Assembly (NCBI GenBank): GCA_041545745.1
Contig: CP168152.1
Coordinates: 2,416,001 to 2,480,000 of the forward strand
DNA length: 64,000 nt
Direction: 5' to 3'
Origin: Stenotrophomonas indicatrix
GTDB taxonomy: Bacteria > Pseudomonadota > Gammaproteobacteria > Xanthomonadales > Xanthomonadaceae
The notes under the pieces are model-generated. The model worked only from the letters and a program-made list of their open reading frames with translations. It had not been told where the DNA came from and did not search any database. Made by a program: the position numbers and the translations under genes. Positions 1-64,000 of this stretch are shown piece after piece. Position 1 is the first letter of the stretch, and each line of letters opens with the position of its first letter.

Positions 1-1376
1 CCCTGCCCCGTGTCACGCGCCACGTGCAACGCCTGGGTGAACCCCTCGCGCGCAGCGGCGGGAATGTCCACCGACTCCGGCAGGAACGCGCCGTACATCG
101 CAGCGCTGAGGCTGCCCAGCAGCGCGACCGCCAGCAGGCCACCGAACTCGTAGGACACTTCTTCGACCGATGAGGCCATGCCCGCACGATGCGGCGGCAC
201 GTTGTTGAGGATGGCGGTGGACGCCACCGAGATCGCAGCACCCATGCCGAAGCCGGTGATCGCCATGCCGGCCACCACCCAGCCCAGGCCATGCGGAAAG
301 CCCAGCGCCACCAGCGCCACACCCACCGCGCCAGCCGCCAGACCACCGCAGATCAGTGGGCGAAGGCCGACGCGATGCAGCACGCTGCCACCCAGCAACG
401 CGCTGGGCAGGCTGCCCAGCGCCGCCACCGACACCAGCAGGCCCGCCTGCAACGGGCTGAGGCCGGCCACCAGCTGGAAACGCTGGGTGGTGAGCAGCTG
501 CAGCCCGGCCATCGCAAACAGGGTGAACACCGCCGACAGCGTGCCGGCAAGGAAGGCCGGATTGCGGAAGATGGTGAAATCCAGCAGCGGATACGGCAAC
601 TGCTGCTGACGGCGGCTGAAGGCGAAGCCGGCGCTGAGCGCCAGCAGCAGCGAAACAGCGCCCACACCGTACGAGGGCGGCGTAGCGATCAGCGACTTGA
701 TCGCCAATACCAGGCCCGACAGCGCTGCCAGTGCAAGCAGCGAGGACAACAGGTCCCATGGGCGGGTGCTGTCGCGCTGCCCTTCCGGCGCCAGTACCAG
801 GGTCGCGATGAAGGCGACCACCACCACCGGCACGTTGATCAGGAACACCGAGCCCCACCAGAAGTGCTGCAGCAGCCAGCCGCCGATGATCGGCCCTAGG
901 GCTGCACCGATGATGGCCACCGAACCCCAGATCGCGATGGCGATGTTGCGCTCGCGCTCTTCATGGAAGCTGAGCCCGATCAATGCCAGCGTGGCCGGCA
1001 TCATCGCCGCCGCACCCACGGCGAGGAACGCACGCGCTGCGATCAGCTGCCCTGCGGTCGCAGAGAACGCCGCTGCCAACGAGGCGATGCCGAACACCAC
1101 CAGGCCAACCAGGAACATCCGGCGGTGGCCGATGCGGTCGCCCAGGGTGCCAGCGCCCAGCAGCAGGCCGGCCATCACCAGCGGATAGGCGTTGATGATC
1201 CACAGCGCCTGCCCGGCACTGGCCGAGAGCTCCTCGGTCAGGGTTGGCAGCGCCGTGTACAGCACCGAGTTGTCCAACGTGACCAGCAGCAGGCCGGCGG
1301 CGACGGTGAACAGCAGCGACCAGCGTCGGGCGCGCGACAGGGACGGAGCACCGTCCAAGGGCGGGGAGAGAGCCAT
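1..1376 (-). CDS. DHA2-family MFS drug efflux transporter (3' end outside window)
   Basis: About 458 codons are visible from an ATG at 1376; the frame is open to the window edge, so the C-terminus is missing. The protein is very hydrophobic. Loop motif A (GTLGDRIGHRR, residues 77-87) follows TM2, and a TM1 motif LDNSVLYTALP (residues 34-44) with an acidic residue is typical of the 14-TM drug:H+ antiporter family (SmvA/QacA/EmrB type). These inner-membrane pumps export cationic or lipophilic toxicants using the proton gradient. A long palindrome lies 30 bp upstream, so the pump is probably repressed by a TetR-type regulator, but none is encoded nearby in the window. The exact substrate cannot be read from sequence. 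Confidence 0.88.
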   Translation of the reverse strand, partial: MALSPPLDGAPSLSRARRWSLLFTVAAGLLLVTLDNSVLYTALPTLTEELSASAGQALWIINAYPLVMAGLLLGAGTLGDRIGHRRMFLVGLVVFGIASLAAAFSATAGQLIAARAFLAVGAAAMMPATLALIGLSFHEERERNIAIAIWGSVAIIGAALGPIIGGWLLQHFWWGSVFLINVPVVVVAFIATLVLAPEGQRDSTRPWDLLSSLLALAALSGLVLAIKSLIATPPSYGVGAVSLLLALSAGFAFSRRQQQLPYPLLDFTIFRNPAFLAGTLSAVFTLFAMAGLQLLTTQRFQLVAGLSPLQAGLLVSVAALGSLPSALLGGSVLHRVGLRPLICGGLAAGAVGVALVALGFPHGLGWVVAGMAITGFGMGAAISVASTAILNNVPPHRAGMASSVEEVSYEFGGLLAVALLGSLSAAMYGAFLPESVDIPAAAREGFTQALHVARDTGQ

Positions 1377-1405
1377 GGAAACCTGGATGGGAAGGGGTAC
1401 GTCCA

Positions 1406-1433
1406 TAACTATACAGGATGTCCTGTACAGTTA
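1406..1433. promoter_or_regulatory. Palindromic operator, TetR-like
   Basis: Twelve of the 14 symmetric base pairs match around the centre 1419/1420; half-sites read TAACTATACAGGA and TCCTGTACAGTTA. It sits just upstream of the MFS pump start. Its length and symmetry suit a TetR-family repressor. The regulator identity is inferred and no such gene is visible here. Confidence 0.6.
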
Positions 1434-1499
1434 CGAATGTCCCAGCGGACGCCATTCAGCTTCCGGGAGGCGCCATGCCCGCTGCCGCAAGGCCCTGGC

Positions 1500-2258
1500 T
1501 TACCTGCATTCCCCGGGCAATGCCGCGACCGCCTGCACTATCGGGTCCTGCATGGCGTGTCCCACCTCGGCATCCAGCTCGCCACGCAGATGGCCGTGCT
1601 GCCGCTGCATCTCGTCTTCGCACAACGCACGCACCCGCGCACGAGCGTTGCTGCGCAGTGTGCTGCAGCGCCAATCCACCCCTCCCAGCGGCAGCACCGA
1701 ATAGACCACGCTGTTGCAGGCGTTGCCGGCGCGCTCTGGCAGCGGGCGCCCGCCAAAGTCACGCGGCACACTGCTGCGCTGCGGGTCGAAGTAGCTGTCC
1801 GGGAAGGTGCGTGCGTACTGATCGATATCCACCTCGACACTGCCGCCATCGCCTGCCGGCAGGCGCAGTGGCTGGCCGCAGCCGGTGGCGTCGGCGCGGT
1901 GCTGGATGTACTGGTAGATCGGTCGGTCCAGGCTCGCATCCTGCGTGGTCACGGTGCTCACCGCCGCCAGCACCGGCAGCGACGCACGGTTGGCCATGCG
2001 TGCCAGCACTCCCGCCTGCGCCGGTTCGCAGCGGTCGCGCAGCGTCGCCACCAGCAGGAACAGCAGGTCATCACGAAAGGCTTTGTCGGCAGCCAGGTAA
2101 TGTTCGATGCGTGCCTGCGCTTCCGCCGCCGGTGCGGGAAATGCCACTACCGGTGGCAAAGGCGCGTGCGTTGCGTTCCACAGCAGCGCCACGCCGGTCC
2201 CTGCCAGCAGCAGCACCACCATCAGCAGCGCGACGGTGCGTGCGCGGAGCTTCGTCAT
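1500..2258 (-). CDS. Membrane-anchored hypothetical protein, last gene of the zinc operon
   Basis: 252 residues with one N-terminal hydrophobic segment (about residues 8-27) preceded by basic residues, so the rest is probably periplasmic. The body contains six or so cysteines spread over the second half (DRCEP, TGCGQ, NACNS, WRCST, ALCED, PGECR), which suggests disulfides. I do not recognise a family. Its ATG overlaps the stop of the upstream DUF3299 gene by 4 bp, so it is translationally coupled to the ZrgA/ABC operon and probably serves the same process. It is the last gene; a 123-bp gap with its own operator separates it from the MFS pump. Confidence 0.75.
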   Translation of the reverse strand: MTKLRARTVALLMVVLLLAGTGVALLWNATHAPLPPVVAFPAPAAEAQARIEHYLAADKAFRDDLLFLLVATLRDRCEPAQAGVLARMANRASLPVLAAVSTVTTQDASLDRPIYQYIQHRADATGCGQPLRLPAGDGGSVEVDIDQYARTFPDSYFDPQRSSVPRDFGGRPLPERAGNACNSVVYSVLPLGGVDWRCSTLRSNARARVRALCEDEMQRQHGHLRGELDAEVGHAMQDPIVQAVAALPGECR

Positions 2259-2884
2259 CGGGTGATCGTAGAAAGCGTCGCCGCGGCTGCGTCATAGGAC
2301 GCGCTGGCGATGTCCGCCTCGAAGTGCTTCACCTGCAGGCGCCCTGACAGCCGGTAGGGGTCCCACAACGCGCCCATCGTGATGGGGGTGGCCAGGGTCA
2401 CATGGATGATCTGGTTCGGCGGTGGCGGCGGTACGTGGATGCATGCGCCATAGAACGGCACGAACAGCAGTTCGTCCACCTGCCCGGCGTCGTTCATCGC
2501 CAGCGGCACCACATAGCCATCCAGGTCCAGCGCCCCTCCATCCACGCCATCGACCACCGCCGTCGAGCCGAACTGCTGCGCGCGCACAGGGCTGGAATGA
2601 TCGATGGCCTGCCCGGGCAGCGAGCCCGAACCGGAGTCGTCGATCAATCCGCCTACCCCATCCATGCCGTTGCCACGCGACAGCCCGATCTGCGGCGGTG
2701 GACGCTGGAAGCTGTCCTCCCCGGGCATCAGCGCGTCCCAGCGGTCGATCACTGCAGACCGCGCCGCTGGCGAAGCGGCAGCGCTGCTGGCCTGTGGCTG
2801 CGGAGCCTCCACGGCGGGCCGGCCACAGCTGGTCAGCAGTACACCGGGAAGCAGAACGGCAAGCACCTTCGCGCTACGGTTCAT
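2255..2884 (-). CDS. DUF3299 lipoprotein, copy 2
   Basis: 209 residues. The N-terminus has a lipoprotein signal ending LLTSC (Cys20), followed by an Ala/Pro-rich spacer. The C-terminal half is the DUF3299 fold with the signature GYVVPLA and PFYGACIHVPPPPPNQ, including an invariant-looking Cys. The next upstream gene has the same domain, so the two are tandem paralogues; the start overlaps that gene by 11 bp. DUF3299 lipoproteins are found beside LolCD-like ABC genes in Zur-controlled clusters (ZrgA-E in Vibrio as I recall). A role in a periplasmic or envelope step of zinc acquisition is inferred; no enzymatic activity can be read. Confidence 0.82.
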   Translation of the reverse strand: MNRSAKVLAVLLPGVLLTSCGRPAVEAPQPQASSAAASPAARSAVIDRWDALMPGEDSFQRPPPQIGLSRGNGMDGVGGLIDDSGSGSLPGQAIDHSSPVRAQQFGSTAVVDGVDGGALDLDGYVVPLAMNDAGQVDELLFVPFYGACIHVPPPPPNQIIHVTLATPITMGALWDPYRLSGRLQVKHFEADIASASYDAAAATLSTITR

Positions 2885-3428
2885 AAGGCCTCAATTCGGC
2901 GTCGGCCATGCTGTAGGCCGAGCCTGCAAGATCATCGTCCACCCGCTCGGCGCGCAGCACGCCGGCCAGGAAGAACGGCGAGTACATATCGGGCATGGCG
3001 ATCGGCCGCGGCAGCACCACGTGCACGATCTGGTTCGGTGGCGGCGGTGGCACGTGGATGCACGCGCCGTAGTACGGCACGAACAGGAACTCGAGCAGAC
3101 GACCATCTGCCGCGTTGGCCAAGGGCACGACGTAGCCCGGCAGCCGCACTGCGCGATCCAGCACCGCGTCCACGGTACGGAACGTGCCGAACTGGGCCAT
3201 GCGCCGGTTGCCGCTGTGCTGCACCTCCGGCCCCTCACCGCGCTCCAGTGCTGCCAGTTCATCGCCCGGCAGCATCTGCAACCAGTCCAGCTCCTGCTCG
3301 CTTTCAGTGCCAGCATTGCTCTGCGCCGGCGACGGAGGCAGTGCCTGCACACCGGTATCGGTCGGCCGCGTGCAGGCGATCAGCAGCATGGTCGCAGCCA
3401 GCAGCAACCCGCGGACGCCCGTGCTCAT
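2874..3428 (-). CDS. DUF3299 lipoprotein, copy 1
   Basis: 184 residues from the ATG at 3428; this start gives a clear lipoprotein signal (MSTGVRGLLLAATMLLIAC) and a 4-bp ATGA overlap with the permease gene, so the longer upstream extension was rejected. The DUF3299 domain occupies the second half, with GYVVPLA and PYYGACIHVPPPPPNQ. It is closely similar to the following gene in the signature but diverged in the spacer, which suggests an old tandem duplication. The protein should be anchored in an envelope membrane facing the periplasm, working with the adjacent ABC transporter. Confidence 0.85.
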   Translation of the reverse strand: MSTGVRGLLLAATMLLIACTRPTDTGVQALPPSPAQSNAGTESEQELDWLQMLPGDELAALERGEGPEVQHSGNRRMAQFGTFRTVDAVLDRAVRLPGYVVPLANAADGRLLEFLFVPYYGACIHVPPPPPNQIVHVVLPRPIAMPDMYSPFFLAGVLRAERVDDDLAGSAYSMADAELRPYEP

Positions 3429-4684
3429 GACGCAGGCGCCAGGCCATCGGCCAGGGTGCGCCGGTAGGCCAGCAGCGCAGGCAGCAGGCCTGCGACCGCG
3501 CTGATCAACAGCACGCCACCCACCCAGGCCAGTTCGCGCGCGTCCGGCCAGACGTGGGTGATCGACAGACCGAAATTGGCCAGCGCCCAGCTGCACCCCA
3601 CCACGCTGGCGCAGGTCAGCACGGCCAGCGCCAGCGCGCAGGCCATCGCTGCGGTGGCCACGGCTTCAACCACCAGCAGGCAGGCGACATAGGCCGGACG
3701 CGCACCGGTAGCGCGCAGCACCGCCATCTCACGGCGGCGCTCCTGCAGCGTCGATACCAGCAGCGCCATCAGCGAAACCATGCCCAGCAGCACCACCATC
3801 GCACTGATCAACTGCAGCGCGCGCTCGGCGGTACCCAGCGACTGCCACAGCTGCTGCAGGGTCACGCCGGGCAGGATGGCCTGCAGCGCTTCGTCTGGAT
3901 ACTCGTTGATGCTGCGCTGCACGCTGAACGTTGCGATGCGCGAGTTCAGGCCGAGCATGAAGGCGGTGATGCTGGTCGGGGTCAGGTCGAGCTGGCGCGC
4001 CTGCTCGGCACTGACATGCTGGCTGCGAAGCTGCACGCCGGAACGCCAGTCGACATGGATCGCCTCGATCGCCGGCAGTGAAACCAGCACGGAAGAATCC
4101 ACCGGCGTGCCGGTCCGCTGCAGGATGCCGACCACACGGAACGGTTTGTCGGCATGCGTGGCCAGCGTTACCGCACCGGTGCCATGGGCCAGCACGATGT
4201 CAGCGCCCACACCGATGTGCGCCGCCTGTGCGACTTCCGCGCCGACCACGGCGTCGTACAGATCGTCGAACGGCTGGCCCTGCGCGAATGCCAACGGATG
4301 ACCTGCGCCATGCCGGTAATGTTCAAAGTAACCGGCAGTGGTACCGATCACCCGATAGCCCCGCCAGGAATCGCCCAATGACAGCGGCACTGCCCATTTC
4401 ACCTGCGGCAGCGTGGACAGCTCCTGGTAGGACTGCCAGGACACGTTGTTGGTCGGGTCGCCGATATGGAACACCGAATACAGCAGCAGGTTCACCGGCC
4501 CCGAGCGCGCGCCGACGATCAGGTCCGTACCCGAGACGGTGCTGGCAAAGCCCTCGTGGGCCTGCGTGCGGATGCGTTCCACCCCCAGCAGCAGGACAAC
4601 GCTCAGAGTGATGACCAGCACGGTCAGGCTCACGCTCAGGGCGCGGCTGCGCAGGCTGGCCCAGGCCAACTCAAACATGTGCAC
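3425..4684 (-). CDS. FtsX/MacB-type ABC transporter permease of the zinc operon
   Basis: 419 residues. One N-terminal TM helix (about residues 17-35) is followed by a large periplasmic MacB-core-like domain and three C-terminal TM helices (about 285-405), the topology of FtsX-family permeases such as LolC/E and MacB. These couple cytoplasmic ATP hydrolysis to periplasmic mechanical work rather than classical import. The gene overlaps the ATPase gene by 14 bp and the DUF3299 gene by 4 bp. In context with ZrgA and a Zur-like box it is the permease of a Zrg-type system. Whether it moves zinc, a lipoprotein or another ligand is not known from sequence. Confidence 0.87.
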   Translation of the reverse strand: MHMFELAWASLRSRALSVSLTVLVITLSVVLLLGVERIRTQAHEGFASTVSGTDLIVGARSGPVNLLLYSVFHIGDPTNNVSWQSYQELSTLPQVKWAVPLSLGDSWRGYRVIGTTAGYFEHYRHGAGHPLAFAQGQPFDDLYDAVVGAEVAQAAHIGVGADIVLAHGTGAVTLATHADKPFRVVGILQRTGTPVDSSVLVSLPAIEAIHVDWRSGVQLRSQHVSAEQARQLDLTPTSITAFMLGLNSRIATFSVQRSINEYPDEALQAILPGVTLQQLWQSLGTAERALQLISAMVVLLGMVSLMALLVSTLQERRREMAVLRATGARPAYVACLLVVEAVATAAMACALALAVLTCASVVGCSWALANFGLSITHVWPDARELAWVGGVLLISAVAGLLPALLAYRRTLADGLAPAS

Positions 4685-5366
4685 CCCCTGCCCGGTTCAG
4701 ATCACCCAGCGACAGCACCTGGTCGAACAATGGCTGCAGGCGGTCATCGTGGCTGACCACCAGCGCGGTGGTGCCGGCGGCGCGGCACTGCGCGGACATC
4801 AGCTGCAGGAAGGCCGTGGCCGCGTCGGGGTCCAGCGCCGAAGTCGGTTCGTCGGCCAGCAGTACCGCTGGGCGGCCGATCAAGGCACGGGCAGCGGCAA
4901 CGCGCTGCTGCTGGCCGACACTGAGTGTGCCCGCCGCGCGCGGCATCAGTGCCGGGTCCAGCTGCAGCGCGCGCAGCAGGCGCGCGATTTCCGCGTCCAG
5001 CCCACCTTCGATGCGCGCGTTGCGCAGTGGCGAAAAGCGCACGCCCAAGGCGATGTTGTTGCGCACGCTCAGGAATGGCAGCAGGTTGAACTGCTGGAAG
5101 ATCACGCCCAGCTGATCGGCGCGGAAACGATCACGCGCGGCGGCACCGAGCGTGTTCACCGCTTGGCCGGCGACACGGATGCTGCCGCGGCCCGGCAGCA
5201 GGATGCCCGCCAGCAGGCCCAGCAACGTGCTCTTGCCCGAGCCGCTGGCACCGCGCAGCAGCACGCTGCTGCCGGCGCGAACCTGCAACTGTGCGATGTC
5301 CAGCACCGCGCGCCCTGCATAGCTGAACTGCACGCCCTGCAGGTCGATGATGGCCGCTTCGTTCAT
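4671..5366 (-). CDS. LolD/MacB-type ABC transporter ATPase of the zinc operon
   Basis: 231 residues with a complete nucleotide-binding domain: Walker A GASGSGKST (39-47), Q-loop FQQ (90-92), signature LSVGQQQR (148-155; the usual LSGGQ has Val for the first Gly), Walker B LLADEP (169-174) and switch His206. Size and sequence fit the LolD/FtsE/MacB ATPases that partner FtsX-type permeases. It overlaps the ZrgA gene by 4 bp and the permease by 14 bp, so the products are almost certainly made in fixed ratio. It is cytoplasmic and bound to the permease at the inner membrane. Confidence 0.92.
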   Translation of the reverse strand: MNEAAIIDLQGVQFSYAGRAVLDIAQLQVRAGSSVLLRGASGSGKSTLLGLLAGILLPGRGSIRVAGQAVNTLGAAARDRFRADQLGVIFQQFNLLPFLSVRNNIALGVRFSPLRNARIEGGLDAEIARLLRALQLDPALMPRAAGTLSVGQQQRVAAARALIGRPAVLLADEPTSALDPDAATAFLQLMSAQCRAAGTTALVVSHDDRLQPLFDQVLSLGDLNRAGGAHV

Positions 5367-5896
5367 GGCGCCAGCGGCACCCGCAGGCTGTCGGCGGTCA
5401 CCACGCTGCGGCCTTGCCCGGTCGACGTTGCGGTATTGACGATCACCTCATGCAGCCCCGGAAACAGCGTCGGCAGCGGCAATGCCAGCCCACGCAATGC
5501 CGCCGGGTTGGCGCAGTGGTAGCGCAGTGCTGCGGTGAATCCGGCGTGCGTGTGCTGGCCAGGCTGCGTTGCCACTGCCACTGGCGCAAAGCCCTCCGCA
5601 GTCGCCTCGGCATGGTCCAGCCGGCACTGCGCAGCGCTCGGCAACGTGACCCAGCTGCCGCTCTGCAGGATCGACCGCGCCCGCGCCAATGCGGCCTGTT
5701 CGCGGCTGTCGGCGGGGGGTCGTTCGAAATCGAGGATGCCGATGCCCGGCGCACGCAGTGCCAGCTCCAGCGTTCCCTGGTCCACGGCCAGATCGACATC
5801 GGCCTGGCCATGGACGTGTGCATCGTGATGGCGCACGTCGTGGGCGTTCGCAGAATGAGCAGCAAGCAGCAGTAGAAGGGCGGCAAAACGTTTCAT
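5363..5896 (-). CDS. zrgA: ZrgA-family (DUF2796) zinc-uptake-associated periplasmic protein
   Basis: 177 residues with a Sec signal peptide (1-18, cleavage after SANA). The mature N-terminus is a histidine cluster (His19, 23, 24, 27, 29), the typical metal-binding start of DUF2796/ZrgA proteins, and further His residues lie in the middle (GQHTHAGF). It is the first gene of a six-gene overlapping operon. A Zur-like palindrome lies 16 bp upstream of its ATG, so zinc-loaded Zur would repress it. The family is linked to zinc acquisition under starvation in Vibrio (ZrgABCDE, from memory). The protein probably delivers or senses zinc for the adjacent ABC machine; that step is inferred. Confidence 0.85.
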   Translation of the reverse strand: MKRFAALLLLLAAHSANAHDVRHHDAHVHGQADVDLAVDQGTLELALRAPGIGILDFERPPADSREQAALARARSILQSGSWVTLPSAAQCRLDHAEATAEGFAPVAVATQPGQHTHAGFTAALRYHCANPAALRGLALPLPTLFPGLHEVIVNTATSTGQGRSVVTADSLRVPLAP

Positions 5897-5911
5897 GGGG
5901 CGGCTCCGAAT

Positions 5912-5928
5912 TGTTACTATGTAACATT
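5912..5928. promoter_or_regulatory. Zur-like box 1 (zrgA / MerC-like divergent promoter)
   Basis: The 17-mer TGTTACTATGTAACATT resembles the Zur consensus TGTTATANTATAACA. It shares 14 of 17 bases with a second copy at 8655-8671. It lies in the 32-bp gap between the divergent zrgA and MerC-like genes and could control both. Confidence 0.72.
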
Positions 5929-6405
5929 ATGGACCACATCCCGACCTCGCCCGCAAGGGCCCGCGCCCAGCCGCCAGCTTCGGCACGCTGGCATCCCCGC
6001 TTCGATCTGGCGGGCGCCTGGCTGTCGCTGGCCTGTGCCGCGCATTGCGTTGCCCTGCCCTTGCTGCTGGCCTTCACGCCCGCGGCGATGATGGCGCTGC
6101 GCTCGTTCCAGCACCCTGGCCACGCGGCGATGACCGCACTGCTGGTGATGTCGCGCTGGGAGTGGCTGTTCGCGCTGCTGGCCTCGACGATCGCCCTGCT
6201 CAGCACCGCCGCCGGCCAGCGCCGCCATCAGCGGGCACTGCCGCTGTGCGTGGCCCTTGCAGGGGCGATCCTGCTGCTGTCCGCCTCGCTGTACCTGCCA
6301 TTGAAGGAATCGCTGCTCTGGCATGGCGCTGCCACCGCCTGCGGTGGGGTGGTGCTGGCCGTGGCACATCTGCGCAACCGGCGGGCCCTGCGGTCCGCCG
6401 GCTGA
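5929..6405 (+). CDS. MerC-domain membrane protein, Zur-box linked
   Basis: 158 residues with about four TM helices. TM1 carries CAAHCVALP (Cys36, Cys40), the Cys-x3-Cys that MerC-family proteins use to bind soft metal ions in the inner membrane. The ATG at 5929 directly abuts the Zur-like box and has no Shine-Dalgarno sequence, so the mRNA may be leaderless; a downstream Met is the alternative. No other mer gene is present, and the Zur-box context makes a zinc-related role more likely than mercury. The gene ends 7 bp before the convergent TonB receptor. Confidence 0.78.
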   Translation: MDHIPTSPARARAQPPASARWHPRFDLAGAWLSLACAAHCVALPLLLAFTPAAMMALRSFQHPGHAAMTALLVMSRWEWLFALLASTIALLSTAAGQRRHQRALPLCVALAGAILLLSASLYLPLKESLLWHGAATACGGVVLAVAHLRNRRALRSAG

Positions 6406-6412
6406 TGACCCT

Positions 6413-8614
6413 TCAGAACCGGTAGCCGACCTCGGCGCCGACAATGCGCGGGCTGTCCACTGGCCCGTAGTAGTTGCCGTCCCGGCCGAAGGCCAGGTTG
6501 TCGAAGATCAGACCGTTGATGCGGCGCTTGTCGGTCAGGTTCTGCACGAACACGCGCGTGCTCCACGGGCCCCGCTCGTAACCCAGCTGCACGCCCAGCA
6601 CGGCCACGGCCGGCTGGAACGCGCGGTTGCGCTCATCCAGCGCGCTGGAACCGGTGAACTGCGATTCCACCCGGGCGTAGATGCCGGAGTCGAACTGATA
6701 CCGCGCTGCCAGGTAGCCGGTGTAGTGCGGCGTCAGCTTGACCCGCTTGCCGTGCAGGTTCTCCTGCGGGCTGACCCACAGCTTGGTGTACGTGGCATCG
6801 ACATAGCCGACATTGGCCATCACCGTGAACCCCGGCGCGACTTCAAATACGCCTTCCAGTTCCGCACCGCGCGACCGTATCGAGGCATCCGAGCCCACGT
6901 AGTCGGAGGAGATCGGCCGGCCGTTGGCATCGGTGGCCACCTGGATTTCCTGCCAGTTGTCCGAGCTGATATGGAACAGGGCGCCGCCGAGATGGCCACG
7001 GCCGCCCGCCAGGTTCATCTTGAAGCCCACTTCATGGCTCCACATGCGTTCGGATTCGTAGCGCAGCACCTTGTCGTTGATCACATCGCTCTGCGCGGCG
7101 GCCAGGTTGAAGCCACCGGGAATATAGCCCTTGGCCGAGGCCGCATAGAACGACAGATCATCGCTGGCGTCATAGCGCAGCGAGACGCGCGGCAACGTGG
7201 CTGAGAACGTATGCGCCAGGGCTGCGTCGCGGTAGCGCACCAGGCCCCCCGCACCCAGGTCGAGGAATCCGGCACGCTGCTCGGTGGAGCGGCGGGCCTG
7301 CTCGTGGCGGATGCCGAGGCTGGCGGTCAGCTTCGGCAATGCCGGCAGCGTGTAGCTGGCGGTGGCGAAAACACTGTAGTCCTCACCCTTGGAGGTCTGC
7401 CGCGGCGCCAGGTTGTAACTGTCCAGCCCGCGCAGTGCCGGGCCGACGAAGGTGCCCTGGATCGAATCCTTGTCGATGCGGTAGGTCGATACACCGGCCA
7501 TCCAGGTCAGCGCCTGATCGCTGGGCGAGCTGAAGCGCGCCTCGGCATTCCATGCATCCTTCTTGTCGTAGATGTAGCCGGCCAGCGCGGAGCTGGCGGT
7601 CATGTCGAAGTCATAGCCAGCCGAGGTGGTTTCCTCGCTGCGGTACGAGGCGGCGACATCCAGGGTGCCGGACTGCAGTTGCCACTGCGCGCTGAGGCCT
7701 GCAACGGTCTCATCCTTTTCGGTGCGCTTGGGCGCATCGTTGATGTAGGTGAAATCACCTGCATGGCGGCCACCATTGAGGCGGTCGCCATAGGTGCGGT
7801 TGTACAGGCCGGTATCCAGCGGCAGGTACTCGTACTCGAACATGCCCGGCGCGCGCGTGCGCAGGTGATAGGCCAAGGCGTTGACGGTAACGTAATCGCT
7901 GGGGCGCCAGCGCAGCTTGCCCTGCAGGTAGCCTTCTTTCACTTCGCCGCGCGCACCGTACGGGGTCAGGTTCTTCAGGTGGGCATCCTCATCGGACCCC
8001 ATGAACGCCACCGAGCCCGACAGCGTGCCGTCCTTGCTCAGCGGGCCCGCCAGGAAGCCATCCACGGCCGTACCGTTGCCGTTGCCGAACCAGGTGCTGC
8101 GCACGTTCACCTCGCCCTCGCGGGTATCGGCCGGGCCGCGCGTACGCACCAGCACCATCCCGGATTCGCTGTTGGCGCCGTACAGGGTGCCCTGCGGCCC
8201 CCGCAGCACCTCGACCGACTCAACCTGGTTGAGTACCGCGTTGCTCAGCTCGCGGAACGGAATGCCATCGATGTAGACCGACGCGCGGTTGACCAGGAAA
8301 GGATTGGATTCGATGCCGCGGATGGAAATGAACATGTTGCTCAGCTGGCCCATCACGTTGAACTTCACGTTGGGGGCCAGCTTGTCCAGGTCACGGAACT
8401 CGGTGACACCGGCTTCTTTCAGCGCCTGCCGGTCAAGCACGGTCACCGACAGGTCACTTTTCAGGTAGGGCGTATCGCGCTTGGAGCCGGTGACCACCAC
8501 GCCATCGAGGGTGGTGGCATCGGCGGACTGCGCGTGGACGGGAAGAACGGGAACGAGCAACGACGCTGCGACGAGGGCAACGGAGGAAACGGGGGCTTTC
8601 AAGGGAAACCTCAT
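6413..8614 (-). CDS. TonB-dependent outer-membrane receptor, putatively zinc/metallophore, Zur-box controlled
   Basis: 733 residues. A signal peptide (cleavage after PVHA, about residue 28) is followed by a TonB-box-like DGVVVTGSK (37-45), a plug domain with LRGPQGTLYGANSESGMV, and a 22-strand barrel ending in an aromatic residue (EVGYRF). The length fits siderophore or metallophore receptors. A Zur-like box lies 41 bp upstream of the ATG, and a divergent AraC-family regulator is adjacent, an arrangement common for ligand-induced receptors. There is no His-rich loop as in ZnuD. The ligand is therefore unknown: a zinc-chelating metallophore is a reasonable guess. Confidence 0.9.
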   Translation of the reverse strand: MRFPLKAPVSSVALVAASLLVPVLPVHAQSADATTLDGVVVTGSKRDTPYLKSDLSVTVLDRQALKEAGVTEFRDLDKLAPNVKFNVMGQLSNMFISIRGIESNPFLVNRASVYIDGIPFRELSNAVLNQVESVEVLRGPQGTLYGANSESGMVLVRTRGPADTREGEVNVRSTWFGNGNGTAVDGFLAGPLSKDGTLSGSVAFMGSDEDAHLKNLTPYGARGEVKEGYLQGKLRWRPSDYVTVNALAYHLRTRAPGMFEYEYLPLDTGLYNRTYGDRLNGGRHAGDFTYINDAPKRTEKDETVAGLSAQWQLQSGTLDVAASYRSEETTSAGYDFDMTASSALAGYIYDKKDAWNAEARFSSPSDQALTWMAGVSTYRIDKDSIQGTFVGPALRGLDSYNLAPRQTSKGEDYSVFATASYTLPALPKLTASLGIRHEQARRSTEQRAGFLDLGAGGLVRYRDAALAHTFSATLPRVSLRYDASDDLSFYAASAKGYIPGGFNLAAAQSDVINDKVLRYESERMWSHEVGFKMNLAGGRGHLGGALFHISSDNWQEIQVATDANGRPISSDYVGSDASIRSRGAELEGVFEVAPGFTVMANVGYVDATYTKLWVSPQENLHGKRVKLTPHYTGYLAARYQFDSGIYARVESQFTGSSALDERNRAFQPAVAVLGVQLGYERGPWSTRVFVQNLTDKRRINGLIFDNLAFGRDGNYYGPVDSPRIVGAEVGYRF

Positions 8615-8654
8615 GAGGAACGGAAACGCGCCTGGCGGGCCGGCTGGCGCAAAC

Positions 8655-8671
8655 TGTTATCCTGTAACATT
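8655..8671. promoter_or_regulatory. Zur-like box 2 (TonB receptor / araC divergent promoter)
   Basis: The 17-mer TGTTATCCTGTAACATT matches the box at 5912-5928 at 14 of 17 positions and fits the Zur consensus. It lies 41 bp upstream of the TonB receptor ATG and 55 bp upstream of the AraC-type ATG. Confidence 0.7.
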
Positions 8672-8725
8672 CGACGCTCGCCGCCACTCCATTGCAGTCA
8701 GCGCCGCTCCATTCCTGGACCCGCC

Positions 8726-9568
8726 ATGCCCGCCCTCGCCGACCAGTTGCACCGGGAAGCCGCCCAGCCCATGCCCGGAACCGTGACCAGCGAGGATGGC
8801 TCGGTCGTTCTGCTGCGCCATGGCTTCCAGGCCAGCGAAGGCCCCATGGGGCACCCGCACCAGCTGCGCCTGGGCCTGCTGCTGGCCGGCGGCGGCAACC
8901 TGTACCAGCGCACCACTACCGGGGTCCTGCAGGCGCCGTGGCATCCGAGCCAGTTCAACGTGGTACTGCCCGGCGATCATGGGCACTACGCCAGCCCTGC
9001 GGTGGAGCTGCTGGGAATGGCCATCGATACCGCGCAGTGGCGCGATGCGCCTGGCGGCTTCCCGGACGTCCCCTCCCTTTCCCTGCGACTGCATCGCGAC
9101 CCGGTCATCGCCTCCGTACTGCACGCGCTATGGTCCAGCGCACAGGTTGACGCCTGCGTGCCCGGCTTCCTGCAGTACGGTGCAGAAGTAGTGGTGCGGC
9201 GATTGGTCCAGCTTGCCGGCCATCCGCCCGCCCGGCCACGCATGGCCGCACCGCTGTCATCGCGGCAGCTGCGCCAGCTGCAGGGCTTCATCGATGAACA
9301 CCGTTCCCAGCCGCTGGATGTCGCAGCACTGGCCGGCGTACTCGGCATGGAACCGACCACCTTCAGCCGCGCGCTGCGCGCCGCCACCGGCATGCCGCCG
9401 TATGCCTACCTGACCCAGCACCGCATGCAGTGGGCGCAGTGCGCATTGTCCGCAGGGCAGCGTGTCACCGAGGTTGCGCTTGCCTGCGGCTACGCCAATC
9501 CCAGCAAGTTCGCCGCAGCCTTCCGGCGTGTTGTCGGCGTCTGCCCGTCAGCCTGGTCACGCCAGTAG
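8726..9568 (+). CDS. AraC-family transcriptional regulator
   Basis: 280 residues from the ATG at 8726; the open frame extends far upstream on the antisense of the receptor gene but that part is a shadow. The C-terminal 90 residues hold two helix-turn-helix units (LDVAALAGVLGMEPTTFSRAL and VTEVALACGYANPSKFAAAFRR) typical of AraC. The N-terminal ligand domain is of the PchR-like kind seen next to siderophore receptors. It is divergent from the TonB receptor and shares its Zur-box promoter region, so it probably activates the receptor when the cognate metallophore is present. Its stop codon lies in a SMAG repeat and overlaps the convergent LysR gene by 12 bp. Confidence 0.88.
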   Translation: MPALADQLHREAAQPMPGTVTSEDGSVVLLRHGFQASEGPMGHPHQLRLGLLLAGGGNLYQRTTTGVLQAPWHPSQFNVVLPGDHGHYASPAVELLGMAIDTAQWRDAPGGFPDVPSLSLRLHRDPVIASVLHALWSSAQVDACVPGFLQYGAEVVVRRLVQLAGHPPARPRMAAPLSSRQLRQLQGFIDEHRSQPLDVAALAGVLGMEPTTFSRALRAATGMPPYAYLTQHRMQWAQCALSAGQRVTEVALACGYANPSKFAAAFRRVVGVCPSAWSRQ

Positions 9569-10492
9569 ATCCGCGCCATGCGTGGATGAGCCGCCGTGCG
9601 CGCGCTCCGGCTCGAACACACCCGCCACCCAATCGATGAACACCCGCAGCCGTGGCGATGGCGTGCGGTTGCGCGGATAGACCAGGCTGACCGGGCTCGG
9701 CGTGGGCGGCATCTCGGGCAACAGCTCCAGCAACTGCCCGCGTGCGATGTACGGGGCCATCCGGTAACGCGGTGCCTGGATGATGCCCAGCCCGGCCAGC
9801 GCGGCACCGAGGAAGGCGTCGGCACCGGACACCCGCACGCGTGCCGGCAGTGGCATATGGCGCACCTGGCCGCCCTGCTGGAACTCCAGCGGAATCAGCT
9901 GGCCGGTGGCACTGGAACGGTAGCCGACCATCTGGTGCCCTGCCGTCAGCGACGCGATGCTTTCCGGCTGCCCGTGCGCCTGCACGTAGGCAGGCGACGC
10001 CACCGTGACCTCGCGCAGCAACGCCAGGCGCCGCGCGGCCAGATCGCTGTCGGCCAGGGTGCCCACGCGGATGGCCGCATCCACGCCCTCGCGCAGCAGG
10101 TCGACATAGCGATCGCCCTCGCTGACCTCCAGTTCGATGTCCGGGTAACGCTGCAGGAAGTCCGGCAGGTGCGGGAACAGCAGGTGACGCCCCAGCGTAC
10201 CGTGCACTTCGATGCGCAGCGGCCCGCGCGGTGGCACGTCACGGAACGCGGCTTCGGCATCGTCCATGTCCGCGATCAGGCGCAGGCAGCGACCATAGAA
10301 GGCCTCCCCTTCCAGCGTCGGCACCACCACGCGCGTGGTCCGGTGCAGCAGGCGCACACCCAGGCGCTGCTCCAATGCCTTGATCGCGTCGGTCACCGTC
10401 GCCCGCGGCAGCCCCAGGTCTTCGGCGGCACGGCTGAAGCTGCGGCGCTCGACAATCCGGACGAAGGCACGCAGGGCGGTGAATCGATCCAT
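9557..10492 (-). CDS. LysR-family transcriptional regulator
   Basis: 311 residues: an N-terminal winged HTH (about 1-60, FVRIVERRSFSRAAEDLG) and a periplasmic-binding-fold effector domain (about 90-295), the CrgA/YafC-like branch. It is divergent from the SDR gene with a 106-bp gap, the classic LysR regulator/target layout. The C-terminal residues (SSTHGADLLA) are encoded inside a SMAG repeat, so the gene end has been shaped by the repeat. The inducer is unknown. Confidence 0.9.
   Translation of the reverse strand: MDRFTALRAFVRIVERRSFSRAAEDLGLPRATVTDAIKALEQRLGVRLLHRTTRVVVPTLEGEAFYGRCLRLIADMDDAEAAFRDVPPRGPLRIEVHGTLGRHLLFPHLPDFLQRYPDIELEVSEGDRYVDLLREGVDAAIRVGTLADSDLAARRLALLREVTVASPAYVQAHGQPESIASLTAGHQMVGYRSSATGQLIPLEFQQGGQVRHMPLPARVRVSGADAFLGAALAGLGIIQAPRYRMAPYIARGQLLELLPEMPPTPSPVSLVYPRNRTPSPRLRVFIDWVAGVFEPERAHGGSSTHGADLLA
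9565..9588. repeat. SMAG (GTAG) palindromic repeat at convergent gene ends
   Basis: A GTAG-headed 24-bp palindrome with arms ATCCGCGC and GCGTGGAT-like around CCATGC. The TAG of GTAG is the stop codon of the AraC gene, and the other strand encodes the tail of the LysR protein. Probably also acts as a bidirectional terminator. Confidence 0.85.
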
Positions 10493-10598
10493 TGTTCGGC
10501 TAGCCGGATGATGTTTCCGGATTATCCATGATTATCCGCGAGGGCGGAGAGACCAAGATGGCCCTGCGCCATGCCGGCGTGACTTTCTGGAATGAGCC

Positions 10599-11342
10599 AT
10601 GACCTCCCCCGCCTACCGCTCTGTCGCCCTGGTCACCGGCGGCTCCCGTGGCATCGGCGCTGCCATCTCACGCCGCCTGGCCGCCGACGGCCACGCCGTG
10701 GTGATCAACTATGCCGGCCGCCGCGACGGGGCCGAAACACTGGCTGCGGAACTGACCACCCATGGCGGCCACGCCGTGGCCCTGCAGGCCGATGTGGCCG
10801 ATCCGCAGGCCGTGCATGCGCTGTTCAATGCGATCGAGGCGCGCTTCGGTGGCATCGACGTGGTGGTCAACAGTGCCGGCGTGCTGCAGTTGGCCGCACT
10901 GGCCGACAGCGATGATGCATTGTTCGACCGCGTGATCGGCATCAACCTCAAGGGCGCGTTCAATGTGCTGCGCGAGGCCGCGCGGCGCGTGCGCGATGAT
11001 GGCCGCATCATCACCCTGAGCACCAGCGTGGTTGGCATCAAGCTGGAAAACTACAGTGTGTATGCCGCCAGCAAGGCCGCCGTAGAAACGATGGGGGCGA
11101 TCCTCAGCAAGGAGCTACGCGGGCGCGCCATCACCGTGAACGCGGTGGCACCGGGGCCGACCGCCACCGATCTGTTCCTGGACGGGAAGTCGCCCGAGCT
11201 GATTGACCGGCTGGCGAAGATGAATCCATTGGAGCGGCTGGGTACGCCGGAAGACATCGCCGGTGCGGTGGCGTTCCTGGCCGGTGCCGATGGTGGCTGG
11301 ATCAATGGCCAGGTGCTGCGGGCCAATGGTGGGATGGTGTAG
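10599..11342 (+). CDS. Short-chain dehydrogenase/reductase (SDR), FabG-like
   Basis: 247 residues of a classical SDR. The Rossmann cofactor motif TGGSRGIG is at 13-20, NSAG at 91-94, and the catalytic Tyr155-x3-Lys159 (YAASK) with an upstream Ser in ITLSTS (141-143). C-terminal residues include the PG motif (VAPGPTATD). It should be a cytoplasmic NAD(P)H oxidoreductase acting on a carbonyl or alcohol; the substrate is not predictable. It is divergent from the LysR gene, which likely controls it. Its stop codon is the TAG of a GTAG repeat. Confidence 0.92.
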   Translation: MTSPAYRSVALVTGGSRGIGAAISRRLAADGHAVVINYAGRRDGAETLAAELTTHGGHAVALQADVADPQAVHALFNAIEARFGGIDVVVNSAGVLQLAALADSDDALFDRVIGINLKGAFNVLREAARRVRDDGRIITLSTSVVGIKLENYSVYAASKAAVETMGAILSKELRGRAITVNAVAPGPTATDLFLDGKSPELIDRLAKMNPLERLGTPEDIAGAVAFLAGADGGWINGQVLRANGGMV

Positions 11343-11411
11343 ATCGCATGCCAACCAAGGTTGGCATCTACCAGATCACGCCACATCGGTAGTCGCCCAC
11401 CTTGGTGGGCG
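11339..11411. repeat. Two GTAG-type palindromes, probable bidirectional terminator
   Basis: The first runs from GTAG at 11339 to CTAC at 11371 with a stem TGCCAACC/GGTTGGCA. The second, CGCCCACC/GGTGGGCG (11394-11411), follows a GTAG at 11389. They separate the convergent SDR and GH92 genes and end close to both stop codons. Confidence 0.75.
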
Positions 11412-11416
11412 CTGCA

Positions 11417-13768
11417 TCACGGGCTCATCGAATACGGCGCCTGCGCGCCTTGCCCCGGCCAGTCCTTGTTCGGCTCGGCCTGCATGGTGAAGTGCAGTTC
11501 GCCACCGGCCAGGATCTCATCGTGGCGCAGGAAGGTGCGCTGCAATGGCTTGCCGTTGAGGGTCACGCTGCCCACATACGTGTGCTTGTCGTCCAGGCCT
11601 TCGGCCACGATGGTGAAGGTCTTGCCGTTGGGCAGGCGCATTGCGGTCTTCGGCAGGAACGGCCGGCCGAGGATGTACTCGCCCGAGCCCGGCGCCACCG
11701 GGTAAAAGCCCAGCGCGGTGAACACGTACCACGCCGACATCTGGCCGACGTCATCGTTGCCGGCCAGGCCATCGGGGCGGTCGGCGTACTGGGTGTCCAT
11801 GATCTGCTTCAGGCGTGCCTGCGTGCGCCACGGCTGGCCGGCATGCGAATACAGGTAGGCCACGTGGTGGCTGGGTTCGTTGCCATGCGCATACCAGCCG
11901 ATCAGGCCGGTGATGTCTTCCATGTGTTCGAAGATGGCCGGATCGACCTTGGCGTTGAACACTTCATCCAGGCGCGCCAGCAACTTGTCGCTGCCACCAT
12001 GTGCGACTGCAAGGCCTGCCACATCCTGCGGCACGTACCACGAGTACTGCCAGGCATTGCCTTCGGTGTAGTCGGTGCCGTAGCCACTGGCGCTGGGATC
12101 GAACGGCGTGCGGAAGCTGCCATCGCGCTTGCGCGCACGCATGAAGCCAGTGTCCTTGTCGAAGGCATTGCGCCAGTTGCCGGCACGCTTGTCGAAGGTT
12201 GCCGCCACATCGGCCTTGCCCATCGCCTGCGCCATGCGCGCGATGGTCCAGTCATCGAAGGCGTATTCCAGCGTCTTGCTGGCCGCTTCACCTTCTTCGT
12301 CGATCGGTACGTAGCCCAGCTCACGATACTGCGCGATGCCATCGTAAGGGCCGTAGTTGGCGGTCTCCACCATCGCCTTCAGCGCCTTGTCCGCGTCGAA
12401 ACCACGGATGCCCTTCACGTAGGCATCGGCGATCACCGGCACCGCGTGGTAGCCGATCATGCACCAGTCTTCCAGGCCGTGGAACGACCACACCGGCAAC
12501 ATGCCGTAAGGACTGTGCTCGTGATGGGCCAGCATGGAATTGACGAAATCGCTGTTGCGCTTCTCCGGCTGCACCAGGGTCAACAAGGGGTGCAGGGCGC
12601 GGTAGGTATCCCACAGCGAGAACGTCGAATAATTCGTATAGCCCTTGGCCTGGTGCACGGCGTTATCGGCGCCGCGGTACTGGCCGTCGGCATCCATGAA
12701 CAGCGTCGGCCCCAGCAGCGTGTGGTACAGCGCGGTGTAGGCGCTGCGACGTGCATGCTCCGGCGCATCGATATCCAGCACCGACAACGCCTGCGTCCAC
12801 TCCTGCTTTGCCTGCGCACGCACGCGGTCGAAATCGAAGTCGGCCACCTCAGCCTCCAGGTTGGCGATGGCGCCCGCCTCGCTGACCGGCGAGATCGCCA
12901 CCTTCACCACCAGCGGCGCCTCCAGCTTGCCGAAGTCGAAGGTGCCCACCAGCTGCCGCCCCTCGATCTGCGCGCGCTGCTTCGGGTCCTTCTCGCCCGG
13001 GGGCGCAAAGCCCTTGTAGACGATGTCCTGCTCGGTGTTGTGCAGTTCGTGGCTGGCCAGCGGCCGCGAGAAACGCATGGCGAAATACAGCTGGCGGCCG
13101 GCGGCCCAACCGCGGGTCTCGCGGAAACCGGTGATGGTGCCATCGCCACGCACGCGCACCCGTGACCACAGGATCTTGCCCGGGTAGTCATACATGCTGG
13201 TACGCATGTCCAGCAGCACCTTGGCCTCGGTGCCCTTGTGGAACGCGTAGCGATGCACGCCCACGCGTGCGCTGGTGGTCAGTTCGGCGCGCACCTTGTA
13301 GTCGTCCAGGGTGACCGCGTAGTAGCCCGGCTCGGCCTTCTCGTCGTCATGGCGGAAGCGCGAGGCGTAACCACTCCTGGGCTTTTCGGGGTCGCCGCGC
13401 TCCAGGCCCGGGTTGCCGGTGAACGGCATCAGCAGGATGTCGCCCAGGTCTGAATGGCCGGTGCCGGAGAAGTGCGTGTGCGAGAAGCCGACGATGCTGC
13501 TGTCGTCATAGCGATAGCCCGCCGCCCAGCCATAGGCCTTCTCGCGGGGCTGGATGCGTGTATCCGGACTGAGCTGGACCATGCCGAACGGCACCGTTGC
13601 ACCGGGGTAGGTATGCCCCTCACCGCCGGTACCAATGAACGGATCGACCGAGGCATAGGCCTTGTCGGCGGCGGTCTTGGCCGGGGCGGCCACAGCCAGG
13701 CCGGAGGCGAACATCGCCGTAGCGGCGACAGCGATCAGGAGGCGACGGTCCAGCGTGGGCATCGGCAT
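11417..13768 (-). CDS. GH92 family alpha-mannosidase, exported
   Basis: 783 residues with a Sec signal peptide (about 1-27, ending AVAA). The mature protein begins with the GH92 N-terminal signature (DPFIGTGGEGHTYPGA and PFGMVQLSPDT) and has the family blocks GFSHTHFSGTGHSD, SLWDTYRALHPL, GNEPSHH and GNDDVGQMSAWY; the last contains the Asp residues implicated in catalysis. GH92 enzymes are Ca-dependent exo-acting alpha-mannosidases, mostly alpha-1,2, that trim mannose from N-glycans or yeast mannan. Location is periplasm or secreted. It is a single gene with no glycan-uptake cluster next to it. Confidence 0.93.
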   Translation of the reverse strand: MPMPTLDRRLLIAVAATAMFASGLAVAAPAKTAADKAYASVDPFIGTGGEGHTYPGATVPFGMVQLSPDTRIQPREKAYGWAAGYRYDDSSIVGFSHTHFSGTGHSDLGDILLMPFTGNPGLERGDPEKPRSGYASRFRHDDEKAEPGYYAVTLDDYKVRAELTTSARVGVHRYAFHKGTEAKVLLDMRTSMYDYPGKILWSRVRVRGDGTITGFRETRGWAAGRQLYFAMRFSRPLASHELHNTEQDIVYKGFAPPGEKDPKQRAQIEGRQLVGTFDFGKLEAPLVVKVAISPVSEAGAIANLEAEVADFDFDRVRAQAKQEWTQALSVLDIDAPEHARRSAYTALYHTLLGPTLFMDADGQYRGADNAVHQAKGYTNYSTFSLWDTYRALHPLLTLVQPEKRNSDFVNSMLAHHEHSPYGMLPVWSFHGLEDWCMIGYHAVPVIADAYVKGIRGFDADKALKAMVETANYGPYDGIAQYRELGYVPIDEEGEAASKTLEYAFDDWTIARMAQAMGKADVAATFDKRAGNWRNAFDKDTGFMRARKRDGSFRTPFDPSASGYGTDYTEGNAWQYSWYVPQDVAGLAVAHGGSDKLLARLDEVFNAKVDPAIFEHMEDITGLIGWYAHGNEPSHHVAYLYSHAGQPWRTQARLKQIMDTQYADRPDGLAGNDDVGQMSAWYVFTALGFYPVAPGSGEYILGRPFLPKTAMRLPNGKTFTIVAEGLDDKHTYVGSVTLNGKPLQRTFLRHDEILAGGELHFTMQAEPNKDWPGQGAQAPYSMSP

Positions 13769-14109
13769 TTGGATCGATTCAGGTGGTGGTCAGATCCTAG
13801 CACCGGGGTGGCGTGCTGGCATGCTGCGCTGCGGTTGAGTGTCGGGGACACCCGCGGGGCGGTCGCGTCGAGGTGTTGCGGCCTGTCCATTCCGGCCAAG
13901 CCTGCCGGGTAAGTCATGCCCTGACGGGCAGTTGCGTCCTGCCGCAGCAGTCGCTTGTTCGCGTTACGCAGAAACGCCTCCCATCGCATTCCGCGCTTTG
14001 CAACAAATTGGATGGTGCCTGCGGCCTCTCCGCTCAACACTGTCTCGACCCGCGCAGCGCCACTCGCGCATCGGCTGGGGCAAGCCCCCCGTTAAAGAAG
14101 ACCACCACC
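13769..14109. other. 341-bp intergenic region with divergent promoters
   Basis: Lies between the divergent GH92 and autotransporter genes. It contains short inverted GC-rich segments around 13900-13930 (CCGGGTAAG and CCTGACGGG) but no ORF I would defend and no recognisable operator. It presumably holds both promoters. Confidence 0.4.
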
Positions 14110-16866
14110 ATGGCAATCTGCCCGATGCCGGTTTTTCCGCCCGCACGAACGCTGCCCATGGCACTGATGGCCGCGCTCGCCATCCCTTCGCCCCACGCGC
14201 TGGCCGGCGCTGTTTCGGGACCTGATGCAAGCCATGTTGTCCAGCCCGGCGATCGAGCCGAGGACTGGTTCATCACCGATGGCGCGCTGCTCGAGTTGTC
14301 ACCCCAGTCCCGAGCCCTGATCGCATTCGTAACCGATTCCCGTCTGAAGGCAACCGATGCCCATATCAATGAAGTGATCGCCACCCGAGGACATGTCAAC
14401 GTCCGTGGTGGAACGTTGGGCACCCTCGGCAGGGGCACGGTGGCTGCGCGTTTCCGCTACAGCGTGGGCCACCTGGAAGATCTCGACATCATTGCAACTG
14501 GCAAAGGCATCGAGGCGCTGCGCAGTGGCACCGAGGTGCATGTCAGCCGATCCACGGTGACCGCCAATCAGGTTGGCGTGGACGCCGCTGACAACGCACA
14601 GGTCTTTCTCGATGATGTGCGAGTGGAGGCTACCAACTACTTCGCCAGTACCGGGGTGAAGCTGATGGACAGCAAAGCCTGGATCACCGGCAGCCACATC
14701 CAGGCCGGCGACGTGGCGATGACCATGGCCGACAGCAGCGCCGATATCACCAACAGCACCCTCAGTGGCCGCACACTTGGGCTGCAGATCATCGGCAATG
14801 CGACTTCCGCGCAGGCGCACGTGAAGGGAGCCTCTATCCTCACAACGAATGGCACCGCAGTGGCGCTGTCTGGTACCGCCAGTCTGACACTCCGTGACAG
14901 CCACCTGAGTGGCGAGGGTTCCTACGGCATCGGATTGCGGCTGCAGGACGGCAGTTCGCTCGCCGCCTATGGCGGTCATATCCACGGAGACCTTTCGGCG
15001 CTGCGTGTGGAATCAGGCCGTCAAGGCAGTCGCGTCCTGCTCGACGGCGTCCAGGTCAAAGCAAGCACTGGGGATGCGATCCTCGTCACCCCTGTTATCT
15101 CGGCGATCATTCCAATCGAGTTACGCGGCGGCACGACAATGAGCGCTGGCAGCGGCACCCTCTTGCGCGCGCAGGCTGGCGCCCAGGTGGACCTGCTGGT
15201 GTCTGCCTCTCATCTGGCGGGCAATCTGGTGGGCCACTCAAGCGCCGCGCTGGATGTCACCCTGCGTGATGGCGCTACGTTGATCGGGCAGATCGACCAG
15301 GCGCGGGCAGTTGCTGTGCAGGGTGCGCGGTGGCAACTGACTGCCGACAGCCGCATCGACAGCCTGCGGCTCGACCAGGGTGGCCTGATAGCGCTTGGAC
15401 AGGGTGGAGCATTCCACGTCTTGAACATCCTTGGCGATTTCACCGGCAGTGGTGGCACGATTGTCCTCAATACCGTGCTGGCCGGCGACAACGCACTCAC
15501 CGACAAACTGATCATCGGCGGCGATACCAGCGGCACCACCCATATACGCGTCAACAATGTGGGCGGTGCCGGTGCGCAGACAGACCGGGGCATCGAGCTG
15601 ATCCAGGTGGGCGGCGCTTCCAACGGCAAGTTCACCCTGGTTGGCCGTGCCGTAGGCGGACAGTACGACTACTTCCTGCACAAGGGCGCGGCTGGCGATG
15701 GCAACTGGTATCTGCGCTCACAGCTACCTCCCCTTCCCGACCCGTGCGAGGCCGATCCGAGCATCTGCACGCCTCCGGTTGATCCGGTTGATCCAGTCGA
15801 TCCGGTTGATCCAGTCGATCCGGTTGATCCAGTCGATCCGGTTGATCCAGTCGATCCGGTTGATCCAGTCGATCCGGTTGATCCAGTCGATCCGGTTGAT
15901 CCGGTTGAACCGGTTGGTCCAGTCGATCCAATTGCTCCGACGCCTGTGCTGCGACCCGAGCCCGGCGCCTACCTGGCCAACCTGCGGGCCGCGCAGACGA
16001 TGTTCCGCCTGGGCCATCACGAGCGCGAGGCTGGCCAGAATGGTGGCCGTGCGTGGGCACGCGTGGAGGGTTCGCGCGGTGGTTTCCAGGCGATCAGCCA
16101 TCAGCTGGTCATCCGCGGCAACAGCCAGGCGCTGACCGTCGGCGCCGATGTGTGGCGTCACGATTCGGGCAGCAGCGTGGGCGTGATGTTGTCCAGCGGC
16201 AACGCCACCAGCACCTCCACCAATGAGCTGACGGGCCATTACGCCTGCGGCAGGGTAAAGGGCGAAGCGCTGGGCATCTACGGCACCTGGCGTGGTGGCA
16301 TTGGCGCCGACCCATATGCGGGTTTCTACGTGGATGGATCAGTGCAGCGCGCGCAGTTCCGCAACCGGGTGGAAGGCATCGGCCTGGCCGACGAACGCTA
16401 TGACAGCCGTGCATGGCAGGGTGCGGTGGAAGCCGGCTACGCCTTCCGCGTGGGCGGTGCCAGCAACGGCGGTATCCATCTGGAACCGCAGCTGCAGCTG
16501 GGTTACAACCGCTGGGACAGCAACCGCCACACCGAAGCCAACGGCACAGTGGTGACCACCGAAGATGCCGATGGCCTGTTCGGCCGTGCCGGCCTGCGTC
16601 TGTACGGTGGGCCGCGCTGGGGCAACGGAACGACCGACGTGCAGCCGTACGTCGCGGCCCACTGGCTGCACACCCGCGCCGAATCGCAGATCCGCATGGA
16701 TGGTGAGATTGTGGACGCCCGTATTCCGCGTAGCCGTGGCGAGTTCAGTGCCGGTGCGTCGCTGAAGTCCGGCAACGGTGTAAGTACCTGGGTCGGGCTG
16801 TCGCTGCAGAAGGCCAGCAGTTTCCACCAGACCAGTGCGCAGGTGGGTGTGAGCTACAGCTGGTAA
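14110..16866 (+). CDS. Type Va autotransporter adhesin-like protein with (Asp-Pro-Val)n linker
   Basis: 918 residues from the ATG at 14110, which gives a signal peptide (about 1-33, ending HALAG). Residues about 40-550 form a beta-helix-like passenger rich in short repeats and local right-handed helix motifs of the pertactin type. Residues 558-608 are a rigid linker of repeated Asp-Pro-Val. The C-terminal 290 residues match the autotransporter beta-barrel, ending VSYSW with a terminal aromatic residue. The passenger would be displayed at the cell surface; no protease or lipase triad is visible, so an adhesin or biofilm role is inferred. Linker length can change by slippage in steps of whole codons. 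Confidence 0.88.
15781..15933 (+). repeat. 18-bp in-frame tandem repeat in autotransporter
   Basis: Alternating 9-mers GATCCGGTT and GATCCAGTC give 14 near-perfect units (15781-15906), followed by three degenerate ones. Each 9-mer encodes Asp-Pro-Val. Near-identity at the DNA level suggests recent slippage or recombination; any length change stays in frame. Confidence 0.95.
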
Positions 16867-17288
16867 GGCGTTTCTGGCCTTGCAGGAGCAGCCCTGGCAT
16901 GCGTTCCGGTCTGCCTTCTGGTGTTTCCGTTAGCGCCCGCGAGCGCGCTCGACGCGACGAAACAGGCGTGTCGCGCCCCGCCTTGTCGCTATCAGGCCGC
17001 GTATTGGGCCACGGGCGACATGGGGTTGCGCGCATCTCCGCCGGTTAAATCTACGCATGAAAAATCTACTGGAACTGCGCTGGGTGACGTGCTCAGGATG
17101 TCCACGCAGCGGCCAAGCCGCTGCCGGGATTGGAACCCCCGGACCTCAATTGAAGATTCGTCTGTCGTAACTACGGTGGGCGATGCGTGTGGCCGCAAGG
17201 CCATCCGGCTTTCTTCAGTTGTGCCGGGGTTCCAACCACGCATCGCTCGCCACCCTTCCGGTGGTCACGTCCCTCAAGGAGCCATCGC
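16867..17288. other. 422-bp region without a clear gene
   Basis: Follows the autotransporter stop. The only notable structure is the imperfect inverted repeat at 17127-17237. A minus-strand 83-codon frame (16992-17243) spans it; it has three internal Cys-poor segments and no family I recognise, so I treat it as part of the repeat rather than a gene. Confidence 0.4.
17127..17237. repeat. Imperfect inverted repeat with GGTTCCAA-type arms
   Basis: The arm at 17127-17155 (GGATTGGAACCCCCGGACC then CTCAATTGAAG) pairs with 17213-17237 (CTTCAGTTGTGCC then GGGGTTCCAACC). Between them lies a small hairpin GGCCGCAAGGCC. The nature is unknown; a strain-wide repeat is likely. Confidence 0.5.
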
Positions 17289-17537
17289 ATGTCGCATGAA
17301 CCGCCCATCCTGACCCCGGAAATGGAATCCCTGTTCTTCCGCATCGAGCACGCCCTGAACACCGCCGAGGGCATGGCAATGATGATCGGCCAGAACGAGC
17401 CGGCCGACCCACTGGCACATCTGCGCCCGGGCTACAGCCTGCAGAAGATCACGGTTGCGATGATGGCGCTGAGCCAGCATGGCCGGCGGTTGCTGCATGA
17501 ACTGCGCGAGCAGCATGTGCGGGTGACGCTGCATTGA
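17289..17537 (+). CDS. Small hypothetical protein
   Basis: 82 residues starting ATG at 17289, with an AGGAG-like sequence (CAAGGAGCC) 9 bases before it. The protein is soluble and mostly helical by eye: an amphipathic first half (MESLFFRIEHALNTAEGM) and a basic C-terminal helix (GRRLLHELREQHVRV). No signal peptide or TM segment. I do not recognise a domain. It is a stand-alone gene, ended by a 9-bp-stem hairpin, and convergent with the thioredoxin-like gene. Confidence 0.65.
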   Translation: MSHEPPILTPEMESLFFRIEHALNTAEGMAMMIGQNEPADPLAHLRPGYSLQKITVAMMALSQHGRRLLHELREQHVRVTLH

Positions 17538-17558
17538 AGCGGGCAGCGCCGGGGAAGT

Positions 17559-17579
17559 GAGCCGAGCGTAGCTCGGCTC
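17559..17579. terminator. GTAG-containing hairpin, bidirectional terminator
   Basis: Perfect 9-bp stem GAGCCGAGC/GCTCGGCTC with a 3-base GTA loop, between the convergent small protein and thioredoxin-like genes. It is a short SMAG-type element. Confidence 0.7.
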
Positions 17580-17591
17580 CATAGGAACCAC

Positions 17592-17915
17592 TCAATCCGG
17601 CAGCGCGCTCCGCAGTGTGGCGAGATCTGCCGCATCCACAGGCCGCACCACGCGCGCCACTTCCTTGCCGTCACGCAACAGGATCACCGTCGGCCACAGT
17701 TTTACCTGGAACGAGCGGCCCAGCGGCTTGCCCTTGCCGTCTTCGATCTTCCAGTGCGGCAGGTCATGCGCGTCCACGAAGGCCTGCAGCGTTGGTTGCG
17801 CGGCCTGGCAATGGCCGCACCACGGCGCGCCGAATTCGAGCAGCAGCCAACCGGCCTGCGCATCCACCTCCGCGCGAGCCGGCTCGGCTGCCATATGGTC
17901 ACACATGAAGGGCAT
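17592..17915 (-). CDS. Thioredoxin-like protein
   Basis: 107 residues with the thioredoxin active site WCGHC (about residues 32-36) in FGAPWCGHCQAAQP and the cis-Pro loop in KLWPTVILL. Length equals single-domain thioredoxins. The WCGHC dipeptide is Gly-His (as in PDI/DsbA-like sites) rather than Gly-Pro, implying a more oxidising potential. No signal peptide, so cytoplasmic. It lies 5 bp downstream of the attachment-type gene and is likely co-transcribed with it. Confidence 0.9.
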   Translation of the reverse strand: MPFMCDHMAAEPARAEVDAQAGWLLLEFGAPWCGHCQAAQPTLQAFVDAHDLPHWKIEDGKGKPLGRSFQVKLWPTVILLRDGKEVARVVRPVDAADLATLRSALPD

Positions 17916-17920
17916 GCCGG

Positions 17921-18337
17921 TTACGCCTGCAGCGTGCGCTGGATGTCTTCCAGCGGCGCGTTGGTAAGATCCTTGGCGATGTCGGCCAGCAACCGCGCCT
18001 GCGTCTCTTTATGCAGCAAGGGACGGATGCGGCCCAGCGTGGTGGGATCGGCAATCAGCACCAGATGCGCATAACGGTTGTTGAGTGCGTCTTCATTGAG
18101 CTGCTCGGCCACCTGCTTGGCGAAGGTCGCCTCGTTGAGCTGCGAGACCGACATGTCCTTGGGCACCGCGCCGGATGGCCCCTGACCGGACACACCCTGT
18201 TCGCTGATGTCCTGCAGCCGCAGCTCGCCTTCCTGCTTCAGGGTGAGCTTGTGCTCGTTGCCGACGTTGGTGAACACACGTGCCGAGCCACCATCGGCGA
18301 CGATAATCAGAGTGCCTTCGGGAATGCGACGGGTCAT
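17921..18337 (-). CDS. Host-attachment-type protein (PF10116-like)
   Basis: 138 residues. It has the beginning IIVADGGSARVF and the closing region LVLIADPTTLGRIRPLLHKE...DLTNAPLEDIQ that characterise the family first described as required for attachment to host cells in Agrobacterium. The fold is related to eRF1/RNase-H-like domains, with no export signal. The family name reflects an old phenotype; the molecular activity is not established. It forms a likely two-gene operon with the thioredoxin-like gene downstream. Confidence 0.85.
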   Translation of the reverse strand: MTRRIPEGTLIIVADGGSARVFTNVGNEHKLTLKQEGELRLQDISEQGVSGQGPSGAVPKDMSVSQLNEATFAKQVAEQLNEDALNNRYAHLVLIADPTTLGRIRPLLHKETQARLLADIAKDLTNAPLEDIQRTLQA

Positions 18338-18947
18338 GCATTACTCCTTGCGTTGGTTCGTGACCACCGTAAAAGCTGTGGCGTGAGCGAGGCGAGCACA
18401 ACATGTTCATTCGATGTGCGCGGGTCAACTGCATGAACAGGCAACATGGAACGCTGCGTTCGTACTGGCGCGATTCTCGGCACACTCACACTGTAACCGT
18501 TATCATGAACGCATGATCGACACGACCCACTGCGCGTCAGCACCTGTTGCTGGCATGCGGGAAGCACTGCCGACCGGCGCTTCGCTTTCCATCACTGCAT
18601 CCCCCTCGCCTTTCCATCGCCTCGCGCTGGATCCCGGCGGATGACGCCTGCGGGCCCTGCCCCGTCTGTCCCCTGCGCCTGCGACCACCACACGTGCACT
18701 GACGTGGTCTGACACGTAAGTGGTCTGACGCGATCGGACCTATCCGTTCGTCCTGCATGTCGTTCTGCGTTCCAGCAGCGGGCAATGCTTGTCGCGTGCG
18801 CGGCGTTTGATCGCACACACTTTTCGCCCCGTTCCGGGCCTTCCATTCGATGCCCCTGCGCCTGCTGCGCCTGCATCGCCGTTTCCGACTTTCGGGACAT
18901 CCGTACCGCCCATCCCACTCCATTTCCATTCTTCCAAGGGAGTCCCC
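18338..18947. other. 610-bp region between the attachment protein and proP
   Basis: Holds the divergent promoters. It contains a direct repeat GTGGTCTGAC (near 18696 and 18720) upstream of the ProP-type gene. Short open frames occur on both strands but none has a convincing start, family resemblance or codon pattern. No riboswitch or RNA gene is visible. Confidence 0.4.
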
Positions 18948-20435
18948 ATGCAGGACAACTCCGATGCCCACGCCCATTTCGGCTGGTTCAAACGCCGCCG
19001 CCATCTGAAGGTCGACGAGATCACCGTTGTCGACAAACCCATGCTCAAGCGCGCCGTGGGCGCCGCTGCACTGGGCAATGCGATGGAATGGTTCGACTTC
19101 GGTGTCTATGGCTATCTCGCCGTCACCATCGGCCAGGTGTTCTTCCCGTCCAGCAACCCCACCGCGCAGGTGATCGCCGCGTTCGCCACGTTCACCGTGG
19201 CCTTCCTGGTACGCCCGCTGGGCGGCATGGTCTTCGGCCCCTTGGGCGACCGCTACGGGCGCCAGAAGGTACTGGCCTTCACCATGATCATGATGGCACT
19301 GGGCACCTTCGCCATCGGCCTGATTCCCTCTTACGAACGCATCGGCATCTGGGCGCCGGTGCTACTGCTGCTGGCGCGCGTGGTGCAGGGCTTCTCCACC
19401 GGTGGCGAGTATGGCGGCGCGGCAACGTTCATCGCCGAGTACTCCACCGACCGCAACCGCGGCCTGATGGGCAGCTGGCTGGAGTTCGGCACGCTGGGCG
19501 GCTACATCGCCGGCGCCGGTACGGTCACCGCACTGCACATGCTGCTGAGCAGCGCGCAGATGCTGGACTGGGGCTGGCGCATTCCGTTCCTGGTGGCCGG
19601 CCCACTCGGTCTGCTGGGCCTGTACATGCGCATGCGTCTGGAGGAAACGCCGGCGTTCCGTGCCTATGCAGAGGAAGCGGAAAAGCGTGACCACGAACGT
19701 CCGGGCCTGGGTGAGCTGCTGCGCGTGCACGGTCGCCAGCTGATCGTGTGCATGGGCCTGGTGCTGGTGTTCAACGTGACCGACTACATGCTGCTGACCT
19801 ACATGCCCAGCTACCTGAGCGTGACCATGGGGTATGCGGAGAGCAAGGGGCTGCTGCTGATCATCATCGTGATGCTGGTGATGATGCCGTTGAACATCGT
19901 CGGTGGCCTTTTCAGCGACAAGCTGGGCCGGCGCCCGATGATCATCGGCGCCTGCATCGCGCTGCTGGTGCTGGCGGTGCCGAGCCTGATGCTGGTGGGC
20001 AGTGGCAACGACTGGCTGATCTTCCTTGGGCTGATGTTGCTGGGTCTGGCGCTGGTGTGCTTCACCAGTTCGATGCCATCCACGCTGCCGGCACTGTTCT
20101 ATACGCCGGTGCGCTACAGCGCGCTGTCCATTGCGTTCAACGTGTCGGTGTCGCTGTTCGGTGGTACCACGCCGCTGGTGACCGCCTGGCTGGTGGAACG
20201 CACCGGCGACCCGCTGGTGCCGGCCTACTACCTGATGGGCGCGGCGGTGATCGGCCTGATCACGATGATCTTCGTGAAGGAAACCGCCGGCCTGCCGCTG
20301 CGTGGTTCGCCGCCGGCCGTGGGCTGCAACAAGGAGGCTGCCGCGCTGTTGAAGAGCGATGCGCCGGTAACAGTGGATCGCACCCTGCCGCCGTTGCCGG
20401 ACGTAGCCGAACCGGAACAGGTGACCCCGGCCTGA
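18948..20435 (+). CDS. proP: ProP-type MFS osmolyte/H+ symporter
   Basis: 495 residues from the ATG at 18948, preceded by AAGGGAG. Twelve TM helices. The signatures are NAMEWFDFGVYGYLA in TM1, loop motif GPLGDRYGRQK, and GFSTGGEYGGAATF, all typical of the metabolite:H+ symporter family that includes E. coli ProP (glycine betaine/proline uptake under osmotic stress) and KgtP. The last 50 residues form a hydrophilic tail, but no long heptad coiled coil like that of E. coli ProP is evident. Osmolyte uptake is the best guess; a dicarboxylate or other substrate is possible. Confidence 0.88.
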   Translation: MQDNSDAHAHFGWFKRRRHLKVDEITVVDKPMLKRAVGAAALGNAMEWFDFGVYGYLAVTIGQVFFPSSNPTAQVIAAFATFTVAFLVRPLGGMVFGPLGDRYGRQKVLAFTMIMMALGTFAIGLIPSYERIGIWAPVLLLLARVVQGFSTGGEYGGAATFIAEYSTDRNRGLMGSWLEFGTLGGYIAGAGTVTALHMLLSSAQMLDWGWRIPFLVAGPLGLLGLYMRMRLEETPAFRAYAEEAEKRDHERPGLGELLRVHGRQLIVCMGLVLVFNVTDYMLLTYMPSYLSVTMGYAESKGLLLIIIVMLVMMPLNIVGGLFSDKLGRRPMIIGACIALLVLAVPSLMLVGSGNDWLIFLGLMLLGLALVCFTSSMPSTLPALFYTPVRYSALSIAFNVSVSLFGGTTPLVTAWLVERTGDPLVPAYYLMGAAVIGLITMIFVKETAGLPLRGSPPAVGCNKEAAALLKSDAPVTVDRTLPPLPDVAEPEQVTPA

Positions 20436-20473
20436 GTGCGGGAGGCAGCGCCGGGCATTGCCTGGCGCTGCCG

Positions 20474-21106
20474 TTACAGGCCGTGTGGTGGGTACTCGGC
20501 GTCGATACCGTCCCGAGTCAGCGCGCCGGGCACCCAGCGCAGCTTCCAGACGTAATGCCCTGCTTCCGGACAGACATGCTTGCCACCCGTTAGCCAAGGG
20601 CAGGTCTTCGCGCCGGCCACTACATTGAACTCGACAATGATCTGATTGCCTTCGATCCTGATTGACTGCACGGCCCCGGGAATCTGCGCCCCTGCATCAT
20701 TGCCATAGCCGGATTGGCGAATCGCGGCGAAATCTTCAGCATCGACCGCTGACAGGCTTTTAGGATTTTCCTTGCCCCGAGGATCATCTGCTGCCAGTGC
20801 CGTCATCACCGCCACCACATTGCTCTGTGCGAACGAGCCACCGGTATAGGTCGATGTGTAGAGATAGATGACCTCCGCACGGCCATCACCGTCCAGATCG
20901 GCAACGGCGGTCCACACGGGGCGGAAATCACTTTCGATGTCATCGCCTGGGATACGCCGCAGCGAAGCCTCTGCTGCGTGGAACGCCTGTACCAGGCTCG
21001 GCGGCGATGCCTTCGATGCCGCAGATGCCGGGCCACCGCCCACCAGCGCGCAAAGCGCGAATGCGGAAGGCAGAAGGATGGGATGGAAAAATGCAGGTCC
21101 GTGCAT
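20474..21106 (-). CDS. Exported FG-GAP-like protein, paralogue A
   Basis: 210 residues from the ATG at 21106 (preceded by AAGGAGAAC); a longer frame upstream lacks a signal peptide. Signal about 1-29 (ending PASAA). The core carries a Ca-binding FG-GAP/VCBS-like motif DLDGDGRAEVIYLYT and a C-terminal Cys pair around GAKTCPW and KHVCPEAGHYVWKLRW. It is similar over its whole length to the next gene, so the two are a tandem duplication. No partner system is evident. Periplasmic, function unknown. Confidence 0.8.
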   Translation of the reverse strand: MHGPAFFHPILLPSAFALCALVGGGPASAASKASPPSLVQAFHAAEASLRRIPGDDIESDFRPVWTAVADLDGDGRAEVIYLYTSTYTGGSFAQSNVVAVMTALAADDPRGKENPKSLSAVDAEDFAAIRQSGYGNDAGAQIPGAVQSIRIEGNQIIVEFNVVAGAKTCPWLTGGKHVCPEAGHYVWKLRWVPGALTRDGIDAEYPPHGL

Positions 21107-21144
21107 GGTGTTCTCCTTGGTGAATGGCGCAGCCGGTAATGCGA

Positions 21145-21765
21145 TTACTCGGCGCGGGTCAGCTTGCCCGGGGTCCAGCGGTACACCCAGGCATGCTGCC
21201 CTTCTGGTGGGCAGGCTACCTTGCCACGCACGCACAGCTTCGAATTGCGGGTGCTGTTGAAGGTGACGCGGATGCGGTCAGCGTCCATGGTGATCGCTTC
21301 CATGTCGCCGGGAATGTGCACAGCAGCGTCATCGGCGTAGCCGGACGCGCGGATCAACGCGTAGGTTTCGTCGTCATAGGCGGATTTTCCCGGTGACGCG
21401 GCCTGGACCCGTACATCGCCTTCGGCCAGCGGGGTCATCACCACCAGTTCGTTGAGCCGCATCGCGCTGCCGGTCTGGGTCGCGGTGTAGAGATAAACGA
21501 TTTCCGGGCGGCCGTCGCCATCGAGGTCGGCATTGCCGGCCCACAGTGGGCGGTAGTCATACTGGCTGTCGGTGCCCGGGTGCAGGCGCAGGGACGCCTC
21601 GGCGGTACGACGCGCCTTGTCGTAGCTCATCGGCTCGTTCTTCGCCTCGTCCTTGGCGTCGGCCTGCGTTGCATCCTGGGCCAGCAGCGGTGCCGCCACC
21701 GTCAATGCCATGGCCGCCACCAGCGCGCGCAGACCGATGGCCTGCCAGTACTTCCGCTCGTACAT
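21145..21765 (-). CDS. Exported FG-GAP-like protein, paralogue B
   Basis: 206 residues from the ATG at 21765 (ACAAGG just upstream); the alternative ATG at 21804 would overlap the kinase gene by 4 bp but lengthens the signal region. Signal peptide ends APLLAQ. It has the same layout as paralogue A: EASLRLHPG, DLDGDGRPEIVYLYT, ASGYADDAAVHIPG and a terminal SKLCVRGKVACPPEGQHAWVYRW segment. The Ca-binding loop and Cys pair are kept, suggesting both copies are functional. Role unknown. Confidence 0.8.
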   Translation of the reverse strand: MYERKYWQAIGLRALVAAMALTVAAPLLAQDATQADAKDEAKNEPMSYDKARRTAEASLRLHPGTDSQYDYRPLWAGNADLDGDGRPEIVYLYTATQTGSAMRLNELVVMTPLAEGDVRVQAASPGKSAYDDETYALIRASGYADDAAVHIPGDMEAITMDADRIRVTFNSTRNSKLCVRGKVACPPEGQHAWVYRWTPGKLTRAE

Positions 21766-21800
21766 CCTTGTTCCCCGATCAATGAATCTGCGGAGTCGGA

Positions 21801-22454
21801 TCATCGCACAGGCGGGCCGGCAAGCGGCGTGCTGTCGGCATGCAGGTCCATCGCGCGCATGACGATGGGCTTGGCCCAGTCCGGGGTGTGCAGCAGCTCC
21901 ACCACCGACACCGGATACTGCAGGCCCTGGCGATCCAGCGCCAGCACCGGCAAGGGGGCAACACGCCCATAGCGATCGGCTGGCGCGCTGTTGTCATACA
22001 CATGCAGTTCGGCCAGATGCGGCATCAATGCCAACAGGTTCTCGCGCGCGGAATCGAAGCGTGCGCGGATCTTGTCCTGCGGGATGTCGTGGCCACCGCC
22101 AGCAACGCGGGCGGCCACGCGGGCCACATGCAGTTCGACAGTGGCCAACCCGCAGAACCAGATCGCCACGTCGTGCTGGCTGCAGGCCTCGCGCAACAGG
22201 TGCGGGATGGTGTTGCCGCCCAAGGTGGTTTCAAAGGCAAAATCGCTGCCGTCGGCGATCGCCTGGCGCAGCCGTCGTGCGCCCTCCTGCCACGCTTCAG
22301 CGTTGGCTTCGGGCAACGGCCAGCCCGCCTCCACCAGCCGTCGGGTGAAGCTGTCCGGGTTGTACCAGCCCAGGCCGTCGGCCTCCAGCCAGGTACCGAG
22401 CAGCGAACTCTTGCCAGCGCCGTTGACGCCGGCCAACGCCAGGATCCGCCCCAT
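21801..22454 (-). CDS. Zeta-toxin-like P-loop kinase
   Basis: 217 residues. The Walker A motif GVNGAGKSS (9-17) is in the first strand, followed by NPD (residues about 31-33) and FETTLGG (about 73-79), the arrangement of zeta/PezT-type toxins, which phosphorylate UDP-N-acetyl sugars and block cell-wall synthesis. The gene follows the Phd-like gene by 3 bp, so the two form a toxin-antitoxin-like operon. The classic zeta partner is epsilon, not Phd, so the pairing is unusual. It could alternatively be a non-toxic small-molecule kinase. Confidence 0.8.
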   Translation of the reverse strand: MGRILALAGVNGAGKSSLLGTWLEADGLGWYNPDSFTRRLVEAGWPLPEANAEAWQEGARRLRQAIADGSDFAFETTLGGNTIPHLLREACSQHDVAIWFCGLATVELHVARVAARVAGGGHDIPQDKIRARFDSARENLLALMPHLAELHVYDNSAPADRYGRVAPLPVLALDRQGLQYPVSVVELLHTPDWAKPIVMRAMDLHADSTPLAGPPVR

Positions 22455-22457
22455 GAG

Positions 22458-22799
22458 TCAGAGCGGACGGCCGAGCGCGACCTTGTGGCCGCGGCGGATC
22501 GGTTTGCCCATCACCTTGCCCAGCCCCTCACCCTGCTGCAGCCCGGCCAGCGCCTGGTCGAACTCGGTACGCAGGCGCGACAGCACGTCGCTGCGCTCTT
22601 CGGTATCGCTGCCGCTGGCCCTGGCCAGCAGCTCCTGATAGGTCTTGATGTCCACGATCACCGCTTCGGGGTGGTTGTGGTTGGTGATGACCAGCGCCTG
22701 CTTCTCGCGCACGGTACGCATCAGGCTGGGCCAGCCACGGGTCTTGACCGAGGACGCCGGGGCCTTGTCGAGGCCGGGCAGGTCGAGCGGGAGGGTCAT
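22458..22799 (-). CDS. Phd/YefM-like antitoxin
   Basis: 113 residues. The central part resembles Phd/YefM: LMRTVREKQALVITNHNHPEAVIVDIKTYQELLA, which is the N-terminal DNA-binding/dimerisation fold displaced by about 25 residues. The charged C-terminal half would wrap the toxin. It is the first gene of the pair and starts 37 bp from a perfect 20-bp palindrome, which it presumably binds for autoregulation. Confidence 0.78.
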   Translation of the reverse strand: MTLPLDLPGLDKAPASSVKTRGWPSLMRTVREKQALVITNHNHPEAVIVDIKTYQELLARASGSDTEERSDVLSRLRTEFDQALAGLQQGEGLGKVMGKPIRRGHKVALGRPL

Positions 22800-22835
22800 G
22801 GCACGGCTCCAGCGGAAGGATGTGAGGCCACTATA

Positions 22836-22855
22836 CCCAATTTGGCCAAATTGGG
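22836..22855. promoter_or_regulatory. Perfect palindromic operator of the toxin-antitoxin pair
   Basis: CCCAATTTGG-CCAAATTGGG is a perfect 20-bp palindrome. A minus-strand TATAGT (22830-22835) directly abuts it, so a bound repressor would block the promoter. This is the usual autoregulation layout of type II toxin-antitoxin operons. Confidence 0.75.
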
Positions 22856-22896
22856 GATAAATGGACCCTGCCGCCCTCCCCGCCCCGGCCGACGGG

Positions 22897-24357
22897 TCAG
22901 AACGCCCGTTCCCATTTCAGGCTCAGCAGACTGCGGTCGTGGCTGTACAGCCAGTCCACGTTGCTGTCGATGCCGGCGTACCGAAGACTCAGGCTGGGCA
23001 CCAGCCCGGCTACGGCCAAGCGCTCGCTGCGCACGATGGCGATCAGGTTCTGCTCGCTGTCCTGCCGACGCGCTTCCAGCAACGGGCTCCACGCATCGTA
23101 GTCCCGCTCACGCAGCGACACGAACACGGTGGCCGTGGTGCCGCTCCACTGGCGTGCTGCACCCACGCGCAGGCCGCGTTGCCGGTAGCCATTGGCGGGA
23201 TCGGCGGCGCTGCTGTCACTCAGGTCGAGCCCGGCGAACACCGTCCAGCGCGGGTTGAGCGCGCGGAACCAGGTGGCGTAGATCGCCGCCAGTTCGCCGT
23301 CGTAGTTGCTGGCCAACCCCTGCTGTCGATAGCGCTGGCGTTTCCAGTCGGCTTCCAGTTTCAGCAGGCTGCGCGCATCGGCGGCGAACTGCCATTCGCC
23401 ATGCACGCCGGCACCGCCCTGCAGCGCTTGGTTGCCCAGTCCCTGGTAATCGTAGCTGGGCGCCAGCAGCGCGGTATGCCGTGCGCTGCGCCAGCTGTAG
23501 CCGGCCTGCACGCTGGCATTGAGCTCGTTGTAGTCGCTGTGCCCGCGCCACGCCTGGCCGAACGCCAGCCCGCGCAGGTACAGCCCATGGTGGCCGGCCA
23601 ACGGCACGCGCCGTTCCAGGCTGGCGTCGTAGTCCAGGCCGAATGCTGCCTGTGCATCGGGCAACCGGCGTTCGATGAAACAGGTGGTGCCGTCACCGAA
23701 CAGGCAGGTACGGCTGGCCGAGCTGCGGTTGATGTTGTCGCTCCAGGCCGTGCCAGCGGCGATACCGCCCTTCCAGCGCTGGCGCGCCTGCAGGGCCTGC
23801 AGGTAGCCGTCCACCCGCGTACGCACGCCCGCCGTTGCCGGATCGTCGCCATCGATGCCGGCTGCGATCGCCTCGAACAGGGCGATGGCATCGCGGTCGC
23901 GCTGGTCTTCGGCATGGACACGCGCCAGTTCCAGCCGCGCCGGCAGGAAGTCCGGCTGCGCGGCGAGCACGGCCTCGTATTCGGCGGCGGCCCTGCGGTG
24001 CTGTCCAGCCACCCGCGCCAGCGCGCCCTGCGCGTAGTGGCGCAGCAGCGGATCGTGGCCGGGCAGTTCGATGTACTCGGCCAGGAAGGCAGCCACCGCC
24101 TGCCATTGCTGGTGCTGCAGCGAGAGATAGAGCGCCTGGCCGAGGTCGTCGACTGTGCGCTCCACGCGGTACTGCTGGCCGTCGAGGGTGATGGTCGGCC
24201 GCTCGTGCTCGACCCGGCGCAGGCGTTGCTGGTCCTGCTGCTGATGACGCAGCTCGCTGCCCTGTTTGAGCACGCGGCGCAGATCATCCTGCTGGGCGCG
24301 GGCATCGTTGACCGGCCATGCCAGCAGCAGGACTAAAAGAAAGAGAAGGTGGCGCAT
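22897..24357 (-). CDS. Slam-type outer-membrane translocator (DUF560)
   Basis: 486 residues with a signal peptide (about 1-21, ending ARA). The N-terminal domain (about 60-190) has TPR-like helices (ALARVAGQHRRAAAEYEAVL). The C-terminal 300 residues form a DUF560 beta-barrel ending in an aromatic residue (KWERAF). Slam proteins move specific lipoproteins or hemophilins across the outer membrane. It is directly downstream of the hemophilin-like gene with a 90-bp gap, and that protein is the obvious substrate. In Acinetobacter the equivalent is HsmA, from memory. Confidence 0.88.
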   Translation of the reverse strand: MRHLLFLLVLLLAWPVNDARAQQDDLRRVLKQGSELRHQQQDQQRLRRVEHERPTITLDGQQYRVERTVDDLGQALYLSLQHQQWQAVAAFLAEYIELPGHDPLLRHYAQGALARVAGQHRRAAAEYEAVLAAQPDFLPARLELARVHAEDQRDRDAIALFEAIAAGIDGDDPATAGVRTRVDGYLQALQARQRWKGGIAAGTAWSDNINRSSASRTCLFGDGTTCFIERRLPDAQAAFGLDYDASLERRVPLAGHHGLYLRGLAFGQAWRGHSDYNELNASVQAGYSWRSARHTALLAPSYDYQGLGNQALQGGAGVHGEWQFAADARSLLKLEADWKRQRYRQQGLASNYDGELAAIYATWFRALNPRWTVFAGLDLSDSSAADPANGYRQRGLRVGAARQWSGTTATVFVSLRERDYDAWSPLLEARRQDSEQNLIAIVRSERLAVAGLVPSLSLRYAGIDSNVDWLYSHDRSLLSLKWERAF

Positions 24358-24447
24358 GTTCGATCCGGTTGAAGCACTATCGCGGGCCGAAGCAGGGACT
24401 GGCGGATCGCGGCTTGTCCCTGCCCTGCCCCGTCAGGGGCGTGGCGA

Positions 24448-25212
24448 TCAGTTCTTGCTGCCGCCGAAGGCGGTGTCGTACTGGCTGTTGCCGGCGAAGG
24501 TGGCGATGCCGGCCAGGGTGGCGGCGTTGGCACCGAAGAACTGGCCCTGGCTGGTGCCGGCAACCGTACCGTTGGCCGTTGCCGAACCGGCGAACGACGC
24601 GTTGGCGCTGTTGATCGATGCAGCCACGGCCACGGTCAGGCCCGAGCCGGCCAGCGCGCCGTTGAGGCTGCCGGTGCCGAAGTCAGCGCGGAAGGTACCG
24701 CTGAGCAGGTTGCTGCCGTTGAACGTGTTGAGGCCTGCGACGGCGTAGGTGGCCACGCCTGCCGGCAGCGTGGTGCCCGCGCGGTCACCGGCGAAGTAGA
24801 CCTGGCGGTTGTTGAAGCCGCCAGCCGCGCCATCCTTGGACCATTCGCCGAACCAGACATCACCACTACCGACCTTGACGAAGTTGAAGTGGCCCATGCC
24901 GGCGTGGCTGCCCGGGGTACCGGTGATCGGCATGGCGAGGGTGCGCACGGTGGTGCCGTTGATGACGGTGGGTGCCGAGTAGGCGCTCAAGCCCTGGAAG
25001 TCCACACGCGTGCCACCCGAGACGGTGCCGACGCCAATACCGGCCTTGCCTGCCGAGTGCGGGCCACCATTGACCTGCGATTCGCCGACGTTGACGTTCA
25101 ACTGCGGATCGGTGATGGCGCTGGCCGCACCGACGATATCGGCAGCGTGGGCGGCACCGGCCAGGGCCAGGCTGGCGGCGACGGCAAGCAGGGAACGGGA
25201 GATCATTTTCAT
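24448..25212 (-). CDS. Hemophilin-like secreted Slam substrate
   Basis: 254 residues from the ATG at 25212 (AAGGAGTTTTTCC before it). The signal peptide (1-23, ending AHA) has no lipobox Cys, so the product is soluble, not lipidated. The N-terminal part has candidate haem-ligand histidines (GGPHSAG, GSHAGMGHF); the C-terminal 110 residues are a Gly/Ala-rich eight-strand barrel of the TbpB/hemophilin type (GQFFGANAATLAG). It sits between the TonB receptor and the Slam gene. It should capture haem outside the cell and pass it to the receptor. Haem binding is inferred. Confidence 0.83.
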   Translation of the reverse strand: MKMISRSLLAVAASLALAGAAHAADIVGAASAITDPQLNVNVGESQVNGGPHSAGKAGIGVGTVSGGTRVDFQGLSAYSAPTVINGTTVRTLAMPITGTPGSHAGMGHFNFVKVGSGDVWFGEWSKDGAAGGFNNRQVYFAGDRAGTTLPAGVATYAVAGLNTFNGSNLLSGTFRADFGTGSLNGALAGSGLTVAVAASINSANASFAGSATANGTVAGTSQGQFFGANAATLAGIATFAGNSQYDTAFGGSKN

Positions 25213-25264
25213 GGAAAAACTCCTTGGATTGAGGGAACTACAGGTACAACGCTTGCGGTGGAAC

Positions 25265-28200
25265 TCAGAAGCGCGCAGTGAGCGCAAGCTTGACGGTGCG
25301 ACCCGGCGCCGGCAGCGTGGAGCGCGTGGCCGGGTCGACGTAATAGCGGTTGCCGAGATTGCTGCCGACCAGTTCAACGCTGGCGTGGTCGTTGAAGCGC
25401 CAGCGCGCATAGGCATCCACGGTGGTGATGTTTCCCCAGGTGAACGGCACGTTCTGCCAGAGCAGGCTGCTGCCACCGGCCAGCAGACGATCGCGGTAGA
25501 CCTGCAGGTCCGGGTTGTCGTGGCTCCGGTAGTGCACGATGCGGCTGCCCAGTTCCAGCCGCTCATCGAACAGGCGCGTGCCCAGTGACAGATTCACCGA
25601 CAGCTTGGGAATCGCCTGGGTCAGCAGGTAGCCACCCACGAAACCGTCCTGTACGCAGTTCGGCACCAGCCCGCGGTTGGCGTCGAGCAGCACCGCGCTG
25701 CTCTCGTCGCACACCTCGTTTTCCAGCGTGCGCGCGATACCCAGGTCGCTGAAGAAGCGTCGATTGTCGAAGCGCGCCTGCAGTTCGATGCCACGGATGG
25801 TCTGCTTGTCGATGTTGTCGAACAGGAAGTAGGCGTCGCGCTCGATCACATCGCGCGTCTTGTGCACGTAGTAGGCCAACTTGACGTCGGCATCGGCGGT
25901 TCCGCCGAACAGCGCGGACAGATTGTGTACATAGCCCAGCTCGTAGTTGTAGGCGTGCTCGGGTTTGAGCGCGTACAGCGGATTGAGGCTGCTGGAGAAG
26001 GCAATGGTGCTCTCGAACATGCTCGGGAAGCGCACCGCCTCGCTGTAGCGCAGGTAGATGCGCGCGGCCGGCGACAGGTTTACCGTTGCCGAAAAGGTGG
26101 GCAGCCAGGCATGGTCGCGACGGCGGGTATTGCGTCCATCCACCGGCCGCGACTGCACTGTGTTGCGGATGCTGCAGACCAGGTCGCTGCCGGGGAACAG
26201 CGGCAGCGTGCCGGGGATGGCAGCCACTTCGCCATTGAGGCACGGATTGGTGGCACGGGAGTAGTTGCCGTCGGCATCGGGCAGCCAGGCGATGGTGTGC
26301 TCCACCGGCTGTGGCGTCTGGTAACCCTGCAGCAGGCCACGGATCGCATCGTCGACGAACCAGCCCATGCCGATGCTCTCCCAGAAGGCGCGCTCGGCTT
26401 CGAGCGAATCCACCTGCGCCTGCACGCTGGCTGGGCGCTCCGGCAGCTCATTGACCCGGTAGCTCGCCTGCTTGCCGCCCACCCCGCGGGTCAGCAGTTC
26501 AGGATGTTCGCCGAGGAAGTCATCAAAGGCCCAGTAGCGGCTGTAGCGCACGCCGGCATTGAGGGTGAGGAAATCGACCGGCCGCCACTCCAGCGTGAGG
26601 TAGCCCTCGCCTTCCTGGCGACGGCCCGCGCGCGGGTACATGCGCCAGCCATCACTGACACCGAAGTACGGGTCTCCCGACCCCAGTTTTTCATACTGCC
26701 AGTTGCCGCCCACGGTCAGGTCAAGCGTGGAATGCAGGCCGAAGCGGTTGCTCAGGGTCAGCCCGGTACGGTCGTTGCGCGCATTGGCCAGCGCGGTGTT
26801 GCGCAGGATCGGGCTGCGGCTGGGATCCCAATCTGGATTGCCCGAGGCGAAGTTGGGGAAGCCACCGGCGGTGTAGGTATCGCTGTTGGTTTCGGTCCGC
26901 CACAGGTTGGCGCGCAGGTCGAGCCAACGACTGCCGGCCGGCTGCCAGCGGTACTCCAGGTTCCAGGCATCCGAATCGACCCGGCTGAGTGGCCACTGGA
27001 TGCGCCCGTAATCCGGTGCGGACAGGATGCGCGAGGGCATGATCTCGCCGTAGTGCGAGAGCGTGTGCCGCCAGGTTGCCTTGAGCTGCTGGTCATCGCT
27101 GATCTGCCAGGTGGCCTTCAACAGCCACGACTCCTGTTCGCTGGAGGTGTTGGGGACTTCATCACCCGGCTTGAAGTAACGCGCCAGCGTGGTGATGTAA
27201 TCGATGCCCTGGTATTCGTACTGCTCGCGCGAGTCCTGGTCGTAGTAGGCACTGCCCTTGCTGCCCGAAAAATAGTTGCCGCGCTTGCGCCACGCGTAGG
27301 CCGCCATCACGTCCAGCCGCTCACCGCGCCAGCCCAGCGCCAGGCGCCAGGCCTGGTCATCGCCATCGAACGGGTTGTCGCCGCTGCGCGATTTCACCGG
27401 CACCACCAGGGTGCGGTCAGCATAGGGCGAGGCCGGCGACGACTGCGGGAAACCATCCACCGTGCGGTAGTCCTCACCGGTGTGCAGCCGTGGCAGGCGC
27501 GGTGACACCGCATTGCTGCTGCCTTCGATCTTCAGCTCCCCGCCGAAGCGCTCGCCGGCCGGCACGATGTCGTCGACGTCGAGGGTCTTGATGACCATCG
27601 CTCCGCCGATACCGCTGTGTACATCGCGCACCAACGCTGGCCCCTTGATGACCTGGATGCCACCAATCAGGTTGGGATCGATGTAGTTGCGGTTGCTGAC
27701 GCCGTTGTAGCCCCGCCATACGGTCAGCGCCTGCTCGCCACCGTCGATGCTGACCGGCACCCGCCCCGGCCCCTGGATACCGCGGATGTTGAGGTCCAGC
27801 GCGCCGCTGTTGCGGGCGTCGCCGCTGAACACGCCGACCAGGTCCTTGACCACATCGGCCGGGTTGGCGCCGCGATAGCGCTCCACCCGGTCGCGACCGG
27901 AATAGGCCGTGCTCAGGTCGAGCGCGAACACGTCGTCGTATCCCCAACGATCACGTGTTTCGCCGCCGTCGGCCTGCAGGCGCCCGCCCACTTTCAGCGT
28001 ATCGGTGACCACCACCCCGCCGTCAGCGGCGGCGGCCTGCAGGGTCCAGGTGCCGCCCGGCTCCTGCTGCGCACGCAGGCCACTGCCCTGCAGCAACTGG
28101 CCCAGTGCTTCGGTGGGGCTGTACTGGCCCTGCACTGCGCGCGAGCGCCGCCCTTCCACCAGATCGCTGCGGAACACCACCTGCACCTGCGACTGGCGGC

Positions 28201-28375
28201 CGAAGCTGCGCACTGCGTCGGACAAGGCCTGTTCGGGAATGGCATACGTGCGCACGGAGGCAGTAGCCGCCTGGGCGCGGGCGGTCGGCGCCCAAGCGAA
28301 GGGAACCAGTGCCGTGGCGATGGCCAGGGCGAGGACGGTGGCGCGGCGATGACGGGCAGATGCCGGGAACGGCAT
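25265..28375 (-). CDS. TonB-dependent haem/hemophilin receptor with STN domain
   Basis: 1036 residues from the ATG at 28375 (GAGGAG nine bases upstream). Signal peptide about 1-34, then an STN domain (about 40-100; QALSDAVRSFGRQSQVQVVF and TEALGQLLQGSGLRAQQ), a plug with NIRGIQGPGRVPVSIDGG, and a large barrel ending KLALTARF. The STN domain signals to a FecR-type anti-sigma protein, and fecR/fecI-like genes lie just upstream. Adjacent hemophilin and Slam genes identify the likely ligand as a haem-loaded hemophore. The length exceeds typical siderophore receptors and fits hemophilin receptors with large loops. Confidence 0.9.
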   Translation of the reverse strand: MPFPASARHRRATVLALAIATALVPFAWAPTARAQAATASVRTYAIPEQALSDAVRSFGRQSQVQVVFRSDLVEGRRSRAVQGQYSPTEALGQLLQGSGLRAQQEPGGTWTLQAAAADGGVVVTDTLKVGGRLQADGGETRDRWGYDDVFALDLSTAYSGRDRVERYRGANPADVVKDLVGVFSGDARNSGALDLNIRGIQGPGRVPVSIDGGEQALTVWRGYNGVSNRNYIDPNLIGGIQVIKGPALVRDVHSGIGGAMVIKTLDVDDIVPAGERFGGELKIEGSSNAVSPRLPRLHTGEDYRTVDGFPQSSPASPYADRTLVVPVKSRSGDNPFDGDDQAWRLALGWRGERLDVMAAYAWRKRGNYFSGSKGSAYYDQDSREQYEYQGIDYITTLARYFKPGDEVPNTSSEQESWLLKATWQISDDQQLKATWRHTLSHYGEIMPSRILSAPDYGRIQWPLSRVDSDAWNLEYRWQPAGSRWLDLRANLWRTETNSDTYTAGGFPNFASGNPDWDPSRSPILRNTALANARNDRTGLTLSNRFGLHSTLDLTVGGNWQYEKLGSGDPYFGVSDGWRMYPRAGRRQEGEGYLTLEWRPVDFLTLNAGVRYSRYWAFDDFLGEHPELLTRGVGGKQASYRVNELPERPASVQAQVDSLEAERAFWESIGMGWFVDDAIRGLLQGYQTPQPVEHTIAWLPDADGNYSRATNPCLNGEVAAIPGTLPLFPGSDLVCSIRNTVQSRPVDGRNTRRRDHAWLPTFSATVNLSPAARIYLRYSEAVRFPSMFESTIAFSSSLNPLYALKPEHAYNYELGYVHNLSALFGGTADADVKLAYYVHKTRDVIERDAYFLFDNIDKQTIRGIELQARFDNRRFFSDLGIARTLENEVCDESSAVLLDANRGLVPNCVQDGFVGGYLLTQAIPKLSVNLSLGTRLFDERLELGSRIVHYRSHDNPDLQVYRDRLLAGGSSLLWQNVPFTWGNITTVDAYARWRFNDHASVELVGSNLGNRYYVDPATRSTLPAPGRTVKLALTARF

Positions 28376-28542
28376 GAACGGTGACTCCTCAAGGTGACGG
28401 GACCGTGCGCACATCGGGTGCACGCGGTTCGGTTGGCTTGAGAAGAAACGCGGTTTCGCTCTGGCTATACCACTAGAGACAAGGCGGGGCCGGATCTGCC
28501 CACGGTTTTTTTGTTGACCGGCAGATCATCCACCCCTCGACA

Positions 28543-29496
28543 TCACCACAACAACAACGCGCCGCCCGGCAGGCGCTGGCTGCGCAGACCGGCCTGCTGG
28601 GCCACGGCGGCAATTGCCGCATCAGGCTGCTGCAGATGGAACAAGCCACTCACCGCCACCTGCGCGCCCTGCCCGCGCAGAACCCAGACCGGCGCGCGCC
28701 GATAGCGGGCAAGGCGCTCGATCGCCTGTTGCGCAGGCAGATCATCAATGACGATCTCGCTGCGCCGCCACGGTGCGATGGCCTCCACATCGGTCAGCTG
28801 CAGCGGTTGCAGCCAGCGGCCATCACGGAACGCACGTGCCTGCCCAGCCTGCAGCCGCTGCGCGGCGGCATGACCCGGCCGGATCTCGACTTCGCCCTGG
28901 CTGACCTCGGTGGTCACCACCGCATCCTGCAATGCGACGCTGAAGGCCGTGCCGATGTCACGGATCTCGCCACCACCGGCCTCCACCCGGAACGGTCGTG
29001 CTTCGTGCGCGACCTGGAACCAGGCGCTGCCACGCAGCAACTGCAGGCGGCGCTGGCCGGCGCTGAAATCAAGCGCCAGCGCGCTGCCTGCATCCAATAT
29101 GGCGGTGCTGCCATCCTGCAGCTGCACCGTGCGCGGCGCGTTGCCGCTGCGCACATCGCTGTGGACCAGCAACCACGCGTGCGGCGCCACCGTCACCGAA
29201 AGCAGCAGCACCGCCGCACTGGCCAGCAGCCAAGGCAGTCGACGACGTGGCTGCAGCGGCCGCAGCGCGGGTTCGGCAGTCAGTTCCGGAAGCGCAGCCA
29301 GGACATCCGGGCCGGCGGCATCCAGTCCTTGCCAGAAGGCCTGCTGCTGGCGCCAGGCATCGGCATGCCGGGGATCGGCCTGCAGCCAGCGTTGCAGGGC
29401 GCGTTGCCGGCGCTCCGTCAACCGGCCCGCATTGCACCGTATCACCCAGCGCAACGCCTGCCTGGCCTGACGCGGCGAGGGTATGGACGTAGTCAT
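28543..29496 (-). CDS. FecR-family sigma regulator
   Basis: 317 residues from the ATG at 29496. Residues 1-80 are a cytoplasmic anti-sigma-type domain (RWVIRCNAGRLTERRQRALQRWL). One TM helix spans about 88-104. The periplasmic FecR domain (about 115-205) holds VQLQDGSTAILDAGSALALDF and FRVEAGGGEIRDIGTAFSV. A C-terminal secretin/STN-like domain (about 240-317) would contact the receptor's STN domain. It transmits the receptor state to the sigma factor encoded just upstream. Confidence 0.9.
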   Translation of the reverse strand: MTTSIPSPRQARQALRWVIRCNAGRLTERRQRALQRWLQADPRHADAWRQQQAFWQGLDAAGPDVLAALPELTAEPALRPLQPRRRLPWLLASAAVLLLSVTVAPHAWLLVHSDVRSGNAPRTVQLQDGSTAILDAGSALALDFSAGQRRLQLLRGSAWFQVAHEARPFRVEAGGGEIRDIGTAFSVALQDAVVTTEVSQGEVEIRPGHAAAQRLQAGQARAFRDGRWLQPLQLTDVEAIAPWRRSEIVIDDLPAQQAIERLARYRRAPVWVLRGQGAQVAVSGLFHLQQPDAAIAAVAQQAGLRSQRLPGGALLLW

Positions 29497-29578
29497 GATT
29501 GTGGCCTGCGGCACCACCAATGGGTGCGCCTTACAGTTGAGACAACGGCGAGCGGCATCTGCCCACGGCACATGCAGG

Positions 29579-30082
29579 TCATGCGCGGCTTCCCCGCTGC
29601 TGTTGCTGGATGAGCAGGGCTGCGCGCAGCACGTACTTGCCCACCACACTCTTGGAAATACCCAGGCGCACGGCGATCTCGCGCTCGCTCAGGCCCAGGT
29701 AGCGGTTGAGCACGAAGCACTCGCGCACCTGTGGCGGCAGCGCCAGGATGGTCTGGCTGATCTCGCGCAGCTGGGCCTGGTCCAGCGCCTGCGCCTCACC
29801 ATCATTGCTGGCATCGGCCAGGTCGCTGGCGTACTCCGCCATCGCCCGCCGTTCGCGCGCGTCGGCCTGGCTGCGGTTGAGCGCGTGGTGATAGGCCATG
29901 CGGTACAGATACCCGCGCGGTTCCAGGATCGGCGGGTCGCCGGGCACGCTGCTGGCCTTCAGATAAAGGTTCTGCAGGGTGTCCTCGGTACTGGCCGGGT
30001 CGAGGTAGCGGGCAATGAAGCGGGACAACGCACGGCGCTCGCGGATCAACAGCTCGATCAGCGCCAGGGCATTGGGAGACAT
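29579..30082 (-). CDS. FecI-type ECF sigma factor
   Basis: 167 residues from the ATG at 30082. Sigma region 2 (about 10-75: DTLQNLYLKA, RGYLYRMAYHHALNRSQ) and region 4 (about 105-160: LPPQVRECFVLNRYLGLSEREIAVRLGISKSVVGKYV) are both present. It begins the five-gene haem cluster and is followed by its FecR partner. When receptor and FecR report ligand, it should drive transcription of the receptor-hemophilin-Slam genes. A longer upstream frame was rejected because region 2 begins right after this ATG. Confidence 0.9.
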   Translation of the reverse strand: MSPNALALIELLIRERRALSRFIARYLDPASTEDTLQNLYLKASSVPGDPPILEPRGYLYRMAYHHALNRSQADARERRAMAEYASDLADASNDGEAQALDQAQLREISQTILALPPQVRECFVLNRYLGLSEREIAVRLGISKSVVGKYVLRAALLIQQQQRGSRA

Positions 30083-30188
30083 AAGTGCCAAGGCCGGACC
30101 GGGGAATGATGGGCGTGATGGCGACGGTCCGGACCGGGAGTGTAGGCGGCAACCGCCGATCCTGCACCCCCGGTCATCCGCCACGCTG

Positions 30189-30208
30189 CACGCACGGCGT
30201 GGATCTAC
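30189..30208. repeat. SMAG half-palindrome providing a stop codon
   Basis: On the minus strand it reads GTAGATCCACGCCGTGCGTG. Its TAG is the stop of the LysR gene at 30205. It sits between the convergent-free ends of the LysR gene and the sigma-factor promoter. Confidence 0.75.
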
Positions 30209-31173
30209 GGCTCTTCCAGCGCCTCGAAGCGCTCGGCCAGGTAATCGATCAACGCGCGCACCGCCGGCAGCAGGCCGCGCCGCGAGGGGAACACGGCATG
30301 CACGATGCCGTGCCTGGGCTGCCACTGCGGCAGGATCGGCACCAGCGCGCCACTGGCCAGTTCGTCGGTGATCATCATCCGCGGCAGCATCAGCACGCCG
30401 ACACCGGCCACCGCCGCACTGCGCAGGGCGATCATGTCATCGCTGACCAGTCGCGGACGGTGGTGCACGCTGGCCTGGACGTCCTCTGGCCCGGCGTAGT
30501 CCCAGGCATGCATCTGGGCCGGCGATGCCAGGTCCACGGTCGGCATCATCGCCAGATCGGCCGGCACCTTCGGCGTACCCATACGCTTGAGCAGGGCCGG
30601 ACTGGCAGCGGTACACCAGATGCGACGGGCCAGCACGCGCACCACCAGGTCGCTGTCCTCCAGCGGTGGCGGGCGCACCCGGATGGCCACGTCCACGCCC
30701 TCGCCCACCACGTCCACGCGCCGGTTGGTGGCATCCAGTTGCAGGGTCACCTGCGGATGCAGGGCCAGGAAGTCAGCCAGCATGCCGCCAATGCGCGCGT
30801 GCAGCAGTGCGATCGGACAGGCCAACCGCAGCACGCCTCGCGGCTCGGCGCGTGACAGCGCGATGGCTTCCTCGGCTGCTTCGGCCTCCACCAGCATCGC
30901 CTTGCAGTGCCGGTAGTAGTCCTGGCCGATCTCGGTGACCGAAAAGCGGCGGGTGGAACGTTGGATCAGGCGGACACCCAGCCGCTCCTCCAGCAGGGCG
31001 ATGCGGCGGCTGAGCTTGGACTTGGGCATGGCCAGTGCGCGCCCTGCCTGCGAGAAGCCGCCGTGCTCGACCACCATGGCGAAGTAGAACAGGTCATTGA
31101 GGTCGCAGCGGCGGATGTCGGCGATGAACACGGGACGATCTCCTGCGGCCCTTGCCGGGCCTTCATCGTTCAC
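30205..31173 (-). CDS. LysR-family regulator of the pirin cluster
   Basis: 322 residues. The winged HTH occupies about 22-82 (DLNDLFYFAMVVEHGGFSQAG, LSRRIALLEERLGVRLIQRS), followed by the effector domain to residue 315. An N-terminal extension of about 20 residues is present if this ATG is right; a Met is not available closer to the HTH. It is divergent from the pirin gene with a 108-bp gap. LysR regulators next to pirin and isochorismatase-fold genes usually respond to electrophiles or quinones; the inducer here is unknown. Its stop codon is inside a SMAG element. Confidence 0.9.
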   Translation of the reverse strand: MNDEGPARAAGDRPVFIADIRRCDLNDLFYFAMVVEHGGFSQAGRALAMPKSKLSRRIALLEERLGVRLIQRSTRRFSVTEIGQDYYRHCKAMLVEAEAAEEAIALSRAEPRGVLRLACPIALLHARIGGMLADFLALHPQVTLQLDATNRRVDVVGEGVDVAIRVRPPPLEDSDLVVRVLARRIWCTAASPALLKRMGTPKVPADLAMMPTVDLASPAQMHAWDYAGPEDVQASVHHRPRLVSDDMIALRSAAVAGVGVLMLPRMMITDELASGALVPILPQWQPRHGIVHAVFPSRRGLLPAVRALIDYLAERFEALEEP

Positions 31174-31281
31174 GAAATAGGACTATGACGGCAAATTCTG
31201 CCGACTACCGGGCCCATTGTCACGACGATATCGTCTCCGCAACGAAAAACAGCGACCGGTTGCCCCGGTCAGGAGATCGCC

Positions 31282-32148
31282 ATGAAGCGTGTCACCGGTA
31301 CCTACAGCGCCCCCCGCCCGCACTGGGTGGGCGACGGCTTCCCCGCCCGTTCGATGTTCTCCTACAACACCCACGGCCAGCACCTGAGCCCGTTCCTGCT
31401 GCTGGACTACGCCGGGCCGTACAGCTTCCCGCCCAGCGAAACCCCGCGCGGGGTCGGCCAGCATCCGCATCGCGGCTTCGAGACCGTCACCATCGTCTAC
31501 GAAGGCGAAGTCGCCCATCGCGACTCGACCGGTGCCGGCGGCACCATCGGCCCGGGTGACGTGCAGTGGATGACCGCTGCCGCCGGCATCCTCCATGAGG
31601 AATTCCACACGCCGGAATTCAGCAAGCGCGGCGGCACGCTGGACATGGTGCAGCTGTGGGTGAACCTGCCGGCCAAGGACAAGATGGGTGCGCCGGGTTA
31701 CCAGACTCTGCTCGATGCGCAGATTCCTTCGGTGGCCTTGGCCGACGGTGCAGGCCGCGTACGCGTCATCGCCGGGGCATTCGATGGCCATGCTGGACCG
31801 GCACGTACCCATACCCCCATGGACGTGTGGGACATCCGCCTGCTGCAGGGCCAGCACGCTGAACTGCCGGTGGCCGATGGCCGCACCCTGGCGCTGGTGG
31901 TGCTCAAGGGCACGGTGCGGATCAACGGCGGCCAGGCAGTCGGCGAAGCACAGCTGGTGACCTTCGACCGCAGCGGCGAAGACGTGTTCATCGATGCCGA
32001 CAGCGACGCCACGCTGCTGCTGCTCAGCGGCGAACCGATCGACGAGCCGGTGGTGGGCTATGGGCCGTTCGTGATGAACACCCAGGCCGAGATCAGCCAG
32101 GCCGTCAACGACTTCAACGGCGGCCGCTTCGGCCAGATCGCGCACTGA
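31282..32148 (+). CDS. Pirin-family bicupin protein
   Basis: 288 residues with AGGAGA six bases upstream of the ATG. The N-terminal cupin keeps the metal ligands His61, His63, His105 and Glu107 (HPHRGFET...GILHEEFH) in the same spacing as human pirin and E. coli YhhW. Such proteins bind Fe or other metals; some are quercetin-2,3-dioxygenases. First gene of a probable operon with two hydrolases and an OsmC-like gene, under the divergent LysR. Confidence 0.93.
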   Translation: MKRVTGTYSAPRPHWVGDGFPARSMFSYNTHGQHLSPFLLLDYAGPYSFPPSETPRGVGQHPHRGFETVTIVYEGEVAHRDSTGAGGTIGPGDVQWMTAAAGILHEEFHTPEFSKRGGTLDMVQLWVNLPAKDKMGAPGYQTLLDAQIPSVALADGAGRVRVIAGAFDGHAGPARTHTPMDVWDIRLLQGQHAELPVADGRTLALVVLKGTVRINGGQAVGEAQLVTFDRSGEDVFIDADSDATLLLLSGEPIDEPVVGYGPFVMNTQAEISQAVNDFNGGRFGQIAH

Positions 32149-32217
32149 TCCACTGCATTGCGGTGGGCAACCGCCCGCCGCCTTCCGGGCCTTCGCCCCC
32201 TCCCCAGGAGATTGACC

Positions 32218-32898
32218 ATGAGTACCCCCGCCAACTTCAACGGCGCCCGCCCGGTGATCGACCCGGACAACGCCGCGATGCTGCTGATCGACCACCAGAG
32301 TGGCCTGTTCCAGACCATCGGTGACATGCCGTTCACCTCCGTACGTGCGCACGCCACCGCCCTGGCGAAGATGGCCACGCTGGCGAAAATGCCGGTGATC
32401 ACCACCGCGTCGGTACCGCAGGGACCGAACGGCCCGCTGATCCCGGAGATCCATGACGCCGCACCGCATGCGCAGTACGTAGCACGCCGCGGCGAGATCA
32501 ATGCGTGGGACAACCCCGAGTTCGTCGCCGCGGTGAAGGCCACCGGCCGCAAGCAGCTGATCATCGCCGGCACCATCACCAGCGTATGCATGGCCTTCCC
32601 CTCGATTGCCGCCGTCGCCGACGGCTACCAGGTGTTTGCGGTGGTCGACGCCTCCGGCACCTATTCGAAGATGGCCGAGGAAATCACATTGGCGCGCGTG
32701 GTGCAGGCCGGCGTGGTACCGATAGATACCGCTGCGGTCGCCTCGGAAATCCAGCGCACCTGGAACCGTGAGGATGCCCAGCAGTGGGCGGCGATCTACA
32801 CGCAGATCTTCCCCAACTACCAGCTGCTGATCGAGAGCTACCAGAAGGCCCAGGACGTGCAGAAGAACCACGAGCAGCTGGATTCGCAGCGCAGCTGA
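32218..32898 (+). CDS. YcaC-like isochorismatase-fold hydrolase
   Basis: 226 residues. LLIDHQSGL places the catalytic Asp25 and TSVCMAFP the catalytic Cys124; the segment YVARRGEINAWDN is almost the same as in E. coli YcaC, with Arg91 where many family members have Lys. The family hydrolyses amide or imide bonds, and some members act on isochorismate. Natural substrate of YcaC is unresolved. SD sequence AGGAG precedes the ATG. Next gene encodes a second, diverged member. Confidence 0.9.
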   Translation: MSTPANFNGARPVIDPDNAAMLLIDHQSGLFQTIGDMPFTSVRAHATALAKMATLAKMPVITTASVPQGPNGPLIPEIHDAAPHAQYVARRGEINAWDNPEFVAAVKATGRKQLIIAGTITSVCMAFPSIAAVADGYQVFAVVDASGTYSKMAEEITLARVVQAGVVPIDTAAVASEIQRTWNREDAQQWAAIYTQIFPNYQLLIESYQKAQDVQKNHEQLDSQRS

Positions 32899-32978
32899 GT
32901 CCCCTGCATCCACGGCGATTTCCGCCTGCCGGCATGCCGCCGGCTCCACCGCAAGCCACCCCCGACCAGGACACCCTC

Positions 32979-33620
32979 ATGGCCAGTGAACCGATCCGCG
33001 ACCCCGTCAGCGACCACCTGCTGACCCCGCAGAATTCCGCCTTCATCATCATCGACTACCAGCCGGTACAGGTGAACTCCATCGCCTCGATGGACCGCCA
33101 GCTGCTGGTCAACAACATTGTCGGCACCGCCAAGGCGGCGGTCGCCTACGGCCTGCCGATCGTGCATTCAACCGTGAACGTGCAGACCGGCCTGAACAAG
33201 CCGCCGATCCCGCAGCTGCGCAAGGTGCTGGGCGACCACCCGACCTACGACCGCACCACCATCAATTCCTGGGAAGACGTCGAGTTCCGCAAGGCGGTGG
33301 CAGCGACCGGCCGCAGGAAACTGATCATGACCGCGCTGTGGACCGAAGCCTGCCTCACCTTCCCCGCACTGGATGCGCTGAAGGAAGGGTATGAAGTCTA
33401 CGTGGTGGTCGATGCGGTCGGCGGCACCTCGCTGGCCGCGCATGATGCCGCGCTGCGCCGCATCGAACAGGCCGGTGGCCAGTTGATCAGCGTGACGCAG
33501 CTGTTCTGCGAACTGCAGCGCGACTGGGTACGGGCGGAGACGGTGCCAGCCTTCATGAACCTCTTCATTGAAACCGGTGGTACGGCCGGCATCCAGTTCT
33601 CGTACGATCGTACGGAGTGA
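32979..33620 (+). CDS. Isochorismatase-fold hydrolase, second copy
   Basis: 213 residues from the ATG at 32979. The motif IIIDYQPV carries Asp26 and TEACLTFP carries Cys125, the two conserved catalytic residues of the family. It shares the fold but not close identity with the upstream YcaC-like protein, so they probably act on different substrates. It lies 80 bp downstream in the same operon. Cytoplasmic; substrate unknown. Confidence 0.9.
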   Translation: MASEPIRDPVSDHLLTPQNSAFIIIDYQPVQVNSIASMDRQLLVNNIVGTAKAAVAYGLPIVHSTVNVQTGLNKPPIPQLRKVLGDHPTYDRTTINSWEDVEFRKAVAATGRRKLIMTALWTEACLTFPALDALKEGYEVYVVVDAVGGTSLAAHDAALRRIEQAGGQLISVTQLFCELQRDWVRAETVPAFMNLFIETGGTAGIQFSYDRTE

Positions 33621-33700
33621 TTCCGTGGCGGCTCCGGCTCCGGCTGGCGCCGCCTTTTCCTGCAGCCGGGCATGGCTCGGCGCTACAACCGGGGATTCCC

Positions 33701-34099
33701 ATGGCCTACGCACGCATTGTTTCGACCGCCGACAACTACCTGCACCACATCAGCAACGGCCATTTCGATGTCGCGGCCGATGAGCCGGCCTCGCTCGGTG
33801 GCCAGGGCAAGGGCTTCGCTCCGTTCGACCTGTACCTGGCCTCGCTGGCCGCGTGTACCGCCATCACCCTGCGCATGTATGCCCAGCGCAAGGGCTGGGA
33901 GCTGGGCGAGTTCCACGCCGAGCTGCGTTCCGAACGTGATGCGGACGGGCGCTTCCACGTGCACCGCGTGCTGCATGCCACCGCCGAGCTGAGCGATGCG
34001 CAGTGGCGGCGGTTGCTGGAGGTGGTGGAAAAGACTCCGGTGACGCTGGTGATGCGTGAGGGTGCACGGATCACCAGCGAGCGCGGGGCGGCAGCATAA
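33701..34099 (+). CDS. OsmC-family protein lacking the second catalytic Cys
   Basis: 132 residues from the ATG at 33701. The first peroxidatic Cys is present (LAACTAITLRMYA, Cys52). Where OsmC/Ohr proteins carry the second, resolving Cys in a CPV motif, this protein has KTPV (Thr112), so normal disulfide cycling is impossible. It may be a thiol-dependent or non-peroxidase variant. It closes the pirin operon, consistent with electrophile or oxidative-stress defence, and a SMAG element follows the stop. Confidence 0.88.
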   Translation: MAYARIVSTADNYLHHISNGHFDVAADEPASLGGQGKGFAPFDLYLASLAACTAITLRMYAQRKGWELGEFHAELRSERDADGRFHVHRVLHATAELSDAQWRRLLEVVEKTPVTLVMREGARITSERGAAA

Positions 34100-34101
34100 G
34101 C

Positions 34102-34126
34102 GCATCCACGCATGGCGTGGATCTAC
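34102..34126. repeat. SMAG repeat
   Basis: GCATCCACGC-ATG-GCGTGGATCTAC lies between the convergent OsmC-like and Phd-like genes. It ends with the reverse complement of GTAG and can form a hairpin that would terminate both transcripts. Confidence 0.85.
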
Positions 34127-34133
34127 TGGCCCC

Positions 34134-34463
34134 TCAACGCCGTGAATGCAGCACGGTGCGCTGGCGCATGGCGTTGAATTCCTGTTCGACCTGCAGGATG
34201 TCTTCGACCTGGAAGCCGGCGGCATCCAGCAGCTGATCGGCGGCAGCGGCAGCCAGCGGATCATCGTCGCGCTGGCGCCAGCAGCGTGCCGGCAGGAAAT
34301 AGCCGACCTCGCTGCGCCCGCGCATGATGACGACCGGGCGCCCTGCATACAACAGGAATTCGGCCAAGTGCTGGCGCAGTCCCTCCACCGAGACATAGGC
34401 CGGCCCGATGCCCAGTGTCTGCGCGGCGGGCTCGGAACTCTCGAACAGCTTGCGACGGCTCAT
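34134..34463 (-). CDS. Orphan Phd-like protein (PhdA-type)
   Basis: 109 residues. AYVSVEGLRQHLAEFLLYAG then RPVVIMRGRSEVGYFLPA follows the Phd/YefM dimerisation pattern, with a basic N-terminus. There is no toxin gene on either side. A Phd-family gene, phdA, occurs in P. aeruginosa between the large TpsA and TpsB genes (PA0690-PA0692, from memory), so this copy is likely its counterpart and marks the same gene neighbourhood. Function is unproven; it may be a DNA-binding regulator of the cluster. Confidence 0.72.
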   Translation of the reverse strand: MSRRKLFESSEPAAQTLGIGPAYVSVEGLRQHLAEFLLYAGRPVVIMRGRSEVGYFLPARCWRQRDDDPLAAAAADQLLDAAGFQVEDILQVEQEFNAMRQRTVLHSRR

Positions 34464-34560
34464 CCACTCCTCCTTTGTGCAACGCGTGGTCTTCCTTCCC
34501 TAGACGGGCGCGTCGCCGCGCCCCCGCCACACGTGTCGTGACTGCGATCACGCTGTCCGA

Positions 34561-36303
34561 TCAGAAACCGGTATTGAACTCCAGCTGGAACACGTCGATC
34601 GACAACGGCGGGCCCGACACTTCCTTGGCCGCCATCCACTTGCCGCTGATCCAGCTGCGCGCATCCAGCGCATAGGCGCCGCCGACGTAGTAGCCGCGCG
34701 CATTGGTACCACCCAGGTGGAAGTTCGGATCGTTGTAAGCGTCGGGCAGTGCATCGGCCTCGATCCGCTTGTAGCCCAGCAGGGCCTGCCACTGGCCCTT
34801 CTCCTTCAGCTCGGTGGCGCCGAAAGTGGCCTGCAGCATCCAGGCGGTGTCGCCGCTGCGGAAGGTATCGATGCTGGCACTGCCACCGGCGCCGTAGTTG
34901 TTGACGATGCCGTTGTTGGCCCGGGTGAACATGGCCTGCTTGTCATAGGCCAGGTTGCGGATGTAGTCCGCGTCCAGGCGCATGCCGATATCCTGCGCAA
35001 GCTGTGTATCCCAGCGCAGGTTGAAAGTCGCCAGGCGGAATGCCGAGGCCAGGCCCACGTACTGCGGCGTGGGCGTGTTGGCCGGATCCAGCGGATTGCG
35101 GGCGATGTCGCGGATCAGCATCAGGGTGTTGCCCTTCTGCATGAACGCCGGCCGCGACCAGTCGGTATCGCAACCGACCGCACCTGCGTATAGCGCGCAC
35201 GGCGACGACAGGCGGCCGCTGATGTTCTTGAAATCGTAGTAGCCCAGCGCTGCACGCAGGCTGTTGTCATCGTTGAAGCGCCAGTTCACCCCCACCTGTG
35301 CACCGGACAGCCACTTGTTCTCGTTGGGCGTCTTCACCCGGCTCTGGCTGGGAGCGCTGTCGGAGGTGTACTCCAACGGCACCACCGCCAGGTTGCCGAA
35401 CAGGCCGACGTCGTCAGCGATGTCGTACCTGAGATTGGCCGCCAGGCCATCGAAGTTCAGGTCGTTGGAGAACAGCGTGTCGCTGGTCCAGAACGGATTG
35501 CCGAAGCGTCCGCCACGCACCGTTACCCAGTCGGCCGGGCTGTAGGCCAGCCATGCCTGGTCCAGCCACACGTCCTTCTTGCCCAGGCCGCCGCCAAGCT
35601 GTTCGGTGGTGGACACCGGCCCGTTGCTGCTGCCGCTGGCCAGGCGCACGCCTGCGGTGGTGTGCTCGCCGATCATCGCTTCGATGCCCAGCCGTGCACG
35701 GATGCGCCACAGGTTGCGGCGATCCTGGCGGGTGTTGAGCAGCGGCGGCAGCTGCAGGTTGGTGTTGTTGTTGGTATCGAAACCGCTGCCGGCATTCACC
35801 GAGGCCCAGTTGGTTTCGATGTCGCTGTTGCGCTCGGAGTAGAAGCGCGACTCGCTGCGCACACGCATGTCACCGGTGACCTTGATGCGCTTGGTCCACT
35901 CGGCCACTTCGTTCGGCGCGGCCCAGCCCTCGGCTTTGGCCTGCGCCATCACGTCCTGGCGTACTTCATCGCGGATGCCATCACGCACGCTCTGCGGCAC
36001 GTACGGCACACGCACGTCGCCCGCTTCCAGCGCCACGCCGCCGCTGCTGCTGGCTGTACTGCCCGCAGTGCTGCGCTGCGCAGCCGCCGCCTCTGCTTCA
36101 GCCTGTACCAGCAGCGCCTGGCCGTCTTCGGGCTTGAGCGCGCCACTGGCGATCAGGCCCCTGATCAGCTTGACCATCGTGGTTTCGGCAGCCATTGCAC
36201 TGGCCGGCACGGCCAGGCTGAGCAGTACGGCGCAGCACAGCAGCGCCCGTCGGGCCGGCCGCGGGCGGTGGGATGCGGTTCGAGCGCGGTCGTGGTCGTT
36301 CAT
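34561..36303 (-). CDS. Putative outer-membrane porin with N-terminal coiled coil
   Basis: 580 residues from the ATG at 36303, which has a GAGAA element upstream; ATGs at 36315 and 36342 are alternatives. A signal peptide (ending AMAA) is followed by a helical, Glu/Ala-rich stretch (GQALLVQAEAEAAAAQR) and then a long beta-barrel of alternating polar/apolar strands ending VFQLEFNTGF. This fits the putative-porin family found with TonB/ExbBD genes. It ends the six-gene minus-strand run TpsB-ExbB-ExbD-TonB-porin. The N-terminal helix may trimerise. Its role beside a two-partner system is not known. Confidence 0.82.
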   Translation of the reverse strand: MNDHDRARTASHRPRPARRALLCCAVLLSLAVPASAMAAETTMVKLIRGLIASGALKPEDGQALLVQAEAEAAAAQRSTAGSTASSSGGVALEAGDVRVPYVPQSVRDGIRDEVRQDVMAQAKAEGWAAPNEVAEWTKRIKVTGDMRVRSESRFYSERNSDIETNWASVNAGSGFDTNNNTNLQLPPLLNTRQDRRNLWRIRARLGIEAMIGEHTTAGVRLASGSSNGPVSTTEQLGGGLGKKDVWLDQAWLAYSPADWVTVRGGRFGNPFWTSDTLFSNDLNFDGLAANLRYDIADDVGLFGNLAVVPLEYTSDSAPSQSRVKTPNENKWLSGAQVGVNWRFNDDNSLRAALGYYDFKNISGRLSSPCALYAGAVGCDTDWSRPAFMQKGNTLMLIRDIARNPLDPANTPTPQYVGLASAFRLATFNLRWDTQLAQDIGMRLDADYIRNLAYDKQAMFTRANNGIVNNYGAGGSASIDTFRSGDTAWMLQATFGATELKEKGQWQALLGYKRIEADALPDAYNDPNFHLGGTNARGYYVGGAYALDARSWISGKWMAAKEVSGPPLSIDVFQLEFNTGF

Positions 36304-36345
36304 CACGGTTCTCATCGAAAGAAGGGAAATCGTTGAAGTCATCGG

Positions 36346-37044
36346 TCAAGCGCCGGGGCGGCGCCCCTGGATCAGCACACGCGCGGGAAAATCCAGCGAC
36401 GCCGGTGGCATCTGGTCGACTTTGCCGATCTGCCGCAGCGCATCGAGCACGGCCACGTCGGCCTCTTCGTTGCCGCTGCCACGCACCAGCTCGACCTTCT
36501 CCAGCCGGCCATCGGGCGCCAGCCAGACATTCACCTGCAGCTGGAACGCCAGGCGCTTGACCCGCGCATCGCGCGAAATCGCCTGCTGCATCAGATAGCC
36601 CAGGTAGCGGCCATAGCTGGCGTTGCCGGCACCGCCGCGGCCAACGCCGGACGAGCCACCGCCGCTGCCCGACTGGATGCCGAAGTTGTCACCACCGGCC
36701 TGTGCATCGGCGTCCATGGTTACCGGGTCGGCGTTGTCCGGCGTCGGCGTCGGCTCTTCGGCAGGCGTGGGCTGGTCCAGCGGTTCCGGCTCAGGCACGG
36801 TCTCTTCCGGCGGCGTTTCCGGCTGGGGTGGTTTTTCCGGTGGCGGCGGTGGCGGTGGTGGAGGTGGCAACGCCAGCATCGGCGGCTGCACCACCGGCCG
36901 GCGCGTGCTGGCGGTGTCCTTGAACAACAGCCACCACACGGCAGTACCCAGTACCAGCAGCGCCGCCAGCACCAGCGCGATCGTCACCAGCAACTGGCGT
37001 CCGCGCGTTCCAGGCTCCTGCAGGGGCGGTCGATGGCCGGCCAT
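36346..37044 (-). CDS. TonB-family energy transducer
   Basis: 232 residues. One TM helix (about 17-40) follows a basic N-terminus, then a long periplasmic Pro/Glu segment with a run of ten prolines (about 60-69), and a TonB C-terminal-like fold (about 150-230: LQVNVWLAPDGRLEKVELVRGSGN, PARVLIQGR). It should span the periplasm and transmit ExbB/ExbD energy to an outer-membrane partner. It starts 3 bp after exbD ends, so it is in the same operon. The likely client is the adjacent porin or TpsB, since no TonB receptor is close. Confidence 0.88.
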   Translation of the reverse strand: MAGHRPPLQEPGTRGRQLLVTIALVLAALLVLGTAVWWLLFKDTASTRRPVVQPPMLALPPPPPPPPPPEKPPQPETPPEETVPEPEPLDQPTPAEEPTPTPDNADPVTMDADAQAGGDNFGIQSGSGGGSSGVGRGGAGNASYGRYLGYLMQQAISRDARVKRLAFQLQVNVWLAPDGRLEKVELVRGSGNEEADVAVLDALRQIGKVDQMPPASLDFPARVLIQGRRPGA

Positions 37045-37047
37045 GAC

Positions 37048-37461
37048 TCAGCCCTGCGCCTTGCCGGTGACCAGGCCGACCTGGGCCAGCTCCAGCCGCC
37101 GCAGCAGGTCCAGCACCTCGACCACACGCGCGTACTGCACCTGCGCATCACCGCGCACGATCACCGGGAAATCCGGCGAGGTTGCCCGTTCGGTACGCAG
37201 GCGGTCCTCCAGCTCGGCCATCGTCACCGGGTACGCATCCAGGAACACCTGGCCGCTGGGGTCGATGGTGATCGCCTTGGTCTTGGGCTTCTCCAGTGCG
37301 GTGCTGTTGCTGGCCTTCGGCAGGTTGACCTCGATGCCGGGAATGGAGGCGTTGCTGGTCAGGATGAAGATCACCAGCACCACCAGCAGCACGTCGACGA
37401 AGGGCGTCACGTTGATGCCCTTCTCGCGCTTCTTGATGCCGAACTTCGCCTTGTAGGCCAT
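37048..37461 (-). CDS. exbD: ExbD-type biopolymer transport protein
   Basis: 137 residues. A single TM helix (about 19-36: TPFVDVLLVVLVIFILTS) contains the conserved Asp23 required for proton-driven energisation in ExbD/TolR. The remaining periplasmic domain matches the family. Gene order TpsB-ExbB-ExbD-TonB suggests a dedicated proton channel for this locus rather than the housekeeping TonB complex. Confidence 0.93.
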   Translation of the reverse strand: MAYKAKFGIKKREKGINVTPFVDVLLVVLVIFILTSNASIPGIEVNLPKASNSTALEKPKTKAITIDPSGQVFLDAYPVTMAELEDRLRTERATSPDFPVIVRGDAQVQYARVVEVLDLLRRLELAQVGLVTGKAQG

Positions 37462-37470
37462 GGCCGTCCC

Positions 37471-39255
37471 TCAGCCCTGGACCGCGGCCGGGCCGCGCCC
37501 GTCCTGCTCTTCGGCCAGGCGGGCGGCGAACTCGTCGATGAACACCGCCATGTCGGCGCCGATCGCTTCGGCGCGTGCCCCCAGCCAGTTGTAGCCGAAC
37601 AGCGCCGGAATCGCGACGCCGAGGCCGGCGGCCGTACACAGCAGCGCTGCGGCCATGCCCGGGGCCACCGAGTTGATGTCCACCGCACCGGCCATCGCCG
37701 CGACCACGAACACCAGCATGATGCCGATCACGGTGCCGAACAGACCCACATACGGCGCGCCCTCGATGGTGGTCGACAGCCAGTTCATGCGCCGCGCCAT
37801 CGCTTCCTGTTCGCGCACCATCACCGCGTCCATCGACGCGCGGATGGCGGCGATGGTGGCCGCGCTCAGATAGCCGGAGTTGCCGTCGCGCTGATGGCGC
37901 TGCTGCATTTCATCGATGGCCACCTGGTAGATGCGCCAAAGCGAGCCGTCGTGCATCGCCGTCGGCACCTTGCCCTGCCGGTCCATCTCGGACAAGGTGC
38001 GCAGCGGCACGCCGGAGAGCTTGCTGAAGCTCTCGGTGAACACCGCATTGGCCTTGCTGGTGCGGCCGAAATGACGGCTCTTGGCGATCATGATCGCCCA
38101 CGACAACAGCATCATCAGGCCGAGGATGGCCACCACCACCCAGGCGTCGAACGGCATCGCCCTGAGGATGAAGGCGAAGTGGCTCTGCCCGGCCGACTGC
38201 TCGTCGGCGCCGTAGCTGATCAGGCGCGAGTCGGCGCCCTGCGCGGTGGCATCGGCCAGCAGCAGCGCCGCTGGGCGCGCCACGCGTGAGATCCGCAGTT
38301 CATCCAGCGCACCATCGAAGTTGGCCAGCGGCTGCGTCGCACCCGGTGCGTCGGCACCCACCACCGCAGCGGTTGTCAGTGCCGGCAATTCACCACTGAG
38401 TTGGGCCACCACGCGGCCGTTCAGATACAACTGCAGCGACCCCTTCTCGGCGCTAAGCGCGAGATGCGCCCACTGCCCTTCCGGGATCGGTTGCGCCGGC
38501 GTGCTGCGCTGACCGTTGAGCTGCACGAACGGCACGCGGTTGTCGATACCCAGCACCAGCTCGGCGGTGCCATCGCGGCGGGCGTAGATCGCCTGCGCGG
38601 TGGTCAGCGCGCCCGGTTTGATCCAGGCAGAAACGGTAAGCGGCGCACCCGCTTCCTGTGCCAGCGACGCACTGGCCGGCAGCGGCAGCGGGCCAGCACC
38701 CAGCTGCACGCCACGCCCGATCACCGTGCTTTCCGCCGCAGGCACTACCGCACCGGCCGTGTTGCCGTAGGCCGTGGTATCACGCGCCGGCGCATTGGCT
38801 TCGGCAAAGTGGTAGACCAGCGTGTAGTCCGGATCGAACACCTGCTGGCCATTGCCGCTGGCCGGTGCCTTCGCGTTGCCGTAGTACATCCAGATCGTCT
38901 GCGGCGCGCTGGCGGTCAGTGCCGGAACGTCCACCCAGACCAGTGCGAGGCCCAGGTTCGGGTCGAACTGCTCGATCTGATGGGCCAGCACGGTGCGACC
39001 GTCGGCAGAAACGAAACGCAGGTCGTTGCCACCGTCCTGGGTGCCATCAAAGCCGAAGTTTCCGGTATGCAGGCGCAGCAGCAGCGGTGTACGCCCGGGA
39101 TTGCCGGCCAACCCCGCACCCTGTGGACCGGCGTCGACGGTGATGGGCTTGCGGTACTTCCATTCGGCCTGCCACCAGTTGGCATCGGCCGCGGCGGCGG
39201 GCAGCGCGATCAGCGCAGCCAGCAGCAGCAACATTCGGGAAAGCAGACGGTCCAT
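37471..39255 (-). CDS. ExbB/TolQ fused to DUF2341 and LamG-like domains
   Basis: 594 residues from the ATG at 39255. Signal peptide 1-23; residues about 30-135 are DUF2341-like (EWKYRKPITVD, NDLRFVSADG, IWMYYGNAKA); about 145-335 are a LamG/concanavalin-like jelly roll (FDGALDELRISRVAR). A TM at 370-390 then starts an ExbB/TolQ/MotA domain (TIEGAPYVGLFGTVIGIMLVF, CTAAGLGVAIPALFGYNWL). A normal ExbB is about 230 residues, so the periplasmic N-terminal half is an addition that may bind a carbohydrate or partner protein. The other Ton genes lie directly downstream. Confidence 0.9.
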   Translation of the reverse strand: MDRLLSRMLLLLAALIALPAAAADANWWQAEWKYRKPITVDAGPQGAGLAGNPGRTPLLLRLHTGNFGFDGTQDGGNDLRFVSADGRTVLAHQIEQFDPNLGLALVWVDVPALTASAPQTIWMYYGNAKAPASGNGQQVFDPDYTLVYHFAEANAPARDTTAYGNTAGAVVPAAESTVIGRGVQLGAGPLPLPASASLAQEAGAPLTVSAWIKPGALTTAQAIYARRDGTAELVLGIDNRVPFVQLNGQRSTPAQPIPEGQWAHLALSAEKGSLQLYLNGRVVAQLSGELPALTTAAVVGADAPGATQPLANFDGALDELRISRVARPAALLLADATAQGADSRLISYGADEQSAGQSHFAFILRAMPFDAWVVVAILGLMMLLSWAIMIAKSRHFGRTSKANAVFTESFSKLSGVPLRTLSEMDRQGKVPTAMHDGSLWRIYQVAIDEMQQRHQRDGNSGYLSAATIAAIRASMDAVMVREQEAMARRMNWLSTTIEGAPYVGLFGTVIGIMLVFVVAAMAGAVDINSVAPGMAAALLCTAAGLGVAIPALFGYNWLGARAEAIGADMAVFIDEFAARLAEEQDGRGPAAVQG

Positions 39256-39292
39256 GCAAAAGGTCTCCGGAGAACGCATCTCAAGGGAAGGG

Positions 39293-40924
39293 TCAGTAGC
39301 TGGTGCTGATGTTGAAATGCAGGCGCGGGTCGTCCTTGCGCGTGACCGGGCCGTCGGCGTAGGGCCAGGCGTAGTCCAGGCGCAGCTGCAGGTGTTCGCC
39401 CAGGCGCAGCTGAGCGCCCAGCCCGACCGACGCCAGGTTGTACTTGTCGCGCTGTTCCGGCAGCGGCTGACGCAGGCGCAGGTAGGCCGCGTCGGCGAAG
39501 CTGTACAGCCGCAGGTCGGTACCGCTCCACAGCGACCACGCCGGGGTGCGCCATTCCAGGTTGGCCAGGCCACCGTAGTCGCCGATCGCTTCGGCCGAGA
39601 GGTAGCCACGCACGGTGTACATGCCACCGGCGGCGAACTGTTCGGCCGAGACCAGCGGCGCATCGGTCGCCTGCAGCGAGCCACGCGCATACCACTGCCA
39701 ATCGTTGCCGAAGGTGTGCGTATTGGAGACATCCGCCTTGAACGCTACGAAGCTCGGGTCGGCCCAGTAGCGCTTCTGACCGAAATCAGTGGCGTTGCTG
39801 CCATAGCCGAACAGACGCCGGGTTCCGGCCACCAGCTGCGTGTTGATGCTCAGCTGATCGTTCTCGCCCTGGCGCACCCCGACGAAGGCCAGGGTGATCG
39901 GCGCGTACTTCAACGGCGTCTTCAGGCTGTCCTTGCCCATCTGCGTGTCTTCTTCGGTGTCCTTGAAGTCCACGCCGAGGCTGAGCTGGCGCCACCACGG
40001 GCTGCTGCCGGTCAGGCGGTAGTTGAGCTTGAGGCCAATGGAATGACCGTTGCCGATCACATTGGTGCCGGTGCCGGTGCCTGCGCCACCTTGTCCGCCG
40101 GCATTGAGTACGCGACTGTCGGATTTGTAGCCCGATGCTTCAAGGCTCCACGGCGTGCCTTCAAAGGGCATCGTGTACGAGGCCGAGAACACCTTCGCCT
40201 GTTTGGTATCTTCCGGCGCAAGGTACACGCCGATGTTGGCGCTGTGCCCGCGCTTCCACAGGTTGTCGTGGGCCAGCGATGCACTCAGGCGCAGCTTCTC
40301 GGTATCGGCGCTGTGGTCGTTGTTGAGCGCCGCACTGGCACGCCAGGGTGACTTCTCTTCCACCTGCAGGTCCACATCCATGGTGCCCGGCACCTGGCCT
40401 TCGCGCACCAGCGGCAGCACCTGGCGGCGGCCACCTTCGTTCATTGCAGTCAGTTCCCTCTGTGCCTGGTCGAAGTCGGGCACCCGCCCCTCGGCCAACG
40501 CCGGTACCCGTTCGCGGATGCGTTCGGGTGACTCATGGCGGGCACCGACCACGCGCAGCTGGCCAATCGGCGTCTGCTGCACCTTCAGCAGCACCACACC
40601 CGCATTGACCTGCTGTTCGGGCAGCTCCACATAGACCGATTGATAGCCGGCCTGCTGATACAGCGCGTTGACTGCATCACGCGCTTTTTCGACATCGGCG
40701 AGCGTCTTGCCGGGGCCGAGGAACGGTTCGACCGCACGTTCGATCTGACGCGCATCGAGCACGGTATTGCCGCGCACGATGTACTCGTTGATGTTCACCG
40801 TGGGCGCTGGCGCGGCGTCCTGCGCGAGCACTGGAAATGGCAACGACGCCAGGGCCAGCAGCAAGGGATGCAGGCGCAGCGGGAGGCGAACGGCACGGCA
40901 CGGAACGGGAGTCATCGAAGGCAT
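39293..40924 (-). CDS. TpsB two-partner secretion transporter (FhaC/ShlB family)
   Basis: 543 residues. Signal peptide (ending VLAQ), a POTRA_2 domain (about 42-115: NEYIVRGNTVLDARQIERAVEPFLG), a second POTRA (about 118-195) and a 16-strand barrel (about 205-543) with the lid-loop motif VRGY. The last residue is aromatic. TpsB proteins secrete one large TpsA through this pore. The partner is surely the 4132-residue protein encoded 3 kb away, since it has a TPS domain. It is the first gene of the minus-strand operon and has a Pho-box-like sequence 77 bp upstream. Related to PdtB of P. aeruginosa, from memory. Confidence 0.92.
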   Translation of the reverse strand: MPSMTPVPCRAVRLPLRLHPLLLALASLPFPVLAQDAAPAPTVNINEYIVRGNTVLDARQIERAVEPFLGPGKTLADVEKARDAVNALYQQAGYQSVYVELPEQQVNAGVVLLKVQQTPIGQLRVVGARHESPERIRERVPALAEGRVPDFDQAQRELTAMNEGGRRQVLPLVREGQVPGTMDVDLQVEEKSPWRASAALNNDHSADTEKLRLSASLAHDNLWKRGHSANIGVYLAPEDTKQAKVFSASYTMPFEGTPWSLEASGYKSDSRVLNAGGQGGAGTGTGTNVIGNGHSIGLKLNYRLTGSSPWWRQLSLGVDFKDTEEDTQMGKDSLKTPLKYAPITLAFVGVRQGENDQLSINTQLVAGTRRLFGYGSNATDFGQKRYWADPSFVAFKADVSNTHTFGNDWQWYARGSLQATDAPLVSAEQFAAGGMYTVRGYLSAEAIGDYGGLANLEWRTPAWSLWSGTDLRLYSFADAAYLRLRQPLPEQRDKYNLASVGLGAQLRLGEHLQLRLDYAWPYADGPVTRKDDPRLHFNISTSY

Positions 40925-41000
40925 CGCGTCGTATCGAAGGGAATGGCCAGGGAGCGGCGCGTGGGTCTACCAACAGGACGTGCAGGCCGCGTCAAAACCG

Positions 41001-41018
41001 CCAACAGTTTTGTGACAG
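41001..41018 (-). promoter_or_regulatory. Pho-box-like sequence upstream of tpsB
   Basis: On the minus strand it reads CTGTCAC-AAAA-CTGTTGG, against the PhoB consensus CTGTCAT-N4-CTGTCAT. Both halves and the 4-base spacer fit, with 11 of 14 consensus bases matching. It lies 77 bp upstream of the TpsB ATG. Phosphate control would suit a T2SS/DING cluster. Confidence 0.5.
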
Positions 41019-41116
41019 CACTGTCATCTGTTGACGATGCTGAAACAGGCGCAGGCGGACACTGCGCCCGGCATACGTCTTCATTGCAAAGCGCCTGCTG
41101 CCTCGGGAGATTCAGG

Positions 41117-41452
41117 ATGTCCGCCACGCTGCTCACACCAAGCCGCCCTGCCCTCCTTCTGGCATTGGCTCTGGCCTCGCCCTGGGCGCAGGCCGGCCAG
41201 GCAGCCAGACCGGCAGACGCAGCGCCATGCATCGAAGTACAGGTCAACGGCGAGCGCATCCCCGCCTGGGACTGCCTGCAACGCAAGCTGGCACCGGCAC
41301 CAGACTCAACCGCCCGCCCCGACATTCCCGAAGCCGAACGCTTGATGCGCAAGCCCGGCAACCAGTTGCTGCAGTACAACCTGGAGGGCACGCGGCAGCG
41401 CATGGGCGATGCATTCGGGCGTTCGGTGGTGCCGCAACGTCCAGCGCGCTGA
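41117..41452 (+). CDS. Small exported hypothetical protein
   Basis: 111 residues from the ATG at 41117. Signal peptide about 1-26 (ending AQAG). A Cys pair in the mature N-terminus (PCIEVQVNGERIPAWDCLQ) probably forms a disulfide; the rest is polar. I do not know the family. It is divergent from TpsB and ends 9 bp before the convergent gspC, and so lies inside the secretion cluster; it could be an accessory or regulator of the apparatus. Confidence 0.62.
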   Translation: MSATLLTPSRPALLLALALASPWAQAGQAARPADAAPCIEVQVNGERIPAWDCLQRKLAPAPDSTARPDIPEAERLMRKPGNQLLQYNLEGTRQRMGDAFGRSVVPQRPAR

Positions 41453-41461
41453 GCGGTGTGT

Positions 41462-41938
41462 TCAGCGCCGCCCCACTGCGGCAGGAACAATGCCATCGGT
41501 GGGCAGCGGCGGCAGTTCGGGCACGGGCAGCGAACGCGGCTGCCCCGCCTGCTGCAGTTCCACCGTGTTGGCGCTGATTGCGGCCAATACGGTGGATGGC
41601 CCCAGACGCTGGCCCGGCACATAGGCCTGGGCAGGTGCTCCATCCACCGACAGCAACGCCAGCGGCGCCTGCCGCCCGGCCATCACCCCCAGCACGGTCA
41701 CGTCAGTCTGTACTGCACCGGGCGAAAGCAGCCGTACCAGCGGCGCGCTCGCTGCGCCGTCGAAGGCCGGGGCAGCGGGCGGGGCAACCTGCACTGCGGC
41801 GGCGGCAACGTGAGCCGGCACCATGAACAGGGCCATGCCCCAGTATGCCGCCACGGCCAGCAGCAGCGCCGCCGCCAGCAGGGTCAACATGCGATTGCGA
41901 TCCCAGCGCCTGCCGTCCATGTTCCGCACCTCCGCCAT
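41462..41938 (-). CDS. gspC: Short GspC-like type II secretion protein
   Basis: 158 residues from the ATG at 41938 (an ATG at 41920 and a longer frame to 41995 are alternatives). One TM helix (about 20-38) precedes a Pro/Ala linker and an HR-like domain (VTVLGVMAGRQAPLALLSVDGAPAQAYVPGQRL...TVLAAISANTVEL). GspC links the inner-membrane platform to the secretin. The protein ends after the HR domain and lacks the PDZ or coiled-coil domain of full GspC proteins (about 270 residues). It is divergent from gspHIJ. Confidence 0.75.
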   Translation of the reverse strand: MAEVRNMDGRRWDRNRMLTLLAAALLLAVAAYWGMALFMVPAHVAAAAVQVAPPAAPAFDGAASAPLVRLLSPGAVQTDVTVLGVMAGRQAPLALLSVDGAPAQAYVPGQRLGPSTVLAAISANTVELQQAGQPRSLPVPELPPLPTDGIVPAAVGRR

Positions 41939-42036
41939 GTTCCTGTGCAGCCACGCTAGCAGCCGCCGCTGACGCTTTTGTTTCATCATCCGCACCTACG
42001 CTGGCAGCAATCGGCAAGGACGGGAGGCGATGTCCG

Positions 42037-42483
42037 ATGCAACGCAGACCACGCGGCTTCACCCTGCTTGAACTGATGGTGGTACTGGTCATCATCGGCA
42101 TCTGCACGGCGGGCATCGGCCTTGGCCTTGGCAGCCTGCTCGACCCTGCGCGGCAGCTGCGCCAGGAATCGGAGCGGTTGGCGCAGCGCCTGCAGGTCGC
42201 GCGCGATGAAGCACGCATCGATGGTCGGCCGATCCGCTGGCAGGCCAGCGCAGAAGGCTATCGCTTCAGCCGCCGCGACAGCGAAGGCTGGGTCGAGCTG
42301 CGGCGCGATGACCTGCTGCGCCCCCAGCAGTGGCAGACCCACGGCATGAAAGTGGAGCCGACGGCCGTCATCGAATTGAGCCCCGAATGGATCGGCGTGC
42401 CGTGGGAGCTGACGTTGTCGCTGGACGGTCGTCGGCTGCGTCTTCGTGATGATGGCAGTGGACAATTGCAGGTCATGCAGTGA
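42037..42483 (+). CDS. gspH: GspH minor pseudopilin
   Basis: 148 residues. The prepilin motif RPRG-FTLLEL at the N-terminus is followed by a hydrophobic helix; prepilin peptidase would cleave after Gly. The start at 42037 has GGGAGG ten bases upstream. The remaining domain matches GspH in length and has the usual WELRRDDLL-like strands. Together with GspI and GspJ it forms the tip of the pseudopilus. The next gene overlaps the stop codon. Confidence 0.88.
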   Translation: MQRRPRGFTLLELMVVLVIIGICTAGIGLGLGSLLDPARQLRQESERLAQRLQVARDEARIDGRPIRWQASAEGYRFSRRDSEGWVELRRDDLLRPQQWQTHGMKVEPTAVIELSPEWIGVPWELTLSLDGRRLRLRDDGSGQLQVMQ

Positions 42484-42842
42484 AGCGGACGCAACACGGA
42501 TTCACGCTGATCGAGGTGCTGATCGCATTGGCCATCGTGGCCATCGCATTGGCGGCGGTGATGCGCTCGGTAGCGGTGGCGACCGATGACCAGTCGCGCC
42601 TGCGGGACCGCCGGCTGGCCCTGCTGTGCGCGCAGGACCGCTGGCAGGAGCTGCGTCTGGTCGCACAGCCTCCCGGCGATGCACGTCTGCTGTGCCTGCA
42701 GGGACGCACCCGCTTCCTGGTGCAGCAGCACCTGGGCAATGGCGCCGACGGACAACCGCAGCTGGAGTTGAGCGTGGTGGCCGAAGATGCACCGAAGCAA
42801 TCGCTGGCGCGGCTGCAGCTGCCATGGACGGCGGCGCCATGA
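42480..42842 (+). CDS. gspI: GspI minor pseudopilin
   Basis: 120 residues starting with GTG at 42480, overlapping the gspH stop by 4 bp. The prepilin motif HG-FTLIEVLIALAIVAIALAA is complete, with Glu at +5. Length fits GspI (about 120-130). It initiates pseudopilus-tip assembly with GspJ and GspK. GspK is not in the visible part of the locus. Confidence 0.88.
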   Translation: MKRTQHGFTLIEVLIALAIVAIALAAVMRSVAVATDDQSRLRDRRLALLCAQDRWQELRLVAQPPGDARLLCLQGRTRFLVQQHLGNGADGQPQLELSVVAEDAPKQSLARLQLPWTAAP

Positions 42843-43453
42843 AACGCGCTGCGCGGGGCTTCACCCTGATCGAAGTGATGATCGCCATCACCATCATGGG
42901 CGTGCTGGCGGTGATCTGCTGGCGCGCACTGGACAGCGTGGCCAACACTGACCAGCGCCTGCGCCAGGCCGATGCCGAGACCAGCACGGCGATGCGGGTG
43001 CTGCAGCAGTTCCAGCGCGATATCGAGATGCGGGCCGACGATGCGTTGATGAACGGTGCAGTGCGCCCGGCCGATCAGCCTGCGCGGCTGCTGCCGCCGT
43101 CGTTGACCAGTGAGCGCCACCCCGATGGCGGCTTCACCCTGGAGATCACCCGCAGTGTCGGTAGTGATGGGCTGCAGTGGCAGCGCGTTCGCTGGTGGCG
43201 GCAAGGCAGCACGCTGTGGCGCGCCAGCGGTGTGCCTTCCGATCATTATCCGCTGCCTGCGCCTGAGCCGACGCGCGGGCTGCTGGTGGTCCGTGATGTG
43301 CAGCGCTTCGAGGTGCGCGCATGGCAGCCGGGGGTGGGTTGGGCGATGCTGCCGAGCCAGGGCGAGGTACTGCCGGCGACCGGTCTGGAGTTGCGGTTGG
43401 GGTTGCGTGATGGACGCGGGCCGTTGAGTTACCGGCGGGTGTTGGCGCTCTGA
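42839..43453 (+). CDS. gspJ: GspJ minor pseudopilin
   Basis: 204 residues from the ATG at 42839, overlapping gspI by 4 bp. The prepilin motif RG-FTLIEVMIAITIMGVLA is followed by a beta-rich domain (LEITRSVGSDGLQWQRVRWW, GVGWAMLPSQGEVLPATGLELRLG). Length is typical. It is the last of the plus-strand gsp genes; the SMAG tandem array begins 5 bp after its stop. Confidence 0.88.
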   Translation: MKRAARGFTLIEVMIAITIMGVLAVICWRALDSVANTDQRLRQADAETSTAMRVLQQFQRDIEMRADDALMNGAVRPADQPARLLPPSLTSERHPDGGFTLEITRSVGSDGLQWQRVRWWRQGSTLWRASGVPSDHYPLPAPEPTRGLLVVRDVQRFEVRAWQPGVGWAMLPSQGEVLPATGLELRLGLRDGRGPLSYRRVLAL

Positions 43454-43457
43454 AGGA

Positions 43458-43705
43458 GCATCCACGCATGGCGTGGATCTACTGAACTGCATCCACGCAT
43501 GGCGTGGATCTACTGCGCTGCATCCACGCATGGCGTGGATCTACTGAACTGCGTCCGCGCATGGCGGGGATCTACTGGGTTGCGTCCGCGCATGGCGGGG
43601 ATCTACTGGGCTGCATCCGCGCATGGCGGGGATCTACTGGGCTGCATCCACGCATGGCGTGGATCTACTGAACTGCGTCCGCGCATGGCGGGGATCTACT
43701 GCGCT
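43458..43705. repeat. Eight-unit tandem array of SMAG repeats (31-bp period)
   Basis: Eight head-to-tail 31-bp units share the frame GC(A/G)TCC-x-CGCATGGCG-x-GGATCTACTG. Units 1, 2, 3 and 7 are of the CCACGC...GTGGAT type; units 4, 5, 6 and 8 have the paired change CCGCGC...GGGGAT. Linkers vary (AACT, CGCT, GGTT, GGCT). There are no spacers and no cas genes, so it is not a CRISPR array. Confidence 0.92.
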
Positions 43706-43713
43706 GCTCCCCG

Positions 43714-43743
43714 GTCGCCGGGCGCTGTCCCGCGCCCGGCGAC
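43714..43743. terminator. Strong hairpin between gspJ and tpsA
   Basis: Perfect 12-bp stem GTCGCCGGGCGC/GCGCCCGGCGAC with a 6-base loop. It lies between the convergent gspJ and TpsA ends, after the SMAG array. Confidence 0.7.
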
Positions 43744-43852
43744 GCCGTGTCGGTGGTCCTCACCGCTGATGGCTGCTCCCTGCCCTCGGTGCCGTCCTGG
43801 CTGGGGCCGCCACCGTTCCCTGGCAGCTGGCCCGATCCTGTGTGGCGTGGAT

Positions 43853-46800
43853 CTACTGGGTCGGCTGCTTGCCTGCGTCTGCCCGGGCCTGCGGGAACTG
43901 GAAGGCGCTGTTGACGTCGTAGCCCGCGGCGGCGGCCGTGTTTCCGCGTGCTGGCGGGTCGATGCTGCTGCTGGCACTGCCGAAGCCCAGTATCTGCACG
44001 CTGATCACCGACGGCTGGTTGCGCCGCGCATCGTCCTGGCTCTTGCGCATCACGTCCTGTGCGGCCTGGCTGGCACTGTTGGCCGCAGCGCTTGCCGACG
44101 CCAGCGCGTTGACGTTCACCGAGGCCAGTACCGGCAGCCCCTTGCTGTCACCCTGCACCTGGATGTTGGCGGCGTTGAGCACCTGCAGTGCCGCCAGGTT
44201 GATGTTGCCCGACACGCGGATACCTGCCTCGCCCGCGTCGATGGTGCCCAGCGGCGCGATCAGGTCGACATCGCCCGGCGCCACTTCGGCGATCGGATTC
44301 AGCGTTGCAATGCCGGCGCCGCTGGCCGGTGCCTGCGGCGACAGGATCACATTGCCCCAGGTGTCATAGACCCGGCGCGGCGGGGTGTACAGCAGCGTGG
44401 TCTGCGAACCGCGGCCGGCATTGATGTCGCCCTGCTCGGACCACGCCAGGATGTCACCACCAAAGGTGGTCATCACCCGCGACAGGCCCAGCAGCACGCT
44501 GTCCTGGCTGAACAACCGGATGTCGCCCTGGCCCTGGGTGACCAGGCCCGCGCTCGCCGGGGGCACCACGCCCTGCACACCCACCACGATCTGCCCGCCC
44601 GGTGCCATCAGCTCGATGTTGCCGCCCGCTTCGGTGCGCACACCGGAGCCGCCATACATCAGGATATCGCCAGTACGGTTGATCGTTGCGCCATTGGCAT
44701 CCTTGTCCGGCATCAGCGTGGCGATCGCTTCGCGCCCGCGCAGGTAGGAACCGAAACGCGGCCCTTCTGCATTGGTGTACTCACGACCACCTTCGCGCAG
44801 TTCAGCGTAGTAGACCTGGCGCAGGAAGATGCGCTGCTGCTCCTTCGGCAATGCGTCGAACACGGCCAGCACCTCGGCGCCATCGGCAGCCAGACCGAAG
44901 CGCTGCTGCAGCCACTGTTTCAGTTCCTTGTCATAGATCTTCACCGCCTTGCCGGGCTGCGAAGCCAACGATTGCGCCGGGTCGGCCAGGTTGGCGCTGT
45001 CCAGGTAGCGCGCGCGCAGTGCATCGAAGTCTATGCCTTGATTGCCAGCCGTCACAGCAATGCTCGCGCCCGGGCGAGTGTCGCCCTGAACGACGCCTCC
45101 CAGACTGACGATGCTTCCGGCCTCTTCCTGGCGCACTTGGCGGCCGGCATTCACCTCGACATTGCCGGGGCCGGCTACCGTCAGGTTGCTGCGGATGATG
45201 TCCCGCCCAGCGTCGATCCCGCTGATATCGGTACCGCTGGTGTTGAGCGCGGTGACATTCGCGTTGATCACATCGCGACCGGCGCGCAGTTGTACCGCCG
45301 ATCCCGCTTCATACCAATCAAACAGCGTCCGGTTCGCGGTACCGGTGTTCTGCATCAGCTGTCGGCGGCCACCACTGCCCAACCCGATGATGTCACCGGC
45401 CACGGCATAGAAGCGACTTGGCGAAGTGGGGCGGGACGTCAGCGCACCGGTGGTCGGGGTACTGGGGCCGAACGCGAACAATGGCAGGATCGCCGCCGGA
45501 TCGGTCCCCTGCACCCCATCGTCGGAGAGATTGTGGCTGACCCGGATTCGGCTGACGCCCCGCTGGGCCATGAAAGCAGGATCAAAGGGACCAGGGAGGC
45601 GGGCATCACTACCGGAACGTGCAATGCCCGTGGCATCGATCGCGGCAAAGATCGAGCCCCCGGCCAGAACCTCGAGCTGGCCGCTGGCCGAAGGCGCGAG
45701 CAGCATCACATCGCCTGTGTTCGCGCCCGGTCCGAGGCCTCGAAGCGAGGCACTGATGATGTCACCACTCGCTGCCACTGCGCTGAACCTGGACGGATAC
45801 AGCCAGTAATTGATGTTGGGGGGAACGGATCGATCCTGTAGCGCGACGCCTTCAGCGAACATGTTGCTACCGGTTGCATGCAGACTTCCGGCCAGGCTTG
45901 GTGCGAGATTTCCGCCTGCCGAGAACAGGTCCAGTGCAGTGCCTCGGGTCCAGAGCGAGAACCACGTAGTGCCAGCTGCATGCTGGCCATCACTCAGAAC
46001 CACGTCGTTGTAGTTGGACGTCGGTACACGCCCCGCATCTGCGGCGCCACCAAGAACAATGTCGCCACGGGCCTGCAGGCGGGCGGTGGAATCACCCAGG
46101 ATGAGCACCGGCCCCGCCATCGCCACGGGTGCGTCGGCCACGAACGGATTCTTCAGGCCCAACGTTCCGTAGCTGCTTTGTATCGCGCTGAGACCACCGA
46201 TACGCGCCGCCTGCAGCAGTGTACTGCCCCGCAGATTGGTCACGGCGCCATTGAGATCCAGATCCTGCAGGAAACCTTCGGGCTGCTGCGCGCTCGCACG
46301 CAGGCCTGGGTTGAGCGCACCGCCGCTTCGCAGCGTCAGGTCTCCGCCCCCCGTCAGATGCAGTTCACCGTTGCTGACGCGTCCGGTCGACCCGACCGCA
46401 GCGACAATGGCGCTGGAATGGGGCGCAGTCAACAATCCCAGGGCATTGCCCATCGACGCGATCACCCCCGAGTGGCGGCCTGCTTCCAGGGACAGATTGC
46501 CCCCTCCCAATGTGCCGAAGCCGGTGAAGCCGACCATGCGGGGCGTCGCGTCCTGCTCGGCGCCGACGGTGCTGTAGGTGCCGAAGTTGATCCACCAGCT
46601 GGTTGCTGTGGTCTGGACATCCTCCGTCGTGCCCGAACCCTGCCGCCACAACCAGTTTCCCACCGCAGCACTTGAATGCCCCGCTTGGTCGCGCTGCGCC
46701 GTGCCCGATTCGGACCGGGCGGTCCAGACATCGCCAATGATGTCTCGCCCCGCGTCGACCCTGACATCGCCACCACGATCTGGATACCAGGCACGGTAGT

Positions 46801-49800
46801 TGACCAGCGCCGCATCATAGCTGCCCGAGACTTGATTTTTGCCCAGCAGCGAGGTCTGCCAGGGCGCAGCCGCACGCGCCGGGTTGAACTGCGCGTCGTA
46901 GCCATCGCCCAACGACGTCGGCGCACCTGCGGTATACACACCGAAGCCGGACTTCATGCGCACGTCCTGGGCGGCCAGCAGCGTCAAGTCACCCTTGCCC
47001 GTTCGCAGCACGCTCCAGGCCGGCGCGCCCAAGCGCTTGCCATAGGTAGTGACTTCAGTCAGCGTGCCGCCACCATAGCAGTAGCCCATCGCCGCACAGA
47101 TCTCTTCCTCCGACATGCCCATCTCGACACCCAGTTCCGTAGCCGGGCGGCCGACCCAGGATTCATCGCCCCACCATGCCAACGAGCCTTCCTTGTCGAC
47201 CAGGCGCGGGGCGGGGCCGCAGTTGGGTCCGGAGTCACAGACTTCGTTCTCGGTCAAACCGAGCTCTCGGGCCAGATCGGCCACGGGCTTCCCGACCCAC
47301 GATTCATCGCCCCACAGCCTCAGCGAGCCGTCCAGGGTGATCACGCGATCACCCTTCCATTCCGTCGTCGTGGTCACCGTGCCGATGGTGCTGTAGTGGC
47401 TGTCCGCCAGCACGATGCTGCCCTCGCTGCCCCAGCGGCGGGTGCGCGGGTCGGCAGCGGTGGTATCCGCACCCGCCACCGCAGTCAGATCCCAGGACGT
47501 CGTGCCTTCAGGCAGCATAGCCGCCAGCGCCCAGTTGCGTCCCTGCCGACCGCTGGCATCCGCGGTCCGCAGCTTTACCGGCGCGTCGCCGGCAAGCTCC
47601 ACCTTGGTCATCGAGGGAATGATCGCACCGGCATGCAGATCCAGTGCGCCGGAGAGCTTCATTGCCATGGGCAGGGCGACACCGGCCGGCCACACCTGTG
47701 CGGCCACCGGCGCCGGCGTGCGCAGGCGGAAGCCAGCACCCAGGCGGGCACCGGACTGCAAAGCCAGCGCCTGTACCAGCACGGTACCGGCCGCCATCAC
47801 CTGCCCGCTGCCTGTCGTCACGGCCGCGCCCAGAACGGTACCGGCGGGCAGCAGCAGCGGCCCGGACAACACCATCTCCACCGGCAGCACGGTTCCCGCC
47901 GGCAAGGTCACGCCCTCGAATGGCAATGCATAGTTCAGCGTGGCGCCGGCGCGGAACTCGGTGCCGCGCTGCAGCTGGACACCCTCGCCGGGCACGATCA
48001 GGTCGCCGCCGAACGCGGTGTTGGGCGTACCGCCACTGCGCCCCTCCAGCAGCACCCAGCCGTCCTCATCGGGATTGGCCGGCGGCGGCGCAAAGCCGTC
48101 ATTGATGCTGCCGTAGACATTGATATCGCCCTCGGCACGCAGCACCAGCGCGGCGGATTCACCGAAGCCCCGGCGCGTCGGGTCGATCCGGTTCGACTGC
48201 GGACCGTAGCGGTAGCCGGACAGATCGATATCGCCGGCCACCACCAGATCGCCGCGCGGATTGTCGGCGCTGGTCCGCGCCACGATCTGCACACCCGGGC
48301 GCAGGCGGTAGCTGCCCAAGGCCGCAGTGCGCTGCTGCAGACCGGTGTTGGCCAGCGCGCCGTTCATCCAGACGCTGTTGTCCGGGTCCACCACCGTATC
48401 CAGCCAGCGCTGGTTGATCACCTGCGGGCGATGGCCATGCACGTCCGGCGCGCTGGCCAGCGGTGCCGAGTCATAGATGCGCACTGCGTTGACCTGGATA
48501 TCGCCGGCACCGACGATGCGGATGCCGTTGGCCACGTCGATGGCCGCATCATCGGTGCCCACGCGCGGCACATTGAGCTTGACGCTGCCGCGTGCACGTC
48601 CATCGTTCTGCCCCGCAGCGGTACCGGCCGGCACCGAGGTGCCGGCACGCAGATCCAGCGCCGACGCACCGCCCAGCTGCAGGCCTCCACTGGCCGACGT
48701 CAGCTCGATCGTGGCCCGGTTCGGGCTGTCGATGATCTTGCCGTAGCTGTCCACGCGCAGGCCGCTGCCATGGGCATCCAGCGTGCCGTCCACGCGCAGC
48801 ACATCGCGTGCCGACAGGCGGATGCTGCCGACCTGTTCGCCGCTGGCATCGATGCGGCCGTTGACCTGCAGGCTGCCACCATCAAGGCTGATATCGACGT
48901 GGCGAGCCTTCACTTCATTACCGATCACCAGGTCACCTTCGCTCAACTGGAAGGCACGGCCACCCGTAATGCCACCGCTCGTCAGCCGTGTGTTGAGCCC
49001 GGTAAAGTCCTGCAGCTGACGAGCACGCAATACCAGTTCAGCGCCGTCGTAGGGCACCTCGGTACCGCCCGCATCGTAGCGCCCGCTGGCACTGCCCAGC
49101 AGTGTTCCGGCCAGCGCCACGCTGCCCCCCTGCTTGCCCAGTGCCTGCACCGTCAAGCGACCGCCACGGTTGTTGCGTGCCGATACGTCGATGCGCGAAG
49201 CCGCATCGGCGCTGATATCGCCCTCGCTGGATGACAACGTGACATCGCCACCCCAGCTGTATTTGTCCACGTCATACAGGCTGACCTTGCGGCCGGCCAG
49301 GTCCAGCGCGGCGCTGCCGCCCAGCGAAATTCCCTCGCGTGCATTCGCATCGAACCGGCCGGAGGCCAGCGCCACCCGGCTGTCGATCGCGATGCGATCG
49401 GCCTTGATCGACAGTTCCGCCCCCAGCGCGTCATTGCCTGCGGTGGCGCCTGCGCCGCGCAGCTGCACGTTGCCGCCACTGCGTATCGCCAGTTGCGCAC
49501 CCGCATCGCCTGTCAGCAGCGGCGTGACGATATCCAGCGCGCCTCCCGTCAGCTGCCAGCCGCTGCCAGCCACGTAGTCGCCTTGCTGCTGGAAAACATC
49601 GAGACTGCCTTTGCCCGAGAACAGCATCCGCTCGGACGCTGCCAGCGTGACCCCGGCAAAGCCGAGGACCTGGCGATCGGCGGCCACCGACGAATTGGGC
49701 CGGGTAAACGGCGCTCGCCCCAAGTGCAGCGTGCGCGTGTTGATCTCCAGCTGGCCACTGCCGAGACGACCGACCATCGCCTCACCGCCCGGCTGTGCCT

Positions 49801-52800
49801 GTTCGCCGCCCGGCAACGTCGTGCCCGCCAGCGTACCGTCCCAGACCAGCGTATCGGCAAAGATGCGTGCGCGGTCGGTGGCGGCACCGTAGCCGTGGAT
49901 GGCCGGTGCACCCAGCACCAGGCTGCGCAGGCTGCTGCGCCCGGTCGCGCTGTCACGGGTGTCCAGATCGACGCTGCCGAACACGTTGATCGCATCACGC
50001 GCGGTCAGGCTCAGTGCTTCCAGCGCAGGCGCGCCAGACGCAGTGTTGCCGCGCAGCAGCCGCTGCAGGACATCCTGGTTCATGGTCATGCCGGCCGGCA
50101 GGCCGCCGGCCGCCGCTGCCGCTGCAATGGCCTCGGCACTGCCCAGGTTGAGCGCAGACATGCCCAGGCCCAGCTGACGGGTGCCATAGCTCACCGCATC
50201 ACCGATGTTCAAGGCGCCGTCGGTGACCACATTGATGCTGCCAGCAGACAGCAAACGGGTCTGCCCGCTGCAGCCCGCCACGCAGCCACCGATATCGATC
50301 GCCACCGCCCCTGCTGCTGCCCCACCCTGCGCACTGAGCGCCGTCAAGCGCTGATTGGATACTGCCAGCAGCCCACCCGAGACCAGATAGGGCGCCGTGG
50401 TCTGGTCCACACGCGAGGGATCGGCCAGGGACAGGGTGTCGATCGAGGCGCCCTGCTCCAGCAGGATGCCCTTGCCTCCGAAGGCGGCCGCGAGCAGCAC
50501 TTCCTGCGCCACCAGATTGACGCCGCTGCGCACGGCCAGCTGCGTTGCGCTGCCTTCCACCGTGTTGGTGGTCGCGTCACGGCGGAACGTCCCGCCGATC
50601 AGCATGATCTCCGGCCGCATTGCATTGAGCGCCGCGTCGAAGACGGTCGCGCCGCGCTCAGTGCTGATGCTGCTGCCCTCTTTGACAATCTCCAGCGATG
50701 CACCGTTCGACGCAACGAGGTTGACCGAGAGAATGCCGCCGCGCCCCTGCGCGCTGCCTGGATTGAAGCGCGACAGTCCAGCAAAGGTGACGGCCGGCGT
50801 GCCCATGCGACCCGCGCCATCGCCGAGCATCAGGCTGAGGTTGCCGGCATCTACGGGTCGCCAGCGCAGTGCTTCACCGCGACGTTCAGCCACGCCCTGC
50901 ACGAATGTGCCGTAGGATGTTTCGTTGTAACTGGCATGGCGCCGTACGGTCTCCGCAGGCGTCAGCAGGAGATCGGTGAGCAGCGGCGAGACCGAACCAC
51001 CGAAGCCCTGGCCCTGATGCCCGCTGAGCCGCCAGGAACCGGTACCGGTCGACACCGGCTGGCCACTGCCGATCGCGTTCTCCGCGCCGATCTCGACGCG
51101 GAACGCGCCGGGCTGCAGGGCGTAGCTGGCTGGCAGCAGCGTGTAGGTGCCGGCCGGCAGCCCCGGTACGCCTGCGGGTATGGTGATCTGTTGACCCACA
51201 CGCGGGTTGGCGCTGCCGTCTGCTGTCGCCAACGGAGCCTGCACGTCCGATCGCCCCGGCACGATGGCGTAGACCGCATTGCCAGCGTGACTGAAGCCAT
51301 AGCGCGGATTCGCATCCGCCAACGTGTGTCGCAGGATATCGACCGAGCCGCCGCGCCCGGCCACGAAGGCAGCGCCGGACAACTCACCTCCGCCGGAAAC
51401 ATCCACGACGCTGCCTGTGGCGCCGTTGAACGCATTGGCCACGATGTTCACACCAATCGGGATATTGACCGATCCGGGGTCAAGCACATTGAATTCGGCA
51501 CCGGCCTTTCGCCAGGTCACACCGTCCACCGTGCCGCCGAATGGCAGCGTCAGGCCGGCGCCACTAATGGAGGTCACGCTGCCGGCAAGCAGATCGACAC
51601 GGCTGGCGCGATCCGAGTTGAACTCCTGGCCGCCCAGCTGCACACGGCCCCACGGCGCCTGCACATTGCCGCCCTGCACCACCGTCGCCGCCACCAGTTC
51701 CAGGCTGCCGAACGCAGAATCCGGTGCCGGTCGCGCACCGCCCGCAACACCATGGATGCGCAGTACGGCCTCTGGATTTTCCCAGAACGGCAATCCCGAA
51801 GGGCCGATGGCCGGAACGCCGGCTACGATGCGACCCTTGGCCTGGGCTGCCGGATAAAGGCGCGCAGCGCTGATATCGATCGACCCCGGGCTTGCCAGCG
51901 TGGATTCCCGCGAACTGCTGGCGACCGGGGCCAGCATTCGGATGTCGCCGCTGCTGCGCAGGTCGATGTGATCGAAGCCGGCCAGCCACGTGACATCGCG
52001 CAGGTCGATCAGGCCGGCCGTGACATCGAAACTATGTTGCTTGCCCACGTCGAACGATGCCTCCAACGGGCGCAGCGTGCCTTCGCCGGCCGGCTGCCAC
52101 CAACGCCCCTGCGCAAGGCGGACGTAGGGCGCACTCAGCTGCAGGCGACTGCCCTCATTGTTGCCCTCTGCAAACCCCAGGGCGCGCTCATTCAAGCCAT
52201 GGATACGCAGGCTCTGGTCCATGCGAAGATTGACATCGCCCTGCGCCCGGAGATCGCCGAACAGCGAGAGATGATCGAAGCCGCCGGCCTCGATCTGCTG
52301 GACCGACAACGCGGCATGGCCATACTCCAGGCGGTCGGGCAGGCGCTGGTCCGCTGGCGTGTCCTGGGTGAGCGAGATAACACGCGGTGCCAGCACCTCC
52401 TTGTTCCCGGCGCTTCCACCATAGGTGCCACCACCGAACGCCACACCCAGGGTGCCGCCCCGGGCGCTGTCACCGCCTGCCGATGCGTCAAGCACACCCT
52501 GCAGATACAGCGCATTGGCCGCGCGCAGCACGATGCTGCCGCCGTCGCTGTCCACCTGCGTGCGCCCGCTGCCGTCGATATCAAGCAACGCCGAGGCGCC
52601 AGAAGCACCCAGCCGCGCGCCACGCTCGACGACCACCAAGGTATCGGGCGGCAGGTGGCGCACGTTGTCCTGGTCTTCCCAATCCAGCGCGCCGCCGATC
52701 TCGATCGTCCCGCCCTTGCGTACCTGCCCACGCAGCTGCCCGCGCGCATCGGCGGAGGAAACTGCATCGCCACTCACATCCAGCAGCGCCCCGTCGGCGA

Positions 52801-55800
52801 TCGTCCAGCGGCGTTCGCGGCGTCCGTCGGCGCGCACCGTCGATGGATCGAAGGCTTCATCCAGACGGATGCGACCGCCCGCCGCCTTCAGCGTGCCCGC
52901 CACATTGATGTCGCCGGAACTGAACAATTCCATCGACTGCCCTGGGTCGACGTTGAGCACGGCATTGCTGCCGATGCGCAGGTCACCGGTCGACAGCAGA
53001 TGCCCGGCGCGCAGCGTCAGGCTCGCACCCGCGCGCTGGCTGACGCGACCGCTGGCAGGATCCACCATGTACAACAAGGGTGACCATGCCTGCAGACCCT
53101 GCTCACGGCTCGAGGCACTCTGCGCACCCTCGGCCAGGCGCAGGACCGGTTGTTCCACATTCAACTGCACGCCGTCTTCAACGGTCAGCCCGTTGTGGCC
53201 ACCGATGTCGTAGCGGGAAAAGCCGCTGCTGAACAGCGGCGCCTGCAACCGCAGCGCTTCCGACGCCGACGCCGCACCGCCAATGGCGACCCTGCCCCCT
53301 GTCGCAAGGTTGAAGGCGCCGCTGCCGCTGCCGAGCGCACTGAAGCGGACGCCATCGCTGATACGCAGCCGGCCACTGCCATCGGTGGCGACATCGGTGC
53401 TGGCCGCCAACAGGCTGACGCTGCCGCCCTTGCCTACCCGCCCCTTGCCCTTTGCATCGATGCTGCCACCCGCATCCACCGAAACACGTGCGCCCACACC
53501 CACGGTGATGTCATGGCTGACATTGATGCGCAGCTGTCCACCGTCAATCCACGCCTGCGTGGCGCCCCCATCCGACACGGCAAAGGGATTGCTCCAACCA
53601 CCAGCAAGATCAAACCCTGCACCAGAGGCAACATCGACCGCGCCACGCCCGGCGGACAGCAACGCGGTGGGTTGACCGAGCACCGGAAGCAGGTTTCCGG
53701 CCTCCACCTGGCCACCCGCGATCTGCACGGTGCCGCCGAAGCTGATCCGGCTACCGGTGAGAGCAAGCTGCCCACCCTCCTGCAGCCTGAGCGTGCCATC
53801 CAGTTCAACCTGCCCCGCCGTGGCAATGTCGACGCGGCCCCAGCGCTGCGCGCTCAGGACATCGCTGTCCAGCGACACCGTGTTGCGCTGCGACTCCTCC
53901 AGCGGCACCTGTAGCGATACCTGCCGCGAATCGGCCGGGTTCTTTCCGATCCATACGTGGGAGTCATACACCGCATTGCGGCCGGTGTTGTCGTAGCGGC
54001 CCAGCCAGAGCTGAGCGTTGCGGGCTGCAGCCGTCTGCGCCTGCGCGTATCCATCCTGGCCCTGGTCGGGGCGGCGTGTCTGTTGCAGCCCCTGGAATGC
54101 ACCCGTCTCCACCTGCCCTTGCAGAACTGCGGTGGGTGCCGAGATCAGCAACCGACCCGCATCGCGCCCTACGGTATAGCCATTGTCATAGCGTTGCCCG
54201 GGTGCCACCAGCGGATTGCGGAACGACTCGGTGACGCCCCAGCGTTCCTGCTTCACTTCAAAGCCCTGGTACAGACCGTCGTACAGCATCTCTGCCGGGG
54301 CATCATCAAGACGGTACAGCTGGCCGTCGCGGCCACGCAGCCAGCTCTGCTGGACCACGCCAGACTGCACATCCAGGCTGCCACCCGCCAGATTGATGCG
54401 CGAACCAGCGTGGCTGACAACCTCCTTGCCTGCCAGCTGGACGGTGCCGCCCTGTGCAGCCCATTCGCCTATCGAATGCCCCTGGTTGTCCAGGTAACCA
54501 CTCACTTCCAGCAAGCCGCCACCGGCATACCAGCGGGTGCCTTCATAGCCACCGGTGCCTGCGGCCACCTCGGTCAACTGGCGACGGTCGATCCACACCT
54601 CGCTGCTGATCAGCTTGCCGCTGTCACGGTTGTCAGGCGAATCGCGCAGTTCGTTGCCCTGCACCTTCACCTTGACGTTGTTGCTCTCCATCGCCACCTG
54701 CACGCCGACCGCACCGGCCACGTCCACGCGGGCGCCGTCGTCCAGATAGCTGCGGCGGCCCGCATCGGAAATCACCTGACCACCGGTCGCCACCGCCAGC
54801 GAGCCGGCCTGGAAGTTCACATCGCCGCCGGAAACGATCTCGATGCGCGATTGCTCGCGGCGATCCTGCAGGCGCGAGAGATTGTCGAAGGTGCCGCTGT
54901 TGCTGGCCCCGCGCAGCTTGTCCTGCTCGGCCGATTCCCTGATGAGGGCATCGCGCTGGCTGTCCAGCGCCGTGCTCTTGCCATCGTCTTCCAGCAGCAC
55001 CGCTGTCGTCGAGCCAGCGGCCAGGGTCACGCTGCCCGCCGCATCGGACGCCGAGTTCAGCAGGTGTACGGTGCCGCGCTGATTCAGCGTGGTGGTCGCA
55101 ACCGCAACGCCGGCCTGTTCGACCGTGCGGCCGGCCAGGGTGATGTCGCCCTCGCGCGCCTGGATCAGACCGCTGTTGCGGACGCCGCCGGCTGTGCTGT
55201 CAGCGACGAAACGCGGTGCGATCTCGTTGCCACGGGTGGTCGACGCGGTGTTCTGCGCCGTACCCGCGCCACGGCGGATCACGAAACTGTCGCCGGCGGC
55301 AAGCTGAGTCTGGCCTTTTCGGGTCTCGATCTGGCCCGCGTTCTCCACGCTGTGCCCAGCCAGCAGCACGTAGCCACCGCCCCGCGTTGCCGTGGTCGGC
55401 TCGTGCGTGGTGATGCGCGCACCACGTTCAACCATGATCTTGCCCACCGCATCGGTCAGGGCGGACGTGTTCGCATCAACGCTGTACAGACCGTTGTCAC
55501 GGAACTGCGCGTCGCTGATACGTGCTGCAGCAGCGACCAGATTGCGGACGTTGACTTGGCTGTTGTTGCCAAACACCACGCCGTTGCGGTTGGCGACGAA
55601 TACCGTGCCGTTGGCCTTCAGCTGGCCGAGAATCTGGCTAGGCCTTGCGGCGGGATCATTGACCCGGTTCAGCACGGCCCAGTCGGCGTTCTGCAGGAAA
55701 TTCAGCGTGGTGTTGCCACCAATGTTGAAGGTTTCCCAGTTCAGGATCGCCTGATCAGCGGTCTGCTCGATGCTGACCTGCACCCGGCCGTCGGCGCCCC

Positions 55801-56251
55801 GCGACTGGGTCGCTTCGCGGGCATTGATCCAGCCCCGGGTCAGCGGATTCTCGTCCACCTTCAGGCCGTCCTTACCCAACCCATCAGCCACCACGAAACC
55901 CGCCTCGCGTCGCGCCTGCCTGGCCTGCTCCTGCATGCGCTGCTGCAATGCGATGGCCTGCGCGGCCGTGCCGAGGTTGTCGATCGACTGCTGCAGTTTC
56001 TGTCGTGCCGCATCCTGCTGCTGTGCAGGCAGCTGGAACTGGATCGGCACGCCATTGGGCATGCGGCCACTCTGCGCTGCCGCGCCCTGGGCGGCGCCGC
56101 GGTCGGCGAACCAGCTGGGGCTGAACGCCTGCTGCGCCTGGCTGGCAGGAGCGACCACGGTGCCCAGCGCCACGGCCACGGCCCAGGCCATCGGGTGGCT
56201 GCGCCAGAGGGAGGCGGAGAATCGGGCAGTGGGCGAATGCGGGTGTGACAT
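43853..56251 (-). CDS. Giant TpsA exoprotein (filamentous haemagglutinin-like, DUF3739)
   Basis: 4132 residues from the ATG at 56251, which gives a signal peptide ending SQAQ (about 40); earlier in-frame Met codons do not. The N-terminal TPS domain (about 135-245) has the family motifs NWETFNIG and ANRNGVVFGNN, the latter a variant of NPNG. Most of the rest is a beta-helix of haemagglutinin repeats; the C-terminal part carries a DUF3739-like region (YYAELREGGREY). Residues about 2972-3058 contain a duplicated WGDESWVG module with C-x5-C pairs. There is no toxic C-terminal cassette, so an adhesin is more likely than a CDI toxin. Partner of the TpsB; counterpart of PdtA, from memory. Confidence 0.93.
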   Translation of the reverse strand: MSHPHSPTARFSASLWRSHPMAWAVAVALGTVVAPASQAQQAFSPSWFADRGAAQGAAAQSGRMPNGVPIQFQLPAQQQDAARQKLQQSIDNLGTAAQAIALQQRMQEQARQARREAGFVVADGLGKDGLKVDENPLTRGWINAREATQSRGADGRVQVSIEQTADQAILNWETFNIGGNTTLNFLQNADWAVLNRVNDPAARPSQILGQLKANGTVFVANRNGVVFGNNSQVNVRNLVAAAARISDAQFRDNGLYSVDANTSALTDAVGKIMVERGARITTHEPTTATRGGGYVLLAGHSVENAGQIETRKGQTQLAAGDSFVIRRGAGTAQNTASTTRGNEIAPRFVADSTAGGVRNSGLIQAREGDITLAGRTVEQAGVAVATTTLNQRGTVHLLNSASDAAGSVTLAAGSTTAVLLEDDGKSTALDSQRDALIRESAEQDKLRGASNSGTFDNLSRLQDRREQSRIEIVSGGDVNFQAGSLAVATGGQVISDAGRRSYLDDGARVDVAGAVGVQVAMESNNVKVKVQGNELRDSPDNRDSGKLISSEVWIDRRQLTEVAAGTGGYEGTRWYAGGGLLEVSGYLDNQGHSIGEWAAQGGTVQLAGKEVVSHAGSRINLAGGSLDVQSGVVQQSWLRGRDGQLYRLDDAPAEMLYDGLYQGFEVKQERWGVTESFRNPLVAPGQRYDNGYTVGRDAGRLLISAPTAVLQGQVETGAFQGLQQTRRPDQGQDGYAQAQTAAARNAQLWLGRYDNTGRNAVYDSHVWIGKNPADSRQVSLQVPLEESQRNTVSLDSDVLSAQRWGRVDIATAGQVELDGTLRLQEGGQLALTGSRISFGGTVQIAGGQVEAGNLLPVLGQPTALLSAGRGAVDVASGAGFDLAGGWSNPFAVSDGGATQAWIDGGQLRINVSHDITVGVGARVSVDAGGSIDAKGKGRVGKGGSVSLLAASTDVATDGSGRLRISDGVRFSALGSGSGAFNLATGGRVAIGGAASASEALRLQAPLFSSGFSRYDIGGHNGLTVEDGVQLNVEQPVLRLAEGAQSASSREQGLQAWSPLLYMVDPASGRVSQRAGASLTLRAGHLLSTGDLRIGSNAVLNVDPGQSMELFSSGDINVAGTLKAAGGRIRLDEAFDPSTVRADGRRERRWTIADGALLDVSGDAVSSADARGQLRGQVRKGGTIEIGGALDWEDQDNVRHLPPDTLVVVERGARLGASGASALLDIDGSGRTQVDSDGGSIVLRAANALYLQGVLDASAGGDSARGGTLGVAFGGGTYGGSAGNKEVLAPRVISLTQDTPADQRLPDRLEYGHAALSVQQIEAGGFDHLSLFGDLRAQGDVNLRMDQSLRIHGLNERALGFAEGNNEGSRLQLSAPYVRLAQGRWWQPAGEGTLRPLEASFDVGKQHSFDVTAGLIDLRDVTWLAGFDHIDLRSSGDIRMLAPVASSSRESTLASPGSIDISAARLYPAAQAKGRIVAGVPAIGPSGLPFWENPEAVLRIHGVAGGARPAPDSAFGSLELVAATVVQGGNVQAPWGRVQLGGQEFNSDRASRVDLLAGSVTSISGAGLTLPFGGTVDGVTWRKAGAEFNVLDPGSVNIPIGVNIVANAFNGATGSVVDVSGGGELSGAAFVAGRGGSVDILRHTLADANPRYGFSHAGNAVYAIVPGRSDVQAPLATADGSANPRVGQQITIPAGVPGLPAGTYTLLPASYALQPGAFRVEIGAENAIGSGQPVSTGTGSWRLSGHQGQGFGGSVSPLLTDLLLTPAETVRRHASYNETSYGTFVQGVAERRGEALRWRPVDAGNLSLMLGDGAGRMGTPAVTFAGLSRFNPGSAQGRGGILSVNLVASNGASLEIVKEGSSISTERGATVFDAALNAMRPEIMLIGGTFRRDATTNTVEGSATQLAVRSGVNLVAQEVLLAAAFGGKGILLEQGASIDTLSLADPSRVDQTTAPYLVSGGLLAVSNQRLTALSAQGGAAAGAVAIDIGGCVAGCSGQTRLLSAGSINVVTDGALNIGDAVSYGTRQLGLGMSALNLGSAEAIAAAAAAGGLPAGMTMNQDVLQRLLRGNTASGAPALEALSLTARDAINVFGSVDLDTRDSATGRSSLRSLVLGAPAIHGYGAATDRARIFADTLVWDGTLAGTTLPGGEQAQPGGEAMVGRLGSGQLEINTRTLHLGRAPFTRPNSSVAADRQVLGFAGVTLAASERMLFSGKGSLDVFQQQGDYVAGSGWQLTGGALDIVTPLLTGDAGAQLAIRSGGNVQLRGAGATAGNDALGAELSIKADRIAIDSRVALASGRFDANAREGISLGGSAALDLAGRKVSLYDVDKYSWGGDVTLSSSEGDISADAASRIDVSARNNRGGRLTVQALGKQGGSVALAGTLLGSASGRYDAGGTEVPYDGAELVLRARQLQDFTGLNTRLTSGGITGGRAFQLSEGDLVIGNEVKARHVDISLDGGSLQVNGRIDASGEQVGSIRLSARDVLRVDGTLDAHGSGLRVDSYGKIIDSPNRATIELTSASGGLQLGGASALDLRAGTSVPAGTAAGQNDGRARGSVKLNVPRVGTDDAAIDVANGIRIVGAGDIQVNAVRIYDSAPLASAPDVHGHRPQVINQRWLDTVVDPDNSVWMNGALANTGLQQRTAALGSYRLRPGVQIVARTSADNPRGDLVVAGDIDLSGYRYGPQSNRIDPTRRGFGESAALVLRAEGDINVYGSINDGFAPPPANPDEDGWVLLEGRSGGTPNTAFGGDLIVPGEGVQLQRGTEFRAGATLNYALPFEGVTLPAGTVLPVEMVLSGPLLLPAGTVLGAAVTTGSGQVMAAGTVLVQALALQSGARLGAGFRLRTPAPVAAQVWPAGVALPMAMKLSGALDLHAGAIIPSMTKVELAGDAPVKLRTADASGRQGRNWALAAMLPEGTTSWDLTAVAGADTTAADPRTRRWGSEGSIVLADSHYSTIGTVTTTTEWKGDRVITLDGSLRLWGDESWVGKPVADLARELGLTENEVCDSGPNCGPAPRLVDKEGSLAWWGDESWVGRPATELGVEMGMSEEEICAAMGYCYGGGTLTEVTTYGKRLGAPAWSVLRTGKGDLTLLAAQDVRMKSGFGVYTAGAPTSLGDGYDAQFNPARAAAPWQTSLLGKNQVSGSYDAALVNYRAWYPDRGGDVRVDAGRDIIGDVWTARSESGTAQRDQAGHSSAAVGNWLWRQGSGTTEDVQTTATSWWINFGTYSTVGAEQDATPRMVGFTGFGTLGGGNLSLEAGRHSGVIASMGNALGLLTAPHSSAIVAAVGSTGRVSNGELHLTGGGDLTLRSGGALNPGLRASAQQPEGFLQDLDLNGAVTNLRGSTLLQAARIGGLSAIQSSYGTLGLKNPFVADAPVAMAGPVLILGDSTARLQARGDIVLGGAADAGRVPTSNYNDVVLSDGQHAAGTTWFSLWTRGTALDLFSAGGNLAPSLAGSLHATGSNMFAEGVALQDRSVPPNINYWLYPSRFSAVAASGDIISASLRGLGPGANTGDVMLLAPSASGQLEVLAGGSIFAAIDATGIARSGSDARLPGPFDPAFMAQRGVSRIRVSHNLSDDGVQGTDPAAILPLFAFGPSTPTTGALTSRPTSPSRFYAVAGDIIGLGSGGRRQLMQNTGTANRTLFDWYEAGSAVQLRAGRDVINANVTALNTSGTDISGIDAGRDIIRSNLTVAGPGNVEVNAGRQVRQEEAGSIVSLGGVVQGDTRPGASIAVTAGNQGIDFDALRARYLDSANLADPAQSLASQPGKAVKIYDKELKQWLQQRFGLAADGAEVLAVFDALPKEQQRIFLRQVYYAELREGGREYTNAEGPRFGSYLRGREAIATLMPDKDANGATINRTGDILMYGGSGVRTEAGGNIELMAPGGQIVVGVQGVVPPASAGLVTQGQGDIRLFSQDSVLLGLSRVMTTFGGDILAWSEQGDINAGRGSQTTLLYTPPRRVYDTWGNVILSPQAPASGAGIATLNPIAEVAPGDVDLIAPLGTIDAGEAGIRVSGNINLAALQVLNAANIQVQGDSKGLPVLASVNVNALASASAAANSASQAAQDVMRKSQDDARRNQPSVISVQILGFGSASSSIDPPARGNTAAAAGYDVNSAFQFPQARADAGKQPTQ

Positions 56252-56395
56252 CGGGGACCTCGTCAACCTGATGGGCCGCGTTGGTGGCGGCGAGTACGGA
56301 TGGGCCTGCGCGAGGCACGCCCTGCACCTGATAGACGGTGGTGGCGGCGTGAAGGCGACAGGCGCATCACTGTCATGCAGTGGACATACGCAGAA

Positions 56396-56419
56396 GGCGC
56401 CGGCATTGCTGCCGGCGCC
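56396..56419. terminator. Hairpin after the DING gene
   Basis: Perfect 10-bp stem GGCGCCGGCA/TGCCGGCGCC with a 4-base loop, 36 bp downstream of the DING-protein stop on the minus strand. Only a short pyrimidine run follows, so it is a plausible but not ideal intrinsic terminator. It isolates the DING transcript from tpsA. Confidence 0.6.
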
Positions 56420-56455
56420 CTTGTGCGTTTCCTGCAATTACCAAGACAATCGCAG

Positions 56456-57646
56456 TTACAGCGGACGGCCGATGCCCGCGCAGGTGCTCGGGTTGTTCAC
56501 GGCACCGGCATTGGTAGCGGTCGCGAAGCGGGTGCGGACCGCATCACGCCAGGCCTTGGTCAGCGGGATGAACTTGTGCGCGCGGATCGCGGCATCGTTC
56601 GGGCCCTGCTCGACGCCGGCGACCACGACACTGCCGTAATGGCGGGTCAGGAAGCCACGCACGTTGGCGCCGACAGTGGCGTTCTTGTAGCACTGGCCGA
56701 ACACGAAGTTGGTGTAGCCAGCGATCGGGTAGCCCGCGCTCGGGTTGCCGAACACCGGCACCCAGTTGGCCGGATTCTCAGCGGCGGTACCGGTCGGCGG
56801 AGCAGCAGTTTCCAGGGTCGCTTGCACGCTCACTTCATCCGGCGAGAAGCCCTTGACCTTGGCGACCTTGGTGGCGTCGGTCAGGCTCGGGATCACGTCC
56901 GGGCCGACGTAGCCGATACGGCCATCGGCAGCGTACACGGCGTTGTACACCGAGGTACCGCCGGTGGCCGGGGCAGCGACGAAGTTCGACGGAACCGTGG
57001 TGAACAGGTTGGTGAAGGTCGACTGCACCGAGAAGGCCGGCACGCCGTTGGTCAGCTTCAGCGTGGTGCCGGAAACGTCGGCCGGCTGGCAGGCGCTGGT
57101 CAGGAAGCGGGCCAGCAGTTCGCTGGTGCCGCTGCTCTCGCCGCGGTAGACCACCTGGATGGTGCCGGTACGGGCGCTGTCGATGCTCGACCAGTTGGTG
57201 ATCTTGCCTGAGAAGATGCCGCAGATCTGGGTGACCGAAAGATCAACCGCCGAACCGGCCTTGTTGAACGGAATCGTGACCGAGGTGGCCACCGACGGGA
57301 TCTGCACCAGGGCGCCATAGCGGTTGACGTCACCGGCCACGTTATAGGTGCTGTTGTAGGTGCTCAGCTCGGTGCCGCTCAACACCGAGTCGCTGCCAGC
57401 GAAATGCACGGTGCCGGTAGCCGAGAACAGCGCCGAGTTGTTTTCCAGGAAGGCCTTCTTGCCGGTGCCCGAACCGGTCACAGCGTAGCTGAAGTTGGCC
57501 GGCAGGATGCTGTCGGTCTGGCCCTTGTAGAGGTCGGCCGGCAGCGAGGCGCCGCCGCCGGTGACTGCGGTCTGGGCCGAAGCGGCACCGGCAGTGGCGA
57601 GCAGCGCGGTGGCAACCAGCGCGGCCAGAGTCTTGTACTTGGTCAT
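56456..57646 (-). CDS. DING-family PstS-like phosphate-binding protein
   Basis: 396 residues with a signal peptide (1-24, ending ASAQ). The mature start TAVTGGGASLPADLYKGQTDS and the blocks HFAGSDSVLSGTELSTY, SVATSVTIPFNKAG and VYRGESSGTSELLARF are those of DING phosphate-binding proteins; the name-giving DING has become AVTG. Phosphate contacts lie in the Ser/Thr-rich loops. In P. aeruginosa a DING protein is exported by the Hxc T2SS, as I recall; here it sits upstream of tpsA and downstream of gspF. It is probably a T2SS substrate and phosphate scavenger. Confidence 0.88.
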   Translation of the reverse strand: MTKYKTLAALVATALLATAGAASAQTAVTGGGASLPADLYKGQTDSILPANFSYAVTGSGTGKKAFLENNSALFSATGTVHFAGSDSVLSGTELSTYNSTYNVAGDVNRYGALVQIPSVATSVTIPFNKAGSAVDLSVTQICGIFSGKITNWSSIDSARTGTIQVVYRGESSGTSELLARFLTSACQPADVSGTTLKLTNGVPAFSVQSTFTNLFTTVPSNFVAAPATGGTSVYNAVYAADGRIGYVGPDVIPSLTDATKVAKVKGFSPDEVSVQATLETAAPPTGTAAENPANWVPVFGNPSAGYPIAGYTNFVFGQCYKNATVGANVRGFLTRHYGSVVVAGVEQGPNDAAIRAHKFIPLTKAWRDAVRTRFATATNAGAVNNPSTCAGIGRPL

Positions 57647-57844
57647 GATCTTCTCCTGAAGGGTTTACTGCGAAGGGAAACGCCGAGGGAGGAACGGTCA
57701 CTACACGCCTGCTGCCGCCGAGGGCCTCCCAGCCCACTCTGCGGCGACAGGGACATGCTGGTCGTCGCCGATGACAGGCCGCTTAAGAAACCTGTGGAAG
57801 ATCGAAAAAAGGTGTGGAGGATTGTGTGGAGAAACCGGGTATCA

Positions 57845-57868
57845 GTAGATCCACGCCGTGCGTGGATG
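57845..57868. repeat. SMAG repeat
   Basis: GTAGATCCACGCCGTGCGTGGATG, directly before the gspF stop codon on the minus strand. It probably terminates the gspL-M-D-E-F transcript and separates it from the DING promoter. Confidence 0.85.
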
Positions 57869-57872
57869 CACG

Positions 57873-59072
57873 TCATTGCACCAGCTGGTTCATTTCCATG
57901 ATCGGCATCAGCACGGCCAGCACGATGGTCAGCACCACGCCCCCCATCACCAGGATCATCGTTGGCTCCAGCAATGCAGTGAGTGCCATCGCGCGGCGTT
58001 CGATCTCGCGCGAGATGGTCTGTGCAGCGCGGTCGAGCAACGGTGCCAATGAGCCGGTCTTCTCGCCACTGGCCACCAGGTGCACCAGGATCGGCGGATA
58101 CACTTTCTGCACCTTCAGCGCAGCGCCAAGCGAAGTACCTTCGCGCACGCGTGCGGCCACATCGTCGGCACAGCGCGCCAGCAGCGCGTTGCCCAGTGTC
58201 TGTCGTGCGGCGTCCAGCGCGCGCAGCAAGGGCACGCCGGAATCCAGCAGGATCGCCAGTGTCGATGCGAAGCGAGCACTGTTCACGCCCAGCACGAAAC
58301 GGCCCACCATCGGCACGCGCAACAACAGGCTGTCCCAGCGCAGGCGAAGATCCGGCCGCCGCAGTGCCAACCGCCAACCCACCACCAGCGCGCCGATGCC
58401 CAATCCCGTCCATGCGCCCCATGCGCGTACGAACGCACTGGCGGCCAGCATCACCTGGGTCAGCATCGGCAGCGTCTGCCGCGCCTGCACGAATGCCGTC
58501 ACTACCTGGGGCACCACGTAGCTGAGCAGGAAGATCACGATCGCCACCGACACCAGGCTGATCGCTGCCGGGTAGATGAACGCCGTCAGCACCTTCGCCT
58601 GCAACGCGTTGCGCTCTTCGATGTAGTCGGCCAGGCGCTCCATCACCCGTGCCAGGTCGCCGGAATCCTCGCCGGCACCGACCAACGCACGATAGATCGC
58701 GGGAAAGTCGCGCGGCCGCGCCGCCAGCGCTACGGTCAACCGCTGGCCGGCGCGCACATCGGCACGCACCGCCGTGAGTGCCTGCGCAACGTGCGGGCGT
58801 TCGGCCTGTTCGATCACCGCGCTCAATGCGCTTTCCAGCGGCAGGCTGGCGGCCAGCAGGCTGGCCAGTTGCCGCGTGGCCCAGGCCAGTTCGCTGGCCG
58901 ATAGTCTGCGCGTGCCCCAGCCACTGCCGGCATTGCGTGCGGCTGACACCTGTACCGGTGTCAGCCCACGCCCACGCAGTTGCTGGCGCACGCCGCGCGC
59001 GTTGTCGGCGTCCAGCTGTCCCTTCTCGATGCGCCCCTGTGCGTTGGCGGCCTGGTAGTCGAACAGTGCCAT
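57873..59072 (-). CDS. gspF: GspF inner-membrane platform protein
   Basis: 399 residues from the ATG at 59072 (GAGG upstream), giving the usual start MALFDYQAANAQGRIEKG; a frame to 59090 is possible but atypical. Two cytoplasmic four-helix T2SSF domains (about 75-190 and 280-390) flank TM helices near 170-190, 220-240 and 375-395. It recruits the GspE ATPase for pseudopilus growth. Seven bp separate it from gspE; last gene of the L-M-D-E-F run. Confidence 0.93.
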   Translation of the reverse strand: MALFDYQAANAQGRIEKGQLDADNARGVRQQLRGRGLTPVQVSAARNAGSGWGTRRLSASELAWATRQLASLLAASLPLESALSAVIEQAERPHVAQALTAVRADVRAGQRLTVALAARPRDFPAIYRALVGAGEDSGDLARVMERLADYIEERNALQAKVLTAFIYPAAISLVSVAIVIFLLSYVVPQVVTAFVQARQTLPMLTQVMLAASAFVRAWGAWTGLGIGALVVGWRLALRRPDLRLRWDSLLLRVPMVGRFVLGVNSARFASTLAILLDSGVPLLRALDAARQTLGNALLARCADDVAARVREGTSLGAALKVQKVYPPILVHLVASGEKTGSLAPLLDRAAQTISREIERRAMALTALLEPTMILVMGGVVLTIVLAVLMPIMEMNQLVQ

Positions 59073-59079
59073 GCGCGCC

Positions 59080-60522
59080 TCAGTCGTCACCGGTCACGCG
59101 CAGGATCTCCTCCAGCGTGGTCACCCCGCTCTCGACCCAGCGCTGCCCGTCCTGGCGCAGGGTGCGCATGCCGGCACGCCGCGCGGCCTCGCGCAGCGCC
59201 GGTTCGCCCTGCCCTTCATGGATCAACGCACGCACGCGCTCATCCACCACGAACAGCTCATGGATGCCGGTGCGCCCACGGTAGCCGCTGTTCGCGCAGG
59301 CGGAGCAGCCTACCGCGCGCCACACGGTGCGGCCCTCGGTATCGAGTTCGGCACGCCGACACTGCAGGCACAGCCTGCGCACCAGCCGCTGCGCCAGCAC
59401 GCCACGCAACGATGAGGCCAGCAGGAAAGGTTCCACGCCCATGTCCGCCAGTCGGGTCACCGCCGAAATCGCATCGTTGGTATGCAGCGATGCCAGCACG
59501 CCGTGACCGGTCAACGACGACTGCACCGCGATCTGCGCCGTTTCCAGGTCACGGATCTCACCGATCATGATGGTGTCCGGATCCTGGCGCAGAATTGCGC
59601 GCAATGCCGTGCCGAAGCTCATGCCGATGCGCGCGTTGACCTGGATCTGGCCGATGCCGGCGAAGTCGTACTCCACCGGATCTTCCACCGTGAGGATGTT
59701 GCTGGTGCTGCTGTCGAGCTGCCCCAGTGCCGCATACAGTGATGTGGTCTTGCCACTGCCGGTAGGCCCGGTGACCAGCACGATGCCGTGCGGCTGGCGG
59801 ATCAACCCGGTGAAGGTGGCCAGGGTGTCGTCGGCCATGCCCAGCCGCTGCAGCTGCAGTCGCCCGGCGTCCTTTTCCAGCAGGCGCAGCACCGCGCGCT
59901 CGCCATGTCCGGTCGGCACCGTGGACACACGGATGTCCAGCGGTCTGCCACCCACGCGGATGGCGATGCGCCCATCCTGCGGCAGGCGCTTCTCCGCGAT
60001 ATCCAGGTGGGCCATGATCTTGATGCGCGATACCAGCGCCGCATGCAGTGCACGCCGTGGCTGTACCATGTCACGCAGGGTGCCGTCGACGCGATAGCGC
60101 ACCACCGAATGCGTTTCGAAGGGTTCGATGTGCAGGTCGCTGGCACCATCACGCGCGGCCTGCGCCAGCAGCGCGTTGATCATGCGGATCACCGGCGCGT
60201 CGTCCTGCGCATCCAGCAGATCGGTCACCTCGGGCATGTCCTGCATCAGCCGGTCGAGATCGACTTCACTTTCGGCCGCGCCGACCACCGCTGCGGCATC
60301 GCCACCGTCACGATACTGTTCGCCCAACCGCTGCTGCCAGACCGCCGCATCCAGCACCTGGAACGGTACTGGCCCGTGCCGGCGGCGCAGCTCGGCCACT
60401 GCCCAGGCGGCGGTCTCGGCGGTCCCCAGCAGTACCGGCGCGCCGCCTGCTTCGGCCAGCATCACCCCGTGGCTGCGCACCCAGGCGTACGGCAGCAATG
60501 GCAACGGCACGGGCATGCTCAT
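59080..60522 (-). CDS. gspE: GspE type II secretion ATPase
   Basis: 480 residues. The RecA-like ATPase has Walker A GPTGSGKTTS, Asp box TVEDPVEYD and Walker B TIMIGEIRDLETA. A zinc-binding tetracysteine block lies near the C-terminus (CLQCRRAELD...VGCSACANSGY), as in T2SS rather than T4P ATPases. The N-terminal GspL-binding domain is short. Cytoplasmic, energises pseudopilus assembly. Overlaps gspD by 4 bp. Confidence 0.95.
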   Translation of the reverse strand: MSMPVPLPLLPYAWVRSHGVMLAEAGGAPVLLGTAETAAWAVAELRRRHGPVPFQVLDAAVWQQRLGEQYRDGGDAAAVVGAAESEVDLDRLMQDMPEVTDLLDAQDDAPVIRMINALLAQAARDGASDLHIEPFETHSVVRYRVDGTLRDMVQPRRALHAALVSRIKIMAHLDIAEKRLPQDGRIAIRVGGRPLDIRVSTVPTGHGERAVLRLLEKDAGRLQLQRLGMADDTLATFTGLIRQPHGIVLVTGPTGSGKTTSLYAALGQLDSSTSNILTVEDPVEYDFAGIGQIQVNARIGMSFGTALRAILRQDPDTIMIGEIRDLETAQIAVQSSLTGHGVLASLHTNDAISAVTRLADMGVEPFLLASSLRGVLAQRLVRRLCLQCRRAELDTEGRTVWRAVGCSACANSGYRGRTGIHELFVVDERVRALIHEGQGEPALREAARRAGMRTLRQDGQRWVESGVTTLEEILRVTGDD

Positions 60523-62894
60523 GGCCCGATGACCAGTTCCGGGGTGTAGCCCAGCCCGCGCAGCTGCTGCAGCGCAGGGTCGAGCGTGGCCGGGTCGCGC
60601 GTGACCCGCACCCGCAGACGCTGTCCCGTTTCGCCCGGCGTGGTCTCGGCATAGGCCTGCAGGCCAAGCGCGCGCACCTGTGCCACGGCCTGGGTCGCAC
60701 GCGCCGCATCCAGCCCCTGCGCGAACTGCACCACCTGCACATTGCCCTCGCTGGCCGGATACAACGCCGCAAGGCTGCCGTTCTGCGGCGGCTGGCCCTG
60801 GCCATCGCGCGCATTGCCCTGGCCAAGCACCGACAGGTCCTGCGGCGGAAGCTGCGGTGCCGACAGCGCCGGCAACGCCCAGCTCTGTACCGGCTGCGCA
60901 GCGGCCTGTGCATTGCGCATGTAGTCGTAGCGGTCGCGGGTCAGGCGCTGTCCGGCGGCCGGGTCGCGCACCACGTGCGGGCGCAGGAACACCATCAGGT
61001 TGGTCTTGGCCCGCTTGCGCGTGTCGCTGCGGAACAGCGCGCCCAGCACCGGAATCTTACCCAGCCCCGGAACAGCATCGCGGCCATGACTGACGCTGTC
61101 TTCCAGCAGGCCACCCAGCACCATGATCTGGCCGTCATCGAGCAGCACGCTGGTATCCAGCGCCCGCTTGTTGGTGATGATGCCGGCGCTGCCCGAGCTC
61201 TGCGCATCGATGCTGCTGACTTCCTGGTAGATGTCCAGCTTCACCGTGCCACCCTCGGAAATCTGCGGGCGCACCCGCAGCTTCAGGCCCACGTCCTCGC
61301 GTTCGATGGTCTGGAACGGGTTGTTGCTGCCACCGCCACCGTCGGTCACATAGCGGCCACTGACGAAGGGCACGGTCTGCCCGACCATGATGCTGGCCGC
61401 CTCGTTGTCCAGCGTCATCAGGTTCGGCGTGGAAAGGATGTTGGCGCCGCCTTTGCTCTGCAGGGCATTGGCCAGCGCTTTCATGTTGAGGATCTGGCCG
61501 ACGCCCGGCAGGTTGATGGTGCCGTCGATCACGCCGATGTTGAGGCCGTCCTTCGGCAGTACATCCAGCGTGGTGCGCGCAGTGGTGCTGATGCCACTAC
61601 CACCGGTGGTGCCGCCGAAATGGGTGCCACCGAACGTGCGGCCGTTGCCCAGCATCCATTGCACGCCCAGTTCAGCGGCATCGGTCTGGTTGACCTCCAC
61701 GATCAGGCTCTCCACCAGCACCTGTGCCCGACGCTGGTCGAGCTGGTCGATCACCCGCCGCAGGTTGCGGTACACCGGCTCCGGGGCGGAAATCAGCAAG
61801 GTGTTGGTGGCGATGTCAGCCTGCACCGAGATGCCGTTCTGGCTGAAACCGCTGCTGCCGGCATCGATCGGATCACGACGACCCGGGTCAAGCCGTGGCG
61901 ATTCCAGCGCATTGCCCTTGCTCTTGCCCTGTGCGGGTTGCGCCGGCGTGCTGGCGTTGCGACTGGTCTCGCCCGGCAATGCGGTGATGCCATCGGTGCT
62001 GCCCATCGCCGGCGCGTCGCTCTGCCCTGCTACCACGCCACGCAGCACCCCGGCCAGCTGGGTGGCCTGGGCATTGCGCAGGTACACCACATGCAGGTTG
62101 CCGGACTCATCCTGGGCCTTGTCCAGCTTCTCCACCAGCTGCCGCGCCAGGCGCGTGCGGCCCGGGCTGCTGGAGCGCAGCAGCACGCTGTTGCTGCGCG
62201 GGTCGGCCATCACCACCACCTTCTGCGCCGGCTCCGCGCCCTGCGCATCCAGCAATGGTGCGACCATCGCCGCCACGTCCACGGCAATGCCCTGCTGCAG
62301 CTTGACCACGTCGGTGTCCATGCCGGCTGGCGTATCCACGCTGGCGATTACCCGCGCGATGCGCTCCAGGTTGTCGGCGTAGTCGGTGATGACCAGCGTG
62401 TTGTTGCCGGGGTTCGCGGTGATCGGATTGTCCGCGGTGATCATCGGCCGCAGCACCGCCACCAGCGCCGCCGCGCTTTCGTAGCGCAGGGCAAACGTGC
62501 GCGTGGCTATCTCGCCTCCCGCACCGCCGGCACCAACGCGCCCGCCCAGCAGCTTGGCATCGGCCTGCGGCACCACCCGGCTGACGCCTCCACTTTCAAC
62601 CACGGCAAAGCCGCGCATGCGCAATGCACCCAGCAGCAGCTGGTAAGCCTGCCCACGGCTGACCGGCCCATCGGAGACAACGGTCATCTTGCCGGTCACC
62701 CGTGGGTCGACCAGGAACTGGCGGCCGGTGAAGCGCGCCGCCATGCGCAGTACCCCGCCGATGTCGGTGTCCACCAGGTTCAGCTGCACCGGTTCGCCAC
62801 TGGCGTCCTGCGCCTGCACCGCTGCCGGAAGATGGGCCAGGCCCACCACCAGTGCCAGTACCGCGCTGCAGCCCAGGCTGCGCATCGCCTTCAT
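60519..62894 (-). CDS. gspD: GspD secretin with a C-terminal SPOR-like domain
   Basis: 791 residues. A signal peptide without lipobox (ending AVQAQ) is followed by N0 (about 32-105), N1-N3 domains and the secretin domain (about 435-650) with VPFVSGRYVTDGG and VGLKLRVRPQISEGG. The last 75 residues (about 717-791) look like a SPOR fold: QVVQFAQGLDAARATQAVAQ, RALGLQAYAE, RLRVRVTRD, LRGLGYTPELV. SPOR domains bind denuded peptidoglycan glycans. This replaces the S-domain/pilotin region usual in secretins. It overlaps gspE and gspM by 4 bp each. Confidence 0.93.
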   Translation of the reverse strand: MKAMRSLGCSAVLALVVGLAHLPAAVQAQDASGEPVQLNLVDTDIGGVLRMAARFTGRQFLVDPRVTGKMTVVSDGPVSRGQAYQLLLGALRMRGFAVVESGGVSRVVPQADAKLLGGRVGAGGAGGEIATRTFALRYESAAALVAVLRPMITADNPITANPGNNTLVITDYADNLERIARVIASVDTPAGMDTDVVKLQQGIAVDVAAMVAPLLDAQGAEPAQKVVVMADPRSNSVLLRSSSPGRTRLARQLVEKLDKAQDESGNLHVVYLRNAQATQLAGVLRGVVAGQSDAPAMGSTDGITALPGETSRNASTPAQPAQGKSKGNALESPRLDPGRRDPIDAGSSGFSQNGISVQADIATNTLLISAPEPVYRNLRRVIDQLDQRRAQVLVESLIVEVNQTDAAELGVQWMLGNGRTFGGTHFGGTTGGSGISTTARTTLDVLPKDGLNIGVIDGTINLPGVGQILNMKALANALQSKGGANILSTPNLMTLDNEAASIMVGQTVPFVSGRYVTDGGGGSNNPFQTIEREDVGLKLRVRPQISEGGTVKLDIYQEVSSIDAQSSGSAGIITNKRALDTSVLLDDGQIMVLGGLLEDSVSHGRDAVPGLGKIPVLGALFRSDTRKRAKTNLMVFLRPHVVRDPAAGQRLTRDRYDYMRNAQAAAQPVQSWALPALSAPQLPPQDLSVLGQGNARDGQGQPPQNGSLAALYPASEGNVQVVQFAQGLDAARATQAVAQVRALGLQAYAETTPGETGQRLRVRVTRDPATLDPALQQLRGLGYTPELVIGP

Positions 62895-63418
62895 GGATGG
62901 CCACCGCCATTGGCGGCCATCACGATGTTTCCGGAAATCCGTGCCGCCGGCATGTTCGCGTCCCCTGTGCGTTGCAGTTGCAGTTGCTGCAGTTCGATGG
63001 CCGGGTCGGCCAGCAAGGGCAGCAGCCAGTTCCAGAGCGCATCGGCGGGCACACTGCGCACCTGCAGGTGCCAGCGCCCGTCACGTGTTTCGATATGCAG
63101 GCTGCCGGCCAGGCCGGCCGCGGTGATCTGTTGGCGCAGCCCGGCAAGCGTCGGCCGCTGGCCCTGCGCCTGCTGCTGTTGTTCACGGGCGCGCAGCAGC
63201 GGCGCAAGTGCCGCCGACTGCGCCTGCAGTCGTGGCAGTTCAGCCTGCCAATGGCTGCGCTGTTTCAGCAGCGGCTGCAGCCAGCCCAGCCACAGTGCAG
63301 CCGCCACTACCGCTGCAGACATCAACAGCAGCATCGCGCGCTCGCGCGCCGCCAATCGCTGCCAACGCTGCTGCAGCCCATTCAGAGAGGCCGCTGGGCG
63401 CAACCCGGCTGCGGTCAC
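62891..63418 (-). CDS. gspM: GspM inner-membrane protein
   Basis: 175 residues: a TM helix (about 28-46: MLLLMSAAVVAAALWLGWLQP), a helical Gln/Arg-rich segment, and a ferredoxin-like periplasmic domain (LHIETRDGRWHLQVRSVPADALWNWLLPLL). Length and pattern match GspM, the GspL partner in the platform. Overlaps gspL and gspD by 4 bp each. Confidence 0.88.
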   Translation of the reverse strand: MTAAGLRPAASLNGLQQRWQRLAARERAMLLLMSAAVVAAALWLGWLQPLLKQRSHWQAELPRLQAQSAALAPLLRAREQQQQAQGQRPTLAGLRQQITAAGLAGSLHIETRDGRWHLQVRSVPADALWNWLLPLLADPAIELQQLQLQRTGDANMPAARISGNIVMAANGGGHP

Positions 63419-64000
63419 GGCGCAGCCCCGCTGCTTATCCGCAACCGGCCACCGGCTTCGCGCGCAAGCTGCAGCCCCTGTGCCTGCGTCGCCTGTTGCC
63501 AGCGCGCCAGCCGTTGCGCGTCCTCGGCCAACGCCTGCGCGTCGGCATCCAGCTCCATCTCCAGCTGACCCGGCTGATAGCGCAGGCTGCGAATCTGGCC
63601 AGCCAGCTCAGGGATGGCCTGCAGCACGCTGGCAACCTGCTGCTGCACGGCAGGAAGCGTCCGTGGCGCTGCCGGCACTGCCAGGGCACGCCGCGCCTGC
63701 AGCACCGGATCGACCACTTCGTGGATCTCGGGGAAGTGCGTGCTGAACTGTTGCGTCATGTCCTGCCGCAAGGCTTCAGCCTCGCCATGCCAGCGCGATA
63801 CCTGCAGTTGCAGACCCAGCGCAGCCAGCACCGTCGCCGCCAACGCAAGACCGATGGCCAGCCGCGGCGCGCCTGCACCCATGGCCGGCAACGGCAGCGA
63901 CCAGCCAGGCAGCGGACCGCTGGATTGCAGCGCCTGCGCCAGCACGCTGGCTGGCAGGCGCTCGGCCCAGGCAGCCGGTACGGCATCGATCCACTGAACC
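63415..64000 (-). CDS. gspL: GspL inner-membrane protein (5' end outside window)
   Basis: At least 195 C-terminal residues are visible; the frame stays open to the window edge. Visible parts: the end of the cytoplasmic domain, a TM helix (RLAIGLALAATVLAALGLQL), and a periplasmic ferredoxin-like domain (IRSLRYQPGQLEMELDADAQALAEDAQRLARWQQAT). GspL docks the GspE ATPase to the membrane and pairs with GspM. gspK or gspG probably lie beyond the edge. Confidence 0.85.
   Translation of the reverse strand, partial: VQWIDAVPAAWAERLPASVLAQALQSSGPLPGWSLPLPAMGAGAPRLAIGLALAATVLAALGLQLQVSRWHGEAEALRQDMTQQFSTHFPEIHEVVDPVLQARRALAVPAAPRTLPAVQQQVASVLQAIPELAGQIRSLRYQPGQLEMELDADAQALAEDAQRLARWQQATQAQGLQLAREAGGRLRISSGAAP

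Follow-up and report, generated by a model that had tools for sequence, protein, structure and literature searches.

How does a two-partner secretion (TPS) system come to be encoded side by side with a proton-driven motor? TpsB transporters are described, in PMC9355242, as secreting without an external energy source. In a 64,000-nucleotide stretch of Stenotrophomonas indicatrix DNA (contig CP168152.1; hereafter the window), a TPS gene pair, Ton-like genes, a porin gene and type II secretion system (T2SS) genes are found together, and an earlier note on this DNA suggested that the Ton complex energises either two-partner secretion or a linked porin. Energising of the TPS is consistent with the sequence-based findings presented below. 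We see about an even chance that the locus represents a distinct TPS class with its own, obligatory proton-driven motor acting at the outer-membrane step, the coupling being what we infer. The giant TpsA, the H1-less TpsB, the DUF2341-LamG motor and the porin are present or absent together.

Domain searches of the window found all of the TPS, Ton and porin genes named in the note, as well as a PstS-like gene. With the exception of the pseudopilin genes gspH, gspI and gspJ (+ strand), all of the named genes lie on the − strand. The TpsB transporter (39293..40924; ShlB and POTRA_2 matches), with two POTRA domains and a barrel, is followed by an ExbB/TolQ-like subunit with a periplasmic DUF2341 and LamG head (37471..39279; PF10102, PF13385 and PF01618), an ExbD/TolR-like subunit (37048..37461; PF02472, 102 bits, and alignment to solved ExbD), a TonB/TolA-like periplasm-spanning protein (36346..37044; TonB_2, 31 bits) and a Porin_5 porin (34561..36303; PF16930, 614 bits). 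The open frame of the ExbB fusion runs from 39732 and overlaps tpsB, and its likely start is near 39279. The TpsA exoprotein (43853..56251) comprises 4132 aa from the start that was chosen, and carries an N-terminal extension (55793..56134; motif type AFSxxWFxxKGA...TGRLPNG) preceding the TPS domain, a C-terminal DUF3739 domain (44129..44461; E 6.8e-42) and a tail motif, VQILGFG (43979..43999).

The pair has the composition of a type Vb system, i.e. a TpsA with a TPS domain and a TpsB with POTRA domains and a ShlB barrel, and the TpsB model (pLDDT 85.7) has CdiB and FhaC as its nearest PDB structures. These features are shared with the canonical FhaB/FhaC and CdiA/CdiB systems, whereas the N-terminal extension and DUF3739 of TpsA, the lack of the H1 plug helix and the motor and porin alongside set the present locus apart. 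TpsA of this class ends in a conserved, strand-like motif of the VxVLGFG type: the motif class occurs within the last 200 aa of all 58 collected sequences (0.11 expected after shuffling). Visual inspection revealed the motif of the N-terminal extension in 24 of 28 sequences of the class; those of L149 and L150 and two of L156 did not show it. Both the model and the sequences indicate that TpsB of this class is devoid of H1. In the model, no helix of at least 4 residues is present between the signal peptide and POTRA1, and in 39 of the 41 class members with an N-terminus POTRA1 begins 4–38 residues past a crudely predicted signal peptide (the other two are short by eye). The N-terminus also looks short in 3 of 41 comparison TpsB proteins, which were hand-picked from strong and weaker matches and are thus a non-random set, POTRA1 being placed by script from a weak extrapolated match in 20 of them and the N-terminus read by eye in 21. 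One of the three (L196) adjoins an ORF for a 1245-aa TpsA, and the 19 kb searched there gave no motor match. The absence of H1 as a mark of motor-linked TpsB only was therefore dropped.

The motor comprises ExbB, ExbD and TonB encoded together, i.e. a Ton system, and all three subunit families of the TonB-ExbB-ExbD and TolA-TolQ-TolR motors are represented, although it differs from both in its DUF2341-LamG head, in the lack of a receptor gene in the module and in scores lying between Ton and Tol. The nearest solved chains of the ExbB fusion are TolQ and then ExbB, while the second subunit is closer to ExbD than to TolR among solved structures. The third subunit passes the TonB_Cterm model (28.7 bits, cut-off 27.1). 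The best NCBIfam matches of the three are TolQ, TolR and TolA, each below its cut-off (133.5 versus 221, 97.2 versus 127.3 and 30.8 versus 59.45 bits, respectively). Domain searches of the window revealed no Plug domain among the proteins of the module. The porin model (pLDDT 74.9) likewise has no plug domain; it shows a barrel of 16 long strands (counted by hand) and a helical periplasmic N-terminal part, with OmpM1 of Veillonella as the best PDB match (TM 0.42 by query and 0.73 by target).

The distribution of the set was examined in 398 Pseudomonadota genomes and in a second sample, which comprised 130 genomes from a single family. In the former, DUF3739 was found in 14 genomes of 7 families and 11 genera, the same 14 carried a full-length Porin_5, and DUF2341 was present in 13 of them and absent from the remaining 384. 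Six genomes with partial Porin_5 matches were counted as lacking the full-length protein: G154 (a single stretch, E 7e-4) and G237, G286, G310, G344 and G356 (about 175–180 of the 535 positions, together with another segment of about 70–115). In the second sample, DUF3739 and DUF2341 occurred in the same 16 genomes, 15 of which had Porin_5. The two missing markers look like assembly gaps, since a contig end truncates the module in G284, and G428 is 70% complete with DUF2341 located 1264 bases from a contig end. The TpsB family as a whole occurs in 177 of the 398 genomes. With the TpsB of the window as a query, strong matches (E ≤ 3e-75, over 90% of the length) were obtained in 13 of the 14 positive genomes, one in each except G155, which has two, with no match in G284. 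The contrast is also visible within genera: G000 has the set and G090 is without all three markers, and the same holds for the presence of the set in G255 and G463 against none in G328 and G322, respectively, and for G428 (porin unseen) against G409. TPS in general occurs without the motor; for example, no motor or porin match was found in the 20 kb around the second TpsB of the present genome. No exact probability is claimed for the co-occurrence, because the sampled genomes are kin, which makes such values meaningless.

The note had also proposed a synteny search, and when this was run the TpsB, DUF2341-ExbB, ExbD, TonB, Porin_5 and DUF3739-TpsA genes proved to be strongly co-conserved. The ExbB fusion was used to fetch 80 loci, the best-scoring of at least 579 relatives, which lean to close relatives (17, L004–L020, are of the Stenotrophomonas group, and several more are from Janthinobacterium, Pandoraea and Variovorax); neighbours were searched in 10-kb flanks with E-value cut-offs of 1e-2 to 1e-8. 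In all of these best 80 loci, TpsB lies directly upstream of the ExbB fusion as measured from the tblastn match, so this adjacency exceeds chance. A lower figure (71/80) from stop-to-stop ExbB frames was rejected, as such frames begin inside tpsB. Porin_5 follows tonB in every one of the 71 loci, among the best 80, with enough contig left. The set stays together though the gene order varies between lineages: it is TpsB-TpsA-ExbB-ExbD-TonB-Porin_5 in G019 and G360, two full sets are present in G155, and in G268 TpsB-Porin_5 and ExbB-ExbD-TonB are located on separate contigs. A search of the flanks of the 80 best-scoring loci with one receptor query gave ORFs longer than 1.5 kb in 4, of which 3 correspond to a FecR-linked receptor; pieces shorter than 1.5 kb, probably of the same receptor, lie where the flanks of L005, L015 and L016 end.

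The T2SS, which the note had placed inside the conserved unit, is not core to it, as T2SS matches were found within the flanks of only 20 of the 80 best-scoring loci (of at least 579 relatives), namely the 17 of the Stenotrophomonas group and 3 of Variovorax. In the window itself, most of the T2SS genes that had been listed were matched: gspF, gspE, gspD, gspM and the C-terminal part of gspL (57873..63945; domain searches), and, among the pseudopilin ORFs (41845..43453), gspH (N_methyl and GspH) and gspI (N_methyl and T2SSI). GspC (41462..41989) stayed just below threshold (PF11356, 26.3 bits, cut-off 27), and GspJ was assigned solely from its N_methyl methylation motif and position. The G and K genes and the remainder of L are located just beyond the right edge of the window (locus L002).

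The Pseudomonas aeruginosa island named in the note is real: phdA, pdtB, exbB2D2 and tonB4 (PA0696-0701) are under one promoter, with hxc and pdtA alongside. Compared by printed gene sets (PMC7035377, PMC4971064), this Hxc/PdtA-PdtB/ExbB2-ExbD2-TonB4/PA0696 island equals the TpsB-ExbB-ExbD-TonB-porin run plus TpsA and T2SS of the window, which differs from it in the T2SS being split around TpsA and in an unconfirmed Phd protein. In G130, the run is followed by YbjN and PpiC genes, near the printed P. aeruginosa order, whereas searches of the Stenotrophomonas-group loci L004–L020 gave no match to YbjN or PpiC. The YbjN, PpiC and VreA-like leads were the sole ones kept, and re-searched, from a de novo neighbour clustering by longest ORF, which was discarded because antisense ORFs of the GC-rich DNA distorted it. 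The conserved neighbourhood was already noted in 2009, and exbB2-exbD2-tonB4 were called uncharacterized in 2020. Mutants in the tpsA, tpsB, tonB and PA0696 genes of P. aeruginosa show wild-type virulence in zebrafish embryos, an assay which reads virulence and not secretion. The P. aeruginosa counterpart is already published; the present analysis adds the co-occurrence counts, the order changes and the finding that the T2SS is not core.

In the mechanism that we propose, the TonB/TolA-like protein would relay proton-motive force from the motor to the outer-membrane step of TpsA export. The motor may open the TpsB pore or return it to its starting state; alternatively, it may act on the periplasmic DUF3739 tail, pulling it or setting it free as translocation ends. 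Porin_5 would be an outer-membrane partner in this export. A need for the motor due to the sheer size of TpsA was set aside, because large CdiA proteins are not known to need one for their export. A more specific version, which we put forward only tentatively, is a proton-powered form of type V secretion in which the TonB/TolA-like arm of the motor would take hold of the DUF3739 tail of TpsA or of the H1-less TpsB and would drive or complete the export and surface anchoring of giant exoproteins, with up to four TpsA proteins in a genome sharing one motor. Ton-linked export of a protein across the outer membrane has a precedent in the Oar-dependent secretion of PopC in Myxococcus xanthus, as described in PMC6434023, but the outer-membrane protein there is a TonB-dependent transporter and here it is TpsB. 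If a powered class is real, the view of TPS as energy-free export would change and the exbB2-exbD2-tonB4 genes of P. aeruginosa would be explained; the set also offers a starting point for work on DUF3739, on the DUF2341 head and on Porin_5.

Porin_5 goes with the motor no less closely than TpsB, so the client of the motor could instead be the porin, and a receptor encoded elsewhere in the genome could also play this role. Surface-located TpsA might capture or free a nutrient (perhaps a phosphorus compound) for import by a motor-powered Porin_5, with the TPS itself unpowered. The constant position of Porin_5 after tonB and its co-occurrence with DUF3739, as tight as that of the motor, favour such uptake, as does haem acquisition by HxuA/HxuB/HxuC, in which a TPS pair works with a Ton-dependent importer; HxuC is, however, a TonB-dependent transporter, and PMC5422565 describes the operon as three genes without a motor. 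We consider uptake unlikely: the modelled porin has the barrel of a porin and periplasmic helices but lacks a plug domain, and the G268 porin gene lies with tpsB, apart from the contig that carries the motor genes. OmpM1, the nearest fold of the porin, is an outer-membrane attachment porin, and this, together with the TolQ, TolR and TolA top matches, would suit a Tol-Pal-like motor and a stalked porin that hold or shape the outer membrane at the exit site with no pulling on TpsB or TpsA. Such a tether is improbable in the light of the TonB_Cterm score of the third subunit and the ExbD-like character of the second.

It is more improbable still that the motor serves a surface circuit (a VreA-like STN protein, FecR and a sigma factor) sensing or controlling TpsA. 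FecR-like genes are indeed present in 34 of the 80 best-scoring loci, and the VreA-like protein combines STN with a sub-threshold TonB C-terminal match, but the other 46 gave no FecR match, a count limited by the 10-kb flanks and contig ends. Finally, the genes might be clustered merely because all respond to phosphate shortage, those of P. aeruginosa being PhoB- and VreI-controlled. Shared regulation of this kind hardly explains the identical presence and absence in 7 families, the altered order, the split in G268 or why the T2SS does not follow the set, and we give it very little credence.

The phosphate-starvation character ascribed to the island is weak in the window. What speaks for it is the PstS-like (DING-like) secreted binding protein (56456..57646; PF12849, 75.7 bits), for which PstS models score below cut-off, and one Pho-box-like site upstream of tpsB (CTGTCAC-AAAA-CTGTTGG, 41001..41018, − strand), which 13 of the 17 Stenotrophomonas-group loci carry at this position in identical or near-identical form, the exceptions being L014, L016, L019 and L020. 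A fixed-consensus scan was not above chance, with 7 sites versus 4.4 expected (12 of 100 shuffles reach 7). The T2SS and the PstS-like gene would be neighbours that may share phosphate control but lie outside the secretion machine; the genome has four secretin matches. The name Phd-like, given in the note to a 109-aa ORF (34134..34463, − strand), is not supported, as neither Pfam (to E = 1) nor NCBIfam gives a match. Relatives of this ORF occur in 18 of the best 80 loci (of at least 579), from Stenotrophomonas (one titled [Pseudomonas] hibiscicola), Luteimonas, Pseudoxanthomonas and Lysobacter.

Domain searches of the window (G000:C1:2416001-2480000), which comes from a genome of 4.66 Mb, bore out the gene list of the earlier note. 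Read from right to left, the minus strand encodes the C-terminal part of GspL, GspM, GspD, GspE and GspF of a type II secretion system (T2SS), a PstS-like protein, a TpsA of 4132 aa, GspC (match marginally below the cut-off), TpsB, an ExbB fusion (DUF2341, LamG and MotA_ExbB), ExbD, TonB, a Porin_5 porin and a small ORF. The plus strand carries the pseudopilin ORFs H, I and J, and GspG, GspK and the remainder of GspL fall beyond the right edge. The name "Phd-like" proposed for the small ORF is unsupported, as this ORF had zero matches in Pfam or NCBIfam. The closest named matches of the ExbB fusion are Stenotrophomonas proteins (S. indicatrix included; 98% identity). Between tpsA and the pseudopilin genes (43459-43699) there are 8 copies of short palindromic GTAG-type repeats (e.g. 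GTAGATCCACGCCATGCGTGGATG), which we take to be a Stenotrophomonas repeat family.

An alignment of the ExbB fusion retrieved at least 579 relatives, of which the best 80 loci were compared. In all 80, TpsB ends 18-207 bases ahead of the ExbB match, and, where sufficient contig was left, ExbD (76/76), TonB (71/71) and Porin_5 (71/71) come next. TpsA was matched in the flanks of 66 of these best 80 loci (56/59 where the locus was at least 20 kb) and FecR in 34. A YbjN-like match (47/80) and a PpiC-type prolyl isomerase (24/80) are almost always located directly after the porin (e.g. L066 14959-16014 and L076 15737-16696), as are the YbjN and PpiC genes in the printed P. aeruginosa map.

Because these loci had been selected by the ExbB fusion, genome samples were drawn without regard to it: 398 Pseudomonadota genomes and 130 genomes from the family to which G255 belongs, which are not fully independent since some genomes (shared positives include G255 and G324) are common to both. 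Among the 398, DUF3739 was present in 14 and full-length Porin_5 in the identical 14 (with partial matches in 6 more); 13 of these and no other genome had DUF2341, whereas 177 had the TpsB family. Each of the 14 DUF2341 places falls within a frame matching the ExbB fusion. In the sole genome missing DUF2341 (G284) the module is broken off by a contig end and a TpsB match is likewise absent; the window's TpsB strongly matched a single protein in each of the other 13, and two in G155. In the second sample, DUF3739 and DUF2341 were found in the identical 16 genomes and Porin_5 in 15 of them, the exception (G428) being 70% complete, with DUF2341 1264 bases from a contig end. DUF2341 is confined to DUF3739-bearing genomes in both samples, and in several genera one genome has the complete set and a second has none of the three markers (DUF3739, Porin_5 and DUF2341). 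The synteny search proposed in the earlier note, run in this way, found co-conservation; the T2SS, which had been placed in the same unit, is matched in just 20 of the best 80 loci and is a lineage-specific neighbour of the module.

Both the gene cluster and the conservation of its neighbourhood have already been published, since in P. aeruginosa phdA, pdtB, exbB2D2, tonB4 and PA0696-PA0701 were placed under one promoter (PMC4971064), and Llamas and co-workers (2009) described PUMA3 clusters of several genera adjoining TPS, ExbBD and PA0696 homologues (PMC2729926). The co-conservation seen here exceeds, in both strength and breadth, what the published accounts consulted describe. In zebrafish embryos, P. 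aeruginosa tpsA, tpsB, tonB and PA0696 mutants equalled the wild type in virulence (PMC2729926). DUF2341 is named merely as an appendage of unknown function in the accessible part of one paper (PMC12505986), and a literature search for DUF3739 gave no paper.

Membership of the module stays while gene order varies, which argues for a working unit and not one held together by shared regulation alone. TpsB, TpsA, ExbB, ExbD, TonB and Porin_5 are consecutive in G019 and G360, and G155 has two full sets. In G268 one contig carries TpsB-Porin_5 next to TpsA and another ExbB-ExbD-TonB. In the second sample, DUF3739 is matched four times in G470 and DUF2341 once; in two further genomes the counts are three and one.

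The TpsB model (pLDDT 85.7) matches the folds of CdiB and FhaC. The TPS transporters described to date have, according to the accessible part of one account, a barrel plugged by helix H1 (PMC9355242). In TpsB proteins of the motor-linked module, a short, mainly Ala/Pro-rich stretch separates signal peptide and POTRA1. By a crude script it measures 4-38 residues in 39 of the 41 non-redundant members whose N-terminus is present; in the other two (L081 and L151) the script put the cleavage site wrongly and the stretch is short by eye. The comparison set comprised 41 other TpsB proteins. Among the 20 picked by script, 18 have 41-59 residues before POTRA1, in many cases including a charged stretch that resembles a helix, while L196 has 13 and L184 gave no value; among the 21 judged by eye, L178 and L183 look short. 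A second TpsB of the source genome (G000:C1:1291673-1293508; L158 7673-9508) has an H1-like charged stretch, and a motor match is absent from the surrounding 20 kb. In G294 (L199 8995-14391) an H1-less TpsB adjoins a 1245-aa TpsA ORF, with zero motor matches in 19 kb; this pair is possibly an unpowered relative for comparison.

In 24 of 28 TpsA sequences of the module, the TPS domain follows an N-terminal extension that bears a motif, as judged by eye and with many close relatives among them; the four without the motif (L149, L150 and two of L156) are from G155 and G200, and one is cut at the start of the fetched stretch. The C-terminal end comprises DUF3739 and a motif resembling V-x-V-L-G-F-G. 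This motif occurs in 58/58 sequences versus 0.11 expected from shuffling, with the pattern written after viewing the sequences, which were gathered by similarity to this same region and include near-duplicates.

"Ton" is a loose label for the motor, because the subunit scores point both to Tol and Ton families. Aligned with solved structures, the ExbB core scores 80 bits with TolQ and 48 bits with ExbB, and the second subunit is closer to ExbD than to TolR; in NCBIfam the three subunits match TolQ, TolR and TolA best, every one under the cut-off, and the third exceeds the cut-off of the TonB C-terminal model (28.7 vs 27.1 bits).

The mechanism proposed here is based on co-occurrence, gene order and domain make-up. 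Proton-motive force would be passed on to the outer-membrane stage of TpsA export, and the part pulled by the motor may be the H1-less TpsB, the DUF3739 tail of TpsA or the periplasmic part of the porin. Oar and PopC provide, in the accessible part of the source, a precedent for Ton-linked protein export (PMC6434023); in the part of the literature covered, no mechanism was found for the exbB/exbD/tonB motor of this module. The strongest rival, by analogy with HxuABC, is that the module may capture a nutrient and take it up through the porin. The Porin_5 model (pLDDT 74.9) has 16 long barrel strands (own count) and periplasmic helices, with no plug domain visible in it. Its fold is closest to that of OmpM1, an outer-membrane attachment porin (TM 0.42 and 0.73 by query and target length, respectively). 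The motor's client could also be a receptor encoded elsewhere in the genome.

The earlier note read the region as a phosphate-starvation island. Phosphate control in the source genome is plausible at most from the sequence, because a Pho-box-like site upstream of tpsB (41001-41018) is also present at the corresponding position in 13 of 17 loci of the Stenotrophomonas group (absent from L014, L016, L019 and L020) but the consensus scan gave 7 sites versus 4.4 expected. Close to the module, a FecR-type anti-sigma gene and an STN-domain TonB-dependent receptor (25265-29649) form a signalling pair. Several loci encode, in the vicinity of FecR and TpsA, a VreA-like protein that has an STN domain and matches the TonB C-terminal model below threshold (L043 17267-18091); this protein might compete with the TonB arm of the motor.
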